A stretch of 64,000 bases of DNA, from the NCBI RefSeq assembly GCF_030253575.1, contig NC_080564.1:3764501-3828500 (forward strand). Reading direction: 5' to 3'. Under the pieces are notes generated by a model. The model was not told where the DNA came from and made no database searches. It worked only from the letters and a program-made list of their open reading frames with translations. Position numbers and translations under genes: made by a program. Positions 1-64,000 of this stretch are shown piece after piece; positions within the stretch are counted from its first letter, which is position 1; each line of letters opens with the position of its first letter. Source of the stretch: Rhododendron vialii. Taxonomy: Eukaryota; Streptophyta; Magnoliopsida; Ericales; Ericaceae.

Positions 1-3000
1 TTGAAACAATCGATGGTAGCATGAAACGTGGATAGCCAATCCATTCCCAAAATAAGATCAAACCCCGACATTCCCAAAACAATGAAGTCGAACACAAAGC
101 GACGATCATGAATCATTAACTCACAATCTCGACAGATTTGATCAAGAGGCATTCTACCCCCTAGAGGTGTTTCGACAAACAAAGGAGGACTAATAGTTTC
201 CGATTCCAATTCCAAAGTACACACAAATGATGCAACAATGAAAGAATGCGATGCTCCAGAATCAAAGAGTACTTTAGCAAATGAGTTGAACAAAAGAAAA
301 GTACCCCTCACAATAGAAGTCTTTGGAGCCTAAGAAGTGGTAGATGGAATAGCAGAAGTGATGTTGAAAACTCGCCCCTGGGTACCCTGACCCTGCATAA
401 AACCCCCTCTTTGACCAGAACCCTGAGCAGGCGCGGAAGAACTCGCTCCCTTGTCAACCCCGGAACTCTGAACCGATGTCGTCTGCCGGAAGTAAGGCTG
501 CTGCTGCCTCTGAGTACCCCTAAACGGCTGGCCCACATTATGCCCCGTTCCCGGCTGCTGCACAGAACCTGACTCACTGCGCGCTCCCGACCCCTGAGGA
601 CAACTCCTTGCGAAATGATCCGCTTTACCACAGATATAACAAGTTTCCCCGAGGCGTGGACACTGAGCACGAACGTGTCCAGGTTGATTACACTTATAGC
701 ACACGGTCGGAGGTCTAGACAAAGCACCCCGAGTCCCCAAAGAAGAAGGTTGCGACCTAAAGTTCGACGAACTACCTTGCGGTGCCTGAGATGATTCCCT
801 TGGCCTTTTCCTCCCTTGGCTTCCAAAGCTCTCCGATGAAGAACTCGTGTTCATGGTTGGTTGTCGTGGTTCCTAAACTCCCCTATTACGTTGCGCCTCT
901 TTCGGTATCTCAATGCTCCTCGCACACTCAACTACCTCGGCGTATTTTGTCTTGCATTGCACCATTACCATTCTCCTCACGGTATTTTGCAGTCCTTTCT
1001 CAAAGCGTCTACATTTCCTCTCTTCTGTCGCCACCAACTCTGGTGCAAAACGTGATAAGGATTGAAATTTTTGTGCGTACTCCGACACGGTCATGCTTCC
1101 TTGCTCTTACTTTTCGAATTGGTCCCTCAATTGCTCACGGCTAGTTTCTGGAAAATACTGCTCCTCAAATAACACCTCAAATTCAGCCCATGTCAAATTC
1201 TCAACGTCTGGCTCATCTACTTGAGCCGCGGTCCTTGCCGCTCTCCTCGCATCCTTCTTAGACTCTAAGACAGATTCCCACCATTCATCAGCTTCCCCAA
1301 CTAGTTGCATAGCCACGATACCTACCCTGATGGTGTCTTCGGTGATATTGAGAGCTCTAAAAAGCTTACGAATTTGAGCTAGCCAATGGTCAGCCACCAA
1401 AGGGTCGCTACTGGTTCCATCAAACACCGGTGGATTCCTACGGCTAAACTCTCGCATTGCCACCATGGCTCGATCCTCAACATTCTCCCTAGGAGCTTGG
1501 TTCAGAAGATTTGCAGCTGTAAGTGCTGCGACAAGATCCCTAGCAAACTGATTCTGAACAAGAGGTACTCCTGCACCTCGACCAGCCCCAGCCCCCGGGT
1601 TCCCACCTGGGTTCTCCCCATGCTGACTAACCTCATCCTCAAGAGGTACCCCACGGCCAAGACCACGACCTCGACCACCCCGGGTTCCAGCCCCAACTCG
1701 TCTGACACGCATTTTCGAAGACATCTTACTACATGACATAAGAGGAAAAACAATTAATCGCAACATTATTACTAGGAGGTCAAAGCCACGGACTTCCCAA
1801 CACGGGTCAATAACGACTCTACGCCACTCTACAATATCGAAAAATGCAATATCAAGTAATCACATGAATGTTAGTCACACAAGCATGCATAAGTTACGTT
1901 AGAAGGTGCAACATTTTGAACCCATGAGACAGAACGTCTCCCCACGGTCTCTAGGTGTTCTAAACCTATGCTCTGATACCAAGTTGTCACGTCCTCGAAA
2001 TTAAACATAATTATAAATGATTTACATAATAAAAATACTCACAAATATCCGTACGGTACCCAAAAGATCACTGTGTTCTCATTCCCTTAGTTACATTTCC
2101 AAGTCAAAAGAATTACAAATATTACAATGTCAGCTCGACGGCCCCAAATTATCGTAAGTATCGAATTTCAAAGAGAATTAGTGGTTACAATATTCCGAGT
2201 CAAAAAAATTACAATTTAAGTTACAAATATATCTTTCAAAATAAATTTACAAAGATGAATAGGTAACTCTTTTGGTTAGCTTTCAAAAATAATGTCCACA
2301 CTCCAAGCACGCCAAGCAATGCAAGCTATGGTTCCGGGTTAGCACCTGAAAATAATATAAGGCTTGAGCTACACTAGCCCAGTAGAAAAGTCTACGCAAA
2401 CTCTATATGCAAATGAGCGAGACGAATGAACGAATGATAAAAGATCACAAGACAACGGAGGAAGCACAATTTTCATGAACAAATGTCCCAAAATCTCCAA
2501 TTTTTCTTTTATTCAACCCATAAATCATACCCGTTCAATTCATGTCTCAACATGTCGTGTCGTTTGTGTGTCTGAGCCGAAGCTCCTGCCGAGCTAATTT
2601 TGGGATCCCGATGTCCCCTGCCAAGCACCCACCTTGAAGGTTGGGCCTTGAGTGATTATTTTGAGCATTAGCTCCTGCCAGGCTAATTATGGGACCCTGT
2701 TATCCCCTGTCAGGCACCCACTTGTCGGTGGGCCCCGAATGTTCGCGCGTCGTTCACAAGTTCAAGTGTATCGTTCGTACGATTATCTTGCATGATGCTC
2801 ATATTTATCATTTCACAGTTTCACCAATTTGACCGCATTATAAATATATTTCGTGTACCATTGACCAAAAGACATGCATGATTGTCCAACTCTTATTATT
2901 TATGTATATAATAATCATACAACCCATGGAATAACTTAAAACTTTGAAAAGAAATGGAACTTCAGTGCACGAAAGATTCTGACATGTTGACTGGTGACCA

Positions 3001-3804
3001 ACCGGTAGGGTACGGGAGGTACCGGTAGGAGTTAAGAAAATTTCCGAGGTCCTACCGGGTTGGATCAAGTCCTACCGGTACAAAAACTAATCAGAAAGGC
3101 CACCATTTTGCACAAGGAAAACTTTGAGACAGGCTACCGGTAGGAGAAAGTTCTACCGGTAGGAAGCTAATTTTCTGGCAACACAACAACATTCTACCGG
3201 TAGAAAGGACGGGCCTACCGATAGGAATCAAGGAAAAACAGACGATTCTAACAGTCACAACATATTTTTATTCAAACTCAACGACAACCAATACAAGCTC
3301 GAATAATACATAAAAACACTCAAACAACATATAAAAAAAGGTAGAATTTCCTACCTCGAGTATCCAAACCGAAATTAAGAAGATTGTGCAATCCCTAGCT
3401 TCCGAAATCCCAAACCAAGCAAGAATACACCAAACCGGGCTTAATTTAGTGCAATACGAGCCCAAATACGCAAATAGATGATGGAGTTGAGAGTGATTGT
3501 TGTGGGTTTTGAGTGATTGGGTGAGTTTTTGGGTGAAAGAGAGAGAGATTGAGAGAGAGAAACGAGAGAGAGCCGAGAGATGAGATGAGAATGGAAATAA
3601 AAAGAAAGAAAAACATTTCCCAGGAGACATACACGACACACACAAATGCACACATGCACTAATTATACTAAGACCCAAGATTCTTATTTACTTGCACATT
3701 GGACCACCTCAATCACATTCTTGTCATTTTCATTTTCATTTTCTTCTTCTTCTTCTTCTTTTATTAACATTATAAATAAATAAGAAAATTTACGGGTCTC
3801 TACA
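1..3804 (-). mobile_element. Ty3/gypsy LTR retrotransposon, 5' part, broken
   Basis: Read on the minus strand from 3804 downward the parts are: a long 5' LTR, a primer-binding site matching initiator Met tRNA (TGGTATCAGAGC, complement at about 1970-1981), a gag region (about 330-1766) and the start of the protease region running off the window at position 1. The gag region contains a retrotransposon-gag-like segment and a CCHC zinc knuckle pair (CYKCNQPGHVRAQC and CYICGKADHFARSC). The segment at 1-300 encodes the typical FDLILGMDWL stretch near the Ty3 protease active region. The gag reading frame looks interrupted by roughly two breaks, so I treat it as a fossil. Lineage is uncertain; the long LTR and protease motif suggest a Tekay/Del-like chromovirus, but no integrase chromodomain is visible in this window. 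Confidence 0.88.
1985..3804 (-). repeat. 5' LTR of the Ty3/gypsy element
   Basis: The LTR begins (minus strand) TGTAGAGACCCG at 3804 and ends CGAGGACGTGACA at 1985, just outside the primer-binding site, giving TG...CA ends and about 1820 bp. It contains two internal oddities. One is a roughly 110-bp imperfect tandem duplication at about 2580-2750, whose units both start with GCTCCTGCC. The other is a cluster of palindromic CTACCGGTAG-type motifs at about 3000-3225. The partner 3' LTR is outside the window, so age cannot be estimated. The five bases beyond the outer end are ACTAC. Confidence 0.82.
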
Positions 3805-4170
3805 ACTACTCTACTTGTAAATGCTTTCTGCATGTGCTTTGGAAATCAAATGATGAAGAGTAGAGGACTTTCCATCGAGGCATGCTCTTCACGATGTCTA
3901 GGCTGTCCAATATACTTTTGAATTGCCCAGATGAATTGCTCGGGCACCACGTGGGCTTGTCGAAAAAACTCGTTGTCGGACTTAATTAATCGCCCTTAAT
4001 TTGTTGTTCAAAAAGAATGGTTTCATTTTTGTTGAAAAAGAAAGTGAGTGTTATTCTAAAATGCGGTGGTTTCAATTCCAAAAGGATTGACAATGATTAC
4101 TCGGGCACCGTCACGTAATACCCATCCAGCATTGACAAATTTCACTAAACACCTCCACCCTGCAAGTTGA

Positions 4171-4180
4171 TTTATAAATC
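4171..4180 (+). promoter_or_regulatory. TATA box of the P450 gene
   Basis: TTTATAAATC lies 44-53 bp upstream of the P450 start codon, the only good TATA-like match in the 420 bp between the LTR edge and the gene. It implies a very short leader of about 20 nt. The rest of 3805-4223 holds no other feature that I can recognise. The retrotransposon LTR therefore ends only about 370 bp from this promoter. Confidence 0.5.
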
Positions 4181-4223
4181 CACATGAATGATTCCATTTG
4201 TCTGATGAACTGAACATACCAAA

Positions 4224-7200
4224 ATGGAACCAAGTTTTCAATCATTATCATGTGCCGCTGCGCTCTTTCTAAGTATTGCTGCACTCTACTACTACCTCTC
4301 ATCAAAACCAAATTCCCACCGCAACCTCCCACCAACCCCACCGTCTCTTCCCATCATAGGCCACCTCCACCTCATCAGACCGCCTCTCCACCGCACCCTC
4401 CACCGCCTCTCCCAATCCCTCGGCCCGGTTTTCTCCCTCCGGTTCGGCTCCCGCCCCGTCGTGGTCGTGTCCTCCCCTCCCCTTGTTGAGGAATGCTTCA
4501 CGAGAAACGACGTCGTCCTGGCCAACCGCCCCAAGTTCCTCAGCGGCAAGTACTTCAGCTACAACTACACCGGCATCGCCACCGCCCCCTACGGCGACCA
4601 CTGGCGCAACCTCCGCCGCCTCATGTCCCTCGAGATCTTCTCCGCGAGTCGACTCAACGATTCCTTACCCATTCGCCAATCCCAAGTCGAGCTCCTACTC
4701 CTTGACCTGTGCAGAAACTCGTCCGTGAACTTCTCGAGCGTCGAGTTGAAGTCAAAGCTTTCGGAGCTGAGCTTCAACGTGATCATGAGAATGATCGCCG
4801 GAGAGCGGTGTTCCGAGGAGGCGGGGGAGTTTCGGGGTCTAGTGGGAGAGGCGTTCGAGTTGTGCGACGCGGCGAATCCGGGCGACTTCGTGCCGGTTTT
4901 GCGGTGGGTTGACTTCGGAGGTTACGAGAAGAATCTGAAGAGGATTCACGGGAGGCTTGATGCGTTTTTCCGACATCTGATCGACGAGCATCGGCTCGAT
5001 AAGGGTAATGATTCCATGATCGATCATTTGCTTTCCCTGCAAGAATCGCAGCCGGAATATTATACTGATGAGATTATTAGAGGGCTTATATTGGTTAGTG
5101 CCTCTCCTCCCTCGCTCTGTTTTTCTCTCTCTAAATTTTGTTTCTCTCTCATTTTTCTCTGTTAGGTTAGGGTTGACTCTTCTTTTTTTTTGGGTAAATT
5201 ATCATCTTAACCGAGAACTCATATCTACTCCTTGAGAAATTTTTGGATGCAAATAGGGTTTTAGACACGTGGTACCCGGCAGCGCATTTGAGCCGTTCAA
5301 ACGTGGTCGGTTCAGATCTCAGCATAGGAAAAGAGGAGAGAGAGGTCGGCTGAGTAAGAATGAGGATGCTTCGATCTCGACCATCCAAAATACGTTTGGC
5401 TACGAGGAAAGAAAAACACAAAACAACTATCCCAAAACAATTAGGGGCCAAAAATCCTCCTATGAATTCTCCAAGCAGCAGTAAGAGCTAGGTTCTGACT
5501 TGAAGCTTTAATCCTCCCAGAATTTATACACCCACGAATGTCCTCCAATATAGGGTTCTGCAGAGAAAGAGCAATCCTTGCACTAACGCTGAAAAGTTGT
5601 ACCATTTCTCTCCCTCCACAGCCAATAGATGACAGCTGAGCTGCCAAAGACAATTTGAACACAGAATGGGACATAGCGCCACCTCCTCTATGCTGTTTAG
5701 TCCAAGCCAAAAACCCCTCTTAAGTCTACTGAACTTAGTTGCAGGGAGCTCCGAAAGTGGTGCCGCTTCCAACTAAGGAGCTTGACGAGAACCCACTCCC
5801 ATTGAGATGGGAGCTTGCTCCTTACAAAGATGAGAGCTTTTGTATGATCTATGTATAGAAAAAAATGAATTTATCAATTGGCTTTATTAATTGGTCTTTG
5901 ATGAACTTGTATATCTAGCCCAAGTCATGATATTTTGAAAAGAAAATCATACTATATTGTAATACTAGCCCATTTCTTTTACTTAATTATGGAGGACTTG
6001 GCCCATATTTTTACTTGCTAAAATGATTGTACTTTTAAAGTGAATACTTTATGCTACGTTATTTTCATAATATATGTACACGCTCTCAACCTTGGGAGCT
6101 TTTGTATTCCCTCGCTCTCCCGCTCCCGCCCCACTTTGTGCAACTAAGCTACTGAACCATTACTGATCCCATTACACAACAGATTTGAACTGCAAACTTG
6201 CTGATCAGTAAAAGAACAGGAGAAGAATAAATGGGGATGAGATTCATCTTTCCCTAAGGCAAAGAGTACACTGAGAGAGTCCACCTGCATACCCCAAGAA
6301 GGGAGTCTGTCTTCGGTAGATAGCCTCCCCAAAGCAGCTAACCACTGAATAAATTCCCACCTTGAAACATGAAGTTTGAACCAGATAACCTTGAACCAAG
6401 GGAAAATAGGGTTAGAAGCCCTAAAGGCCTGCCAAGCAGACCTTACTAGCTGTGAGGTTCCATAACACTGAATCAGAGGAGTAAGGATCAGGAAGGAAGT
6501 CCTCTGGAGTACCTGTTGGGTTTTGCCTCAACCCCAATCACACCAAACACAAGCACAATCACAGACAAGCTCGAAAAGAAAAAGCAACACCAAGAACTTA
6601 CGTGGTTCGGCCAAACAACCGGCCTACATCCACGGGGAGGGGGGTTTCACTATATCGTGAAATTACACAGTGAGATTTGCTACACAATCACTCACTCTCT
6701 CCTCTCAATACAATGGAACTCTCCTCTCAATCTCTCTCTCGGTCTCTCCTGCTCTCTCTATTTTTTCAGTCACACACTCACACACTAGGATACAAGAGAA
6801 TACAAAAACAAGGAGAACTAATTGGGCTAAACCAGCCCAATACCAAAAAACAGGCCCACCGGGTGGACCCAACAGTACCTTGCATAATTTCCATTATGGC
6901 AGGGTCCCTTTGTCTAGGCTAAGACCATCTATGCCCTTGAACAATGGAACTGACCTTAGTAAACAGAGACCTTCTCAAGTTGTGCACAACATGTTCTCCA
7001 TATGTCTGGTACAGAGGTCCAAATGGGTGCCAGTTATCAAGCCACAAAAATGTATTATCCCCATTCCCAACCTTGTATGTAATCCAAGGTGCAGCCTTAT
7101 TTCTAAGCTCCATAATTGGAATTCTATCTTCACTATTATGGAAAATATATCCCTACGAGATTCCAATTTATTACTCCGTAATTAACCTAGTCACATCACA

Positions 7201-8096
7201 CGACGGGTATACATGTAAAGTTTACAACCAGATATTTCAAAAAAGGACCTTAATTAGGTTGGCATAAATTATCTATGGTTTTTCTGACTACCATATGTCT
7301 CTTTAGGATGTTTAGGTAAATCTGTCTAAGAAAAAATAATGGTTGCGAGTCACATTGTCTAGCATCTCCCAAATACTTGAACAAATGTCATCCAAATCAC
7401 AAAATATTAAGCTTCTGGGAATTTGGAGAAATAAGTAGCCCACCTCACTCAGATGATATTAATTTGTTTATTTGTTTTGTCTAGGCTGTGATACTTGCAG
7501 GTACCGATACTTCAGCGGTGACAATGGAATGGGCAATGGCGTTATTAGTTAACCACCCAGAGGTGTTAAAGAAAGCTAGAGCCGAGTTAGATGCTTATGT
7601 GGGGCAAGATCGCTTGGTTGACGAATCAGACCTCTCAAAACTAAATTACCTCCAAGCCATCATCTTGGAAACTCTTCGATTGTTTCCGGCCGCACCACTC
7701 TTAGTACCGCACATGCCATCTAGTGATTGTACAATCGGAGGATTCGATGTACCGCGCGGCACGATATTGTTGGTCAATGCATGGGCCATTCACAGGGATC
7801 CTGAGCTTTGGGATGACCCCATAAGCTTCAATCCCGAGAGGTTTAAAGATGGCGAAGTGGAAGGACACAAGTTAATGCCATTCGGGATGGGACGGAGGGC
7901 CTGTCCAGGGTCAAGCCTGGCCCAACGTGTTGTGGGTCTGGTCTTGGGTTCGTTGATCCAGTGTTTTGAATGGGAGAGGGTAAGTGAGGAGGCTGTTGAT
8001 CTTAGTGAAGGCAAAGGGCTAACCATGCCTAAACTAGAGCCATTGGAAGCCATGTGTAAAGCACGAGCCATCATGAGAAAGGTTCTCTCTAAATGA
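4224..8096 (+). CDS. Cytochrome P450, CYP81 family-like
   Basis: A membrane-bound heme monooxygenase, predicted to act at the ER with NADPH-P450 reductase. Exons are 4224-5093 and 7485-8096; the intron (5094-7484, GT..AG, phase 0) splits just before the I-helix, the position usual for A-type P450s. The product is 493 aa, normal for the family. Visible parts: N-terminal anchor (residues about 9-25), proline-rich hinge [13 protein letters not shown]-helix WRNLR, I-helix AGTDTS (295-300), ETLR (352-355), FNPERF (405-410) and heme-binding [11 protein letters not shown] (422-432, Cys430 as thiolate ligand). The MRMIAGERC and [19 protein letters not shown] stretches resemble CYP81 members such as isoflavone hydroxylases and CYP81Q lignan enzymes; the substrate cannot be told from sequence. 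Both exons are open and complete. The intron is unusually large because it has collected three mobile elements. Confidence 0.93.
5734..6148. mobile_element. Non-autonomous TIR element (hAT- or Mutator-like)
   Basis: A perfect 10-bp inverted repeat, CTTAGTTGCA at the left and TGCAACTAAG at the right, is flanked by the direct repeat CTACTGAA (left 5726-5733, right 6149-6156). The duplication is 8 bp, or 9 bp if the ambiguous C is counted with the target, so either a hAT or a Mutator-like transposase could have moved it. The 415-bp interior has no coding capacity. It interrupts the LINE fragment and is therefore younger than it. Confidence 0.78.
6514..6874. mobile_element. Solo LTR with 5-bp target-site duplication
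   Basis: A 361-bp unit begins TGTTGGGTTTTGCC and ends GGACCCAACA. The ends form the inverted repeat TGTTGGG/CCCAACA and the unit is flanked by GTACC on both sides (6509-6513 and 6875-6879). No internal domain or second LTR is present, so it looks like the product of LTR-LTR recombination. A Ty1/copia origin is plausible from the short LTR but not shown. It sits inside the LINE fragment in the P450 intron. Confidence 0.85.
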
Positions 8097-8115
8097 CCAA
8101 ATTACTGGTACTTTA

Positions 8116-8284
8116 TGCTCTGTTTGGAACCTGTGGAAAGAAAATGAAAAGACCTTTTCCATTGTTTGGTTTGAAGAGAAAGAGTGAAGAAAATAAAAAT
8201 TTCAAGTGTAGTGAATAGTAAACTTTCCTTCTCATTTTCCTTCTCTTTTATTTTCCTTTCCTTTCCCTAGGTTCCAAACAAAGC
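8116..8284. mobile_element. Tourist-like MITE just 3' of the P450 gene
   Basis: The inverted ends GCTCTGTTTGGAACC and GGTTCCAAACAAAGC are flanked by TTA (8113-8115 and 8285-8287), the 3-bp target favoured by PIF/Harbinger-type elements. The element starts only about 20 bp after the P450 stop codon and so probably supplies part of its 3' UTR or polyadenylation region. Confidence 0.65.
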
Positions 8285-9745
8285 TTAATCTAAAACAATT
8301 TCATTTCTTCTTAAAGTGTTAGGCTCACTGAAATGACATTTTTAGCCTTCATGTGCAATTAATTTATACTTCCATTTGCTCACAAACTTTATCTAAGTGC
8401 ACAAGCCGAAAGTTACACTAATATTTACATAACTGCACAAACCAAAAGTTTGAGACCGGAGCAGGCCTCACTCGACGGAGCAGCACGCCCCTCGGAGGAA
8501 CAGCATGCCCCATGAGTCCAAATTGCAGTCTTCCTCTCTCATAGTAAAAGATTTTCCATAGGAGACCAGATAAATTATAAAATGACCCTTGCCACTATTG
8601 AGCTCATAGGAATTTGCAGCACATTGGTATGAGAAATATGCCAATTTATGTTGTTTTTGTTGTAATTCTAGAGCAAAACGAAAATATATATTGACCATAA
8701 TGGATTGTAGGTGCACCTAACTAATTAACTTTTGGAAAGAGTGGTTATATAATGTATACCTAAAAGTTATCTCCTACCTCACCTTATAAAGCAAGAGTCT
8801 CAAAACTAAATTAATGTGGAATATCCTAGGATTAGATGTGGGCCAAACCTATCAAAAATGCATCAAGATGTCTAGTGTAACATGGTATTTGGGCTCTTTG
8901 AGATTGAACTATTTTGGTGTCATCCGGCTTGTTTTTGTTGGATATACATACTTCACGAGGATTAGTTTATAACCATGTTTGATCGTGGGATTAGATCGCG
9001 TCGTATTGAAATATGTTGTGAACTTTAACTGCGCTTGATGTGAAAATCAAGAGAGATTTAGAAGTTATCAACCAGCCTTAAACACCATGAGAGACTGTTT
9101 CAATCGCATGGGTAGATTTTGTAGTCCACAAACTGCCTTATTGACACTAAGAATAGTGGATGAGTTGTGGTTAGGAGGTGAAATATCAATCTAGTGTTTT
9201 GTTAACGTATTGTCCAAACATTGCTCCGGTGAGAATTGAATAATCGATTTTTTCAATCTTGGTTCCGAAGGAGAAAACGAGAAAGATTGAGAAAAAATAG
9301 ATTCTTTTTATTTGTCCTCTTTATTACGAGCATACGTGTCCTATAAACATCAATTCCAGAGTTAAGATAATAGATTTTTTTCTTATCGGCAAAAGTCAGT
9401 ATTGTTAATAATTACCTTCTTATTTTTGGCACCTAAGTGCACCCTCTTTATGTTGTGGCAAATCAAAATAACAGGGATCAAGTTTGGCCAATGAAACAAT
9501 GGAGGATAAGCTTCATTATTGTGAGGGATTTCAACTACATTAAATGATCTTTCAAATTCGTCAAGACTCTCTAGTTTATGGCCCATTGTCTATGAGATAC
9601 AAGTTTTTTTTTGGATAAGCTTTGAGATACAAGTTGCTGCTTCATTAAATCTACTTGACTAATCGGTTCACGATTCGATTTTGATCGTGATGGGCTGATA
9701 CCAAGAACGAGTCCTAGACGAGCAAACCTAATTATTTTAGAGTGT

Positions 9746-10163
9746 AAATTCTATCCGCCATAGGTGGAAATCATGGGGTTTCTACCACCGTGTGTGGGTC
9801 CTAGAAGACTTTTTTTGTTATAATCTGAACCGTTCATCTTGTAGAACACATAGAGTAGTATACTCATTACAAAAATCAGCTTGATTGGATATCGATAGGT
9901 ATATCAAAACTTGAATTTTGGTTTACAGAATGGAGGGTCATAGATTTTGAAGTTAAATTCTTTATGGCAGTCCATTTCCTAAACCGAAATTCAATTTTTA
10001 ATATACCTATTGATGTTCGACCAAACTCATTTTTTGCGTGCATATACTCTTATGTGGACTCTGCAAGATGAACAGTTCAAATTGTAACAAAAAATGCTTG
10101 GTGAGACCTGTAACGGGCTGTGGTGGAAAACCAAAGATTTCCACATGTGGTGGAAAAAATTTT
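9746..10163. mobile_element. Foldback (hairpin) MITE, CCGTTCA/ATCAGCT core family
   Basis: The two halves are imperfect inverted copies: AAATT...CCATAGGTGGAAATC at the left answers GATTTCCACATGTGGTGG...AATTT at the right. Inner arms pair through AACCGTTCATCTTG and CAAGATGAACAGTT, then through the GGTATATCAAAACTTGAATT stretch and its complement. The left arm has AAAATCAGCTTGATTGGATA, the core shared with other hairpin elements here. No coding capacity. Confidence 0.65.
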
Positions 10164-10503
10164 AACTCATTATTTTAACAGCCGAAACAGTAACAATGAA
10201 AATGGCTCCTTCTTTAAAGCCTCTTGGCGAGTTGATGTTACAATTAGGGATACCTTCGAATTGTTGTTAGGATATTGATTCATTTTGAAGGGTGAACCTT
10301 CCTTTTTTTCCCTAAAAAAGTTACACATCTCCTTTAACTCACCAAAGAGTGCAAAAGCAGATAAAAGGGCTTTGCTTCCTTCATACATATCCCACCTATG
10401 GTACGTTTGAAAATATCAAGATTGGGTGGTCAATAGTCCCCCATATCAGCAACCATATCAGCAACCCCAATTCATGGTATTGTCACATGGAGAAGTTTTT
10501 TTT

Positions 10504-10704
10504 GGTGCCGTGCGGAGTAACACATGTGGTACCCCGTCCGCAATCTCAACCGTTCAAAAATGTTTTTGACGGTTCGATTTTAGAGAGAAAGAAAAAGAGA
10601 ATGGTCGGGTGAAGAAAGAGAGAGAATAAATCTGAACCGTCCAAAACATATTTGAACGAGTGAGATTGCCGACGGGTATAGTCGCATAGTACCTGCTCGG
10701 CACC
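10504..10704. mobile_element. Short MITE with GGTGCCG / CGGCACC ends
   Basis: The outer arms GGTGCCG and CGGCACC enclose second arms CGCAATCTCAACCGTTCAAA and its approximate complement near 10639-10665. A purine-rich stretch (AGAGAGAAAGAAAAAGAGAA) fills the middle. Related sequence is recognisable at 13371-13603 and, in part, at about 5240-5400 in the P450 intron. The target duplication is unclear because the flanks are T and A runs. Confidence 0.55.
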
Positions 10705-11150
10705 AAAAAATTTCTGTGTCACATTTCATTAAAGTGAGTGAAATTCAAATATCACATACTACTGTACTTTCTTTCTATGCTTTTCTCACCAGTTTTATTT
10801 ATTTTCCCTTTTTAGGAGATCAACAAATTCTTCTCCATTTCCCACCCACATGGCATGTTGAATTCATAATTTTTTTGCTTTCCAACGGCCTCTTCCACAT
10901 ATACTTAAATATTTTCCCAAAATAAAGAGGAAAATATAATAGAAAATTAAATAAAAGCTAAGAACATTAAAAGTCTACACTCCATGCCCTAAATCATCAG
11001 TTACTCCATGCCAAGAAAGCCTAACGCACACCAACCAAGACAGTAATGTACATTCAAACCCTACCTAAATAGACCATCTCTGAACCGGGTTCAACTTCAA
11101 CATCTCCGGTTTTCATCCTAAACCCCTATCTAAAAACTAAACGCCATCCT

Positions 11151-12355
11151 TCAAAAACTCTGGACCGGCGGAGCCATGCCGGCTTCCCCCTCCTTCTTCC
11201 GCCGCATCTCCAGCACTTTCCGGTGGTTATTCGAGTGCACGTCACTCAAGAACGTCGGGCTACAAGCGGGCCGGTACTCGGGCAGCAACCTGCCCGACTT
11301 GAACCGGACCCCGCACGCATTGCAGAGCGTTTTGGCACCCAACGGACCGGCCCGCCACTGCGGGGTCTTCTGGACGAGACAATGGCTGCACCGCCGCGGC
11401 TGCTGGGTCCCGCCTCCGGCGGCGGCGGCAGCCAGCTTTCTCCTCCTCTGCTTCTTCGCCGGCTGAAGCGGCGGACATAAGACCGAGTCGGCCGTCTGAG
11501 TTGTGGACGATGAGGAAGAGGAAGTGGAGGAAGAATCCGTCAGGGAAATCGAGTCCAGCGACCAAACCCGGAACCCGGTTCTCGACCGCTTGCTCCTCGC
11601 CTTGGTCTGAACCGGAGTCCTGAAACACGGCTTCGTTTGCACCGGAGTCTCCGCCGGCTCGGACCGGCGGGAAACGGGAACGGGCTTCTCCGGCAATTTT
11701 CCGGCGGGGTATTGGAGAGAGTAATTCGGGAAGGAGTCGTCCACGAAGTTCGACAGCCATTCTAGGTCCGCCAAATCATCCGCCTGTAATTAAAATGAAA
11801 AAGCCTCTGTCACATAATAATCTTTTCAGTACGGCCCTCCGCTCCTGCTCTCATTCCCACTCCCACGAATTTTAGTAATTTGCGATATTTTTGAAAGACG
11901 CTTTCTCGCTCACGCTATTGTAACTCCGTTCGCAAAAAAAAAACCCACATTTTCTTAGAGTGAGTATGGAATTTCCAGAGAGAAAGAGGGCTTACAGGTA
12001 CGCTGAGTTCGGTACAGGGTACTGAAGGGAAATCATCAATTACTGAGAAATTATTAGTACTTCTGCTAGGGGGAGAGTCTTTCTTGTTTTCCTCCTCTGT
12101 TTCCTCCTTATTTTCTTCTTCTTTCACTACTCCACAAAACCCATCTCCATTTTCTTCCTTTACTAGTATTTCGCAGAACCCATCTTCGATACCTCCTTCG
12201 GAGAAGTCGAGGAGGTCGTCAACGAAAAAGTCGTCGCCGGAGACGCCGCTTTGACCGTTAACCGTCCACGGGTCGTCGGAAAACGGCTGGTTTGGGGTCT
12301 TTTTCGACGGGTCCTGCCCGAAACTGGTTTTCAACGCACCTTCAACGCAGTCCAT
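11151..12355 (-). CDS. GATA zinc-finger transcription factor, subfamily I (GATA5/6/7-like)
   Basis: A nuclear DNA-binding regulator expected to bind WGATAR sites. Exons (minus) are 12355-11996 and 11783-11151; the 212-bp intron is GT..AG, phase 0. The product is 330 aa. The single class IV-type GATA finger is Cys252-X2-Cys255-X18-Cys274-X2-Cys277 (CSHC...CNAC) with the invariant [19 protein letters not shown] block, followed by the basic tail [13 protein letters not shown] and a [11 protein letters not shown] segment. The N-terminal half is acidic ([10 protein letters not shown], a Glu-rich run, then [14 protein letters not shown]), which matches subfamily I members, as do the start [12 protein letters not shown] and the C-terminal VQSF. 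A basic [10 protein letters not shown] stretch before the finger may serve as a nuclear localisation signal. The Arabidopsis-like orthology is inferred from these motifs only. Confidence 0.94.
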
Positions 12356-12358
12356 TTC

Positions 12359-12685
12359 CTACGCCCACCAAAAAAAACCAACCCAGAAAACCGTTACGCA
12401 TGCCGTACATATGTGAGCAATATTTAGAAAAGAAAATTGAAAAATGGAGAGGGAAATTGTCAAATTACCTGAGTAGGAGGAGGAAGAGGAGGGGGAGTGG
12501 GAGTGGTAGTGGTTGAAAGAGAGAGGATAGGGGTGGTAAAAGGGTTGAGTGGGAACAAAAATGGATGGTGAGTTTGGTAAAGCATTGAATTGTAGAGAGA
12601 GAGAGAGAGAGAGAGGCTTTAAGAGATCCTGTGCCCAAATTCTGTCTAAAAAGCGCCCGTTTCTTCTTGTTTCTCTCTCTCTCCT

Positions 12686-12721
<36 letters not shown>

Positions 12722-12762
12722 ATTTATGGTGTAGCCATTGTTTCCCGTGTCTTTATATATAC
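12359..12762 (-). promoter_or_regulatory. GATA gene leader: probable 5'-UTR intron, GA/CT tracts, TATA box
   Basis: A consensus donor (CAG|GTAAT, intron edge at 12468) and a pyrimidine/T-rich acceptor (GTAG at 12359) bracket a probable 110-bp intron ending three bases before the start codon. The upstream leader contains GA repeats (12596-12614) and CT repeats (about 12676-12719), which can pair with one another. A TATATATAAAG box on the minus strand lies at 12751-12761, placing the transcription start near 12720-12730. GA/CT tracts in plant leaders are known targets of BPC (GAGA-binding) factors; that link is inference. Confidence 0.55.
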
Positions 12763-12929
12763 TCGTAATTTGCATTTACGTTAGGAAAAGATGTGAAAAT
12801 ATTTTTAAACGGAGAGAAAAGAAAAATAACTGAAATCTTGAAAGACTTGCGGCATGCCCTTCAAAGAGGACCAGACTTTTTTCTGTGTACGGGTCAGAAG
12901 ACTCAGAAATGTAGCAAGGGATAAATCTG

Positions 12930-13360
12930 CTATCCGGAGAGACGATTTGCAAAGAACCGCGCAGAAAAAAATGCGTTTGGTCCTATTTTGGGTCCCGAAA
13001 AAATTTAGAAAAATATCCATAAATTTTTGAATATTATTTTATGGGACCCTGTAAAAAATCGGCTACAGCGGATATCGGTAAGTATTACTTTTGGATTCAT
13101 AGGGGTGAACTGAGCCTATGAATCCAAAAGTAATACTTACCGATATCCGCTGGAGCTGATTTTTTACAAGGCGCTCAGTTCGCCCTTATGAATCCAAAAG
13201 TAATACTTACCGATATTCACTGAAACCGATTTTTTACAGGGCCCCATAAAATAATATTCAAAAATTTATGGATATTTTTCAAGATTTTTTCGGGACCCGA
13301 AATGGGGCCAAACGCGTTTTTCTCTGCGTGGTTCTCTACAAATTGTCTTTGCTGTTAGAA
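12930..13360. mobile_element. Large three-arm hairpin MITE
   Basis: The outer inverted repeats extend from about 12938 (GACGATTTGCAAAGAACC) to about 13351, through GCGTTTGG and CGGGACCCGAAA blocks and a TATGGATATTTTTC block. The middle contains a module of roughly 60 bp (CCAAAAGTAATACTTACCGA plus CGGATATCGG-type core) present once inverted (about 13050-13100) and twice direct (about 13115-13170 and 13190-13245). The repeated ATCAGCT/GGATAT-type core links it to the hairpins at 31628 and 29690. Confidence 0.7.
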
Positions 13361-13370
13361 TTTTTGTAAA

Positions 13371-13603
13371 TTTTTGGGTGATTGGTGGGTACTCGTGGCC
13401 GTGCCTATGTGGTGTTCGAGTTGCGCATTCAGGCTGTTCAAAGTGTGTTGAACAATCTAAATTAAAACTATCTCTCTCCTCTCATTCCACCACTCTCTTT
13501 CCTCCTTCTGATCTCTCATTTTTCTCTCTCCAAATTCTAGCTGTCCAAAATTAAAAATAGACGGCCCGGATGAGCTACGTGGTGCCCGCCCGGCATCCAA
13601 AAA
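13371..13603. mobile_element. MITE related to the GGTGCC-ended family
   Basis: Begins AAATTTTTGGGTG and ends GCATCCAAAAATTT. Internal GTTCAAAGTGTGTTGAACAA and a CT-rich centre mirror the layout of the 10504-10704 element. The ends are imperfectly inverted and no clear target duplication was found. Confidence 0.45.
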
Positions 13604-13799
13604 TTTCTCTAATAAATTTTTTTAAAATGCTATTATTATATGAAAAAAATGTATTTATTCCAAAATTATATAAAGCGCCACCACCACTTGTTTTTCCATT
13701 AAATTTTGTTATAAAGGAAGTTTCTAAATTCTAAATTAATGGAGCCCAAAAAAGTAGTCCAAAACCAAGTTCAATGGGCCAAGTGAGATATTACTCTTA

Positions 13800-14039
13800 G
13801 GCCCCGTTTCGGAATTGAAAGTAAGTATTTATTTTTTAAGAAGGTAATTTTAAGCTCAAAAATAATGTGTTTATACAAATAATTTTTCTAGCAATATGGA
13901 TCTTGTTTGATAGATCTTATCGAGATCTTTTATACGGTGCAAAAAAAAATTAAAAAATAATTTTTTATTTACATTATTTTTGAGTTTAAAAATATGAAAT
14001 AAGTACTTATTTTTTAAGAAGGTGTTCTGGAACGGAACC
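13800..14039. mobile_element. Tourist-like MITE (PIF/Harbinger type)
   Basis: A 240-bp unit with ends GGCCCCGTTTCGGAA and TTCTGGAACGGAACC, flanked by TTA on both sides (13797-13799, 14040-14042). The interior has a recognisable block (GATCTTGTTTGATAGATCTT, then TATACGGTGCAAAAAA) that recurs at 15030-15260 and, inverted, at 36887-37651, so this is a multi-copy family in this genome. Confidence 0.78.
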
Positions 14040-14710
14040 TTAAACACATGGTCTAAATTAAGAACAATCAACCTTCACACTGTGTTTTCTATGCAAACTC
14101 TGTGGGAAAAACAAACAAGATAAACACCTAAAAACAAACAGAAAGAAAGGAAGCAACGTATCCTTGACTGTGATTGAATGACGTTGAAATTCACAAATAG
14201 AAGGACATTTTCGATACTTTTAACGACATCAAAGGGCATCACAATTCAAAAAACCTTACTCCAGTAGATAGATTTAATTAAAATTACCTTGTCTTGGTAC
14301 TATACGTGCATATGTCAATCGAGGGATTGAGTCTTGAACTGGACAAATGATTATTCTTAGCTTTGTTAGGAATACAATGCCATTCTCCTTGTCCAATTAG
14401 TCTTTGTAACAATTTCAAAGATTAATGAAATTTATTTTTTGCCGTTTAAAAAAAAATACTTGCATGTGTCAAATATCGTTATATAATAATTCACTTCAGA
14501 CAAAAGTAATTCAAAAACATTTTTGAATCATTTTCATGGTTTGGTACTTTTAATTTTTTTTTCATATTTTATTAAAAATTTTAATCCTCTCATACGCATG
14601 AATTCGAATTATATGAGAAATTAAATAATTGTCATTCTCGATGAAAATTGCCCGTCCAAACTGTATCTCATTGTTTGAAACTAAGAACTTTCCTCTCTCC
14701 TAGGTTATTG

Positions 14711-14986
14711 GTCTTACTACCGAGGTGGTATCCCAGTTGGTTAGGGCCACTATTCCCTTTAACGCAGACGGAGGTTTGAGTCTCGGTAGGTGTTCGAAAT
14801 CCGTCTGCGGATCAAAAGGGGGATTTTTCATCAGTTGTGCAATAAAGTGATGTCGTGGTGACGGCCCGTCCTCTCGATAATAGCTATGGCTCGAACCGGA
14901 TATTTCACTGGCAGATAGGGAGTTCCTATGATTACGCCCAAAAAAAATTGCTACGCTGGTTGTCCCCTTTTTGATTATCAAAAAAA
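14711..14986 (+). mobile_element. tRNA-derived SINE with 8-bp target-site duplication
   Basis: The head contains a pol III A-box-like segment (GGTATCCCAGTTGGTTAGGG) and a B-box-like segment (GGTTTGAGTCTCG) at tRNA-like spacing. A unique body follows and the tail ends in an A run. GGTTATTG occurs directly before (14703-14710) and directly after (14987-14994), giving sharp boundaries and a 276-bp copy. The clean duplication suggests a fairly recent insertion. Confidence 0.8.
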
Positions 14987-15029
14987 GGTTATTGCTCCTC
15001 CTAGAGACGCCACCGGTTAAGGTGGTGTT

Positions 15030-15260
15030 CCGGTTTCTCGGAAAAGGAATTTTTAGAAAAAGTAGGTAATTTCAAGCTCAAAAATCATGCATTTACACAA
15101 ATAATTTTTCCATCAATATGGATCTTGTTTGATAGATCTCATTGAGATCTTTTATACGGTGCAAAAAAAAATTAAGAAATTATTTTTTATTTTCATTATA
15201 TTTAAATTTAAAATTTGAAAAAAAAAGTACTTTTTCAAAAAAGTACTTTTTCAAGCTCAA
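15030..15260. mobile_element. Diverged copy of the 13800-14039 Tourist-like family
   Basis: Contains the same interior blocks as 13800-14039 (AATTTCAAGCTCAAAAATCA, GGATCTTGTTTGATAGATCT, TTTTATACGGTGCAAAAAAA) in the same order, but the terminal sequences are eroded and the right end has a duplicated AAAGTACTTTTTCAA. No target duplication could be assigned. Confidence 0.55.
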
Positions 15261-15360
15261 AAAACTCCATTGTTCTGACTTTTGATTATTATATTTTTTT
15301 TAAGGTTAGAGTATTGATTAAGGAAAATACTCCAATTGAGATAATTCGAATTACGGAGTA

Positions 15361-15776
15361 CAGAAAGTCTACCACCACCGAAGGTAAAATGCGGTGGCCG
15401 GCTACCGCACGCCATGATGTCCCACTACGGGTCCCGCACGGATGATCCGAGCCGTTCAATAATTTTTCTTTAAAAATCCGAGTGGATTGCGCTAGAAATC
15501 AGCTCAATCCGATATGTGTAGGTGCTCGGATCAAGCTTTTCATCTTTGGAAAATTGAAAAACCAATCTTTTCCATTTTTCTGATTTTCCAAAGATGAGAA
15601 GCTTGATCCGAGCACCTACACATATCGGATCGAGCTGATTTCTAGCGAGACCCACTCGATTTTTTAAAAAAAATTATTGAACGGATCGGATCGTCCGTAC
15701 GGGGTCCGGATTGGACCCCAAATGGCATGCAGTGGCCGGCCACCGCATTTTGCCTACGGTGGCTGTAGTCTTTCTG
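15361..15776. mobile_element. Hairpin element with 10-bp direct repeats (Mutator-like?)
   Basis: The ends CAGAAAG and CTTTCTG are flanked by TTACGGAGTA on both sides (15351-15360 and 15777-15786). Nearly the whole 416-bp element folds back on itself: GCGGTGGCCGGC, CCGTTCAATAATTTTT, GAAATCAGCTCAATCCGATA, GTAGGTGCTCGGATCAAGCT and AAAGATGA each have an inverted partner in the other half. A 9-10-bp duplication points to a Mutator-type transposase. The AAATCAGCTC core is shared with several other hairpins here. Confidence 0.8.
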
Positions 15777-15786
15777 TTACGGAGTA

Positions 15787-17281
15787 TATGAGGAAACTAC
15801 TGTATAATAGTCAGGCCCACCCACCGCCCCCGAGATCCAATTTGGGGAATCACCCACGGAACCGCCAGTTTTGGGTTTTAAACTTTAATGCTGTGTTTGG
15901 ATCTGTTTTTTAGATTTTTTTTTGGGATTATAAGTGGAGAGAGAAATAAAGTAATGATTAAAAGTAGGAGTAATGAGTAGAGAGAGATAGAGAGAGAAAT
16001 GAGAATAATGATTGAAGATAGGAATAACGAGTGAAAAGTAATGATTAAAAATAGGAGTAATGAGTATTTTTGAATTGGAAATTTTTTTTCCAAAAATCAA
16101 ACCAAACTAGGAATTAATTTTTCCTATCCAACTTCCTATTCCACATAAATTTAGAAAAGGAATTTATGTTTCGTGGTACTCAAAAGTAGGACTACTCAGG
16201 GGTATTTTCGGTAGTAAATAAGTTGTGAAAAAAATCTGTTGTAGTCAAGTTAGTAGGTGTTTTCAGAAGTGAATTAGTTTTAAATAGATACGTGAGTGAA
16301 AAAATTGGTGAGAAAGAAGTTGTTGTTGACAAATTGTTAGTTAGTGTGAATGAGATGGTAAAATGCCAAAATTTGTTGATTAGTGTGAACAACATGGTTT
16401 TCTCAAATTGTTACCGGAAACACCCTCTAAACGAACCAAATTACTCTTGTTGGAGCCCGTATTTATTCATTAAAAGTTTGTTCAAGATTGATTTGTTACA
16501 TTAACGAACCAAGCTTGAACATTTATTTAAAGCTTGTAAAGGTTTCAAGCCAAGCTCAATCACGATGCTACTCGGCTCGTTCAAGTAAAGATGTATAGAA
16601 AAATCCAAGCCGCTCGAGATTGGTCCATGTTTGACTTAATTAAAACTCGTTTGAGATTAACTTGTTTACGAAACATATTCTTTTGAAGCTCGATTAATTT
16701 TCAAAACCAAACTTGATCAACCACTGGTTCGGCTCGTCAACCCTACCCAAAACAAAAATTGTGAAAAAGAAAAAGACAAAGGGGAAACAAAGGGGAAATT
16801 TCGTAACCAACTTTACGTCTTTCGAAAGGAGTGGGCTTTCATACGGAGTAAATAATGCTCGACTAAATTTCAGACATAATTCGGCTAGCGCATTGATCGC
16901 CGTTCTTTCGGCTTTTAATTGTTCACCACTTCCCGCTCTTCACTTTCCAATTCTTCTACGAAAACCAAATTTTGCATGTTATAGCTCCATTTGTCTTTTT
17001 CCTTTTTCCCTTCTCTTTTTATTTTTTATTTTTTTTACGCTGAAAAATTCTTTGCACAAAGTCACGAAAGATGGGTGCATTTCCGATTTTGATTAGGAAA
17101 ATTTTAACTCCACACTCACTTACACAACCCCACTCACAATAGAGATGGGTCCCACACATACTGGAAGTGTAGTGTATGCCAGCTCCACCGCTATTGTAAT
17201 TGTGGGTGTGTAATTGGGTGTGTGTTTGAGTGTGGAAGTAGAATGATTGTTTTGAATATACCATTGACTCATATTTTGAAC
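15787..17281. other. Gene-free AT-rich stretch
   Basis: No gene recognised. The part at 15895-16120 looks like an eroded MITE (GTGTTTGGATCTG at the left, CAAACCAAACTAGG at the right). The part at about 16440-16740 has scattered GCTCG/AAGCTTG motifs of the kind seen in degraded dispersed repeats. I see nothing further to support. Confidence 0.45.
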
Positions 17282-17836
17282 TAAGAGTATTCATAATGTT
17301 ATAATCAAAAGTAAAAAGTTTTTAAAGTTAAACAATGTTGGTTCAAAATATGGCTCACGATACTATAATCAAACTTAACAACCTCCTTAGAAATAATCAA
17401 ATTTTGGACTTTAGATAACCAAAATTAGTAACATTTTGACAATGACCAAATTTAATATACCATATATATTCTCTATCAAATACACTAATCATTATACAAA
17501 AAATGTTTTATCTCTCTTCCCTTTTCCTCTCTCTCTTTCTCTTAAAAAATATTTTTTTTAGAAAACAGTTTTTTAAAAATAATTTTTTTCCAAAAAAAAG
17601 TTTCAAAAACTATTTTCTATTTCTAGTAAATAATTTTTATAAGTTTCAAAACTATTTTCTATTGTTCACAGTTTTTAATTTTTTTGTAGTTTGAAAAGAT
17701 AATGTGACAAGTTTTGGTTATCCAATTTTGATTATGCTTTTGTAGACATCTATATTAGTAACCTTAGCAATCTTTTAAATTAAAAATCAAAACCTGATGT
17801 GGTAACTTTTGATTATAGCATTGTGGATACCCTAAG
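17282..17836. mobile_element. TIR element with ATAATCAAAAGT inverted ends
   Basis: The left end TAAGAGTATTCATAATGTTA then ATAATCAAAAGT is answered at the right by ACTTTTGATTATAGCATTGT then GGATACCCTAAG. The inverted repeats are about 32 bp and roughly 85 percent alike. The interior (about 500 bp) is AT-rich with long T and A runs and has no coding capacity. Superfamily not determined; no secure target duplication. Confidence 0.62.
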
Positions 17837-18538
17837 ATTGCTAATTTAATTTTAGAAATCCTTTTAGTTGATTATGTCATTAGAGGCACTCTGATCTCTT
17901 CCCTCACGTATAGATTACTATGGAGTGTTTGGTATATTTTTTTCCAAAAATTTGAATTTTTATCTATGATGTTCTTTTTGTTTGAAAAAGATCAAGCAGC
18001 GATTATAGGGAGTTATTTCATACAGATTAAAATTGCCGACAAAGTTTTTTTATGAAATTTTCGCTTATCATCCATCGCTCATAAAAGACTGTCACAAGGT
18101 CGCCAACACACTGATACACACCACTCACATGCTTGCCACTGCCACACTCCCAACACCCTCAATGACCACCTACCACCAAACACCGCCTCGATCGCCCACC
18201 ACCACCTCCACCACACTACTTGCAAGTTTTACTTTGCCGCAACAATTGAAAAATGTCATTTTTGGTCGAATTCCCATCTGAAGTTGTATTTGTCATGTTA
18301 TACTCCTACACCTTATTTTATTGTGCAATCATATCTCTGAAATTATATCTAAAACGCTTTTTACATTCTAATGATCATTAATACAATGTATGTCACAATT
18401 CAAAATTCCAAAAATCTCTAAGAAATAACCGCTTATTTAATTCTATTAATTGGAGTATTGTCACGTAGTGCTTCAAGTCCTTTCTCATCACACTGATATT
18501 GGATTCACATACTTTATCACGGAGTCCGTACCAATATA

Positions 18539-18853
18539 CTTTATTCGTCTCAATTTGTTGCGCCTATTTTGACTTTCATTTATTTTGAAGAAAATATCAT
18601 GATTACATTGACTTTTTATATCAATTTTACCATTTTACCCCTTTGTAACTTATAACTTTTTGTTAATTTTCTTGTCATGTCATTAATTTGCGCCAATTTT
18701 CTTTCAAATCAAGTTTAAATTTTGAATTTGGGAGGGGAAAATGAGGGGTAATAGTATGATAATACGGCCAAAATTAGAAAGTTTTGAAACAAGTACATTA
18801 TTTTGGGACATCACAAAAAGAAATAACGGCACAACGAAGTGGGACGGAGACAG
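18539..18853. mobile_element. Stowaway-like MITE, eroded
   Basis: The ends CTTTATTCGTCTCAATTTG and GGGACGGAGACAG are a decayed form of the CTCCCTCCGTCCC terminus of Stowaway-type (Tc1/mariner) elements, bounded by TA dinucleotides. The interior has no gene; antisense and sense open stretches within it are short. Confidence 0.55.
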
Positions 18854-19509
18854 TACTATTACGGGAAAAAACAATTTAGAGCACACTTCAGAATCACTTT
18901 TACCCCCCCTAATAATAAAAGAAAAAACGCTCATAAAGTTACCAAATTGCCCTTGTTTGAATCATGATGGTTATTGTAGGCGGACAAAGCTAGGCATGCA
19001 TGCCTTGGAAGCAAAGGGGAGAAAAAGTTTGGTACCGTCCAGCAATGGGCCAGCTTTTGTCATCAAGTAGCCCAACTGAAATGATTCCTCCCTCCCCACC
19101 CCACCCCATCGCCGGGCACTTCCCTCCAGTTCCTCGGGGATAAAGCCAGCCTAGTACTCTTCCAACTTATAGTAAAATATCCAGTGAAAAAAGCAACCAA
19201 AAACTTTTCGAAAACACCACCCAAAAAAAATAAATAAATAAATAAACAAACCCATGAAAAGTCAACATAAAGAAAATGGTTCTTTCACCGGCTAAAACGT
19301 TGAGCCGCCGGTTCAAGCAAATAATAGTACTACTGGAAGTCGTTTTCTAAGGGCAGTCCACGAGGTGCTGTTTTTTTTTTTTTCTCCCAATAATATCAGT
19401 TGGGGTTGACATGACGTTAGTAAGTTAGTGCACAGAAAACTTAAGAAGCTATTCGTAATCTTGAATTTCAAACATTCATGATTGAGCTTGAATCCTAACA
19501 TCCCTTTTC

Positions 19510-19917
19510 GATGCAGGGAGCGTGCTGCGCGGCCGTCGGTGCCGCTTTGCAGGCATCGGCCCGACGATCGGAGATGTTCACCGCGTAGAGCTCGTCGAGT
19601 ACTACAAGTGTACCAAAAATCAATCCAATCAAATATCGTTAAGTGCCTCATCAGAGCACATATAATTCGAAAAGAATGGATTCAGTGGTTTTGATCTAGT
19701 GTTTCGTATCCATTAGGATTCATTTTTTTCCAAGTTACATGTATTCCGATGAAGTATTTAACCATATTTGATCGGGTTGATTTTTGATACACTTGTAGTA
19801 CTCGACGAGCTCTACGCAGTGGACGTCTCCGATCGTCAGGCTGATGTTGGCAAAGCGGCATTAGCAACTGCGCAGCACGCTGCACAGCACATAGCTGTGC
19901 AGCACGCTCCCAGCATC
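19510..19917. mobile_element. GC-ended hairpin element
   Basis: The left end GATGCAGGGAGCGTGCTGC pairs with the right end GCAGCACGCTCCCAGCATC. Further in, CGATCGGAGATGTTCACCGC and AGAGCTCGTCGAGTACTACA pair with their partners at about 19796-19840, and ACACTTGTAGTAC closes the stem. The arms are GC-rich while the loop is AT-rich. The right arm carries a small extra duplication of GCAGCACGCT. No clear target duplication. Confidence 0.65.
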
Positions 19918-20297
19918 CCTCCCTTTCATATTGGGAGAACAGGAGTTATCAAATGAGATGGGAGTCCATTGGTACGAGCTGTTGGTTCACGTGGTGTGTA
20001 GTTGTGTACTACTGTATAGTCATCGGGCAACATGGGTTCTGATATTTTGACGCTCAGATCAAATCATCTTCACATTTTTTTTCCTTATAATATAAGGTGT
20101 CTCGGGTCAGTCCATTTGCTCGCACTTCACACTATTCTTTATAATTCCTCCTACAACCATTAAACACGCTTATGTGTGGGATATAAGGTGGCCTCAAGAA
20201 TTATCAGCAAAAAGAATTGGACTTAAGATCTTAGAAGGAGCCAAACCATTTCAGGCCAGATCACCCAACCAGTCGCTTGGGGTGTTTGAATTGAAGT

Positions 20298-20461
20298 AAT
20301 TTTTTTTTTGTCAACATTGTATATATTAACGGGGGTTGATGGGGGTGTTAAAAATTAGTATTACCACAAGAGATTAATTTTCTATTCATAAAAATCGAAC
20401 CCGTGATCTCTCACTCCCAAAGGGAGCTACACAACCAGTTGGGCTATACGCCCAAAGGTTG
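20298..20461 (-). mobile_element. tRNA-derived SINE with 14-bp target-site duplication
   Basis: Read on the minus strand, a tRNA-like head carries an A box (TATAGCCCAACTGGTTG) and a B box (CACGGGTTCGATTTT). A short body follows and the copy ends in a poly-A tail (T run at 20300-20309). The 14-bp repeat GTTTGAATTGAAGT occurs at 20284-20297 and 20462-20475, defining both ends exactly and supporting target-primed insertion. Confidence 0.85.
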
Positions 20462-20782
20462 GTTTGAATTGAAGTCGTCTTCAATGTCTGTTTTTGTTTT
20501 CTTTGCTAGGGTTTGAAAAATGGATTTTTGAATTTTGAAATTCGAATGCCGCAGGCTGCATGTTTAATCAAATCAGTAATTGGCGGAGAGGGCCAGTCAT
20601 TTGATGGCGTAGGTCCACGTTGGGAGCCTCGTTGTGTGGAGCCACACCACACCACCGGCATAGATTGGAGCGTTCGAATTTTCCAAGCGCGATTCGATTC
20701 CTATGTTGACGTTACATAAATTCCATGCCCTAGGGTTTAGGGATTCGTGACTACAAAGATTACTGGAGAATGGGTCTATCTA

Positions 20783-21281
20783 TCGCAACCGGGTTAAGCT
20801 CTACTCTACATCTTTATCGTATCGTACCCCATAACACTTGATTATTTTGGCACCATATCCATAAAAAAATCTAAACAGTTCATCTCGTAGCTCTCGTATT
20901 CATGAAACACGTGTGCAAAAAATTAGATTGATCGAAAATAGGTAGATGTATAAAAAAAATCGTTTGCAGTGGATATCGAATATGGGTTTTAGCTTTAAAT
21001 GGTTTGTTCATATCGATCCATATAATTTTGCACACACATATTGTAGAATGCAAGAGCTATGAGATTGAACCATTTGGATGTTCTTTTGAGTCCGAGATGG
21101 AATCAAAATGGTTGAGTCTGATGGGGCGTGTGTGAAAACTTGATATCAACCCAAAGTCAATTTGAGATAAGTAAAGAGGTTTCAAATATTATTGAGTGAT
21201 CTGTGGTCGCTCATTTCACTCTCTAAAATTGTTTGACTATATTTCCTTTACAGTATGGAGGAGAGCTTAACCCATTGCAAC
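20783..21281. mobile_element. TIR/hairpin element with GGGTTAAGCTCT ends
   Basis: GCAACCGGGTTAAGCTCTAC at the left is answered by GAGAGCTTAACCCATTGC at the right. Inner arms around 20860-21080 share inverted blocks (CATCTCGTAGCTCT against AGAGCTATGAGATTGAAC; GTGTGCAAAAAATTAGAT). Non-coding. It resembles the other hairpins in layout, with a diverged core. Confidence 0.6.
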
Positions 21282-21965
21282 TGGTCACGATCTTGTCATC
21301 TCACGTGACAACTCTCACGTGATCATATTATGTGACACTCTGACCTTCTTTTTTTTTTTTGTGAAAACTGTTAATTTTATGACCTTGTTCGGTCAAGAGT
21401 TTTTGATTTTGAATTCTAATCATTATTTTATTTCTCTCTCATTATTTTATTCTCATTTTTTTTCTCTATCTCTCTCCAATCATTATATCTATTTTCAATC
21501 ATTACTCTATTTCTTTTTTGACTCATTACCTACAAATTTAAATCTAAAATCCCAAAGGTCTCTAAGTTTGAACACTTGCATTTTCAAAAAACTAGTAAAG
21601 ATTCAACTTTTACTGCCAATCAAAAAACAGGAAAAAGTTCAAACTTTTACTAGAAAAAGGCTCAATACGGCAAGAAAAAGAAAAGCAAATTGCATGAAAC
21701 AAATGAAACCACCACACACCCCAATTTGGACCATTGTTTTATAATCAGTTAACTACTACTACATTACTAGATTTTTTCCAGTCAGTGGGGAGATAGACTT
21801 TATTTGACAAATCAATTCTCACTTGTGGATAAGAAAAAGCAAATCAACTCACTCCTTGGATCACTCTCTTATTACTGTTCGAAAACCCAAATTCTGCCAT
21901 ATTCTTCTTGTATTAGAGAAGTCAATCAGAAAACCATATTCCAACAACAACCCTGCTACACACAT

Positions 21966-22298
21966 ACTGTTAGCGCACAGATTTCGTCGTGAGGCTCACC
22001 ACGGGTTCTACATAAATAATCCGAGCCGTTCATTAAATGCAAAATATTTTTTCAAGGGTCCTTGAGAAAAAATCAGCTCAATCTGATACCTATAGATACT
22101 CAATCTAATCGTCTAGCTTTTCCTTCTCCTAAAATCTGAATGAAAAATTAGACAATTGGATCGAGCATCTATAGATATCGGATTGAGCTGATATTAAGTG
22201 GAAACCATTGAAAAAATATTTTACATTTAATGAACGACTCGGATAATTTGTGTGGAATCCGTGACGGACCCCACAACAAAATCTGTGCACTATTAGTC
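21966..22298. mobile_element. Hairpin MITE, CCGTTCA/ATCAGCT core family
   Basis: GCGCACAGATTTCGTCGTG at the left pairs with ACAAAATCTGTGCAC at the right. CCGAGCCGTTCATTAAATGC pairs with the TTTAATGAACGACTCGG stretch at about 22222-22240. AAAATCAGCTCAATCTGATA pairs with ATCGGATTGAGCTGAT. The loop lies around 22120-22150. Non-coding. Confidence 0.7.
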
Positions 22299-22623
22299 TG
22301 TGTAATCAGACTTTCTGTTCCAACAATGCTACTTTCAACCTGTAACTATACATTCCGATTTTGTTGTCTCTGAGTCTATGACAAACGATGAGATACTAAC
22401 GATTTTAGGTTTTCAGAATGGTCTAAACTCCAAAACAACGTGTCATTTTGAATCTTTTCAGTGCAGAGAAATTTTTGCCGTCAATTTTTCTGAAACTACA
22501 AAGGTGGCTAGATTAGTGCGTCTTATGAAAGGATAACATGAGAGCTGTCAAATGGGAGGATCTGGACTCCCACAACTCCCACACACAAACACAATCACAT
22601 TCATAGGTGAATAAACCTTTTTT

Positions 22624-23023
22624 GGCCCCGTTTGATAACAGTGATAGATGGTTGGGATTCATAAAGAGATGAAATTATGATTGAGATTAGTAATGAGAAG
22701 AGATTCGTAAGGAGATGAGATTGGTGATGAATATGTTTGTTTGAGATGGAATTATTAATATCATGTTTGTTTCATATGAGATATGATTTGATTGATAGTA
22801 TACACTTCTGTTTTTGTCCTTCACATGGGATAAGATTGGTAAAGAGATGGAATTGGTGAAGGCTATTTTCGTATTTGTGCATTGGCAAGGAGGGGATTGG
22901 ATTGTTAATACCAAGTCCCCCAAAGTATTGGTAATACCGCATAATGAGGGGATTCACATGCCCATGGGATTAATAGTCCACACCTCTTTTTGGTTACCAA
23001 ACAAGTTATTGTTAAACGGGGCC
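22624..23023. mobile_element. Tourist-like MITE (GGCCCCGTTTG ends)
   Basis: The ends GGCCCCGTTTGATAAC and GTTAAACGGGGCC are flanked by TTT (22621-22623 and 23024-23026), a 3-bp target like that of PIF/Harbinger elements. The 400-bp interior is rich in GAGATGAGATT-like repeats and encodes nothing recognisable. It sits between two copies of an older local duplication (see findings). Confidence 0.72.
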
Positions 23024-23383
23024 TTTACTAACAACTTTCTCCATTTGGTTGTGGACGCATTCGAGTATTACACATACGACTCAAAGGAAGTTTCGTTTTC
23101 ATAGTAGTGTGTTTCTACAAAACTTTTACATGTGTTATACTACTAGTTTTGAGACGCAAGTGAGTCCACGGGCTAAACGAAATGCTCTCTTTCCTTTCCT
23201 TTTTCGTCCCTCCTTTCAATTTAAATTAAAAAAACGTGTTTACGTGTTGTTTTGAATCTTTTCAATGAAAGAGGAACCTTGGCCGTCAGTGAATTAGAGC
23301 GGTGGTGTCAAGACTCAAGATTAGTGCCTTCATATAAATGAGAAGATCCGGACTCCCACAACTTAAGCACACAAACATAGTCA

Positions 23384-23615
23384 CATTCACATTCATATGT
23401 CGGAACTGCAATAATATTCGCACAAGTGAATAAACCTTTGGTTAATAGTTTTTCTATACATAGTCACGTTCATATGTCGGAACTGCAATAATATTTGCAT
23501 AAGTGAATAAACCTTTGGTTAATGGTTTTTCCATAAAAAGTCACATTCATATGTCGGAAACTGCAATAACATTTGCATAAGTGAATAAAACTTTGGTTAA
23601 TAGTTTTTCCATTTG
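23384..23615. repeat. Three-copy tandem repeat, 77-bp unit
   Basis: CATATGTCGGAACTGCAATA recurs at 23394, 23471 and (with one extra A) 23548, each followed by the GTGAATAAACCTTTGGTTAA segment and a TTTTTC stretch. The unit spacing is 77 bp and copies are about 90 percent alike. No function apparent. Confidence 0.85.
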
Positions 23616-23950
23616 GTTGTAATCGCCTTCGAGTATTTCTAGTGGTGTTGTACTTAATAATGCAATTGTTTTTTATTTTATTTTAAATCTGATGTTCGGG
23701 GTATCTTGTACGCACTTCGATTAATTCCGAAGCCCTAGATTAAGTTAACAGTCAGACAAACCCTGCAGCAGTCTCAAAGTTTGAAGTGTTTGGCCTCCGG
23801 CCCTCTGTGAGATTCATGTGCAATTGGTGCAACTGTCTTGAAACATCTTTCCTTGGTATATATTTGCCTGGGTTCTTTGAGTTCCATCTTTTTTAGGCTT
23901 TTGCCACAGAGTAGGTTGGAAAAATGTATTTGCGTAAATGATATGGAGGT

Positions 23951-24022
23951 GGGTGTTTGGTCTAGTGGTATGATTCTCGCTTTGGGTGCGAGAGGTCGTG
24001 AGTTTGATTCTCGCAACACCCC
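23951..24022 (+). tRNA. trnP-UGG: tRNA-Pro (anticodon TGG)
   Basis: A 72-nt cloverleaf: acceptor GGGTGTT pairs with AACACCC; the D arm is TTGGTCTAGTGGTATGA; the anticodon arm TTCTCGCTTTGGGTGCGAGA carries TGG; the T arm is GTGAG-TTTGATT-CTCGC with one G-U pair. It closely matches the usual plant nuclear tRNA-Pro. One oddity: the T loop has TTT where TTC is almost universal, so the conserved C56 (pairing with G19 and part of the B box) is T. A pol III terminator follows at 24037. It could be a functional gene or a slightly decayed copy. Confidence 0.87.
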
Positions 24023-24036
24023 CCACATATGTTATC

Positions 24037-24043
24037 TTTTTTT
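24037..24043 (+). terminator. Pol III terminator of the tRNA-Pro gene
   Basis: A run of seven T residues begins 15 bp after the mature 3' end of the tRNA, a normal place for RNA polymerase III to stop. Confidence 0.7.
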
Positions 24044-24668
24044 CTCCCGACGGTACAATGATTTGCCTGAAAGCTTCATCCACAAGTGTTAAATCCGGAT
24101 TTCGTGCATGTAAATGATTTCATTCATTGTCCATTAAGATATCTCTATGACTGGATTGTGGCAATCTCCAAGGTAATTTTCTGGTTTTATCTTAAGCTTC
24201 GAGGTAATTGGCTGGTAATCGTCAATGGTATGGCCATAATATGGTCCTCACTCCCCCACATAATATGGTCAGGTCCGAATTACGTGCAGGAGAGAGGAGC
24301 TGGGGCATCATGTGGCAAATACCCCTCGGGGCGCTGAGTAATTCTCCAAAAACCTCATGCATAAGCCAAAAAACCTAAGGTTATCGGTCACAGGGGCGAA
24401 ACATTGTTGACAAATAAAGGGACCTACGGAAGAAAAGAAGGAAAATCTAGAAATCTTTCTGAAAAAAGTGTCTAGGAATCAAAATGTTGCATATCATTAT
24501 GTCAATAGTTGATCAGATGAGAAAACATTGCCAGAATGTTAACGAGCATAACCAACTTGTTAAGTATGAAATTGCATCAACTGTTGCTACAAATTGACCG
24601 ATCAAAACTATGCGTTTTAGGAGGACAACGATTTACGCGTCGAAAGTTATGATTTTAACGAGGAGGAA

Positions 24669-26597
24669 TTAGCGGTGTTTACAAGGAGGGAGCGGAGCTC
24701 CACACAATCCCGGATTGCCCAAAAAACCAGAAACAGGTAGAAGAGCCTTATGAGGAGGAATTCTCCCACTTAGCCGATTCCCAGAAACATCAAACTCTAT
24801 CAGCCCCTTCAAGTTCAGTATGTTTTCGGGAATACTACCAATCAATTTGTTATTGGAAAGCACTATCGTTGTCAACTCCGTGGCATTGCCAAGCTCCGTT
24901 GGTATCCTTCCCGAAAGCTCGTTTCCTGAAAGTTCTAGCACCTGCAATGCACTCAGTTGTCCCAGTGACGCCGGTATTGGTCCTCCCAATGGATTATGCG
25001 AAAGGACTAGCGACACGATGGAAGTCATAGCCGTTTTTTCCCCAATGTTTTCGTCGATAAAACCCTTGAATGTGTTGTTGGATAGGTCAATGGAGTTGAA
25101 ATGCCCGAGTGGTTCTTGGACATTTTTCGAAAAAACTGCATCTAATTGTCCTGATAGCATGTTGGAGTGGAGATCAAGATCCATGAGAAGCACTAAGTTC
25201 TTGAATTCTAGTGGAATCGACGAGTGGAATCTGTTGTTTGATAAGTTAAGAAATGAAAGGTTTGTCATGTTTCCAATCCAAGTGGGTAATTTCCCTGTCA
25301 ATCCATTGCTTGATAAATCAAGTGTTGACATTGATGAGGAAGATAACCAATTTGGGAGCTGACCTTTGAGTCCTGTTTTCGCTAACAGTAGCCGAAAAAG
25401 CCTCGAGTTTTCAATCCATTCTGGTATGGTCACAAGTCCAAGAGGATTAAATGAGAGGTCTAAGCTTTGTAAATTCTGTAGTTTCACAAGTTGAGGAGGA
25501 ATTGGACCAGAGAGTTGGTTTCTCGACAAATCAAGTGTTTGAAGACTCCCTAAATTGGCAAAACTTGATGGGATTTCCCCGAAAAACCTGTTGTTTGAGA
25601 AGAAAATATCAGTGACATTGACAAGGTTTCCAATGGTTGCGGGCAGTTTTCCACCCAGCATATTGTTTTCGAAAATCAGCCTCTGGATGTTCGAAAGCTG
25701 CCCGATCGATGCCGGCAATGCCGCGGTCAGCTTGTTTTCGGATAACCGACAGAATTGCATGGAAACAAGTCCAGAAATCGACGATGGGATGGTTCCAGTG
25801 AGTTGGTTTTGGTTGAGATACATCAAAACCAATTTGGACAGTCCGCCAATTGACTTGGGTATGCTTCCACTTATTTGGTTTTCGGATAAATCAAGATATT
25901 CAAGCAACTTGAGTTTCCCAATGGTGTCTGGAATTTTCCCAGAAAAGTTATTTTCGTGGAGATCAAGCTGTGTTAGTGAAACCATATTGCCAAGTGAAAG
26001 TGGGATTTGACCGGAAAATCGGTTACTCGAAAGACCCAATTGGGAGAGAGAGGAAAGAGATGGAAAAACAGTGGAAGGGACAGTACCGGACAAATTGTTG
26101 TTACTGAGGAAAAGCTTTTCCAGTTTGGTGAGGAATTGGAATGACGTGGGAATCGAACCGGCGAGCTTGTTTTTGTCGAGAAAGAGGTGATTGAGTTTCG
26201 AAAGCCTTCCGAATTCGGGCGGAATTCGGCCTTTCAACTCTTTGAGGTTACTGAGGTCGAGGAGCTGGAGGAAAGAGAGGTTGGAGAGGGAGGGGGAGAG
26301 AGTTCCGGCCATGTAGGTGTCGAGGATGAAGTCGGCGCCCGACATGAGGCCGGAGCGAGAGACGTTAACGACTCGGCCGGAGGTGGGGTCGCAGACGACG
26401 CCAGCCCAGGCGCAGCAGTCGGAGGAGGGTGTCCATGAGAGGAGGAGGTTTGATGGGTCGGAGGTGATTTTGTGCTTGAATCCAAGTAAGGCCTGTTTGT
26501 CTACTTGGTGGCATGATTGGGATGGGGATTGGATGAGAGAGAGTGTGAGGAGATAGAGGATGAGAGAGAGGGGTTTTCTCTCAATGGGAATAGACAT
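24669..26597 (-). CDS. Secreted leucine-rich-repeat protein (receptor-like, no kinase)
   Basis: A single-exon gene for an extracellular LRR protein, probably a ligand- or partner-binding wall/apoplast protein. From the Met at 26597 it has 642 aa. The residues after it (SLILYLLTLSLIQSPSQS) form a signal peptide, which is why I prefer this start; an upstream in-frame Met at 26672 would put 25 polar residues before it. Next comes an LRRNT cap (CHQVDKQALLGFKHKI ... CCAWAGVVCD), then about 20 plant-type LRRs of 24 residues (LxxLxLSxNxLSGxIPxxhGxL), ending with LSGRIPPHKALLPVSGFLGN and GLCGAPLPPC. There is no transmembrane segment or kinase domain after the repeats, so it is neither a classic receptor kinase nor a membrane-anchored RLP. 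It resembles DRT100/PII-2-type LRR proteins; ligand unknown. Confidence 0.9.
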   Translation of the reverse strand: MSIPIERKPLSLILYLLTLSLIQSPSQSCHQVDKQALLGFKHKITSDPSNLLLSWTPSSDCCAWAGVVCDPTSGRVVNVSRSGLMSGADFILDTYMAGTLSPSLSNLSFLQLLDLSNLKELKGRIPPEFGRLSKLNHLFLDKNKLAGSIPTSFQFLTKLEKLFLSNNNLSGTVPSTVFPSLSSLSQLGLSSNRFSGQIPLSLGNMVSLTQLDLHENNFSGKIPDTIGKLKLLEYLDLSENQISGSIPKSIGGLSKLVLMYLNQNQLTGTIPSSISGLVSMQFCRLSENKLTAALPASIGQLSNIQRLIFENNMLGGKLPATIGNLVNVTDIFFSNNRFFGEIPSSFANLGSLQTLDLSRNQLSGPIPPQLVKLQNLQSLDLSFNPLGLVTIPEWIENSRLFRLLLAKTGLKGQLPNWLSSSSMSTLDLSSNGLTGKLPTWIGNMTNLSFLNLSNNRFHSSIPLEFKNLVLLMDLDLHSNMLSGQLDAVFSKNVQEPLGHFNSIDLSNNTFKGFIDENIGEKTAMTSIVSLVLSHNPLGGPIPASLGQLSALQVLELSGNELSGRIPTELGNATELTTIVLSNNKLIGSIPENILNLKGLIEFDVSGNRLSGRIPPHKALLPVSGFLGNPGLCGAPLPPCKHR

Positions 26598-26732
26598 TGG
26601 AGATTGGAGTGTGGAAATGGGAGTTGGATCATTGGAGTTCATGTAGTGTACATTGTCGGTGGAGGTGGTCAATAATCTGATCTAAGTGTCGGAATTAAGA
26701 ATTTGATGACAAAGAATACTAGTAGCAAAGAG

Positions 26733-26745
26733 GATATATTATATG
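26733..26745 (-). promoter_or_regulatory. TATA box of the LRR gene
   Basis: The minus-strand sequence ACATATAATATAT lies about 60 bp upstream of the first in-frame Met and 136 bp upstream of the preferred start at 26597. It would give a transcription start near 26705, which leaves either Met available as a start. Confidence 0.4.
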
Positions 26746-27117
26746 TACCCAATTAGCCGCCACATTGGAAAGGGCATCAATGCGCTCCAGCAATATAAAT
26801 ATGCATGATTTTTTTTTAAGGAAACGCAAACATATATTCATAGCTAAAGCTCTGAATAACAAGAAAAACAGACAACCACCAAAAATTAACACCTCCAGTG
26901 CTGAAGACCACCGATCTGCTCATGGACGTGGCCAAAGAAAGTAGGAAAAACCATATCAAATGCTAAAGCTCACCTCTCCTTCGTCATGATTCATTCAGGT
27001 GGAATGTAGTGGAGGTAACATCCACATAAGAAAAGTTTCTCTGTAAAAGCTGGAAACTGAACACAAGGCAGGTCCTTGCACCGATTTGGAGTTCCCGTGT
27101 TGAGAGATACTCCTGTA

Positions 27118-27412
27118 CTCTTTTCGTCCCATATTATCTCTTTACTAGTAATCTATTTTGGAATGTCCCAAAATATTTTTACTTTATCTGAAAAATCAAT
27201 AATTTTTTTTTGGCAAATTATTAGCATATAATTAACCTTTATAAATAAAAGTAGTTTTAAAAGTAAAGAATAAGAGATGGCATTGAAAATCAAATCCAAT
27301 TTTCTAAGGAAATGTGCATTATTTGCGTGATCATTAATTTAATGCACAACTCCTTAAAAAGATTGAAGTCCCAGACTCCCGGCATAGAGTAAACAATATG
27401 TACCAGAGGGAG
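27118..27412. mobile_element. Stowaway-like MITE
   Basis: The ends CTCTTTTCGTCCCATATTAT and CCAGAGGGAG are imperfect versions of the CTCCCTCCGTCCC terminus, with TA at each boundary (27116-27117 and 27413-27414). The right end is more eroded than the left. Confidence 0.5.
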
Positions 27413-27454
27413 TAATTTAGTGGTTGAAAATGAAACGAAACAGAGTATATTAAT

Positions 27455-27568
27455 CCTAAAGGGTTTAGCTAAGTAGACATGAAAAAGCAACTAAGTATTT
27501 GTCATCCATGAAACTGCATGTTCGAATCCTGCGAAAGCGAAGAATTTCAAACTTTGGGCCACTGGAAG
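27455..27568 (+). mobile_element. SINE-like tRNA-related fragment
   Basis: GGTTTAGCTAAGTAGACATG resembles a pol III A box and CATGTTCGAATCCTGCG a B box, about 45 bp apart. A 20-bp direct repeat (ATTTGCGTGATCATTAATTT) lies at 27321-27340 and 27569-27588. The right copy abuts the tail, but the left copy lies well upstream inside the Stowaway-like element, so the boundary is not fully explained. There is no clear A tail. Confidence 0.4.
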
Positions 27569-28106
27569 ATTTGCGTGATCATTAATTTCAGGATACTGAA
27601 ATTAATTGAGATGTGCGTAAGTTAGCACCGACATCCAATTATTAAAAAAATGAAACATAATTTACCATACCCAAAAAAAAAAGTCCCTGGTCCGTTAAAC
27701 ATACGACTAAATGACGCAAAGTATCACTAATCCATCATTAGTGGGATCACACGGTACTGGGATTACTGGCAAATGAAGCTTAGAAATGCATGCTTCATTG
27801 GGAGATAATCAAAATTAATTCAAGTTGTTGATGGATCTAGCTAGGATAAAGTCAAAAACTATGAGCCGTGACCCTACCATCGTTGTGCAGATAAAAATTT
27901 CGTAAAATTTATCACCATTGAAGGGAAAGCCACTCCCTTATAAAAAAAAAAAATTACTAATAACAATGCCAAAAGTATATAGTGGCCGGTGTTTAGATTG
28001 AGACCTGTGACCCTCATCCTGACTTGTGATAAAGTGATAAGAATGAAGAAGATGCGTGAGTTGATTTAACGCAGTGCGCGCCTCGATTTGGGGACTGGTT
28101 GAGCCT

Positions 28107-28285
28107 TTTTTTTTTACAACCGAATGTCTGGGGCAGGTTGCGCGCATCTCGACCGATTCCGGGGCTCTGAAGGTAACGAACAGGCATGACGCCCAATGGT
28201 CCCAAGGTTTGGAATGTTTGACCTCCGTGAGAATGAAACCGAGACCTCATAGATAGGAGCACTTATTGCTTTCTCACAACTATTT
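28107..28285 (-). mobile_element. SINE, minus strand
   Basis: On the minus strand a tRNA-like B box (GGTCTCGGTTTCATTCTCAC) is followed by a body containing ACCTTCAGAGCCCCGGAATC and GGTCGAGATGCGCGCAACCT, and an A tail (T run at 28107-28116). A related body fragment (GTTTACGCACATCTCGACTA) appears at about 36741-36760, so the sequence is dispersed. The 5' limit is approximate and no target duplication was found. Confidence 0.55.
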
Positions 28286-28380
28286 CGCCAAACTCTTGAA
28301 CATCTGAACTTGTGATAAATGTGGGAAGGTAAAAGGTTGGTCTTCTTTTTTTCGGGCCCTTTTTTTTGTCCACAGATAAG

Positions 28381-28543
28381 GTTGTTTTAGAAAGTGACTT
28401 CTTCTTCATACTAAATGTCAACGGACTAGGCCCTCTTTGGCAAACAAATTTCATCACCAGAGTTGTTTTAGAAAGTGACTTCTTCTTCATACTAAATGTC
28501 AACGGACTAGGCCCTCTTTGGCAAACAAATTTCATCCCCAGAG
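28381..28543. repeat. Tandem duplication, 81-bp unit
   Basis: Two adjacent copies start with GTTGTTTTAGAAAGTGACTT at 28381 and 28462 and are virtually identical (one A/C difference seen near the end of the unit). The near identity implies a recent duplication. No gene function recognised in either strand. Confidence 0.9.
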
Positions 28544-29212
28544 TAACTAATAATTTTGTATCTTGTTTACTCGAAAGTTGTGACCAAATAGAGCTACTCC
28601 TATCAATTAAACCACTGCAGCATGTTTCTTCATTCTTCAATCACGATTCTCTGCATGGGAGAATTTTGAGTTGGCCTTCATAAATCACCATCGGCCGGCG
28701 AATATACTCCAAGTCTGACTCTAATTCATTTTCTTTCACATCGCTGCTTAGAACGATCTTCAATCCATTGAAGCTGCTCGATCCACAACTCAATTTCAAG
28801 AATCGTGCGGCTAAAATGTCGCTTGGTACTAAATGAGAAACTTCGGAATGTCATTCTTTGCTTTTGGTATTCAATGTTGTTCTCTTCCTTCCTTGGACTT
28901 GTTCCGTTCGGTTCCATCGGTTGATAGAAGGATTAATTTTTTTTTTAATTATTGGTCATTTTATAAGGATTAATGAAATCTGGCACTCGGCTCGTTAAGG
29001 AAGAAAAATGGGCTTAACTAGTTGGGCTTATTGAGGCCTCAATGATGTTCTGTGTACAACGGTCAGCCCTTTCACTGCTAGCGATTATTGAAAGCAAGGG
29101 TTCACAGGCCTAAGCAATCGGCCCAATTCGATATCATGATGGCCCAGTTAGCAAAACACTTTTTAAGTTTTCAGCAGATTTATTGCAACTCTTGTAGTTC
29201 AAAGTTTTTGTA

Positions 29213-29428
29213 CTCCCTCCGTCCCATAAATGTTTGTTCAGTCCGAAAAACGAGAACGTAAAAATAATACAATTTTTGCAAGAAAGATTCAGAAGGATTT
29301 CAATCATTTACTAGGCATCGATGAGTTCCTTTAATTTATGAAAAATGTTTGAATTTTGTCTCGAAAGAAACACATTATTCTTTAGTTCTCGTTTTGCGAA
29401 CTAGACAAATATTTTGGTGCAGAGGAAG
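29213..29428. mobile_element. Stowaway-like MITE
   Basis: The left end CTCCCTCCGTCCCATAAATG is canonical; the right end GTGCAGAGGAAG is eroded. TA flanks both ends (29211-29212, 29429-29430). Inner arms TTTGTTCAGTCCG and CGAACTAGACAAATATTTTG are inverted partners. Confidence 0.65.
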
Positions 29429-29689
29429 TAGCTCCTAAGTTTTATGAGTTCAACAGTATTTTTCATTTTGAAGATTGAGTTTGAATACAGTACTTGGATT
29501 ATAATTGGAGATGCTCTTATGAGTATAATAACAAATCCATTTCAAAAATTTGAACAAGCCCGTATCAAATTTGAATTAACTTTGTTCGTTTTACGGCTAT
29601 TACCAGTAATTTAAAATCTGAATATTCAAAATATCTTTCATCATTTCTCTTAATTTTTCTTTTGTATTTTTTTTAAAGTGGATACAGAA

Positions 29690-30073
29690 ATGCTACTGGT
29701 ACAGCAAGTGCTGTATGGACAGCGAATACAGCGCGCTTTGGGCCCATCTCGAGTCCATCAAAGATAATCAGAGTCGCTCATTTTGTTCAAAATATTTTTT
29801 TTGGGGTCACCGTAAAAAATCAGCTCCATCCGATATCATTAAGAGCGTTTACAAAACGTCCAATTTCGCTTCAAAATTTAGTCTAGCAATTTAGCAAACA
29901 TGGACATTTCATAAACGCCCTTCACGATATTGGATGGAGCTAATTTTTGACAAGAATCTTAAAAAAAATATTTTAAACAAAGTGAGCGGTTTCAATTATC
30001 TGTGTTGGACCCGAGACGGGCCCAAAAGCTCACTGTACATGCTGTCTGTACAACTCTTGCCGTACCAATAGCA
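29690..30073. mobile_element. Hairpin MITE, CCGTTCA/ATCAGCT core family
   Basis: ATGCTACTGGTACAGCAAG ... GGACAGC at the left pairs with GCTGTCTGTACAACTCTTGC ... ACCAATAGCAC at the right. AAAATCAGCTCCATCCGATA pairs with ATATTGGATGGAGCTAATTT. The loop is around 29880. Non-coding. Confidence 0.7.
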
Positions 30074-30530
30074 CAATTCAAGTGGATAATAGAAACCACG
30101 TGCGAACAATACACGTCACGGGGTCATCCACAAACCTTTGTCCTTGGAATCTGGATGCTGCAAAATAAAAAAACAAATCTAGTTTGGATTAGCTTCGTCA
30201 TCTGAAGAAAGATCTTTACTATTACCAAAACTATTTTTAGATCCTTATGATTTCCCAATAATATCACTATTACTGAAATGCTGCTCGGATTAGACGGTTC
30301 ATATTCGTATGCGTTCAAATTCAACTCAAGCCGTTCATGTCGAGATGAAAGATCGGATTGGTCACTCGACACCGCTTTGCTGGAATGCTGCTCGGCAGCA
30401 TTGATATCTAACTTCTAGTTGTAGAGAGAGAAAAATGAGGATTGAGAGAGTCTAAACATACATGCATGGATAGTCACCATGATGATCAGATTCAGACCAG
30501 ATTTCACACACAAACACACAAACACACATT

Positions 30531-33500
30531 TCAAGGAATCACTGGCCCAAACATCCTCCTACACTCCACCGACGACTTCTGCTCGCCACCCTCGCAAAAG
30601 AAAAAACTCGCCGGACACCGGTACAAGCAGTTCCTCCCCAACTGGACCGTAACCGAACCCGGATCCGTCACCTTCATCAACGGGCCTGGTATGGGTCCGA
30701 ACAGGTAATTCCCACCCAGCAACAGCCTCTCGAACTGCGACACCCCGGCGCCGGGTAAAACCGCCCGGATGGCGTACTGGGTCGGAATCATACCCGTGAA
30801 CCTGTTGTTCTCCAGGGATAGGGAGGAGAGCTTGGGCATTAAACCCATGAAGGCCGGTAACAGTCCTTGGAGCTGGTTGTTGCTTAGATCCACGGCTATG
30901 AGTGGTGGGTTTTGTTGGGCCCAGTTGTAGGGTACTTGAACCGACCCGAATTGGTTGTAGGAGAGGGTGAGTTGCTCGAGAGACGGGTGGGTGAAAAGAC
31001 CCGATGGGACTGACCCGCCGAGCTTGTTGTGGCTCAGGTCCATTACCTACAGAAAAAAGGAGCTAAATTTTTAATCAAATGAGGTGAGAATGTTATGGTG
31101 AAATTTGCATGGAAATTGTTTTACTCCGTATTTGATAATGGTACAAGTAAGCTCCCGTTCTATTAAGATTCTTAATTTTATAAGTACTTATTTTAAATTT
31201 TACAAGAGAGATCATTCTTTTATAATACATCACTTTTAATTTATAAAATTAAATACTTATTTGACTTAACAAAACGGGGTCTAAATATCCAAATGCTGCA
31301 AAAATAAATGACCAGCTCTAGCACTACGTAAATAAGAATATAATGCGTTTGAAATTGTTCGATGGACTTAGATTTCACATGATTGTACATTGACTATATA
31401 TACCCGTACCAAACGATTGCAAACATATCTATATCTGAACATATCTGTGGAAGCATTTCGAAAATAATTGTACAAACAAAAATGGTACGTAGTAAAACTG
31501 AAACTACAAAAGGGTGAATACTATTTGGGACATACCTGATCTATTCTGTCTCCACATTTTGGCCTTTTTTCCGCACATCTTAAATAAGCACTAAGTCTAG
31601 GTACATTACATTTAACCACTACGTACATTTTTTGTAGGGTTCACTTCGGATTCCAAAAAAATACAGAAAAATGTCCATAAATTTTAGAATAATATTTTAT
31701 CGGGCAATGTAAAAAATCAGCTCCAACGGATATCGGTAACTATTATTTCTTGATTCGTAGGGACAAAACTGTGCAGTTGAGCAGTTTCGACCATACAAAT
31801 CAAGAAATAATAGTTACCGATATCCGTTGGAGCTGATTTTTTACATGGCCCAATAAAATATTATTCTAAAATTTATAAATATTTTTCTGTATTTTTTTGA
31901 AATCCGAAGTGAACCTTACAAAAAAATATAATAGATGATGTAGTGAATAAATGGTAGACGTAACATCTCTCATAAATAAGTTCGTAAATGGTAGTAGTAG
32001 TAAAGTATTTAAGATTGTTTGACTTCTTTATAATAAACCGTATGATAATCCCAATAAAGGGAGAAAAAAAAAATGTCAATTTTTGTATTACCTCCGTCCG
32101 GATTTAATTATTCATAGTTCTATTCTAACCAACTAAAAAACGGATTATATCTTTGAATCCGTAATGAATTTTAAATTGAAACATATAATCAATTGAAAAA
32201 TGACACAAATTCTAAAAAAAAACTATTAAATCCGGACGGAAAGAGTAGTTCCCATCAACTACTTAACTTATTAAACTCATGGTACTTTTTAACCAAATCC
32301 AGGAGTGCCAAAATCGAAGGTTTTATTAAATTATGTTCCCAATTTTTTGAAAAAGCAATAACGAGGAAAAAAAAGTGTATATTAGTACCTGACATTCTGT
32401 CTTGTTTTTGTATTTAATGAACCTTTTATGGATTTTAATCATATTTTTCCTTTCAAGTTACTTCTAAATTCCGAAAGGTAAAAGCTTTTGACTCCCCCAA
32501 AAAATTCCAAAAAGAAAAAATAAATCTTTTTAACATAAAATATCCAAAAGACAATTCAAACATCTGGCCTACTTTTCAACTATTTTTTTTAAACAATTTT
32601 TTTTTTAATCTAAAGTAAAGTTATTTCTACTAAACAAAACACTTAACGCATTTTACGCATTTTCTTCCATTTTACGCATTTTCTTCCACTGAACTAAAAC
32701 ACCCGTGCATATTTTCTTCGTTGTTAGTGACAGACAATCTTCGGACGAATACGAAGAACAGATTATGCAACACATTTTTAACAACTTTTAGTATAGTGAA
32801 AACACCGTAAATAGCTTGCTATAGAAGCCTACCGGAAACGGCACCGGAGTCTAAAAAGTGTATAACTGATTATTACCTGCAAATTCACCATACTCGTTAA
32901 ACTCGCCGGAATATTCCCTTCCAGTTGATTATTCCGCATGATAAATTCAACAAGAGACGCCGGAAGCGTAGCCGGGAGTTCGCCGGAGATGGCATTATCG
33001 CTGGCATCCAAGAGATTAAGGCTACCGAGTTGACCCAGATCGGGAAGCTCGCCGCTGAGCTTGTTCCCTTGGACACCGAGCCTTACCAAATTCTTCAGAC
33101 CGTTGACACTCCACGGCATTGTGCCCTCCAGCTTGTTATTATCAAGGTAAAGCTCTTGAAGCCCGGATAAAGACCCGATAGAGTCGGGTACTGGCCCGGA
33201 TAGCGAGTTAAACGAGAGAATGAGTCGGCTCAGCCGGGTCAAGTTCGAGAGCGAGTCGGGTATCGAGCCGGAGAAGTAGTTGTTGGAGAGGTCTAGGGTT
33301 TGGAGGTAGGGGAGGTTCCAAGAAGAGGAAGCGAGTGACCCGGAGTAACCAGCCGAGTCGAGGGCGAGTTCGGTGACCCGGCTCGAGCCGGAGATCACGG
33401 CGTCGCATCGGAAGCCGCAGGTGAACTTTTCGGTGAAGAGGCTGTCGCAGGGGTCGAAATTGAAGTCCCACGAGGCGAGGCAGGAGCCGGGACTCAGTGA

Positions 33501-33644
33501 GTTGGGATCGAGTCCGTTCTTGAACTGCTTCAGTGCCTGTGTGTCTCCCCAGTAGGTGGCGGAATTGGCTTTGGGGAGGAGTTGTGTAAATGTGATGATG
33601 AAGAGAGTGAGAAAGAAGAAGGTGAAACAGAGAGAAGTGCCCAT
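30531..33644 (-). CDS. Secreted LRR family protein, two exons
   Basis: An extracellular LRR protein of 427 aa. Exons (minus) are 33644-32877 and 31046-30531, joined in phase 0 across a 1.83-kb intron (CAG|GTAATA ... TTCTGTAG|). The N-terminus FFFLTLFIITFTQLL is a signal peptide. A cysteine-bearing N-cap follows (DTQALKQFKNGLDPNSLSPG, CLASWDFNFDPCDSLF, CGFRCD). About ten LRRs come next (LQTLDLSNNYFSGSIPDSLS and similar), and the end is a cysteine-containing cap (LGRNCLYRCPASFFFC ... CRRMFGP). No transmembrane or kinase domain is present. The junction reads VNLQ|VMDLSHNKLGG, which restores the LRR repeat. It is a different subgroup from the LRR gene at 24669, so the two are not tandem duplicates. 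Partner unknown. Confidence 0.9.
31628..31926. mobile_element. Near-perfect hairpin MITE inside the LRR intron
   Basis: TTTTTTGTAGGGTTCACTTC at the left is answered by GAAGTGAACCTTACAAAAAA at the right. The stem continues through AAAATCAGCTCCAACGGATA and GGTAACTATTATTTCTTGAT with their complements at about 31802-31846. The loop is about 40 bp around 31770. Arms are over 90 percent alike, more intact than most hairpins here, so this insertion is probably recent. Confidence 0.8.
32091..32245. mobile_element. Stowaway-like MITE inside the LRR intron
   Basis: CCTCCGTCCGGATTTAAT at the left pairs with ATTAAATCCGGACGGAAAG at the right, bounded by TA (32089-32090, 32246-32247). It is 155 bp long and non-coding. 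Confidence 0.72.
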
Positions 33645-33864
33645 TTGTGTATTTTCCTGGTGTAGCTCTTGGGTGGGAGCTGCTGGAGAGAGAGAGAAGT
33701 GCGAATTGGGAGGAGAGAGAGAGAAAGAAATGAGATGGGTTTTTGGTTTTTCTTACCTCACTTTGGTTCAGGGACGTCCTGGATTGAGTGCTTTCATCGG
33801 GCAATTGTCAGGCCACCTGCTGCTGCTACTGCTGTATTTGAATTTGTTCAATAAATAGAGGACG

Positions 33865-33967
33865 TTAAATAGAACTGCGAATTTACTCGATGTAGCCAAT
33901 TTATAAGAAAATTTAAAATTTTCTCTTATGAATTGACTACATGTAGCAAATTCGCAGTTGTATTTAA
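33865..33967. repeat. Short perfect-stem palindrome upstream of the LRR gene
   Basis: TTAAATAGAACTGCGAATTT at the left is answered by AAATTCGCAGTTGTATTTAA at the right. The arms continue through GATGTAGCCAATT and AATTGACTACATGTAGC to a loop at about 33912-33920. This 103-bp stem lies about 220 bp upstream of the LRR start codon, in its promoter. It is either a tiny MITE or a small-RNA-forming hairpin. Confidence 0.6.
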
Positions 33968-35434
33968 CAGCACCTTAAATAGATTGCGTAGATAGATTAT
34001 GGAGATTGGAGAGAGAAAGAAGGATTGGGATGCTTTAACGAGCAATGCTATGGTGACAATATTTGAAGTGAAGTTGCATAAAGCAAAAAATGACTTTCTG
34101 AAGGTTTTGTTTTAATTCAAAAAAAAATCGGCTTATGCTATTCACGAGAAACCTTTGTGTATTATTTTATCGTTTCAATGAAAGGAATCGATAAGTGATT
34201 TTTTTACTTTCACCTAAATTTTTTTGGAAAATAACAAAAATTCAAAATATGTGTAAACAAATTTTACTTTTCAGATTCTTCTGATTGAGACGAACCAATA
34301 ATCCAATAAAATTTGGAATAAAACTAACGAATGCGATTTTTTTGAACAATGACAAAACCTCCAAAAAATTGTTAAAAATTAAGTGGAACGAGTACTATGT
34401 TGTGGATACCATATTATGTGATACCAAAAAGTTGGTAGAATGTGAAAATATATTCCACCAATATATTGATGACACATAATATGGTATTTGAAAATAGTCA
34501 CATAAGTATTATTGTGAACATATTGGTAATATGAATTTGTTTGTAATACAATAGTAGGCCCAATTGCATGTCTCGTTTGTCTCATACGAAAAATAGTGTC
34601 ATTTTTACCTAAATTTTTTTTTAGAAAAATAATTTTTTTACACCGCTCAAAAATACTCATTGGCATTTATCGAATAGTGGGAAAATTGTGAAAAGTTATT
34701 GTAAAAACTAATTTATTTTTTGAGGTCAAAATTATATGACCTGATACAAACAAAATAGGAAAGAGGGGTCATTGTTATTTGGTAGTACTCCATTTTGGAT
34801 TGTCAATAATTATTATCTAGTCACATATTTTTTCAAAATGTCCCTCGTTCACGCTATCAATCTGAGTGCACTCGCACTATCAATCCTTGCTATCGTAGAT
34901 TTTAGCAATATGACATGTGATTCAAACTTCCGCACTCTCTCTCCCACTCACGCACGAGAGTTATGTGACATAGCCCCCACCTGGCCACTTCAATAATCCG
35001 AGCAATAGTTAATCTGATTGTAGTAGTCAAATTGAAATAAATTGTTATACAATAGGATCAATTATTTTAGAGAACTATTTCTTTCACTACAAATGTGATC
35101 ATGCTACAACCAATATCAAAACAATTTTTACTTTAAAAATGTCTTCGATGAGTCCAAAGAATGAAACCAAATAATTAGCGTAGCATAGCTGAGTTTAAGA
35201 TTTGGACTGAAGAGACCATGCAAATCCTCCTACGTAATAACTTTAAATTAAAAACCAATATGTTTTGGCAATCCTTTTTGTCTACCACAAGAGTGGGTAG
35301 TCTATTGATTTATGGCTTACTTCTAATTGATTTGAGTGATTCAGAGGTCGAAGATTCAGGTTGTGCAATCACCGCCTTCTCGAACCTCGCTTTCTTGCGA
35401 AGTCCGGCTGTTTTCGGTAGTTTTTGACGGGGGC
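33968..35434. other. Gene-free AT-rich stretch
   Basis: No gene found. A small inverted repeat (ACCATATTATGTGATACC against CACATAATATGGTA) lies at about 34407-34486. The remainder has no recognisable feature. Confidence 0.4.
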
Positions 35435-35785
35435 TGTTGGTCACGGGCCAGCATCCTGCCCACGCGGGTCGAATCGTGACGCTTTGGGCCTGCTACGCTA
35501 TGGTATAAGGAAATAGAGTTGCGCCTTTACTACTACCTGCGGGTTTTGGTAAGATGGCAAGCGCTTGATCATACAAGTGGTATCAGAGCCAAGGTCGTGG
35601 GTTCGACTCCCCTGGATGGCATGCTGCTTGCGAGCAGGTGCTGGGGGGGGGGGGATTGTTGGTCGCAGGCCAGCGTCCTGCCCACGCCGAACCGTGACGC
35701 TTGGGGCCTGCTACGCTATGGTATAAGAAAATAGAGTTGCGCCTTTACCACTACCTGCGGATTTTGGTAAGATGGTAAGCGCTTG
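35435..35785 (+). mobile_element. TRIM-like element: two direct repeats around a Met-tRNA primer site
   Basis: Two direct repeats of about 130-141 bp start with TGTTGGTC at 35435 and 35657 and are roughly 90 percent alike. The first ends ATACA, followed by TGGTATCAGAGCC at 35578, an initiator-tRNA primer-binding site. A polypurine run of G precedes the second repeat. The internal part is only about 80 bp, typical of terminal-repeat retrotransposons in miniature. The last bases of the second repeat diverge and no target duplication is visible. The GGCAAGCGCTTG / GGTTCGACTCC pair also resembles pol III A and B boxes, so a tandem SINE is an alternative. Confidence 0.55.
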
Positions 35786-36886
35786 GTTCTTCTTAGAGCC
35801 TGTCGTGAATATGGAATTCTTATGATCACGTTTAGAGGAGGATTGCGAGTCGGAATCGCTCCCTCCACCTTGTGGTTAGGGAAAAAAAAAAAAATACTAC
35901 TTAGCATCACAGGCATAAAGGCGCGCAATAGGCCCCAGTATGACAATGCATTCCAAAAGAGTACATGCAAATGGCATGTGTCTTCTGTCTACATTTAAGA
36001 ATTGTGAATCAAGTCTGTAGCTGAGCTTATCTTTATCCATGCATGCATGCATGATTACAACATTTGTGAGTCACACTGGCTTCTGGAATCATATAGGAGT
36101 ACTATATTGACATATATATATGTGTGTGTAGAAAGTATACCCCCACTACTCAAATTTACCACTCTTCCACCGTTCTCAATTTCACAATTCAAAAGTATTT
36201 TGGACGATTCGGATTTTAAAACTCTCTTTCAGGGAAGAGTTCATCCTTGGAAGAGTTATTTTTTTAAAATTCAAACCATTGAATGCCGAGATGGGCGATA
36301 AAATATTGAGCGGTGAAACAGAATGGTGGGCATAACACCGCTTATGTATGTGTGTGTAGTTGAGGTGTTAGTTGTCGGCAAGGACGGAACTAGGATTTTA
36401 CCCAGCAGTGGCGAAATGTATACTAAAAAAATTTAATCGTGACGAGAAAATATAAGTTGGGCATAATTTTTTTATTATATATAATAATTATATTTTTAAA
36501 AATTTTTATCGTGAGGGTCGCCGCTACTAGACCCCTGATCCCATATCCTTGGTTGTCCGAGTAACTTCCCAAGCTGGTGAGTGGTGGTTTAATCATCTGT
36601 CTGATCGCCCATATCGCAAAAGCTGCTGGTGGTTGAATCATTTCTCATCATTATCAGGAAACGAAACAAACAAAACAAAAATACATTTCTCATCTGTCTT
36701 TGCTAAGCAACTGAATTTTTTTATTATTCAAGTATCAGATCAGTTTACGCACATCTCGACTAATTTTGGGGTAGTAATCTCACCGCCCACTTATAGAGGT
36801 CTATTGATTAACCCAAAGGAGTTGATAACTTGATAGAACCTGAGAGGTTTCGGATTTCAAAAACTTATGAACGAGCAAACTCCTAA

Positions 36887-37651
36887 GGTTCCGTTCCGGA
36901 AACCTTCTTAAAAAATAAGTACTTATTTTGCCACTTCTTATTAAAAAATAAAAAGGGTCATTCCACAAAACCTAAATAAAAAGTTCCTTTCACATTTTCA
37001 AACTCAAAAATAATGTAAATGAAAAAAAAAATTCAATTGTTTTTTGCACCGTATTAAAGATCGCAATGAGATCTATCAAACAAGATCTATAGTGGTAGGA
37101 AAATTATTTGCGTAAACACATGATTTTTGAGCTTGAAGTTGCCTTCTACAAAAAATAAGACTGTTGCTATGATAATGGGCTCCGGCGGAGGAAAATCGTG
37201 CCGGCGGCCGCACCGGGCCTTCTCCGGCCACCGGACGGCCAATCCAAGCCGTCCAAAAATTCTAAAAAAAAAAACAAGGGGGCCTTCGCGGGAATCAATG
37301 GCATCCGAGGTGTGTAGGGTGCTTGATCTGAGCACCCCTTTTTCCGTGTATATATGATCAAGCACCCTACACGGAAAAGGGGTGCTCGGATCAAGCATCC
37401 TACACACCTCGGATGTCGTTGATTCCCACGTGGCCCCCTCAATTTTTTGTTATAGAATTTTTGGACGGCTCGGATCGGCCGTCCGGTGGTCGGAGACAGC
37501 TCGGCAAGGCCATCGGTACGATTTCCCTCCCCGGCTCCCATTGGTACCTATGTAAATTTTGAAAAAATAAGTATCACCTTCTTATTTTTTTAGAACAACC
37601 CTTATTATTGAACAAAAAATAAGTTCTTTATTTATTTTCTGGAACGGGCTC
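36887..37651. mobile_element. Tourist-like element (family of 13800), enlarged by a nested insertion
   Basis: GGTTCCGTTCCGGAAACC at the left and TTTTCTGGAACGGGCTC at the right are inverted ends, flanked by TAA (36884-36886 and 37652-37654). The interior carries the family blocks TTTTTTGCACCGTATTAAAG and CAAACAAGATCTAT, inverted relative to 13800-14039. A hairpin element (about 37163-37552) has inserted near its right end and roughly doubles its size. Confidence 0.72.
37163..37552. mobile_element. GC-rich hairpin element nested in the Tourist-like element
   Basis: CTATGATAATGGGCTCCGG pairs with CCGGCTCCCATTGGTACCTA; CCGGACGGCCAATCCAAGCC pairs with GGCTCGGATCGGCCGTCCGG. The centre CTACACGGAAAAGGGGTGCT pairs with AGCACCCCTTTTTCCGTGTA around a short loop near 37353. 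The layout recalls the element at 15361-15776 (both include a GGTGCTCGGATCAAGC stretch), so the two belong to related families. Confidence 0.68.
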
Positions 37652-37654
37652 TAA

Positions 37655-40112
37655 ACTCTCGTGCATTGACCACTAGCTTGGGTTTCTAAAAGCAACTGAA
37701 TTAAAACAAGCCTACGTGTAAATCTAGATTCCTAGACTCTAGTTGGTTACAAGCACCTCCATTATTTGCATAAACAGCAACACGATCCATTTATAATCTC
37801 TTACCCCACCATACCAAATTGAAGGATTAATAAACACTCTTATTATTGTTTGGGAGTTGGGACAGTACCCTAGTTGGGGAAAATCACTAATCCAGTCTAG
37901 CTCAGATTCATAAACAATTTTCTTCAAATACTTTTCCACTATTCAGAATACAAAGGTCTAGCTGAATTCATCATCCTGACGAAAAAATTAATGTCGTAGT
38001 ATGAGGACCGCCACATTGATCATCTCCAGAAATCTTCACTTACGATCAACCGCACCAAGCCATGAGAGGCTATAAATCTGATCATCCGCCCAAATCCGAA
38101 TCATAGAAAAAAAAAATTTAAAAGGCTCACCGGCGATATTGTAAAGTGAAATATCAAGGCCAAAGTTGTAAGATGTGATCAGCAGAAGCTGGAGAGACAG
38201 ACAAAAACAGAGGTGGTTTTAGGACCATGAAGTTATTACTCCAAACCAGGACCACCCAGGTAAAACCGAGACTTAAGTGAGCTTTGTATTCATCTATGTT
38301 TACGGTTTAATTTTCTGGTGAAAAAGGGACTTTTCCTGGCCTGCGTAAGGTTAAATTAAAGCAGAAAATGGCTAAACTAACATAAAAGTGTTTGTTTTGT
38401 AGTAGTGGGGGCCATGGCCCCGCCATGCCCCAGTGTCACCCAACTGCAGGGCAACAACTCGTGAATAAAGTACAGTACCATTTTTTGTTTTGGGTGAAGA
38501 ATAAAGTACCATTACTAGTTCACATGTGTTTCGATGCACGCAGAGCTCTCTATGTAGTGTGTTCGTTATTTGGTTGGGTATCGGTGGATTTTTTGTGGAT
38601 CAATTCGTAGCCAATGGAATCACTGTTTGTAGTCTATCATTCTCTGTTTGCATGGACATCTCTGACAAGTTTCAACATTATCAATATTCGTCGGTTTATC
38701 AACATTATCATTGTGTTATTCCTGAATTAGATGCACATGGTGGATTTGTGTTTGCAATCTTCTTTTTATTAATTGCTCTTTCTAAAATAAAAAGAAATTT
38801 TATTCGGGCCAAGTGTTAGCCAATGCCTTTCCTTTTTCTTTTTTCTTTTAACAAAGAGAAATGCCAGTTGGATGACACAAATTGGAACGATAATAGAAAT
38901 GTGACAACAAATCCCTATAGTTCTACTCTTGGAATGTTGTTGAATGAAATTTCCAATGTTACAAAAGAAAACTAAAGCAAGAAGTGTACATCAAACTTGC
39001 TAAAGTGGGGCCAACAAAAATGTATTGTTCTGTTTAGATTTTGAGGGAAATTTTTGCGAGTAATGAGTAGAGAGAGAGAGAATTTATTCGAGACCATGTG
39101 CAGAGATTTCAAAACCCAAAACAAACAAGAAAATGTCACCCTTGTATAGCCTCAACCCCCAAGTTTTTTGTTTTTCGTTTTTAATATTTATTTTAAACTC
39201 AATATCCGACTGAATAGACCCGACCATTACTTATTAATCCTTCATTTGGTGGTTTATTTCTTCCCTGTTAATATAGCACTCTCACGCCACAAAACAGTAA
39301 AGGAAACCAAGATCCAAAGCACAATAAAGGAAACCAAGGGTCCTAAGCAATGTCTCGCTTTCGCATGCCATTAACAGTACCCTATATCTCCAATTATCAG
39401 GTTCATATTAACTACTACTAGTAGTAACCAAGCCTTGATGCAAGAGCAAACATCTCCATAGAAAAGGGTTCTCTATGGGTCCTTGGAAACAAATCAACGG
39501 AAGGTTGTCTATAAGGTAGGAATCCCAATTTTCCGAGCTAGAAAACTACCCATAACCATCATTTTACGGTCGGGCGATGACCCATAATTGAAAATCAAGA
39601 TACTGGCGTGTACTTGACTGGAATCATGGAGATTTGGAGAAACCAAAGGGAAAAGGGCATTGAATCACTACACAAAATCAGGGCATCCCACTACTGCACT
39701 CGAAGCGTATCATCAGTAGTAGGAGTAATATAAAGTGACTTAAACAGAAAAAAAGACGGGGACATACTAATCGGAAATCATCGAATCATAAATATGACAT
39801 GGTCTGCTGAGGGCATCCCACGTTTTTTTTTTTGGGCACCAAAAAGAGTCAAAATTAGCAATAGCATAAGCAATAGTAGAAAATAAACGAATAGAAGATA
39901 AAGGGGGCCGGAGAAGGGGGAAACAAAGTCCGTGGTGCTCACAAGGGTTGAATAATCAACTACTCATTCACATAAAGCAAGAGATAACTATACATTTCGG
40001 ATTTAGGCAGCATAAAGAAGCTAACGTGAGAAGGGTAAATTCATACAACAGACTAAATGTAACTAAATACTAATCGGAAAATAGAAGAAACCTATTCATA
40101 GCATGGCTGAAC
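37655..40112. other. Gene-free region downstream of the MCRS1-like gene
   Basis: No protein or RNA gene recognised. Open stretches at 37739-37939 and 38526-38819 lack motifs. The interval 39800-40112 likely includes the 3' UTR of the MCRS1-like gene, whose stop codon is at 40113. Confidence 0.45.
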
Positions 40113-43100
40113 TCAGGTCTCCACCGCAGGTGACCATTCAAATTTGGTTAGTTGGCTTTTCTTGGCAATGTTGTCCAAGCACCTCCTGACACATTTGTGG
40201 TTCATTTCAAAGATGAAACTCATCCCCCTTATCTACATAGTCATCATTCGTGGTAAGTTAGTTGCATAGTCAAATCCAGATACATCCATGCAAACACTAC
40301 AATACAGAGAGTAATGCAAGCCTAATATACATCAAGTTCTTGCTCCATACGTGCTATTACCATTGTCATGCTTTCACCGCAATACCAAAGACATCAAGAA
40401 TTTCAAGATGGTGGAATGGTTTGGGTAAAGCACTACTACAAAGGCCATGCAAGAGTATCCACACCTTTCTTACTAGACCACAACGTTGTCATTGCGATGG
40501 AATTAATATTGCAGACAGGGAAACATGCAAAAATTAGTGCCACTACAACTACGTCCAAAGTAATCAGAACAGACTGGCATGGTCTGCTCAGCTGTACCGT
40601 TAAAACAAGCCGTCACTGCATCAGAAATGAATGTGCCGGTGACTATTTTTGATTGATAAAAGTAGCAAAACAAAATATACATGTCCACTTTCAAGTTCTA
40701 AGAGGGAACAAGATACCCAAAAATGGAGAAAGTCGCATACCTCAATCAAACAACTTGAAGTTAGACCCAACGACTGTCCCGTAGCAACTGCTTTGCCATT
40801 TACAGAAATTGAAGTCTTCCCCAGATTTTTCAAAAAGAAGGATCCATCTGTCTCCATCTTGATAAGTGCCTGACCACATAGAATGAACATTATCCATTCT
40901 CAAAGTCCCAAAAACTCAAAATCAGTAGGATGCCTTGCTAAGAACAAAACGCTTGATTAGGCTAAATTTGGGAAAGAGGTGTCATTTGAATTCTGGTGTG
41001 TGTCACCAACTTGTTACTTGAACTTTTCCCACAGAGTCACCGACTCACTATACCTCTTAACAAATGACTCTGAAGGACTGAGATTACCACTTGGAAAGTT
41101 CAGCGTTTCCCTAGTGGGTATAGAAGAAATAATATTTCTTCCTTCGTTGTTTTTTCCCTGGAACCCTAAACCCAATTTTGTTTAAACAGTTATCGCCTTC
41201 AAGGCTCCAGCAATGTCATCATTGTCTTTTTGTTGTTGGTCGATTCATGGGTTAGTATTGAGCTGTAGAACGTTGTTTGTATGATAAACAATAGGTAACA
41301 GAAGAATACAGCAGATTATGTAATGCAAACATATACAAGGTGTTAGCATTTCTTCAATTAAGAGAGAATGTTTCAACCACCAGCTGAAAAGACCCTGATG
41401 ATTTAGTACAATAGGCCATATCACGTTAAATCTGTCAACCCACCCCTGACATAACATGTTTGTTAAAAGTTAAAACTAGATTGAACCCCATGGAAACAAA
41501 GTCAAATTCAGTTGCTCGAGAAATGTGACTAAAGTAAGTGAAAAATCAAAGATGTGCATGGGTAACTTTGCAGGGAGACCATGCAATCTGACCTACTTAA
41601 GAATACTACTAGACATTGATGGCCAAAAGTACTTAACGATATCACTCTGCTGGATGCCCAAGTCAATTGATTATGTTTTTGCCTTTATCTTCTTATTGAG
41701 GCAAGTATCTATGAATATGAGGTAATCAATCTTAGTGAATAAATTTCAAGTGTATGAAAGCTGACACTCATACTCGTCCCCATAGATCAAAATAAACACA
41801 ACAGCATCACAAAAGGTCTTTAAAATAATCTCACCTGCCGTCTGGATATCTTGTTAGCACGCCCTTCTTTCCCTAAGTCAATATCTACCTCAATTTCCTC
41901 TGTTGATCTTCCAAGAATGACCTATAAAAATAAAATGGTTGGTCCATGAGAAAAACTGTCAGCAGAAAAGAAAAAGTTGGATGATCATTGCGAGTTCATG
42001 AATCACACCCAATAGATCCGTCCATCTTAAACAAGGGGCTTTTATCTTCCCGCTCTAATTACAGGGGAATTATTGTTTTCAAGGGGGGTAACATGTGATT
42101 ACCCCAATAAGTAATGGACAAAAACAAAAATCTCTGGTTGGCAAAAAGAAAGTTTGATATATTAAATATCCCAACAAACCATGGCCAAAAGTGAGGTCAC
42201 TCAATGAACTGCACTTGAGAGCCAACAAAAATAGTTCAAAGAACAAAATTTCAGTTAGTACCTCAGTTTCCCTGATATAATACTTCAAACGACGGCCATA
42301 CAATATTGCCAGTGCACCTTGAGATGCAATGGCTCTTTGCAGAGAAGATTGAGCACACTGTTCCAACCGTCTGATTTTCCTCTTAGAATCTTCGTGTTGG
42401 TACCTTGAGACTGGAACAGGTGACAGAACGAACTCAAACTGACTACACTAAATCACCAAGATGGATGTAGCGTCAAGAATGAAAAGTAAGAACTTAATTT
42501 ACTTTGTTTGAATTAGTTTCTCTTTACTTGGGTAGCAAAAGTATAACTACACGGCATTTAATCAATAAAGCATGTTTACCATCATAACTTAGTTATCGAA
42601 ATTAGTTCTCACATACATCTTAGCTAAATGTTTAGCCGTTAAGGTCATTGAACCTATCACCTAGGCACTTAACGGACCAAACAATATACTTTCCAAGTAA
42701 GGCTGCTTTTATCGAAGATAATCAATAAGCATATGTGCCATCATAACTTAGCTATTGCAATCGGTTACCATTGACATGTTAATTAAAGGAGATTTTAAAT
42801 ATCCATCCCCAAACCTCATCCCATGTAAGTATTTATCCAGCTCATTTTGAACAGTTATGTTTTCATCCTCGCTTTTAAATGATCCCAAAATTGCCCTTTA
42901 TTATATAGATACCTTGATTATTATACATAATATATGTATATATAGGCAAAGATTTTTGGGACTAAAAAATAATCTTGAGGGTCCTCTAGCCTAATTTAAG
43001 GATAATCACCCCTAATTAATTCCAAAAATTCGGCAAAACTATATCTAATCCCCAAAATTTGGCAAAACAATTTAAACCAACCCCTCAGCCAAATCCCATT

Positions 43101-46100
43101 TTCATTTGCAGGGAAGCCAGCGGCCTCCTCGACCGCCTATGCTGACCGTCGCGCTCCTCGATGCTGTTGATCGTCACCACCTCCTCCGCCGTGAACGGCT
43201 GGTGTTCCACAGAGAGGATAGGAGGGGTGCAAATCACCATACTCGGCGATCTACTTCGAAATCGGAAACACCAACTTGTTTTGCCGTTCCATTTGTTCTT
43301 TACATTTTTTTGTGTTTCAATGTAAGTTGAAGAAAGGGATAATAATCCCATGAATCTCGGTGAATTACCTATGCATGTGTATATCCCCAATTTTTGAGTC
43401 GGTGGTTGGGAGGGGTGGTGGTGGTTTAGGATTTCATGGTTTATTTACGTAAATCGCCTTGTGTTTTTACGATTTCATGGTTTAGTTATGTACTTCATGG
43501 TTTATAAACCATTGAATCGGCGATTGAATATTCATGTTTGTTTTTTTTTGTCTTGGTCATTGATTTCGTTGATTTTTTTGTTTGTTTATGACTTGTGTGA
43601 GTATTCATGGTTTATTTTCAGAAATAAACCATGAATCGGCAATTGAATATACATGGTTTTTTGTCGTCTTGTTCATTAAGAGATAAACCATGTTTTTGTT
43701 TGGTTTATGACTTGTCGACGATTGAATATTCATAGTTTTTTTGTTGTCTTGTACCATGAATTTGAAATTGATTATTATTTTTTGTTTATGGCTAGTTTGG
43801 GTATTAATTCATGGTTTTCTATCGTCTTGTTTGTCATAGAGATAAACCATGTTTTTGTTTGGTTTATGACTTATTTGGTTATTTATGAATCGACGATTGA
43901 ATATTCATGATTTTATTGTCGTCTTGTTCGTTGATTCTTTTTGTTCATAGTAGTTGGGTATACATGGTTTATTTGCAAAAATAAACCATGAATCTGCGAT
44001 TGAATATTCATGGATTTTTGGTCATCTTGTTCGTTGATTTTTTTTGGTTTATGGCTTGGTTTGGTATTTATATCATGATTATCAATGAAGGTTTCCATAA
44101 CGATGCACGGATTGAATGGAAAAGAATTTCTGGTACTTTTGGGAAGAGAATAACAAAGATTTGAACTCCCCACTAAATTAGGAAATGATTGAATATCTCA
44201 CTAATTGAGGAAGACAATATACACAAATATGGATATCTTATTAAAAAGGGTAATATAGGTAATTCACCATCCGGGAGGATGAAAATATAACTGTTCAAAA
44301 AGCGCTGGATGAATACTTACATGGAATGAGATATATAAGGATGAATCTTTAAGTCTCCCTTAATTAAATGTTAAGTTCGTGGAACCTATCACATAGGTAC
44401 TTAACGAACTAAAGGTGATAGACTTTATAAGTAAGGCCACTTTTATCGAACATTAATCCTCTGTATGTGAACGAGTGCATGCGAGATGAAACATGAGCAG
44501 AAATTTATCAGTTAATGATACCTCTAAGAAATTACCTCGAGTAGTAAAATATGTATCCTCCTCATATGGACATAATTCCATTTCAAGAATCTGGAAAAAA
44601 AAAAAAACCCATCAAGAAGCAGAAAAGCAAAATCTGGTAACAAGCACAAATAACTTAGAGAATATAGTCAGACGTAAAAAAAACAAAAGTCTGAAGATTT
44701 ACCATTGCTTCAATATCGGAAAAGTAAGGCACATCATTGTCACTCTCCGGTTCTTCATGATCAGATGTCGAGGGATTTACTACTGATTCTGGAAGGGTTA
44801 TTTCAATAGGACCTGCTTCTGCATGTAATGGAATTTCCCCGAAAGTACCCGGGGTGTCTACTACCTGTTTACAGCAAATACAAGGGTCAGAGAAGATAGG
44901 AACATAATCACAACACTTAATGAGCTGCTTTAGGATAGAGGCAGTAGTTGCTATCATAAAAAAGAATACCGCAAGTTCAACTTTTGGAACAATGCTCTCC
45001 AGCTTTCCATCCACAGCAGCATTTGGAGGTGCGAGTACTGCTTTGCATTGAGAATCTCCAATGGCCTTGTTAGTGTGTCTGGGAGCCACAGCCATACGGC
45101 TAGTATCAGGCAACTCAGATTTAACAGTGCATCCAACAAGTGCGTGTTTTGAACCCTGCGCCGGCAACATGTGTGGTCCAACCATCTGTGATGGCACAAA
45201 AGATTGTGCCAGATCTTCGCCTTTCTTCAAGAAATTTAGTCCTAGTCCAGCATCCTTTACATCAGCAGACAATGAAGGATCAATAGCATTTCTGACAGTT
45301 GGTCTTGTTGCAGGAAATGCAAATGACGTAGCTGGATGGATAAGCAAGAAAATGTCATCATTGCACGGGATTTCTGGGTCTTCAGTGTTCAATGTGCAGT
45401 TGGTATTCCCAAGATTAAGTTCAAGAGGCTTGGAAGTTAAGACTGACGTAGATGGCCGTGAACGAGAAACACTTCGTTGATCACCACGAACAGAGAGCAG
45501 TTGGGAAGTGGGAACTTCTGAATCTGCTGGATATGCAATGCCAGCAGTTGCACGGCCAGTGTTTGAAACAATCATTTCCTTAGGTTCAACTTTGGGCACA
45601 TCCCCTCCAATGGCATCCAAATGAGAACTCACCAGATCCATATCTATGAAGTCCAAAAGTGAGTCTGAAAGATCTACAAATTCACCATCTGATAAAGCAG
45701 CTGAATTAATAAAATCATCACCATTTTGTTGCTCTATCAGCGAGGGCACTGAATGAAGATCGCCAGGGCCTGATGAACCTTTTCTCTCATTATCAGCATT
45801 ACCAGGAAGTGCGGAAACATCTTCTGCACCCGGATTTTTATCTTTGAGGCTCATATCAACCGGCATAGCAGGTGCTGACATATCCTCCATTGTCTTCCAG
45901 AGATGAGGTAACTGTGGTGAAAATCCCATTGTATGGAATGAAGCACTACCATCTGGATTGGGGGAACTCAAGTGTTGTGCGCCTCCCAATTCAGAGCAGG
46001 CATTATGGAGGTTATTACTAGTTGGATCAAAGGTAGCCAAAGGTTTTGCCTCTGAATCATCAGTTTCAAAAGGTCTTGTACCCGGGAAAGGTTGTGATGA

Positions 46101-47931
46101 CCCCATTTCCTCAACATTTGAGCATTTCCCAGCTTCAAGACTAAGGGGCAAACGTTTGTGCGCAAGAGTACGCTGAAAAGACTCTGCTTCAACATTTCTC
46201 AGCGAATCTTGGGCTGAAAAGGAGGAGACATCTTCAGGAAATTCGTGTAAGCAGTCATTCCTTGCAACTCTACTTATATGGTTGTCTGCAAGTGGTTCTG
46301 GGCCTTCAGAATGAAATTCATCACCAATGTTACCCAGAACATTAGTGGCAGCTATATCCGTCATTGTCTGTGGGAAAGCATGATGCAGGGTATCAAAATC
46401 TGATTCCTGGAGGCCAAAGTGATTTGGCATGAAATTGCCAACAGGAGGCCCATTATCGAGTGTGACACGCTCATGAAAGTCACCCCCATTACCACTACAA
46501 TTGTGAAGATTGGGCTCATCCAGAAAATCTAGATCAACAGAGCTAAAAAACTCACTTCGAATTCTCTTTCGCATGGCATAATACTGCTTCCGAATGCTTC
46601 CAAGTTTTCTCTTTTCGTGAACCATTTTGCTTTGTGCAGCCTTGTCTGATCTATTGAACTCTGACGAGAGATTGGAAGCAGAACCTTGAAGCTCACCCAT
46701 GCAAGCAGAAGCTTGAGCTGCAATATCAGGATCATAAAGTAAAGAATGCCATCGATCTTGCAGTTCTTGAAAGGTGAATCTGCGAGAAAACTGCACTGCC
46801 CCCTTAGCAAGTGCTTCCAAAGAAGCGCCTGCCTGCAAAACGAGAATGAACAAATGTACGATAGATGTAAGGCATTATTAGGTAACACAGAGCACAACTG
46901 GATCATAAAACGCAACTTATTGTGCTTCGAGAAATCCCAAAGAAAGAGGACCAAGAAAACTTTTGGAAAAACTGCAATACATGCATTCTCCCTCCTCTCT
47001 ATCTTGCCTAATACACCAGAAAATCAACTAACTACCCCAACAGTGTATGATGATAGACACACACCAATATTAACCAAAGAACTGGCAATGTGTAAACTAA
47101 ATGTAAAATGCAGAATTCAAGTACAAAGATGACTAAAAAGGGAGAAAATTTGAACTCTGGGTTATGCACTCTCTTTTCCTAACACCTCCTCCAAAGAAAT
47201 AATTGTCATTTAGAGAAGTAGCACTTTAAATTTGCGTAGAGGGCATATTGAATTACAGCAATCTCAGATACAAAAGTGACGACGGATGTGCAATAATACA
47301 GGCTTACCAACCATCGGTAGCTTGACTCATAAGTCATAAGGATTATTCAACCGAAAACACAGCTATAGAGTTTCCCTCACTTTGCTGCTCACCAAAACTA
47401 TATATCCAGCCATGATGTAAACACCACACAAACCAATCAAACATTAAAAACAAAGGCAACCAGTCTCAGTGTTTTGCTAAAAGGAATTACAACACCGAGT
47501 CGTAGTTGAACTATCAAAGAGTTAATTGGCCTAGGTCACATAATCCTCCAACAGGACACTTCGCTCCCACTCTCAATCCTCACCCTAAGCTTCCGCTCTC
47601 AATTTTCGCTCTTGTGAATTTAATAGTTAGCAATAGTTTCGAAAGATGCTTCCGCGCACGTGCATTATGTGACTTCAATAATTACTACTAGTATACTACG
47701 CACAATATGAATAGTTCTGAGTTAGAAGGATAAGCGGTCGATAATCCTAGGCTAATTAGTAGAATCACAGAACAAGAAGGTTCATCAAATTTCGGCCAAA
47801 TTACAATGTACGTATAGGAAATCAACTCCTAAATAAGAGAGAGAGGTTCAATTTCTAAGTACCTCGACGGCGTTCTTCAACAAGAGGTCGTCCTCGGGGA
47901 TCCACGGAGGGGTGAGAGCAAGGGCTGCCAT
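40113..47931 (-). CDS. Microspherule protein 1-like FHA-domain protein
   Basis: A nuclear protein of about 877 aa. Exons (minus): 47931-47863, 46832-44970, 44864-44703, 44590-44536, 42410-42262, 41921-41835, 40869-40741 and 40232-40113; all junctions are GT..AG with matching phases. The N-terminus (PPWIPEDDLLLKNAVE|AGASLEALAKGAVQFSR, then FTFQELQDRWHSLLYDPDI and the KRKLGSIRKQYYAMRKRIRS basic stretch) is the MCRS1 N-terminal domain. A long low-complexity middle follows. The C-terminus is an FHA phosphothreonine-binding domain: LAILYGRRLKYYIRETE, VILGRSTEEIEVDIDLGKEG, RANKISRRQ|ALIKMETDGS, FFLKNLGKTSISVNGK, then EMNHKCVRRCLDNI and the end KKSQLTKFEWSPAVET. FHA signature residues GR, S-R-R and N-G are present. 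Animal MCRS1 is an INO80 and NSL complex subunit; a role in plant INO80 is inferred. Intron 4 carries a Mutator-like element. Confidence 0.92.
42788..44359. mobile_element. Mutator-like element (MULE) with long TIRs in intron 4
   Basis: The ends form inverted repeats of about 95 bp (42788-42882 and 44265-44359): CATGTAAGTATTTATCCAGC and GAACAGTTATGTTTTCATCC at the left have inverted partners at the right. A 9-bp duplication, TTAATTAAA, lies at 42779-42787 and 44360-44368, as expected for Mutator. There is no transposase, so it is non-autonomous. Two parts stand out: a GC-rich segment at about 43105-43260 and an array of TTCATGGTTTAT-type repeats at about 43430-44060. It lies wholly within intron 4 of the MCRS1-like gene. 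Confidence 0.85.
43430..44060. repeat. Degenerate tandem array inside the MULE
   Basis: GATTGAATATTCATGGTTT, TCGTCTTGTTC and GTTTATGACTTG blocks recur about six to eight times with a spacing of roughly 100 bp. Some TTCATGGTTTAT and ATAAACCATGAAT copies are inverted, so local hairpins can form. T-rich and non-coding. Confidence 0.7.
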
Positions 47932-48820
47932 CGCCAATCACTTCCTAAAACCCTAGAATGTTGTATGAGAATGACGCTACACGTATGATTCTCGAAATCG
48001 TAGAGAGAAGAGTCTCTCAATTGATTGCAGAACCATTTGGATAAACAGAAATCAAGAGATTTTCGAAGGAGTGACCGAGGGAGATTTTGGTGGTTTAGAG
48101 AGAGAGAGGGATTAATTCATCGGCGCGGGTAACTGCTCGCTCGCGGAGTCCCCTGTAGAGAGAAAATACTTTCCTGTGATTCCTTCTTTCTGCGGTAGAA
48201 TGGTATTGGTGAGAACGACGTCGTGCGTTGCGTTCCCGAATACCGTCCGTGGACTTTCTTTTGACTCTCCTTTTCCATGGAATTTGTACAGACTATAATT
48301 AAAAACAGAAATTTTGTTGGTTTTTGTTGCAAAGCAAAGCGAAGAACCAAATCACTTTTATATGGGATTAAAGAATTGAGAAATTTTTGTTTACGAATGA
48401 GCTGTGATTATACTTTACGACGCTCAATCGCGAGCGTCTAAATGTGTTTTGGACGGTTTGAATTTAAAAAATATATTCGCTAGAAGAGTTTAACTCTTCG
48501 TTGAAAGGGTTTTTTTTTTAATCCGAATTATTGATTGTCGAAACAGACGGCTGAGATTGCACAGAACCGTGAATATCTGCAGTGAATAAGTTTCTCTCTT
48601 AAAAGATTTGGGGAATGTTTCTCTCTTAAAGATTTGGGGAATCAAATTAACTTGTGAAATTCATAAAATCAAACCAATTCAAATTAATAGACTATGGTTC
48701 GTTTTCGATATTGAACCACAATGCATTTTAAGTTGGAGATACTTGATTTAATATAGAACACTTTGAATTTACATGGAGTTAAAAACTAAGAAAATATACA
48801 CTATATTATTTTGTTTTCTA

Positions 48821-49092
48821 CTCCCTCCGTCCCTTTTTAAGTGTCCTGCTTCGTAACTCCAACTTATTAAAAAGACATCATCATTACACCTTTTCCATCA
48901 ACTTTTTCCTCCACTTTCCCTACTTACCCATCATCATTACACTTTTACTCACTAACTTTTTAAAATGAAATCTACTTTTAGGGACAAAATAGACAATGCA
49001 CTAACTTTTACCCCCCTAACTTTACAAAATGAACACTTATTAAGGGACAGCCCAAAATGAAATACTGGACACAAAATAAGGGACGGAGGGAG
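48821..49092. mobile_element. Intact Stowaway-like MITE (Tc1/mariner type)
   Basis: CTCCCTCCGTCCCTTTTTAA at the left pairs with AATAAGGGACGGAGGGAG at the right; TA flanks both ends (48819-48820 and 49093-49094). The 272-bp interior is non-coding. This is the best-preserved Stowaway-type copy in the window, about 890 bp upstream of the MCRS1-like start. Confidence 0.85.
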
Positions 49093-50154
49093 TACTAAAA
49101 TACATGCAACTTTTTTTGTGTGGATATCTTCTCGCCTAACTCAAAATTGCATCATGATGCAAGGCATAGATAATCGGAATGTAGTGCACCTCCGTACTAC
49201 ATTGTGCAGTGCGATCGATTTGGCCGTCTATTTTAAAACGAACGACCTTAGATTGGTCACACTACACTGTGTTTTACGGAGAGGTGCACTACACCACTTC
49301 CAAATCCGTAGGATAATCTCTTATCACTACTTTATATGTTTACATGTACTCCCCTAACTAAGCAATTATTTAGTTCAGGAGAACCACCCTACAAATACAC
49401 ATTCTAGTGGAATTCACAATTCAGTGTATACACACACCCTACGTAAATATGTACTTGTGAAATGGTCCACAGTGCCTCATTGCCTCATGGCATGACAGTG
49501 CTCCCGAACTATTATATAATTTTACCAAAGAGTCTTGTGCACTAGTTAATTTCACCAAAGAGCCTTATGCACTAGTTAATGGCAATTAAATTATGAGTAC
49601 AAACTTTTCAATAAATAAATAAATAAATTTGAGTACAAAAATCATTTTTTATAGATTAGATAGCTGTCAAACTTCTGTTGTTTTCGGAAGTAGAATGGTA
49701 CGGAGCCATAAAATGGTCTCAAGTTTAACCAACTAATATGAAACGTCAAAACTTTAAAAAGATTTTGCGCGCTAATCTGGGAGCGGGACTATAACTAAAT
49801 GTTCAATTCAAATGGAAAATGAAGCAAAACGAAGCGCAGCTAGCTCTGTGCAAGCGCACCTGCACGTATGCCTTAATCAATCAACGACGTTTTTCAACCA
49901 GAAGAGCGAGAGCTATTTATTTGCGAGGACAATCGGAGAATGGATTGTAACTTCCTCAACATTGAAGTTCATCCCGAATTAACGAGATAGGTGCACCAAC
50001 AATATATAGCAGACATGCACCATGATAAACGAGATACTACAATGTTATGCCATCAAGAGTAGCCATGCTTATACTACATATAGTACTTCTGGTATATAAG
50101 ATTTTAGGACATTGCCGATTGAAGGGAGATGCTAGCTCCGATGGTACCAATTAA
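49093..50154. other. Gene-free stretch between MCRS1-like and MADS genes
   Basis: No gene found. A short inverted pair (GTAGTGCACCTCCGTAC against ACGGAGAGGTGCACTAC, about 49177-49291) suggests a small MITE of about 115 bp. The last 100-200 bp before 50155 should be 3' UTR of the MADS gene. Confidence 0.45.
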
Positions 50155-52644
50155 TCAAGCGAGGCGTAGATCGTGGGATCCGAATCCCCCTCCGTGGTGA
50201 TCAAGGTGAGAGTGGTCGTTGTGTTGCGAACGGTAATTAGCATATATATTTGAGACCCCATTTCCTAACGCAACGCCGTAGTCGTAGCCTCCATCGTCGT
50301 CATCCACTAACCCATAGTGTGGATCTTCGCATTTGGGCTCCTAGAGTAAAAATCCAAGGAATTAAAAAGTACCCCTTATTTTGAATCACTAACACAACAT
50401 TTATCCAATACAGTTATGTGCAAACAACTACTCTTTTTTATTTTATTTTATTTATAAAAAAAAAAAAACTTAAAGTAAGAGAGTACAAAACTCCTTAAAG
50501 CTCACTCAATTTCTAAATTCAAATTTACTAAAACTGTTACACGAACCTATTTGGTAACCCTTGCATATTCTCTATTGAAAAATCAATGAATCAAATCTTA
50601 CCGAAAGCAAGAATTAATCATTACTTCCCCGGCCCGTATAGGAGTCCTTTTATTTCACGAGTTAAATTCGTATTTGCGAATTTAGCTCACGTGATTGGCG
50701 TAGTTTATGACTTAATTTTTATGACTTGGATTCAAGATGCTTACGAAGCCCATTAGGAGAGTTCCATGCCTTTCCTCCAAGTTCTTTACCTGCAAATATA
50801 TAGTAGCAGTTTTTGGCAATGGAAGCAACAGCAAAAGTGGGTCTTGTGCATGATTAAGAAGGGCATGGATGCCATGGACCAAATTTCAACTAAAAAAAAG
50901 TTTAGATTAATGAAGATACACTGACCTTCTTCCTATAGGTATCTGTTGAAGTTTTGATCACATGATACTGTCACGAAACATACAAATTTAAGCGTCGTTT
51001 CGTTAGCTGAAACAATCTATTCGATACACAGTAATACAGAAAATAAAGACATTAAGAAGCAAATAAAAATGAAAAATTTATCATTTGAAGATGGTCCAAT
51101 GGAAAAAAATAACCGAAACATACGGTTGATTACACACATAATTGTTGAGTAGTGAAGGGAAATAATGAGCGGAAAAAAAAAAAAACAGAACTACACAATA
51201 CTGAGAAAATTAGTTTTAACGCGATTTTCTCAATATATAGCAATGCATGCACTTCCAAAAAGGTTTATACGCATTTTACTGATATCAATGCCTTATTTGT
51301 ACATCTACCACTACGCAGCGGATTGTAGTTAGCATTTTCGAAATGGAAAAAGGAAGATCAAAGGAAAACAACACAACAAATATTAATGAGATGCAGTAGA
51401 TCTAGACTTTGACTATGATCTACAACCTTTCGATCGCGGGTATTTGTCAAAGACTCTGCCATTTCTTGCTCAAGACAGTGCAGTTCGTGGATTCTCAGAC
51501 CGTGCAAATCCTCACCCATTCTTTGCCTGTGAAACCAAACCCTAGCGAAATTAGTTTACGCCGACAAAAAAAAAAAAAAAAAAAGGAGGAGGAGAAAATG
51601 CCCCTTGTTAGTTTTGTTCCTAAAAATTTAACCAATTCTTTATTTTGTTCGATCATCTTTGTCTCTTTGTAACCAGTTGTTTGATTCAACAAATAATACT
51701 AGCTGTGATCTATGAAAAGAAGCCCTTTTTATCGGCACAAAGTATATATATTTATAACAATTTTAATTACTTTATTTTTGCCAAATAATAGGATGTTAAA
51801 GTAAAATTAGATTATTATAGCAGGCCAACATCATTCATCAACTTGAACATGAGACCTCGCACGCTTGGCACCTAAGTTCCATGTCACGACCGCTTGAGCT
51901 ATAGCTCTGGGTCATTTTAGGCACTGTTTCGTTAGGGTTTTATTTGTTAAGAATATATTTTTCGGTTTACGAGACAGATCATTCTTATCAGGATAAATCA
52001 CCCTTATTTGAAAAATAAATACTTATTTTAGTTAGCCGGGGCTTTAATCCCATCTCACCTACCAAAAATAAGAGAAGTAAAAAAAATTTCGTAATTGCCT
52101 ATTCCTCAAGTTTGTACCTGATCTCTCTCCTTAGTCTGTTGTTGATCTCCTTCAGTTTTCTCAAGTGCTCTTGCATTCTCTATGCAAATCAGCATTACAG
52201 ATCAGTAACCTAATTCACACACACATACAGAGAGAGAGAGAGAGAGAGAGAGAATACCTCGTAGTGGGTTTTCCATAGATCGATGCCAAGAGCCTTCTGG
52301 TAGTCATCGTAGATCTTTTTCGTCCTAATTCACAACAGGTAATTAAGCGATGATGAATCTCCATGGATCGTGACAACAAAGTCTTTAATTCAAAGGTATG
52401 AAACTGGCGTAGTAGATAAAGAAAATGCAAGAATACGTATTGTATGTGAGACGTACGAGACAGAGGGACTGATGTACTCGTGGAATTTTCCGGTGGTGGA
52501 GAACATGATGAGGGAGACCTTGGCATCACAGAGAACAGACAGCTCCTGGGCTTTCTTGAAAATCCCATTCCTTCTCTTCGAATAAGTCACCTGTCTGTTG
52601 GTTGCATTCTCTATCCTCCTGATCTCAATCTTTCCACGCCCCAT
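50155..52644 (-). CDS. TM6: B-class MADS-box factor, APETALA3/TM6 (paleoAP3) type
   Basis: A MIKC-type MADS transcription factor of 229 aa that, with a PISTILLATA partner, should specify petal and stamen identity. Exons (minus): 52644-52457 (188 nt), 52324-52258 (67), 52179-52118 (62), 51526-51427 (100), 50967-50926 (42), 50789-50745 (45) and 50340-50155; these sizes match the conserved AP3 exon pattern. The MADS domain is [20 protein letters not shown] through [21 protein letters not shown] and K regions follow ([40 protein letters not shown]), then [14 protein letters not shown]. The C-terminus has YDYGVALGN and the terminal [10 protein letters not shown], the ancestral paleoAP3 motif kept in TM6 rather than the euAP3 motif. 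The upstream in-frame Met near 52743 is not used: the MADS consensus starts at 52644. Confidence 0.95.
52230..52253. repeat. GA microsatellite in MADS intron 2
   Basis: A run of about 12 GA dinucleotides lies just inside the donor side of the short intron between exons 2 and 3 (reads as a CT run on the transcribed strand). It is likely to be length-polymorphic. Confidence 0.85.
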
Positions 52645-53604
52645 CTCTCTCTCTCTCTCTCTGGGTAGTTGAACTTGAAACAAGGCTTTGGTTTTGTAGA
52701 GGAAGAAGGGGCGAAATGGTAAAGGATAATGATTACCACACAACTATTTGGACACACGTCCATTCACATAATTAAGTGTCTGAACCCGTCTTATGTGTGT
52801 ACGTGGATCAAGATCCTAAACATGTATCGATTCGCGTGTCTTCCAATGCTCTTACGCTACCATGTACAAGTGAGATGAGAAATCACGTACGTATCGACCG
52901 ACTTTCGTTAAGTATTGGCTCGTTTCTGATTCATACAGCTCATGGTTGTTGCTGCCACTATGGCTAATTAAGGCCCTCTAAAGAATCTTTTTGCCAAAAA
53001 TGATTTTTAAGAACTCGCGACCGTGACAATTGATTCTCAATACGTATCTTTCAATACTTACGATGTCACATTACAATTGCTATTGTTATACGGGTTTCAA
53101 TATCGTTACTTAAACCATCGCATGTGTATGTATCTCTCAATACGCACGATGTAGTTACACCACAATTGCTATCGTACGTTACGTGTGAAAATCTCACTCG
53201 GATCGCATGGAATCGACTTACATTATTGTGTCTGCTCAATTAGAGAGAAGAAAAGGGAGTGGGGTTAGTAGATGCCTATATGCGGAAAAGTGGAGGGAAA
53301 AGGGCGATTGTTGCGTAACTAAAGTAAAGTGTGTTGCCAAATTCGTGAAAGGGGCCTTTTGTTTTGCATGTCGACACTGTTTATTGTTACTGGTGATGCT
53401 CTGAGTAACGTGTCAATGCCTGGCCATTTTGATCTTGACAGGACATACACAGACGACAACCCCATCTCTCTCGAGAGAGAGAGTGAAGAACACGCTCGTG
53501 TTAATTAGCCCCTCCGTATTATGACTGAAACTTAACACATAATTTGCAGGCGCGAGCGGGAGTGAAAGTGCGAGCGTGAAAATATTTTCGAAACACGTCT
53601 CAAC
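52645..53604. other. Upstream region of the MADS gene
   Basis: Contains a CT/GA stretch directly before the start codon (52645-52662) and otherwise unique AT-rich sequence. I could not find a convincing CArG box or TATA box by eye. No other gene seen. Confidence 0.4.
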
Positions 53605-54174
53605 GATGGAAAAGTCTATAATACACATCCTTTTAAAGGGTGTACCTATGCACATATTTTATGGTTCATTCATAATATTTTAGTGTGCTTCGTAACTTTT
53701 GTTCTAGAATTCATAACCTTTTAGCAGTATAATTCGTAACATTTTCATTATAATTCATAACATTTTGGTGTATCTCTTAACCTTTATACGATTCGAAACT
53801 TTTTAGCAATACAATTCGGGGAAAGTCTACCATACACACCCATTAAAAGGGTGTACCATATGCACCTATTTTAAAGTTCATTCATAACATTTTAGTATGT
53901 TTCGTAACTTTTGTTCTGGAATTCATAACCTTTCAGCAGTATGATTCGTAACATTTTCATTATGATTCATAACATTTTTTGTGTATCTTGTAACCTTTAT
54001 ACGATTTGTAACTTTTTAGCAATACGATTCGTAACATTTTCTCTGCAATTCATAACATTTTTTAGGGTGCATATGATACACCTGCGATTCGTAACATTTT
54101 CTTTACAATTCATAATATTTTGAGAATGTATATGATACACACTTAAATAAAATGTGTATATTATAGTTTTTCCC
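53605..54174. mobile_element. TIR element with tandem TTCATAACATTTT repeats
   Basis: GGAAAAGTCTATAATACAC at the left is answered by GTGTATATTATAGTTTTTCC at the right. CTCAAC lies outside both ends (53599-53604 and 54175-54180), a possible 6-bp or longer target duplication. The inside holds two tandem copies of about 210 bp (starting near 53608 and 53819), each built from short units such as ATTCGTAACATTTTC and ATTCATAACATTTT. It lies about 960 bp upstream of the MADS gene. Confidence 0.6.
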
Positions 54175-55463
54175 CTCAACTTAATAAGAATCAAGCGATC
54201 ATTGAGAGCGGGGCGCAGAGCACCTTGAAAGATCATGATATGTGATTTAGGTCTGGAATAAAAAGATACAGAGAGGATTGGTGATTAATTGTTTTCCTTC
54301 GACCAGAGGATTGGTTTATTGCCCTGCTGTTACTAGCTTACATGGTTTTATACATAAAAGCAACCAACACCTCTTGAGGGAGGACACATAGGTCTAGCCG
54401 TCTAGGGAACGGACGAGGGGCTGGACAGCCGCCCCGTTCGCTAAAAAAGTTTTTCTTAAAATTTGGATCATTAATTATCAAGATGGATAATGAAATTGGG
54501 CACTGCTGAATGTTACTGTTCATAAGAAAACGTACTTATTTTTTAAATTAAAAATAATATATTATAAAAAAATAACATGTTTTGTAAAAATAAATAAATA
54601 AATCTTAGCAGAACGGAACTGTGGTAGCCGATCGGGGAAAAAGATCCAAAATAGTACTCCACTTCAATAGTTTACGTCAGGTGGGCCCTATACACTCAAC
54701 TCAAGGGCTGTGAACTGGGCGGATCTAGATTGAAGATTCGGTGGCCATGGAAAGTTGAGCATGGCCTCTTTAGCTGAATCTAGAAGCTACTATATTCACG
54801 ATGGGGGAGTATCATCTAAGATTAGAGGCCTAATTAAGGACGGTAATTATGGTCTTGAGTGAGACATGATGGAGAGAGTTCGACGATAATTAACGTTGTC
54901 GAGATCAGTCCTAGGTTGGGTCACATCTCTCTAAAAACACCCATCACAGCTCGCCTTTCAAGGTTTAGCCGCCTCCCGCAAAATCCTCCCTTTTTTAATC
55001 ATACTCCTTAAAAAGCTGCTTATTGCCTACTTTTGAAAACAAATGTGCCCCTGCTCGCGCGCTCTCTCTTTCTCTCTCTCTCCCTCTCCCTCTCCCGATT
55101 AAAACAACAGTATTGGTATTGTTAGCGTAATACGGAGTAACAGAGGTGAGTTGACGATAAACATACTAAAAAATAAGAAATATATATATTTTTGTATATT
55201 TTTTATACTCTATAATATACATTCACGCATGTACTATTATCAGTCTATTAGCTGATTTTAAAATTTTTCTTAAAACAATTCCACTCTGGAGGCGGACTTG
55301 GGATTGGGAGATGATGCCTATTGCCTAGCAGTCTATTCGGCCATTTATTTTGACAATTGACAGCTTAAATCTTGACCGAGTAATAGATGATTCAGATTTA
55401 TATGCGCTCAGATTCAATCTGAGCCATCCGTACCAAAATGAATGATCGAATGCCGCTCGGCAC
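54175..55463. other. Gene-free AT-rich stretch
   Basis: No gene found. The part at about 55350-55463 (GATTCAGATTTATATGCGCT ... GAATGCCGCTCGGCACC) resembles the sequence at 30270-30410 and is the host repeat into which the hAT element at 55464 inserted. Confidence 0.4.
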
Positions 55464-56302
55464 CAGAGGCGGCTCTATGTAGGGCATTGCATGGTCAATT
55501 GAACACCCAAACAATTTTTTTTGCTTAGAATATATGTAAAAATTATGTGTTAACTTTTTTTTGAACACCCAACTTAAATATCATTGAACACCCAATTCTA
55601 ATAGTCTTGAACATCTAATCCAAAAAAATTGAACACCCAACTCAAAACTAATTGAACACTCAATCACAACTCAATTATGGCCCATTAATCTAGATAATTT
55701 GAACACATAACATATTACCTCAAATAAAACTTCTAATCATTATTAACATTGAAAAAAGAAAGAGAAAATGAAGAATTTACAGGTGTAAGTATTTTATTTT
55801 ATTTTTGTCTAGTTAACTTTTAGAATTACAAACAAAGCTTTAAAAAAAATTCAACTACATTGCAAACCTCGTTAACTTGAATAATATTCTTCGAATTTAA
55901 GACTGCGATAGAAAATCTCATCATGTCATCATAAAGAACGACAATTTCGAGAACGTCAGTCCCAACATACTCGCTATAATTTCTTTCAGAAGGTTTTTAG
56001 TAGATTAAAATGGTTCAATGTTAGCACAAAATATGAACTCATATAGAACAACTGTAAAATTTTACCCCCTCCATTCTCAAAACACTGTCTACTACGCAAT
56101 ACAACTACTTTCAAAAAAAATATTTGTTAAAAAAATAGTATCTATTTTTAAGTTCTCATTTCGCTTGGTAGTTAACTTTTTTAGAATAGAGGTTATGTTT
56201 TTCTACCGCACTATTTATACATGTATCATTGGTTAATAGATCAACTGGTAGAGTTAAGATAAATGCTGAACACCTTACTTTAAATTCTTGGAGCTGCCAC
56301 TG
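55464..56302. mobile_element. hAT-like non-autonomous element
   Basis: The ends CAGAGGCGGCTC and GAGCTGCCACTG are inverted repeats of the hAT CAG..GGC type, flanked by an exact 8-bp duplication CTCGGCAC (55456-55463 and 56303-56310). The 839-bp interior has a cluster of six or more TTGAACACCCAA-like repeats at about 55495-55720 and no transposase. It interrupts an older short repeat whose CTCGGCACC end continues on the right side. Confidence 0.83.
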
Positions 56303-56471
56303 CTCGGCACCCATTTGGCACCGGAGTTCTTGGCAGCATTCTTAGGTCTACACGCGCACGCGAGAGAGAGAGAAGGGGTGGGGGGAATCGTGAAATGCGG
56401 TAGGGGGTCAATGCGCATTAAACGCGTGCAAGAATGGCTAGAGGCGAGTGGTGGGTTTTTGGGAGGATTTA

Positions 56472-56835
56472 GGGGTCCTTCGGCTAAAAAATTCATTTGA
56501 CCTTTTTTTTTTTGTCTTTATTCAATTTTTTTTCCTCATTTGTTTGTTTTTCATCAATTTTTTAAGAATTATTACTTCGTCATGTCGAGAGGAATTTAAA
56601 AAGTAAAAATTTACAATAAAAATTCAATTTTTTTTAAATAAAGACGAAAAAATTGTCTTATTTTTGTCTTTATTTAAAAAAATTGGATTTCAGTTATAAT
56701 TTTTTTACTTTTTAGATTCCTCTCGTCATGACAAAGTAATAGTTTTTAAAAAATTGACAAAAAACTAACAAATGCGAAAAAAATTTGAATAAAGACAAAA
56801 AAAAAAACCAAATTACTTTTTTAGCCGAAGGACCC
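56472..56835. mobile_element. Tourist-like palindromic MITE
   Basis: GGGGTCCTTCGGCTAAAAAA at the left and TTTTTTAGCCGAAGGACCC at the right are flanked by TTA (56469-56471 and 56836-56838). The rest also folds back: TTTGTCTTTATTCAA with TTGAATAAAGACAAA, and TCGAGAGGAATTTAAAAAGT with its partner near 56711. The 364-bp element is nearly one long hairpin with a loop around 56655. Confidence 0.8.
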
Positions 56836-57987
56836 TTAGTGGGACATGAAATTTTATACTCCCCCAAAGCTATAAATTAAAAAGTAAAACCGGCCAAAAA
56901 TTATCTCAAAAATTGCTTCCCTTACAGAGGCAAGGCCCAAAACAAATCAGAACCAAATACCAAAGCCAGCTAGGTTATTAGTTGTGAGCCCACTGGATCT
57001 CATTGCTTCGTTAAAGGGACTAGTAATGGATGGTGTCCATGAATCGTGATGACCCCTTGCCTACGAAGTGAAGGAACTCAACTTGCAGCAGATTTTAGTG
57101 CGAGACTCCGAAATGCATTCCATACTCTTATCTCAAATGTATATAGACCAGAGCGTGGGATGCATTTCGGGGTCTCACATGCACTAACGACCGGAGCCGT
57201 TTGATTTGTCCATAACACCATTTTAACGGTTCCTGCAAAAAATTATGTAGTTTATTTGAATTTCGTTAAGAGCTTAATTAATCGACTCGTTAATTTTTAT
57301 CCCTGCAGGTTCAAGGATGAAAATCGATGATGCCCTCACCGAAGCTCGAATGAGCTTATTTTTCATGCGAAATATTAAAAATATGTTTTAAACAAATTGA
57401 ACGATTTCAATCATTTTTGTGAGACCCTAAGGGGATCCCACACAATCTGATATACGTCAAATGGTGTTACCATTATTACTTCAAAATTATTTTTGTAAAG
57501 CGGTAGGAGAATACAAAGCATAAGAATTTCATGAAACTAAAAATAACTTCAAATCACTGTGAGGCAACCAAACTATAGCCTCACTATGGGGAGAAACAAT
57601 CCCCCATCACGTAGAAGCCAAATCCACGTACAAGATAACCATTTCAAATGAAGTTGATTGCTCATCTCTCTTTCTCAGTGGTGCTGGACCCCTTGTGCTA
57701 ACTCTAACACCCCTTACTCATCATCGTTGATGTATACAATGTTGACAACCCCTTGTGCTAACTTTAACACCCCTCACTCACCCTCGTTGATTTATACAAT
57801 GTTGACAAATAAAATCCACGTACAAGCCCCATTTGGAAAGAAATAATTTTAACAAATACAGCTGAGAGATTTTTTTAATTTCTTTTAACCCGAGAAAATA
57901 GCAATTTTATTCTGAAATTGCAGATGGCCTCTGGCCCAACATCAAATAGAGCTAGGTCGGACAGCCCTTAGACTTTCCTTCCTAATA
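56836..57987. other. Gene-free stretch with a short tandem repeat
   Basis: Two 60-bp copies (ACCCCTTGTGCTAACT...) lie at 57688-57747 and 57748-57807, and AAATCCACGTACAAG occurs on both sides (about 57610 and 57813). At 57090-57440 an eroded inverted pair (GAAATGCATTCCATACTC against GGGATGCATTTCGG) is visible. No gene seen. Confidence 0.6.
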
Positions 57988-58257
57988 CTTCCTCCGTCCC
58001 AAAAAAGATGATTATTTTTTAAATTTGTATCACTTTCATTACTTATATCTTTCAATTTATAATTTTTAAAATTTGTGTCATTTTCATTACTTATATCTTT
58101 CAATTTATAATATTTTTTATGAGTTTGAAAACTTTGTATAATAGAACTAATTGAGAACTTTCAAACAAGATCCATATTATATATTTTTTGAGAGATAAAA
58201 GGAATTAAAATTGGCACGGAAAATCAAAAAATGTCATCCAATTTGGGACAGAAAGAG
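57988..58257. mobile_element. Stowaway-like MITE
   Basis: CTTCCTCCGTCCCAAAAAAG at the left and TTTGGGACAGAAAGAG at the right, flanked by TA (57986-57987 and 58258-58259). The left interior also has a tandem duplication of AATTTGTATCACTTTCATTA-type sequence (about 58020-58110). Confidence 0.7.
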
Positions 58258-58384
58258 TATCTATCAGAGAATGCTTAACCAACAAATGAACAACTACCCT
58301 ATTACAATCACATTTGACGTGGGAAAAGAGCAAAACAAGAAACAAAACGCTAGTTTGAGACAATTCAGAACAGTAGAATCACAA

Positions 58385-58500
58385 TCCACATAAGTCAAAT
58401 TCCGATTGAGGGCTTGGACAACTAGTTTGAGAGATTCAAACTTCTGACCTTCTTGTGAAATGGAGATGGAGGAGCTCTAATCAATTGGACCAACCTCAAT
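58385..58500 (-). mobile_element. SINE-like fragment
   Basis: On the minus strand GAGGTTGGTCCAATTGATTA with a following GAGC resembles a tRNA-derived A box, and GAAGTTTGAATCTCTCAAAC a B box about 45 bp later. There is no A tail and no target duplication that I can define, so it is a partial or old copy. Confidence 0.45.
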
Positions 58501-59128
58501 TGGTACGTCTTCAGACTCTTCACCAGTATTGTTTAAGAATTTAATTGTGCGTGCTCTGTTTTCAATTTTACCTGCAAACCGTACAATAATAATCAAAGCC
58601 AAAATTAATGGAATGGAACCATCCTACGGACCAGTACGCAGCAAAATTTGACATTTTGGAACAGTACGTAAGAAACGTGAAGTCACGATCTTATTCGGTT
58701 TGGATTTTGAAGGAGGTTTTTGAAAATAATGAGTGTTTATTGGAGACTGTGCTCAGAAATTTGCATAGGTGTAAAACCATGCATGCTTCTACGGTCAATA
58801 GATATCTTGATACGAACTCAATTTTACATGTGTCTGAAAATTGTCCGATAGATCTTGCAAGACGTACGTATGCAAAATCGACTCGTATCAAACGATTTCG
58901 AGACATTTTTGTCCGAATTTGTGTCTGGTCATCTGAGCCTAAAGGCATCCGCATCTCTCTCTTTACTCTCCTCTTTAAACTAAATTAAAGAGCCAAAACA
59001 AGAAAAAACATCCAAAAACCCTATTTATCAGCCTCTCTTCCTTCCTCTTTACTTCGAAGAAAATTTAGTTTGGCTACAGCACCTCGTTTGTATAGGCGAG
59101 GTACTGTTCACTTGTTTCTGAATTTTAT

Positions 59129-59133
<5 letters not shown>
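58501..59133. other. Gene-free stretch
   Basis: An open stretch at 58608-58988 encodes nothing recognisable. Part of it (GTTTGGATTTTGAAGGAGGT ... AATGAGTGTTTATTGGAGAC) resembles sequence near 39032-39105, so it is probably dispersed repeat. Confidence 0.4.

Positions 59134-59168
<35 letters not shown>
59134..59168. repeat. CT microsatellite
   Basis: An uninterrupted run of about 17 CT dinucleotides directly before the repeat complex that starts near 59190. Confidence 0.9.
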
Positions 59169-59173
<5 letters not shown>

Positions 59174-59189
59174 CTCTTTAATGCGAATT

Positions 59190-61160
59190 ACTAATCGCCC
59201 CTCGTGTCAGACACCCCCCTGACACGGGTTACCTCTTCCCCTTTTTACCCCCGAGTCCCCGACCCCACCACCCCTTAAACCGAAAATGGCCCAAATATAT
59301 CCGAACTCATTTTTTGTTATTTTTTTATTTAATTAATAATGTTTATAATCTGTATCCTTTTTCTTTTTTATTTACTTAAAATTATTTTAGTGTTTCGATT
59401 TTCAATCCGGTTGAATAAGAGAAAAGATCTTTTTTTTTATCATTTTATCTTTAATGGTCATAATAAATTTTTGATCTCGTAGAATTAAATATCTCTTAGG
59501 GCTAACCAACAAGAGCCCTAGAGTCAAAATTTAATTATGGCCATTTAGAATAAAATGATCAGAAAACTAAAATCTTTCCACATGTTCAAACAAATTGAAA
59601 TTTGGAACACTTAACTTTTTAACTATATTTTTAAATATATAAACTGTCTAAAAAGGTTAAAAAAATTAAGTATTTCAAATTTCAATCCATTTGAACTGGT
59701 AGAAAGATTTTAGTTTTTTTTATTATTTTATTTTAAATGGTCATAATTAAATGTTGACTCTAAGGCTCTCATTGATTAGGCCTAAGAAAGTCGTAGAATC
59801 AAATATCTCTTAGGATTAATCAACGAGAGCCCTAAAGTCAAAATTTAATTATGGTCATTTAGGATAAAATGATCAGGAAACTAAAATCTCTCCACCGGTT
59901 CAAACAGATTGAAATTTGAAACACTTAATTTTTAACTATATTTTTAATATATAAACTGTTTAAAAAGGTTAAAAAAATTAAGTGTTCCAAATTTCAATTC
60001 GTTTAAACCGGTGAAAAGATTTTTATTTCCTTATCATTTTATCCTAAATAGCAATAATTAAATTTTAACTCTAAGGCTCTCGTTGATTAGCCCTAAGAGA
60101 TATTTGATTCTGCGAGGCCAAAAATTCATTATGACCATTGAAGATAAAATGATAAAAAAAAAGAGATCTTTCTACTGATTCAACTGGAAATATTGACTAA
60201 ATTTGTGTTCATGTATTGGTTCTATATACTCAATTGTAATTAAATAAAGTTTAATTTCAGTTTGTATTATTGACTGTTCAGAGAAATGTAAAGTAAATTT
60301 AAGTTGATTCAATATATATAATTTACTTCAACATATGTATCTCCACTGGTTCAAACTGATTGAAATTTGGAACACTTAATTTTTTTTACTATATTTTGAC
60401 ATTTTGTCTAAAAGATTAAAAAAAATTAAAAGATTAAAAAAATTAAGCGTTGGTTCAAAATTGCCCGTTGGTTAAAAAAAGGTAATTATGACCATTGGTT
60501 AAAACTGCAAACGGTCTAAAAATATCCAAACCTTTTTTCTGTTATTTTTTCTTTATTTAATTAATACTAATAATTATACTTTGTATCTTTTTTCTTTTTT
60601 ATTTATTTAAAATTATTTTAGTGTTCTGATTTTCAATCCGATTGAATCGGTGGAAAGATCTTAGTTTTTTTATCATTTTATTTTCAATTGTCATAATGAA
60701 TTTTTGAACTCGTAGAATCAAATATCTCTTAGGGCTATTCAACGAGAGCCCTAGAGTCAAAATTTAATTATGGCCATTTGGGATAAAATGATCAGAAAAC
60801 TAAAATTTTTCTACCAGTTCAAACGGATTGAAATTTAGAACACCTAATTTTTCAACCTCTTTAAAGAGTTTAAACTACCACAGAAATACAGTTTTTCCGT
60901 TTTACATTATTTCACAATTAATATTAGACTCGTTTAATAGGTTTCATTGAATACATTTCAAAAATATAAATTTTTTTAAAAAAAATTACGTGAAACAAAA
61001 GTTATTAGCATTTAAAAATTTATAAAAAAGAAAAAGAAAAAAAGAGAGAGACTGAGGTGCCAGAGAGAGAAAAATGCGGAGGCGGAGGCGGAGGCGGAGG
61101 TGGGGGTAAAATCGGAAATTGATGGGCCCGCATCAGACACCCCCTGATACGGGGGGCTGA
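59190..61160. repeat. 2-kb complex of direct and inverted repeats with matching terminal palindromes
   Basis: Both ends carry a short palindrome with the same loop: GTGTCAG-ACACCCCC-CTGACAC at about 59201-59223 and ATCAG-ACACCCCC-TGAT near 61130. Inside, a block of about 340 bp is repeated directly (about 59300-59640 and 60530-60860). Shorter blocks (AGGGCTAATCAACGAGAGCC-type, AATTGAAATTTGGAACACTT-type) occur several times in both orientations. There is no coding capacity. It could be a large non-autonomous element or a piled-up nest of one MITE family; the superfamily is unknown. Confidence 0.6.
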
Positions 61161-61250
61161 TTAACACCTCTCTTTTTAATTGTTGCGTACCAGGGAGGGT
61201 CAGTCTCTCTCTCTCATTTTTAATTGTTGCGTACCAGGGAGGGTCAGAGG
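61075..61250. repeat. GGCGGA minisatellite and a duplicated 32-bp unit
   Basis: Four copies of GCGGAG lie at about 61077-61101. Further right, TTTTTAATTGTTGCGTACCA with GGGAGGGTCAG occurs twice (about 61171-61203 and 61219-61250), separated by a short CT run. Confidence 0.8.
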
Positions 61251-61558
61251 TAGGAAGACTGGGAAATTTTTTTTTATCAGAGAAGGAAGAGTTAAATGAA
61301 GTATTTAATTGAGGTGGGTTTGATTATTTACTGAGAGAAGAGTGAGAGTAAATGGTCTGATGCAGTAGTTATTTTAAAAGTAAGTAGTTAAAGTAATAAA
61401 GTGACTTTTTGAGGTGTAAATTGATCCAAAATGTAAAGAGTTTGGTGTGGATGCTCTAAGCGTTATGAAATGCAAATCCTTCAGGCGTATTTCAGTTAGT
61501 TTTCAATGCAGCAGTGTTTTGGTCACACACATGTATAGATGAAGAAGGTCAGCATCTA

Positions 61559-62022
61559 CTCCCTCCGTCCCAATTGCTTATCCAAGACAAAAATTCTAAA
61601 TACTTTCGGGCATAAGTTTTGAAATTTTTCCACACCAAATTAAAGAACTCATCAAGTACTTTAATTTAGTGCAAAAAATTTTTAGAAAGTGGTGCAAAAA
61701 TATTTTGTTGATTAAAAAAGCTCATCCTTTCGTGGCTAACTTCAGCCAAGGGTTTTTCGAAATTTTTGGGCTTTTTCTAATTTTGTCATTGTTCAAATTT
61801 TTTCGTATTTGTTAGTTTTGCACCAGGCTTTTAGGACTTTATTTTGGATATTTTCCAAAATATTTGGGTAAAAGTCAATTTTTTACTTTTTCGATTCATC
61901 TTGACGAGAGAAATCAATAATCCTCAAAAGTAAGCGTAAAACTAACAAACGCAAAAAAAAAAAATGAACAATGACAAAACAAAAAAAAACCCCAAAAATC
62001 TTAGCAAAACTTATGACGGAGG
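61559..62022. mobile_element. Stowaway-like MITE, long variant
   Basis: CTCCCTCCGTCCCAATTGCT at the left and CTTATGACGGAGG at the right, flanked by TA (61557-61558 and 62023-62024). The interior also folds (ATTTTGTCATTGTTCAAATT against GAACAATGACAAAAC), as if a second palindrome were inside. The right edge runs into a 28-bp tandem duplication. Confidence 0.68.
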
Positions 62023-62077
62023 TAGCAGTACAAGACAGCTACTCTAGAAGTAGCAGTACAAGACAGCTACTCTAGAA
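62022..62077. repeat. 28-bp tandem duplication
   Basis: GTAGCAGTACAAGACAGCTA plus CTCTAGAA occurs twice in a row without a mismatch, the first copy overlapping the MITE edge. Confidence 0.9.
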
Positions 62078-63589
62078 CAACCCAATGCTTGATTTTGATT
62101 GATATGGTTTGCTTTCAATGCCAATGTGAAGTGGTACTCGTGATAAAAAGCCCGAGAGAAGGTAGGTGAATCGGTGATGGATGGCATTTATTGTTTGAAA
62201 ACGACCTTGGAAGACCCACAGTGAGCTGATCAGTGGAAACTGGACTCTTTCAAAGCTTCGTTTTAAAAATAAAAAAAATACTATCGTGCGAACTTCGTGT
62301 GATGCAAAATAAAACTCTCGCAACAGTGTCTTGACGATCACGATCTAACTCGTTCATTTTGAAAGTTTAGAGGCGTTATCTTCATGCAAAAAATAAAATA
62401 AATAATCAGACATTGATAAGGTCTTAAGAGAAATGAACGAACGGCCAACTAGCCACTTGTCGTATGTTTCTCTTTGTAACGATTTTGTTTCGTTGAGGCT
62501 GATATCGATGTTTCGAGTAATCTGATATTTCGAGAAATGATGAATAGCTATAAGATCTAAGAAACGAGCGATTCGATTTATCAAGTAACCACCGAGATGG
62601 TTCCTTTTTAACATAATAACACACATCTACACGCATATAGTAGTAGTAAAGGATACTTTATACGTGCAGAGATGCATTGAATGCATGGGCCTCACAAGTC
62701 ACAATCATCTCTCCTGTACAGAAATTTCAAGACGCAACCGGAAATATGATGCAACATTTTGTTGAAAATTCCGCTTGACCAAAAAAAAAAGATGCAACAT
62801 TTTGTTGGAATATGTAACTAATAGTTAGGAGAATGTGTTTTGTCCGAGTGAGGCGGAAAACATGAGGTTTTCGCCACAGTCCATTTTGGCCCTACCAAGC
62901 GTTCACTGTGGTAATTTGAACCGTTCCATCTTGTAAGGCCCGCAATATGTTCACTCAAAAAATCAGCTCTATTAGACGTCAATAGCTAGCTATACCAAAA
63001 ATTGGTAACAGAATCAAGCATCCGTTTTATAAGCTATACCCAAATTTGTAAGTTCCATCTTGTAAGGCTCCCAAATTAATATGTTCACACGAAAAATCAA
63101 CTCTATTAGACATCAATAACTAGCTATACCAAAAATTTGGGTTTTGGTTTATAAAAGGGACGCTTGATTCTGTCATTAAATTTTGGAAGTTAAACTGTGC
63201 CTATCGTCTATTTTATAAATCAAAATTTAATCTTTTGATATACTTCACTATTAATGTCCGACCAAATTGATTTGGACTCTCAAATTTGACATGGTCAATA
63301 GTTTTTGTCGAGCAAGAACGTGGGAGCAAGTAAAATACTCTGGACTCTCAAATTTGCAAGTTCACGTTGTCCACCTCCTATCATCAGTAAAACTTTGCTT
63401 GGGTAGTTAATTTATGTCCCAGGATTTTTATCCCCGACGCGCATCTTGAATATTCCTCTCTCAGTTTGATCAAAGACAGGCGATTCACGTCGGTTATCAG
63501 AAACATTGGGGAAAAGAATATACTACCCTTGTGCTCTACTCCTAGTTTTGAGTTTGTAATCCATAAAGTTGGTGAGAGAGAGTGGAGAG
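62078..63589. other. Gene-free region and upstream region of the ALDH gene
   Basis: No gene that I can support. Two antisense open stretches at 62072-62341 and 62354-62626 have no recognisable domain. At about 62915-63140 a segment (ACCGTTCCATCTTGTAAGG, AAAATCAGCTCTATTAGACG, AGCTATACCAAAAAT) is repeated in part and relates to the hairpin at 9746-10163. Confidence 0.45.
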
Positions 63590-63790
63590 ATGGAGGGAGG
63601 TGAGGAGGGAATTGGGAGGAGTTTGGGTGAGTTGAGACAAGCTTTCAAGAGCAGAAGAACAAGAAGCGTTGGATGGAGGAAAACCCAGCTCCAAGCAATC
63701 CTCAAGATGATGGATGAAAAAGAGGATCAAATCTTCAAAGCTCTTCAACAAGATCTTGGGAAGCACCCTGCTGAAGCTTACCGCGATGAA
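63590..63790 (+). CDS. Aldehyde dehydrogenase family 3, first exon (partial)
   Basis: The N-terminal 67 aa of an NAD(P)-dependent aldehyde dehydrogenase, which oxidises aldehydes (often lipid-peroxidation products) to acids. The exon is 63590-63790, ending GATGAA|GTCAGT; the remaining exons lie beyond the window. The sequence IGRSLGELRQAFKSRRTRSV, WRKTQLQAILKMMDEKEDQI and FKALQQDLGKHPAEAYRDE is the characteristic family 3 N-terminus (as in plant ALDH3F1/ALDH3H1). The catalytic Cys and Glu would be downstream. The Met at 63590 is used because the family consensus begins soon after it. No organelle-targeting extension is visible, which suggests an ALDH3F1-type cytosolic form, but this is weak evidence. 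Confidence 0.85.
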
Positions 63791-64000
63791 GTCAGTCCTC
63801 TCTCTCTCTCCATACAAATTTCCAGGAGAAAAATTATAAGTTTGGCATGTGTAGTAAAGAAAGTTTTTCATTGTATCATTGGGTTATGGTTTGGTTGACA
63901 TTGAATAAATTAGCGAAGGGAATCTTGGTGAATTAAAGTTTGAAGAACAATTAAACAATCAATTGGTGAAAAAAATAAATCTGGGCCATATGAAGTTTGA
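63791..64000 (+). other. Start of ALDH intron 1
   Basis: From the GTCAGT donor to the window end the sequence is T/A-rich and no acceptor followed by the next family 3 exon is seen, so intron 1 continues past 64000. Confidence 0.6.

Follow-up and report, generated by a model that had tools for sequence, protein, structure and literature searches.

MITEs are usually described as short, non-coding elements that are present in many copies and have conserved termini. In a 64-kb stretch of Rhododendron vialii DNA (the window, which all counts and searches below cover unless stated), several hairpins with different outer ends had been noticed to share a short inner core, raising the question of why the inner part of an arm should be the part that is kept. 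On balance, we favor the reading that they make up one old and diverse family of Mutator-like element (MULE) hairpins with several subfamilies, in which the inner zone would be a bipartite docking site for a transposition protein, selected while the elements were jumping.

One hairpin family with a fixed spacing of inner boxes

The core AAAATCAGCT occurred 24 times at ≤1 mismatch, compared with 9.4 ± 2.8 times in shuffles, and 0 of 100 shuffles reached 24. The initial annotation had placed it in hairpins at 9746 (E1), 12930 (E2), 15361 (E3), 21966 (E4), 29690 (E5) and 31628 (E6) and near 62960. It was found at all of these places, exact at 9872, 22069, 29816, 31713 and 62959 and with one mismatch at 13055 (AAAATCGGCT) and 15495 (GAAATCAGCT). 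On the opposite strand, the second arms carried it with ≤1 mismatch at 15633 to 15642, 22186 to 22195 and 29938 to 29947 and exactly at 31831 to 31840 (E6), and more diverged second-arm cores were present in E1 (AAAATGAGTT) and E2 (AAAATCGGTT). The match at 13154 to 13163 belonged to a third, internal copy within E2. Long inverted repeats were located at I3, I4, I8, I9 and I11 of the repeat list and at 9740-9942/9963-10168. The motif in its strict form, the 20-mer AAAATCAGCTHATCCGATAT, had zero occurrences in the window at ≤3 mismatches, because the next base is also variable.

The set of motif-bearing hairpins first listed was real but too small, since the hairpins at 19512 to 19889 and 37174 to 37542 and decayed copies at 20869 to 20951 and 57181 to 57435 had to be added. 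The copy near 62960 does contain the core, but it consists of a single arm, with another core in direct orientation at 63093, and is not a full hairpin. About 11 family members were thus present in the 64 kb, i.e., 8 hairpins (six already listed, plus H19 at 19512 to 19889 and H37 at approximately 37160 to 37561) and 3 decayed copies. They have in common a collinear inner arm, about 120 bp long, with two boxes (GGGTCC and CCGTTCA) and the core AAAATCAGCTCNATCCGATATC; the recurrence of the GGGTCC box in other arms was read by eye. The members and an example of each box are as follows.

9740-10168: E1, hairpin; cores 9872-9893 (+) and 10012-10033 (-); arm alignment, target-site duplication (TSD), profile
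12904-13379: E2, hairpin; cores 13055-13076 (+), 13142-13163 (-) and 13212-13233 (-); I3 and I13 repeats, alignment, profile
15361-15776: E3, hairpin; cores 15495-15516 (+) and 15621-15642 (-); alignment, TSD, profile
19512-19889: H19, hairpin, new to the list; diverged cores 19616-19637 (+) and 19763-19784 (-); I5 repeat
20827-21126: E9, decayed hairpin; arms about 20827-20935 and 21013-21126; profile, arm alignment
21948-22317: E4, hairpin; cores 22069-22090 (+) and 22174-22195 (-); alignment, TSD, profile
29685-30079: E5, hairpin; cores 29816-29837 (+) and 29926-29947 (-); alignment, TSD, profile
31589-31971: E6, near-perfect hairpin; cores 31713-31734 (+) and 31819-31840 (-); I4 repeat, arm alignment 31609-31953
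37160-37561: H37, hairpin, new to the list; cores 37290-37311 (+) and 37406-37427 (-); I6 repeat, arm alignment 37174-37542
57134-57470: E8, decayed facing inner arms 57181-57280 (+) and 57435-57325 (-); ends approximate, by eye
62829-63133 (+): E7, solo left arm of E1 type; cores 62959-62980 and 63093-63114; E1 alignment, profile
15429-15435 (+): GGGTCC box, example, GGGTCCC in the E3 left arm
15452-15458 (+): CCGTTCA box, example, starting 43 bp outside the core in the E3 left arm
15495-15516 (+): core box, example, GAAATCAGCTCAATCCGATATG in the E3 left arm

The CCGTTCA block reported around the core was absent from E2 and E6, which read TCCATAAA or TTTATAAA at that position. In arms that have the box, its start was mostly 41 to 43 bp outside the core (42 ± 1). 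At ≤1 mismatch, it was found at this distance in 11 of 20 arms, compared with 87 of 20,000 random positions when the range was widened slightly, to 41 to 44 bp; the spacing in E8 and E9 is partly circular, because the profile that found these two copies includes the box.

The elements are short and near-complete palindromes, with internal repeats in E2 and E7 only. The third copy of the core segment in E2 spans 13115 to 13171, and the repeat in E7 is the additional core in direct orientation noted above. E2 lies upstream of a putative GATA-factor gene, at a distance of about 0.5 kb; its outer ends are uncertain, with an arm alignment spanning 12901 to 13379. No right arm was found for E7, whose start (the alignment begins at 62838) was deduced from the end of E1. 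The E6 arms are 92% complementary.

Two further hairpins, H33 (33864 to 33968) and H56 (56470 to 56838), were rejected as members: the core was absent from both even when 1 mismatch was allowed, and the scan gave no TSD at matching ends. H56, which we take to be a Tourist-like MITE, is similar in size to the family members and conventional, with GGGTCC ends and TTA on both sides.

Motif searches gave no relatives in viral contigs (IMG/VR, three patterns) or prokaryote contigs (GTDB, one pattern), as expected for plant DNA. The printed motif strings identified no family name in the literature, the titles of the matches listed having no transposon topic, and small RNA combined with MULE hairpins gave no match when all terms were required together. 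As far as the literature searched goes, the family has not been described before.

Target-site duplications and the element ends

Perfect TSDs of 9 to 10 bp flanked 4 of the 8 full hairpins: ATTATTTTA (9 bp; 9731 to 9739 and 10169 to 10177) for E1, TTACGGAGTA (10 bp; 15351 to 15360 and 15777 to 15786) for E3, TTCCAACAA (9 bp; 21939 to 21947 and 22318 to 22326) for E4 and AAGTGGATA (9 bp; 29676 to 29684 and 30080 to 30088) for E5. Among 20,000 random position pairs, a perfect 9-bp repeat was found 15 times within ±3 bp and 0 times at the exact ends. The automated scan covered 11 hairpins and returned three of these TSDs (E1, E3 and E5), each ≤6 bp from the end of the arm alignment. That of E4 was spotted by eye and then confirmed as an exact 9-mer; it had been missed by the scan filter because of an indel in the ends of E4, and the arm alignment extends 19 bp beyond the TSD-defined end. 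A convincing TSD was missing on the other four hairpins, with none found around E2 and H19 and weak candidates on E6 and H37, so the ends of the latter two are tentative. The E6 flanks TTAAATAAG and ATAAATAAG agree at 8 of 9 bases and were left uncounted as a TSD, since 346 of 3,000 random position pairs agree as well at the same search width. For H37, an A-rich 10-bp repeat, AAAAAATAAG, at 37150 to 37159 and 37562 to 37571 is weak evidence. MULE TSDs are 9 to 11 bp long (PMC3310237), a range that includes the perfect duplications of 9, 10, 9 and 9 bp on E1, E3, E4 and E5. On the strength of these duplications, we read the elements as non-autonomous MULEs. Arm lengths of 163 to 215 bp in the 8 hairpins fit the long TIRs typical of MULEs (100 to 500 bp), and no transposase was found in the 9 ORFs scanned of the 21 listed.

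The tip CAGAAA was present at the duplication in 3 of the 4 TSD-bounded elements. E3 has the tips CAGAAAGTCT and CAGAAAGACT, and E1 ends in GAGT. The two tips of one element were often unlike, as in E4 (CAACCC on the left, CAGAAA within CAGAAAGTCT on the right) and E5 (CAGAAA within CAGAAATGCT on the left, GAATTG on the right). At ≤1 mismatch, the tip pattern was in excess (14 occurrences versus 5 in the reversed control); at ≤2 mismatches, there was no excess (65 versus 62). The distance from core to end was nearly constant in the four bounded elements, at 121 to 135 bp, and their target sites were unlike one another, none being a TA repeat.

Conservation of the inner arm and variation of the outer zone

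Profiles built from inner arms recovered 7 of 8 held-out elements, with E values down to 2e-16. E2 and E6 were recovered at 2e-8 to 5e-6, E3, E4 and E5 at 4e-8 to 2e-16, H19 at 0.0008 to 0.0011, and E1 through one arm only, its right arm giving an E value of 0.23. H37 was not recovered once its relatives E3 and E4 were left out along with it (no match, or E = 5.7). With outer-arm profiles, no held-out arm was recovered in 6 hold-out sets at E values up to 10. As a control, 10 dinucleotide-shuffled windows gave 10 matches with E < 10, the best being 1.7. E7, E8 and E9 were omitted from the hold-out test. The left inner arm of E9 matched the profile at 20869 to 20951 (E = 0.0003 to 1.4 depending on the held-out element; 0.02 with the full profile) and was nearest to E1 and E7 (E1-E9 inner similarity, z 7.8). 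The best E values for E8 were 1.4e-10 and 2.8e-6, obtained with H37 held out, its right arm being nearest to E5 (z 17.7), and the H37 inner arm was nearest to E3 (z 31). That short motifs had arisen by chance or convergence in unrelated hairpins is an idea to which the mostly unrelated outer arms and the weak matches of H19 and H37 lend something; we give it next to no probability, and for E1 to E6 a chance match is ruled out by the held-out recovery, the shuffles and the fixed 42-bp spacing.

Conservation between the elements (8 hairpins; E7, E8, E9 and the close pair E2-E6 omitted from the averages) peaked at the core (z 40) and was weak but above the null outside -75 (z 6.0 to 6.5) and near the loop (z 3.2). 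Among close pairs, 5 of 6 showed 65 to 82% identity inside and a level at or near that of shuffles outside. For E2-E6, identity was 75 to 82% inside -78 and 41% outside (null, 43%), and similarity was likewise lost outside in E3-E4, E4-E5 and E5-E8, whereas outer identity in E3-H37 was slightly above the null (0.61 versus 0.54 ± 0.025). Over all 55 element pairs, similarity with z > 3 was found in 1 pair (E1-E7) for the outer arm and in 34 for the inner arm, a test in which the inner stretch was longer; the close pairs were repeated with 58-bp inner stretches. The inner arm is thus the conserved part, unlike in the usual MITE description, and both profiles and close pairs found the outer 50 bp or so to lack conservation. 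That the outer ends differ completely, as had been proposed, holds for most pairs, but E1 and E7 share the outer arm as well as the inner one, and the CAGAAA tip recurs in the bounded elements.

Such a pattern could arise by modular spread, in which a conserved inner arm repeatedly gains new outer ends through recombination or template switching during repair. The loss of similarity in E2-E6 and in the three other pairs and the 1-versus-34 count speak for end-swapping, but E2 and E6 lack firmly placed ends. Wholesale swapping would also lose both the shared tips and the near-constant core-to-end distance, and E1 and E7 have kept inner and outer parts together, as E3 and H37 have to a slight extent. 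In addition, left-right divergence within elements is higher in the outer zone (83/383 mismatches, 22%) than in the inner arm (82/678, 12%), and so the outer zone may simply diverge faster. The tips, the distance and the E1/E7 outer arm are explained just as well by a spacer that diverges fast, and we consider end-swapping possible but doubtful.

Divergence between arms and a candidate docking site

Arms of the same element were compared zone by zone, leaving out E7, E8 and E9 because they do not have two clean arms. Left-right mismatches were as frequent in the core (21/176) as beside it (61/502; p = 1.0), and so were transitions (17/176 versus 151/1302 elsewhere; p = 0.53), which were even across all zones at 10 to 12.5%. 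With 176 core positions, weak protection after insertion would escape this test. Transversions were low in the core and the adjacent inner arm (6/360 versus 25/610; p = 0.039), in line with arms that matched each other in that part at insertion; alternatively, the scarcity of transversions in the core might reflect weak protection. The core thus seems to have been under constraint during the period of jumping, with no detectable protection after insertion.

The inner segment had also been suggested to be selected by the host, as a small-RNA source or a regulatory protein site near genes. Some elements do lie in or near genes (E6 inside a putative intron of an LRR gene, E2 near the GATA-factor gene), and the few core transversions between arms would agree with such a role. 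The E6 RNA is predicted to fold as a near-perfect hairpin (-211.8 kcal/mol, z -31); this is uninformative on the core because any hairpin MITE folds so. Rfam at gathering thresholds gave no microRNA family in the whole window, the sole match being a tRNA at 23951 to 24022, and neither total mismatches nor transitions showed core protection after insertion. Since the core decays like the adjacent sequence, a transposition signal explains it better, and we find host selection quite improbable. Very improbable, too, is mechanical upkeep, in which strand switching during replication would perfect the palindromes near the loop and so keep inner arms alike. The lower left-right divergence of the inner arm, where the difference from the outer zone is an excess of transversions in the latter, is in line with it; however, such a process can equalise the arms of one element and not make different elements alike, and the zone adjoining the loop is less conserved (16.8% left-right mismatches, besides the low z there).

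Most likely, then, the inner arm is similar across members because it is needed for jumping. Each arm may be divided into three zones. The first is a tip of about 10 bp, the presumed site of cutting; next come some 50 bp of poorly conserved outer sequence and then the conserved inner zone of about 120 bp. The CCGTTCA box and the core start 42 bp apart, equivalent to four turns of the DNA helix, and the inner zone would most likely serve the transposase, or a partner protein, as a bipartite docking site. An autonomous relative at another place in the genome would supply the protein, and selection would keep the inner zone only while copies still jump.

Counting against this reading, the MURA site of maize Mu lies less deep than the core here, four of the full hairpins have no convincing TSD and the two tips of one element often disagree. 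In its favor, Mutator TIRs contain transposase binding sites, and the motif bound by MURA is conserved and about 32 bp long (PMC3310237). In one tomato SLMULE family, where the TIR is tandemly repeated, conservation is highest in the internal copy, and important cis-elements have been suggested to differ in location between MULE families (PMC3310237). Our elements resemble maize Mutator and tomato SLMULE in their 9- to 10-bp TSDs, arms well over 100 bp and no coding capacity seen, and SLMULE also in having extra TIR copies inside the element, as in E2 (PMC3310237). They differ in that the arms fill nearly the whole element and in that one inner module is common to subfamilies with little or no detectable outer-arm similarity.

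FARE-type foldback elements are almost entirely palindromic, with internally repetitive arms. As foldbacks of the MULE class with long palindromic repeats, the Arabidopsis FARE elements are comparable to those here, going by the account of them cited in PMC4486113. MuTAnT of Medicago truncatula is likewise a short MULE-derived foldback (type copy of 292 bp with 144-bp arms) with 9-nt TSDs, and it is frequently near genes; unlike our elements, it has TA-microsatellite targets and is described as one family with zero to four G at the tips (PMC4486113).

Termini are the usual basis for finding and classifying MITE families. Here the family signal sits in the inner arm and is almost undetectable in the terminal zone, so that a method relying on ends would break this one family into many or overlook the connection. 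With its fixed spacing, the two-box inner module offers a specific candidate recognition site of a plant MULE transposase. We think it unlikely that successive MULE lineages retained the inner arm as a portable docking module of two boxes and exchanged the outer ends; if they did, hairpin elements could change their cutting end, and perhaps their transposase, without losing recognition.

Core motif and inner arm of the hairpin family

All element comparisons used copies inside the 64-kb window. We counted 24 occurrences of the motif AAAATCAGCT at up to one mismatch; 9.4 ± 2.8 were expected, and this count was not reached in any of 100 shuffles. The initial annotation had described a common core in six hairpins, E1 (9740-10168), E2 (12904-13379), E3 (15361-15776), E4 (21948-22317), E5 (29685-30079) and E6 (31589-31971). 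This core was present in both arms of all six, pointing inward, with at most two substitutions in its first ten bases. When the sequence surrounding the cores was aligned across both arms, the similarity extended beyond the short core to a collinear inner arm; within it, the start of CCGTTCA lies about 42 bp ahead of AAAATCAGCTCNATCCGATATC. In E3, E4 and E5, a GGGTCC-like box was seen by eye to start 23 bp ahead of CCGTTCA. Two more hairpins, at 19512-19889 (H19) and 37174-37542 (H37), fit the same arm alignment, and an arm profile search of the window detected decayed copies at 20869-20951 (E9) and 57181-57435 (E8). As a control, the full profile gave ten matches at E < 10 in ten dinucleotide-shuffled windows, the best at 1.7.

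Of the 20 arms, 11 (from 7 of the 11 elements) had a CCGTTCA box with at most one mismatch that started 41 to 43 bp outside the core; in five further arms the best match, with more mismatches, also fell in this range. Both arms of E2, the right arm of E6 and the solo arm E7 (62829-63133) did not fit this spacing. At random positions, a box with at most one mismatch was found in 87 of 20,000 cases for a slightly wider range (41-44 bp). Because 42 bp corresponds to four turns of B-DNA, the box and the core would face the same side of the DNA.

E2 also carries a third core copy within 13047-13171; it lies in inverted orientation, with 95% complementarity to the copy in the left arm. This segment resembles MULEs with extra internal TIRs, and it fits the elements with extra TIR copies described in tomato, Arabidopsis, maize and rice (PMC3310237). 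Inspection by eye showed that GAGACTCCGAAATGCATTCCA and GGGATGCATTTCGGGGTCTCA form an additional small inverted repeat on the outer side of the E8 left arm (57090-57190), a head-to-head duplicate of part of the E8 outer arm.

Similarity of inner and outer arms between elements

Profiles were challenged by removing whole subgroups. The held-out inner-arm profiles recovered E2 and E6 at 2e-8 to 5e-6, E3, E4 and E5 at 4e-8 to 2e-16, the left arm of E1 at 3e-9 and H19 at about 1e-3. The right arm of E1 was a near miss (E = 0.23), and H37 was missed or nearly missed (none and 5.7) with E3 and E4 also held out. With outer-arm profiles, tested on six hold-out sets at E up to 10, none of the arms left out was recovered. 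Among 55 pairs of 11 elements, the similarity z exceeded 3 in 34 for the inner arm versus one, E1-E7, for the outer arm. In close pairs, the identity of two inner stretches of 58 bp was 65-82% (shuffled, 53-58%). The outer stretch was at or near the shuffled level (identity/shuffled: E2-E6, 0.41/0.43; E3-E4, 0.49/0.46; E4-E5, 0.50/0.49; E5-E8, 0.46/0.44) or slightly over it (E3-H37, 0.61/0.54), except in E1-E7 (0.61/0.52; local score of 34 versus a null maximum of 25). Therefore, the contrast between a conserved inner and an unconserved outer arm drawn in the initial annotation is real.

When 27 element pairs were compared with 100 shuffles, the z value was 40 for the core, 17 for the CCGTTCA block and 6.0-6.5 for the outer 60 bp; close to the loop it was 3. 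Similarity in the outer zone is thus weak yet above zero. The outer zone may have been exchanged by end-swapping. Strand-switch repair of a palindrome could even out the arms inside an element, but it cannot equalise different elements, and the zone near the loop, contrary to this explanation, was not the best kept.

Element ends and class

Perfect target-site duplications (TSDs) flank E1 (ATTATTTTA), E3 (TTACGGAGTA), E4 (TTCCAACAA) and E5 (AAGTGGATA). For random position pairs, a perfect 9-bp repeat lay within 3 bp of the given ends in 15 of 20,000 cases, and never at the exact ends. No convincing duplication was found at the other four hairpins: the H37 flanks hold a weak, A-rich 10-bp candidate, the E6 flanks a candidate matching at 8 of 9 bases (equalled in 346 of 3,000 random pairs), and E2 and H19 no candidate at all. 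In all four bounded elements, the core lay 121-135 bp from the end. MULEs have TSDs of 9-11 bp and TIRs typically of 100-500 bp (PMC3310237); since the lengths of the duplications and arms match these ranges, both tested MULE-defining features were found. A known relative is MuTAnT of Medicago, a MULE foldback family with type-copy arms of 144 bp, 9-nt TSDs and a location near genes (PMC4486113), and a modular element, Foldback4 of Drosophila, has been described with ModuleOrganizer (PMC2955051). Searches of open-licence papers found no described family with this inner module.

A CAGAAA tip followed by GTCT, GACT or TGCT adjoins the duplication at both ends of E3, the right end of E4 and the left end of E5, and is missing from the left end of E4, the right end of E5 and both ends of E1. 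On both window strands, CAGAAAKKCTA occurred 14 times with at most one mismatch (reversed control, 5) and 65 times with at most two (control, 62), counts that are descriptive because the pattern was derived from the same element ends.

The hairpin at 56470-56838, by contrast, is a conventional MITE with ends GGGTCCTTCGGCTAAAAAA, TTA on both sides and no core; it looks Tourist-like (PIF/Harbinger). A dense cluster at 59428-60865 (inverted pairs I1, I2, I7, I15-I18, I22 and I23) contains several mutually inverted copies of a unit in which stretches resembling AAATTAAGTGTTCCAAATTTCAATC and GTTCAAAC occur. The cluster may represent foldback elements that are nested or have multiple arms.

Constraint before and after insertion

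The left and right arms of one element provide a clock running from insertion, and they were compared in eight hairpins. Mismatches were no rarer in the core (21/176) than in the flanking inner arm (61/502; p = 1.0), and transitions, the bulk of the decay, were even along the arm (10-12.5%; core versus rest, p = 0.53). The core therefore has no detectable protection after insertion, although it is the most conserved part between subfamilies. The core together with the adjoining inner arm held fewer transversions (6/360 versus 25/610, p = 0.039), and the outer arm held more (28/359); for the four bounded elements only, the outer-inner difference gave p = 0.07. Another reading of the low core value is weak protection of the core. 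We read the pattern as arms that inserted already alike inside and unlike outside. On balance, the data point to constraint that acted during mobility and not via host function.

If transcribed, such hairpins could be a source of small RNAs. The window genes, from a domain scan of 9 of 21 listed ORFs, are plant-type.

Genes and other features of the window (ORF domain scan, except the tRNA)
1107-1766, minus strand, retrotransposon gag
4224-5165 and 7488-8096, plus strand, cytochrome P450 parts
11151-11774, minus strand, GATA zinc finger
23951-24022, plus strand, tRNA (Rfam match, E 4e-9)
24669-26672, minus strand, LRR protein
30531-31043, minus strand, LRR protein
32829-33644, minus strand, LRR protein
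44655-46853, minus strand, microspherule-protein domain

E6 (31609-31953) sits between the minus-strand LRR ORFs at 32829-33644 and 30531-31043, which look like exons of one gene; it would thus lie in a putative intron, and a long hairpin transcript may arise from it. Its predicted RNA fold reached -211.8 kcal/mol (z = -31), but such a fold is expected of any palindrome and leaves the conservation of the core unexplained, and an Rfam scan of the window returned the tRNA only. Just upstream of the LRR gene, a short palindrome at 33864-33968 (GTTAAATAGAACTGCGAATTT...) has arms that are 85% complementary; neither the core nor a TSD was found there.

We read the family as non-autonomous MULEs. Most likely, cuts are made at the tip, the outer 50 bp form a spacer under weak constraint or an end that can be exchanged, and the inner arm is a putative docking region bound by a transposase supplied in trans. 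Maize Mutator offers a parallel, in that its TIR contains a motif of about 32 bp bound by MURA (PMC3310237). In one tomato MULE family, the internal copy of a tandem TIR holds the most conserved stretch, in another family it does not, and the authors suggested that the location of cis-elements differs among families (PMC3310237).

The inner-arm pattern of these hairpins is real and well supported, and the kind of element is ordinary. What is unusual is an inner arm kept across subfamilies whose outer arms are unrelated.
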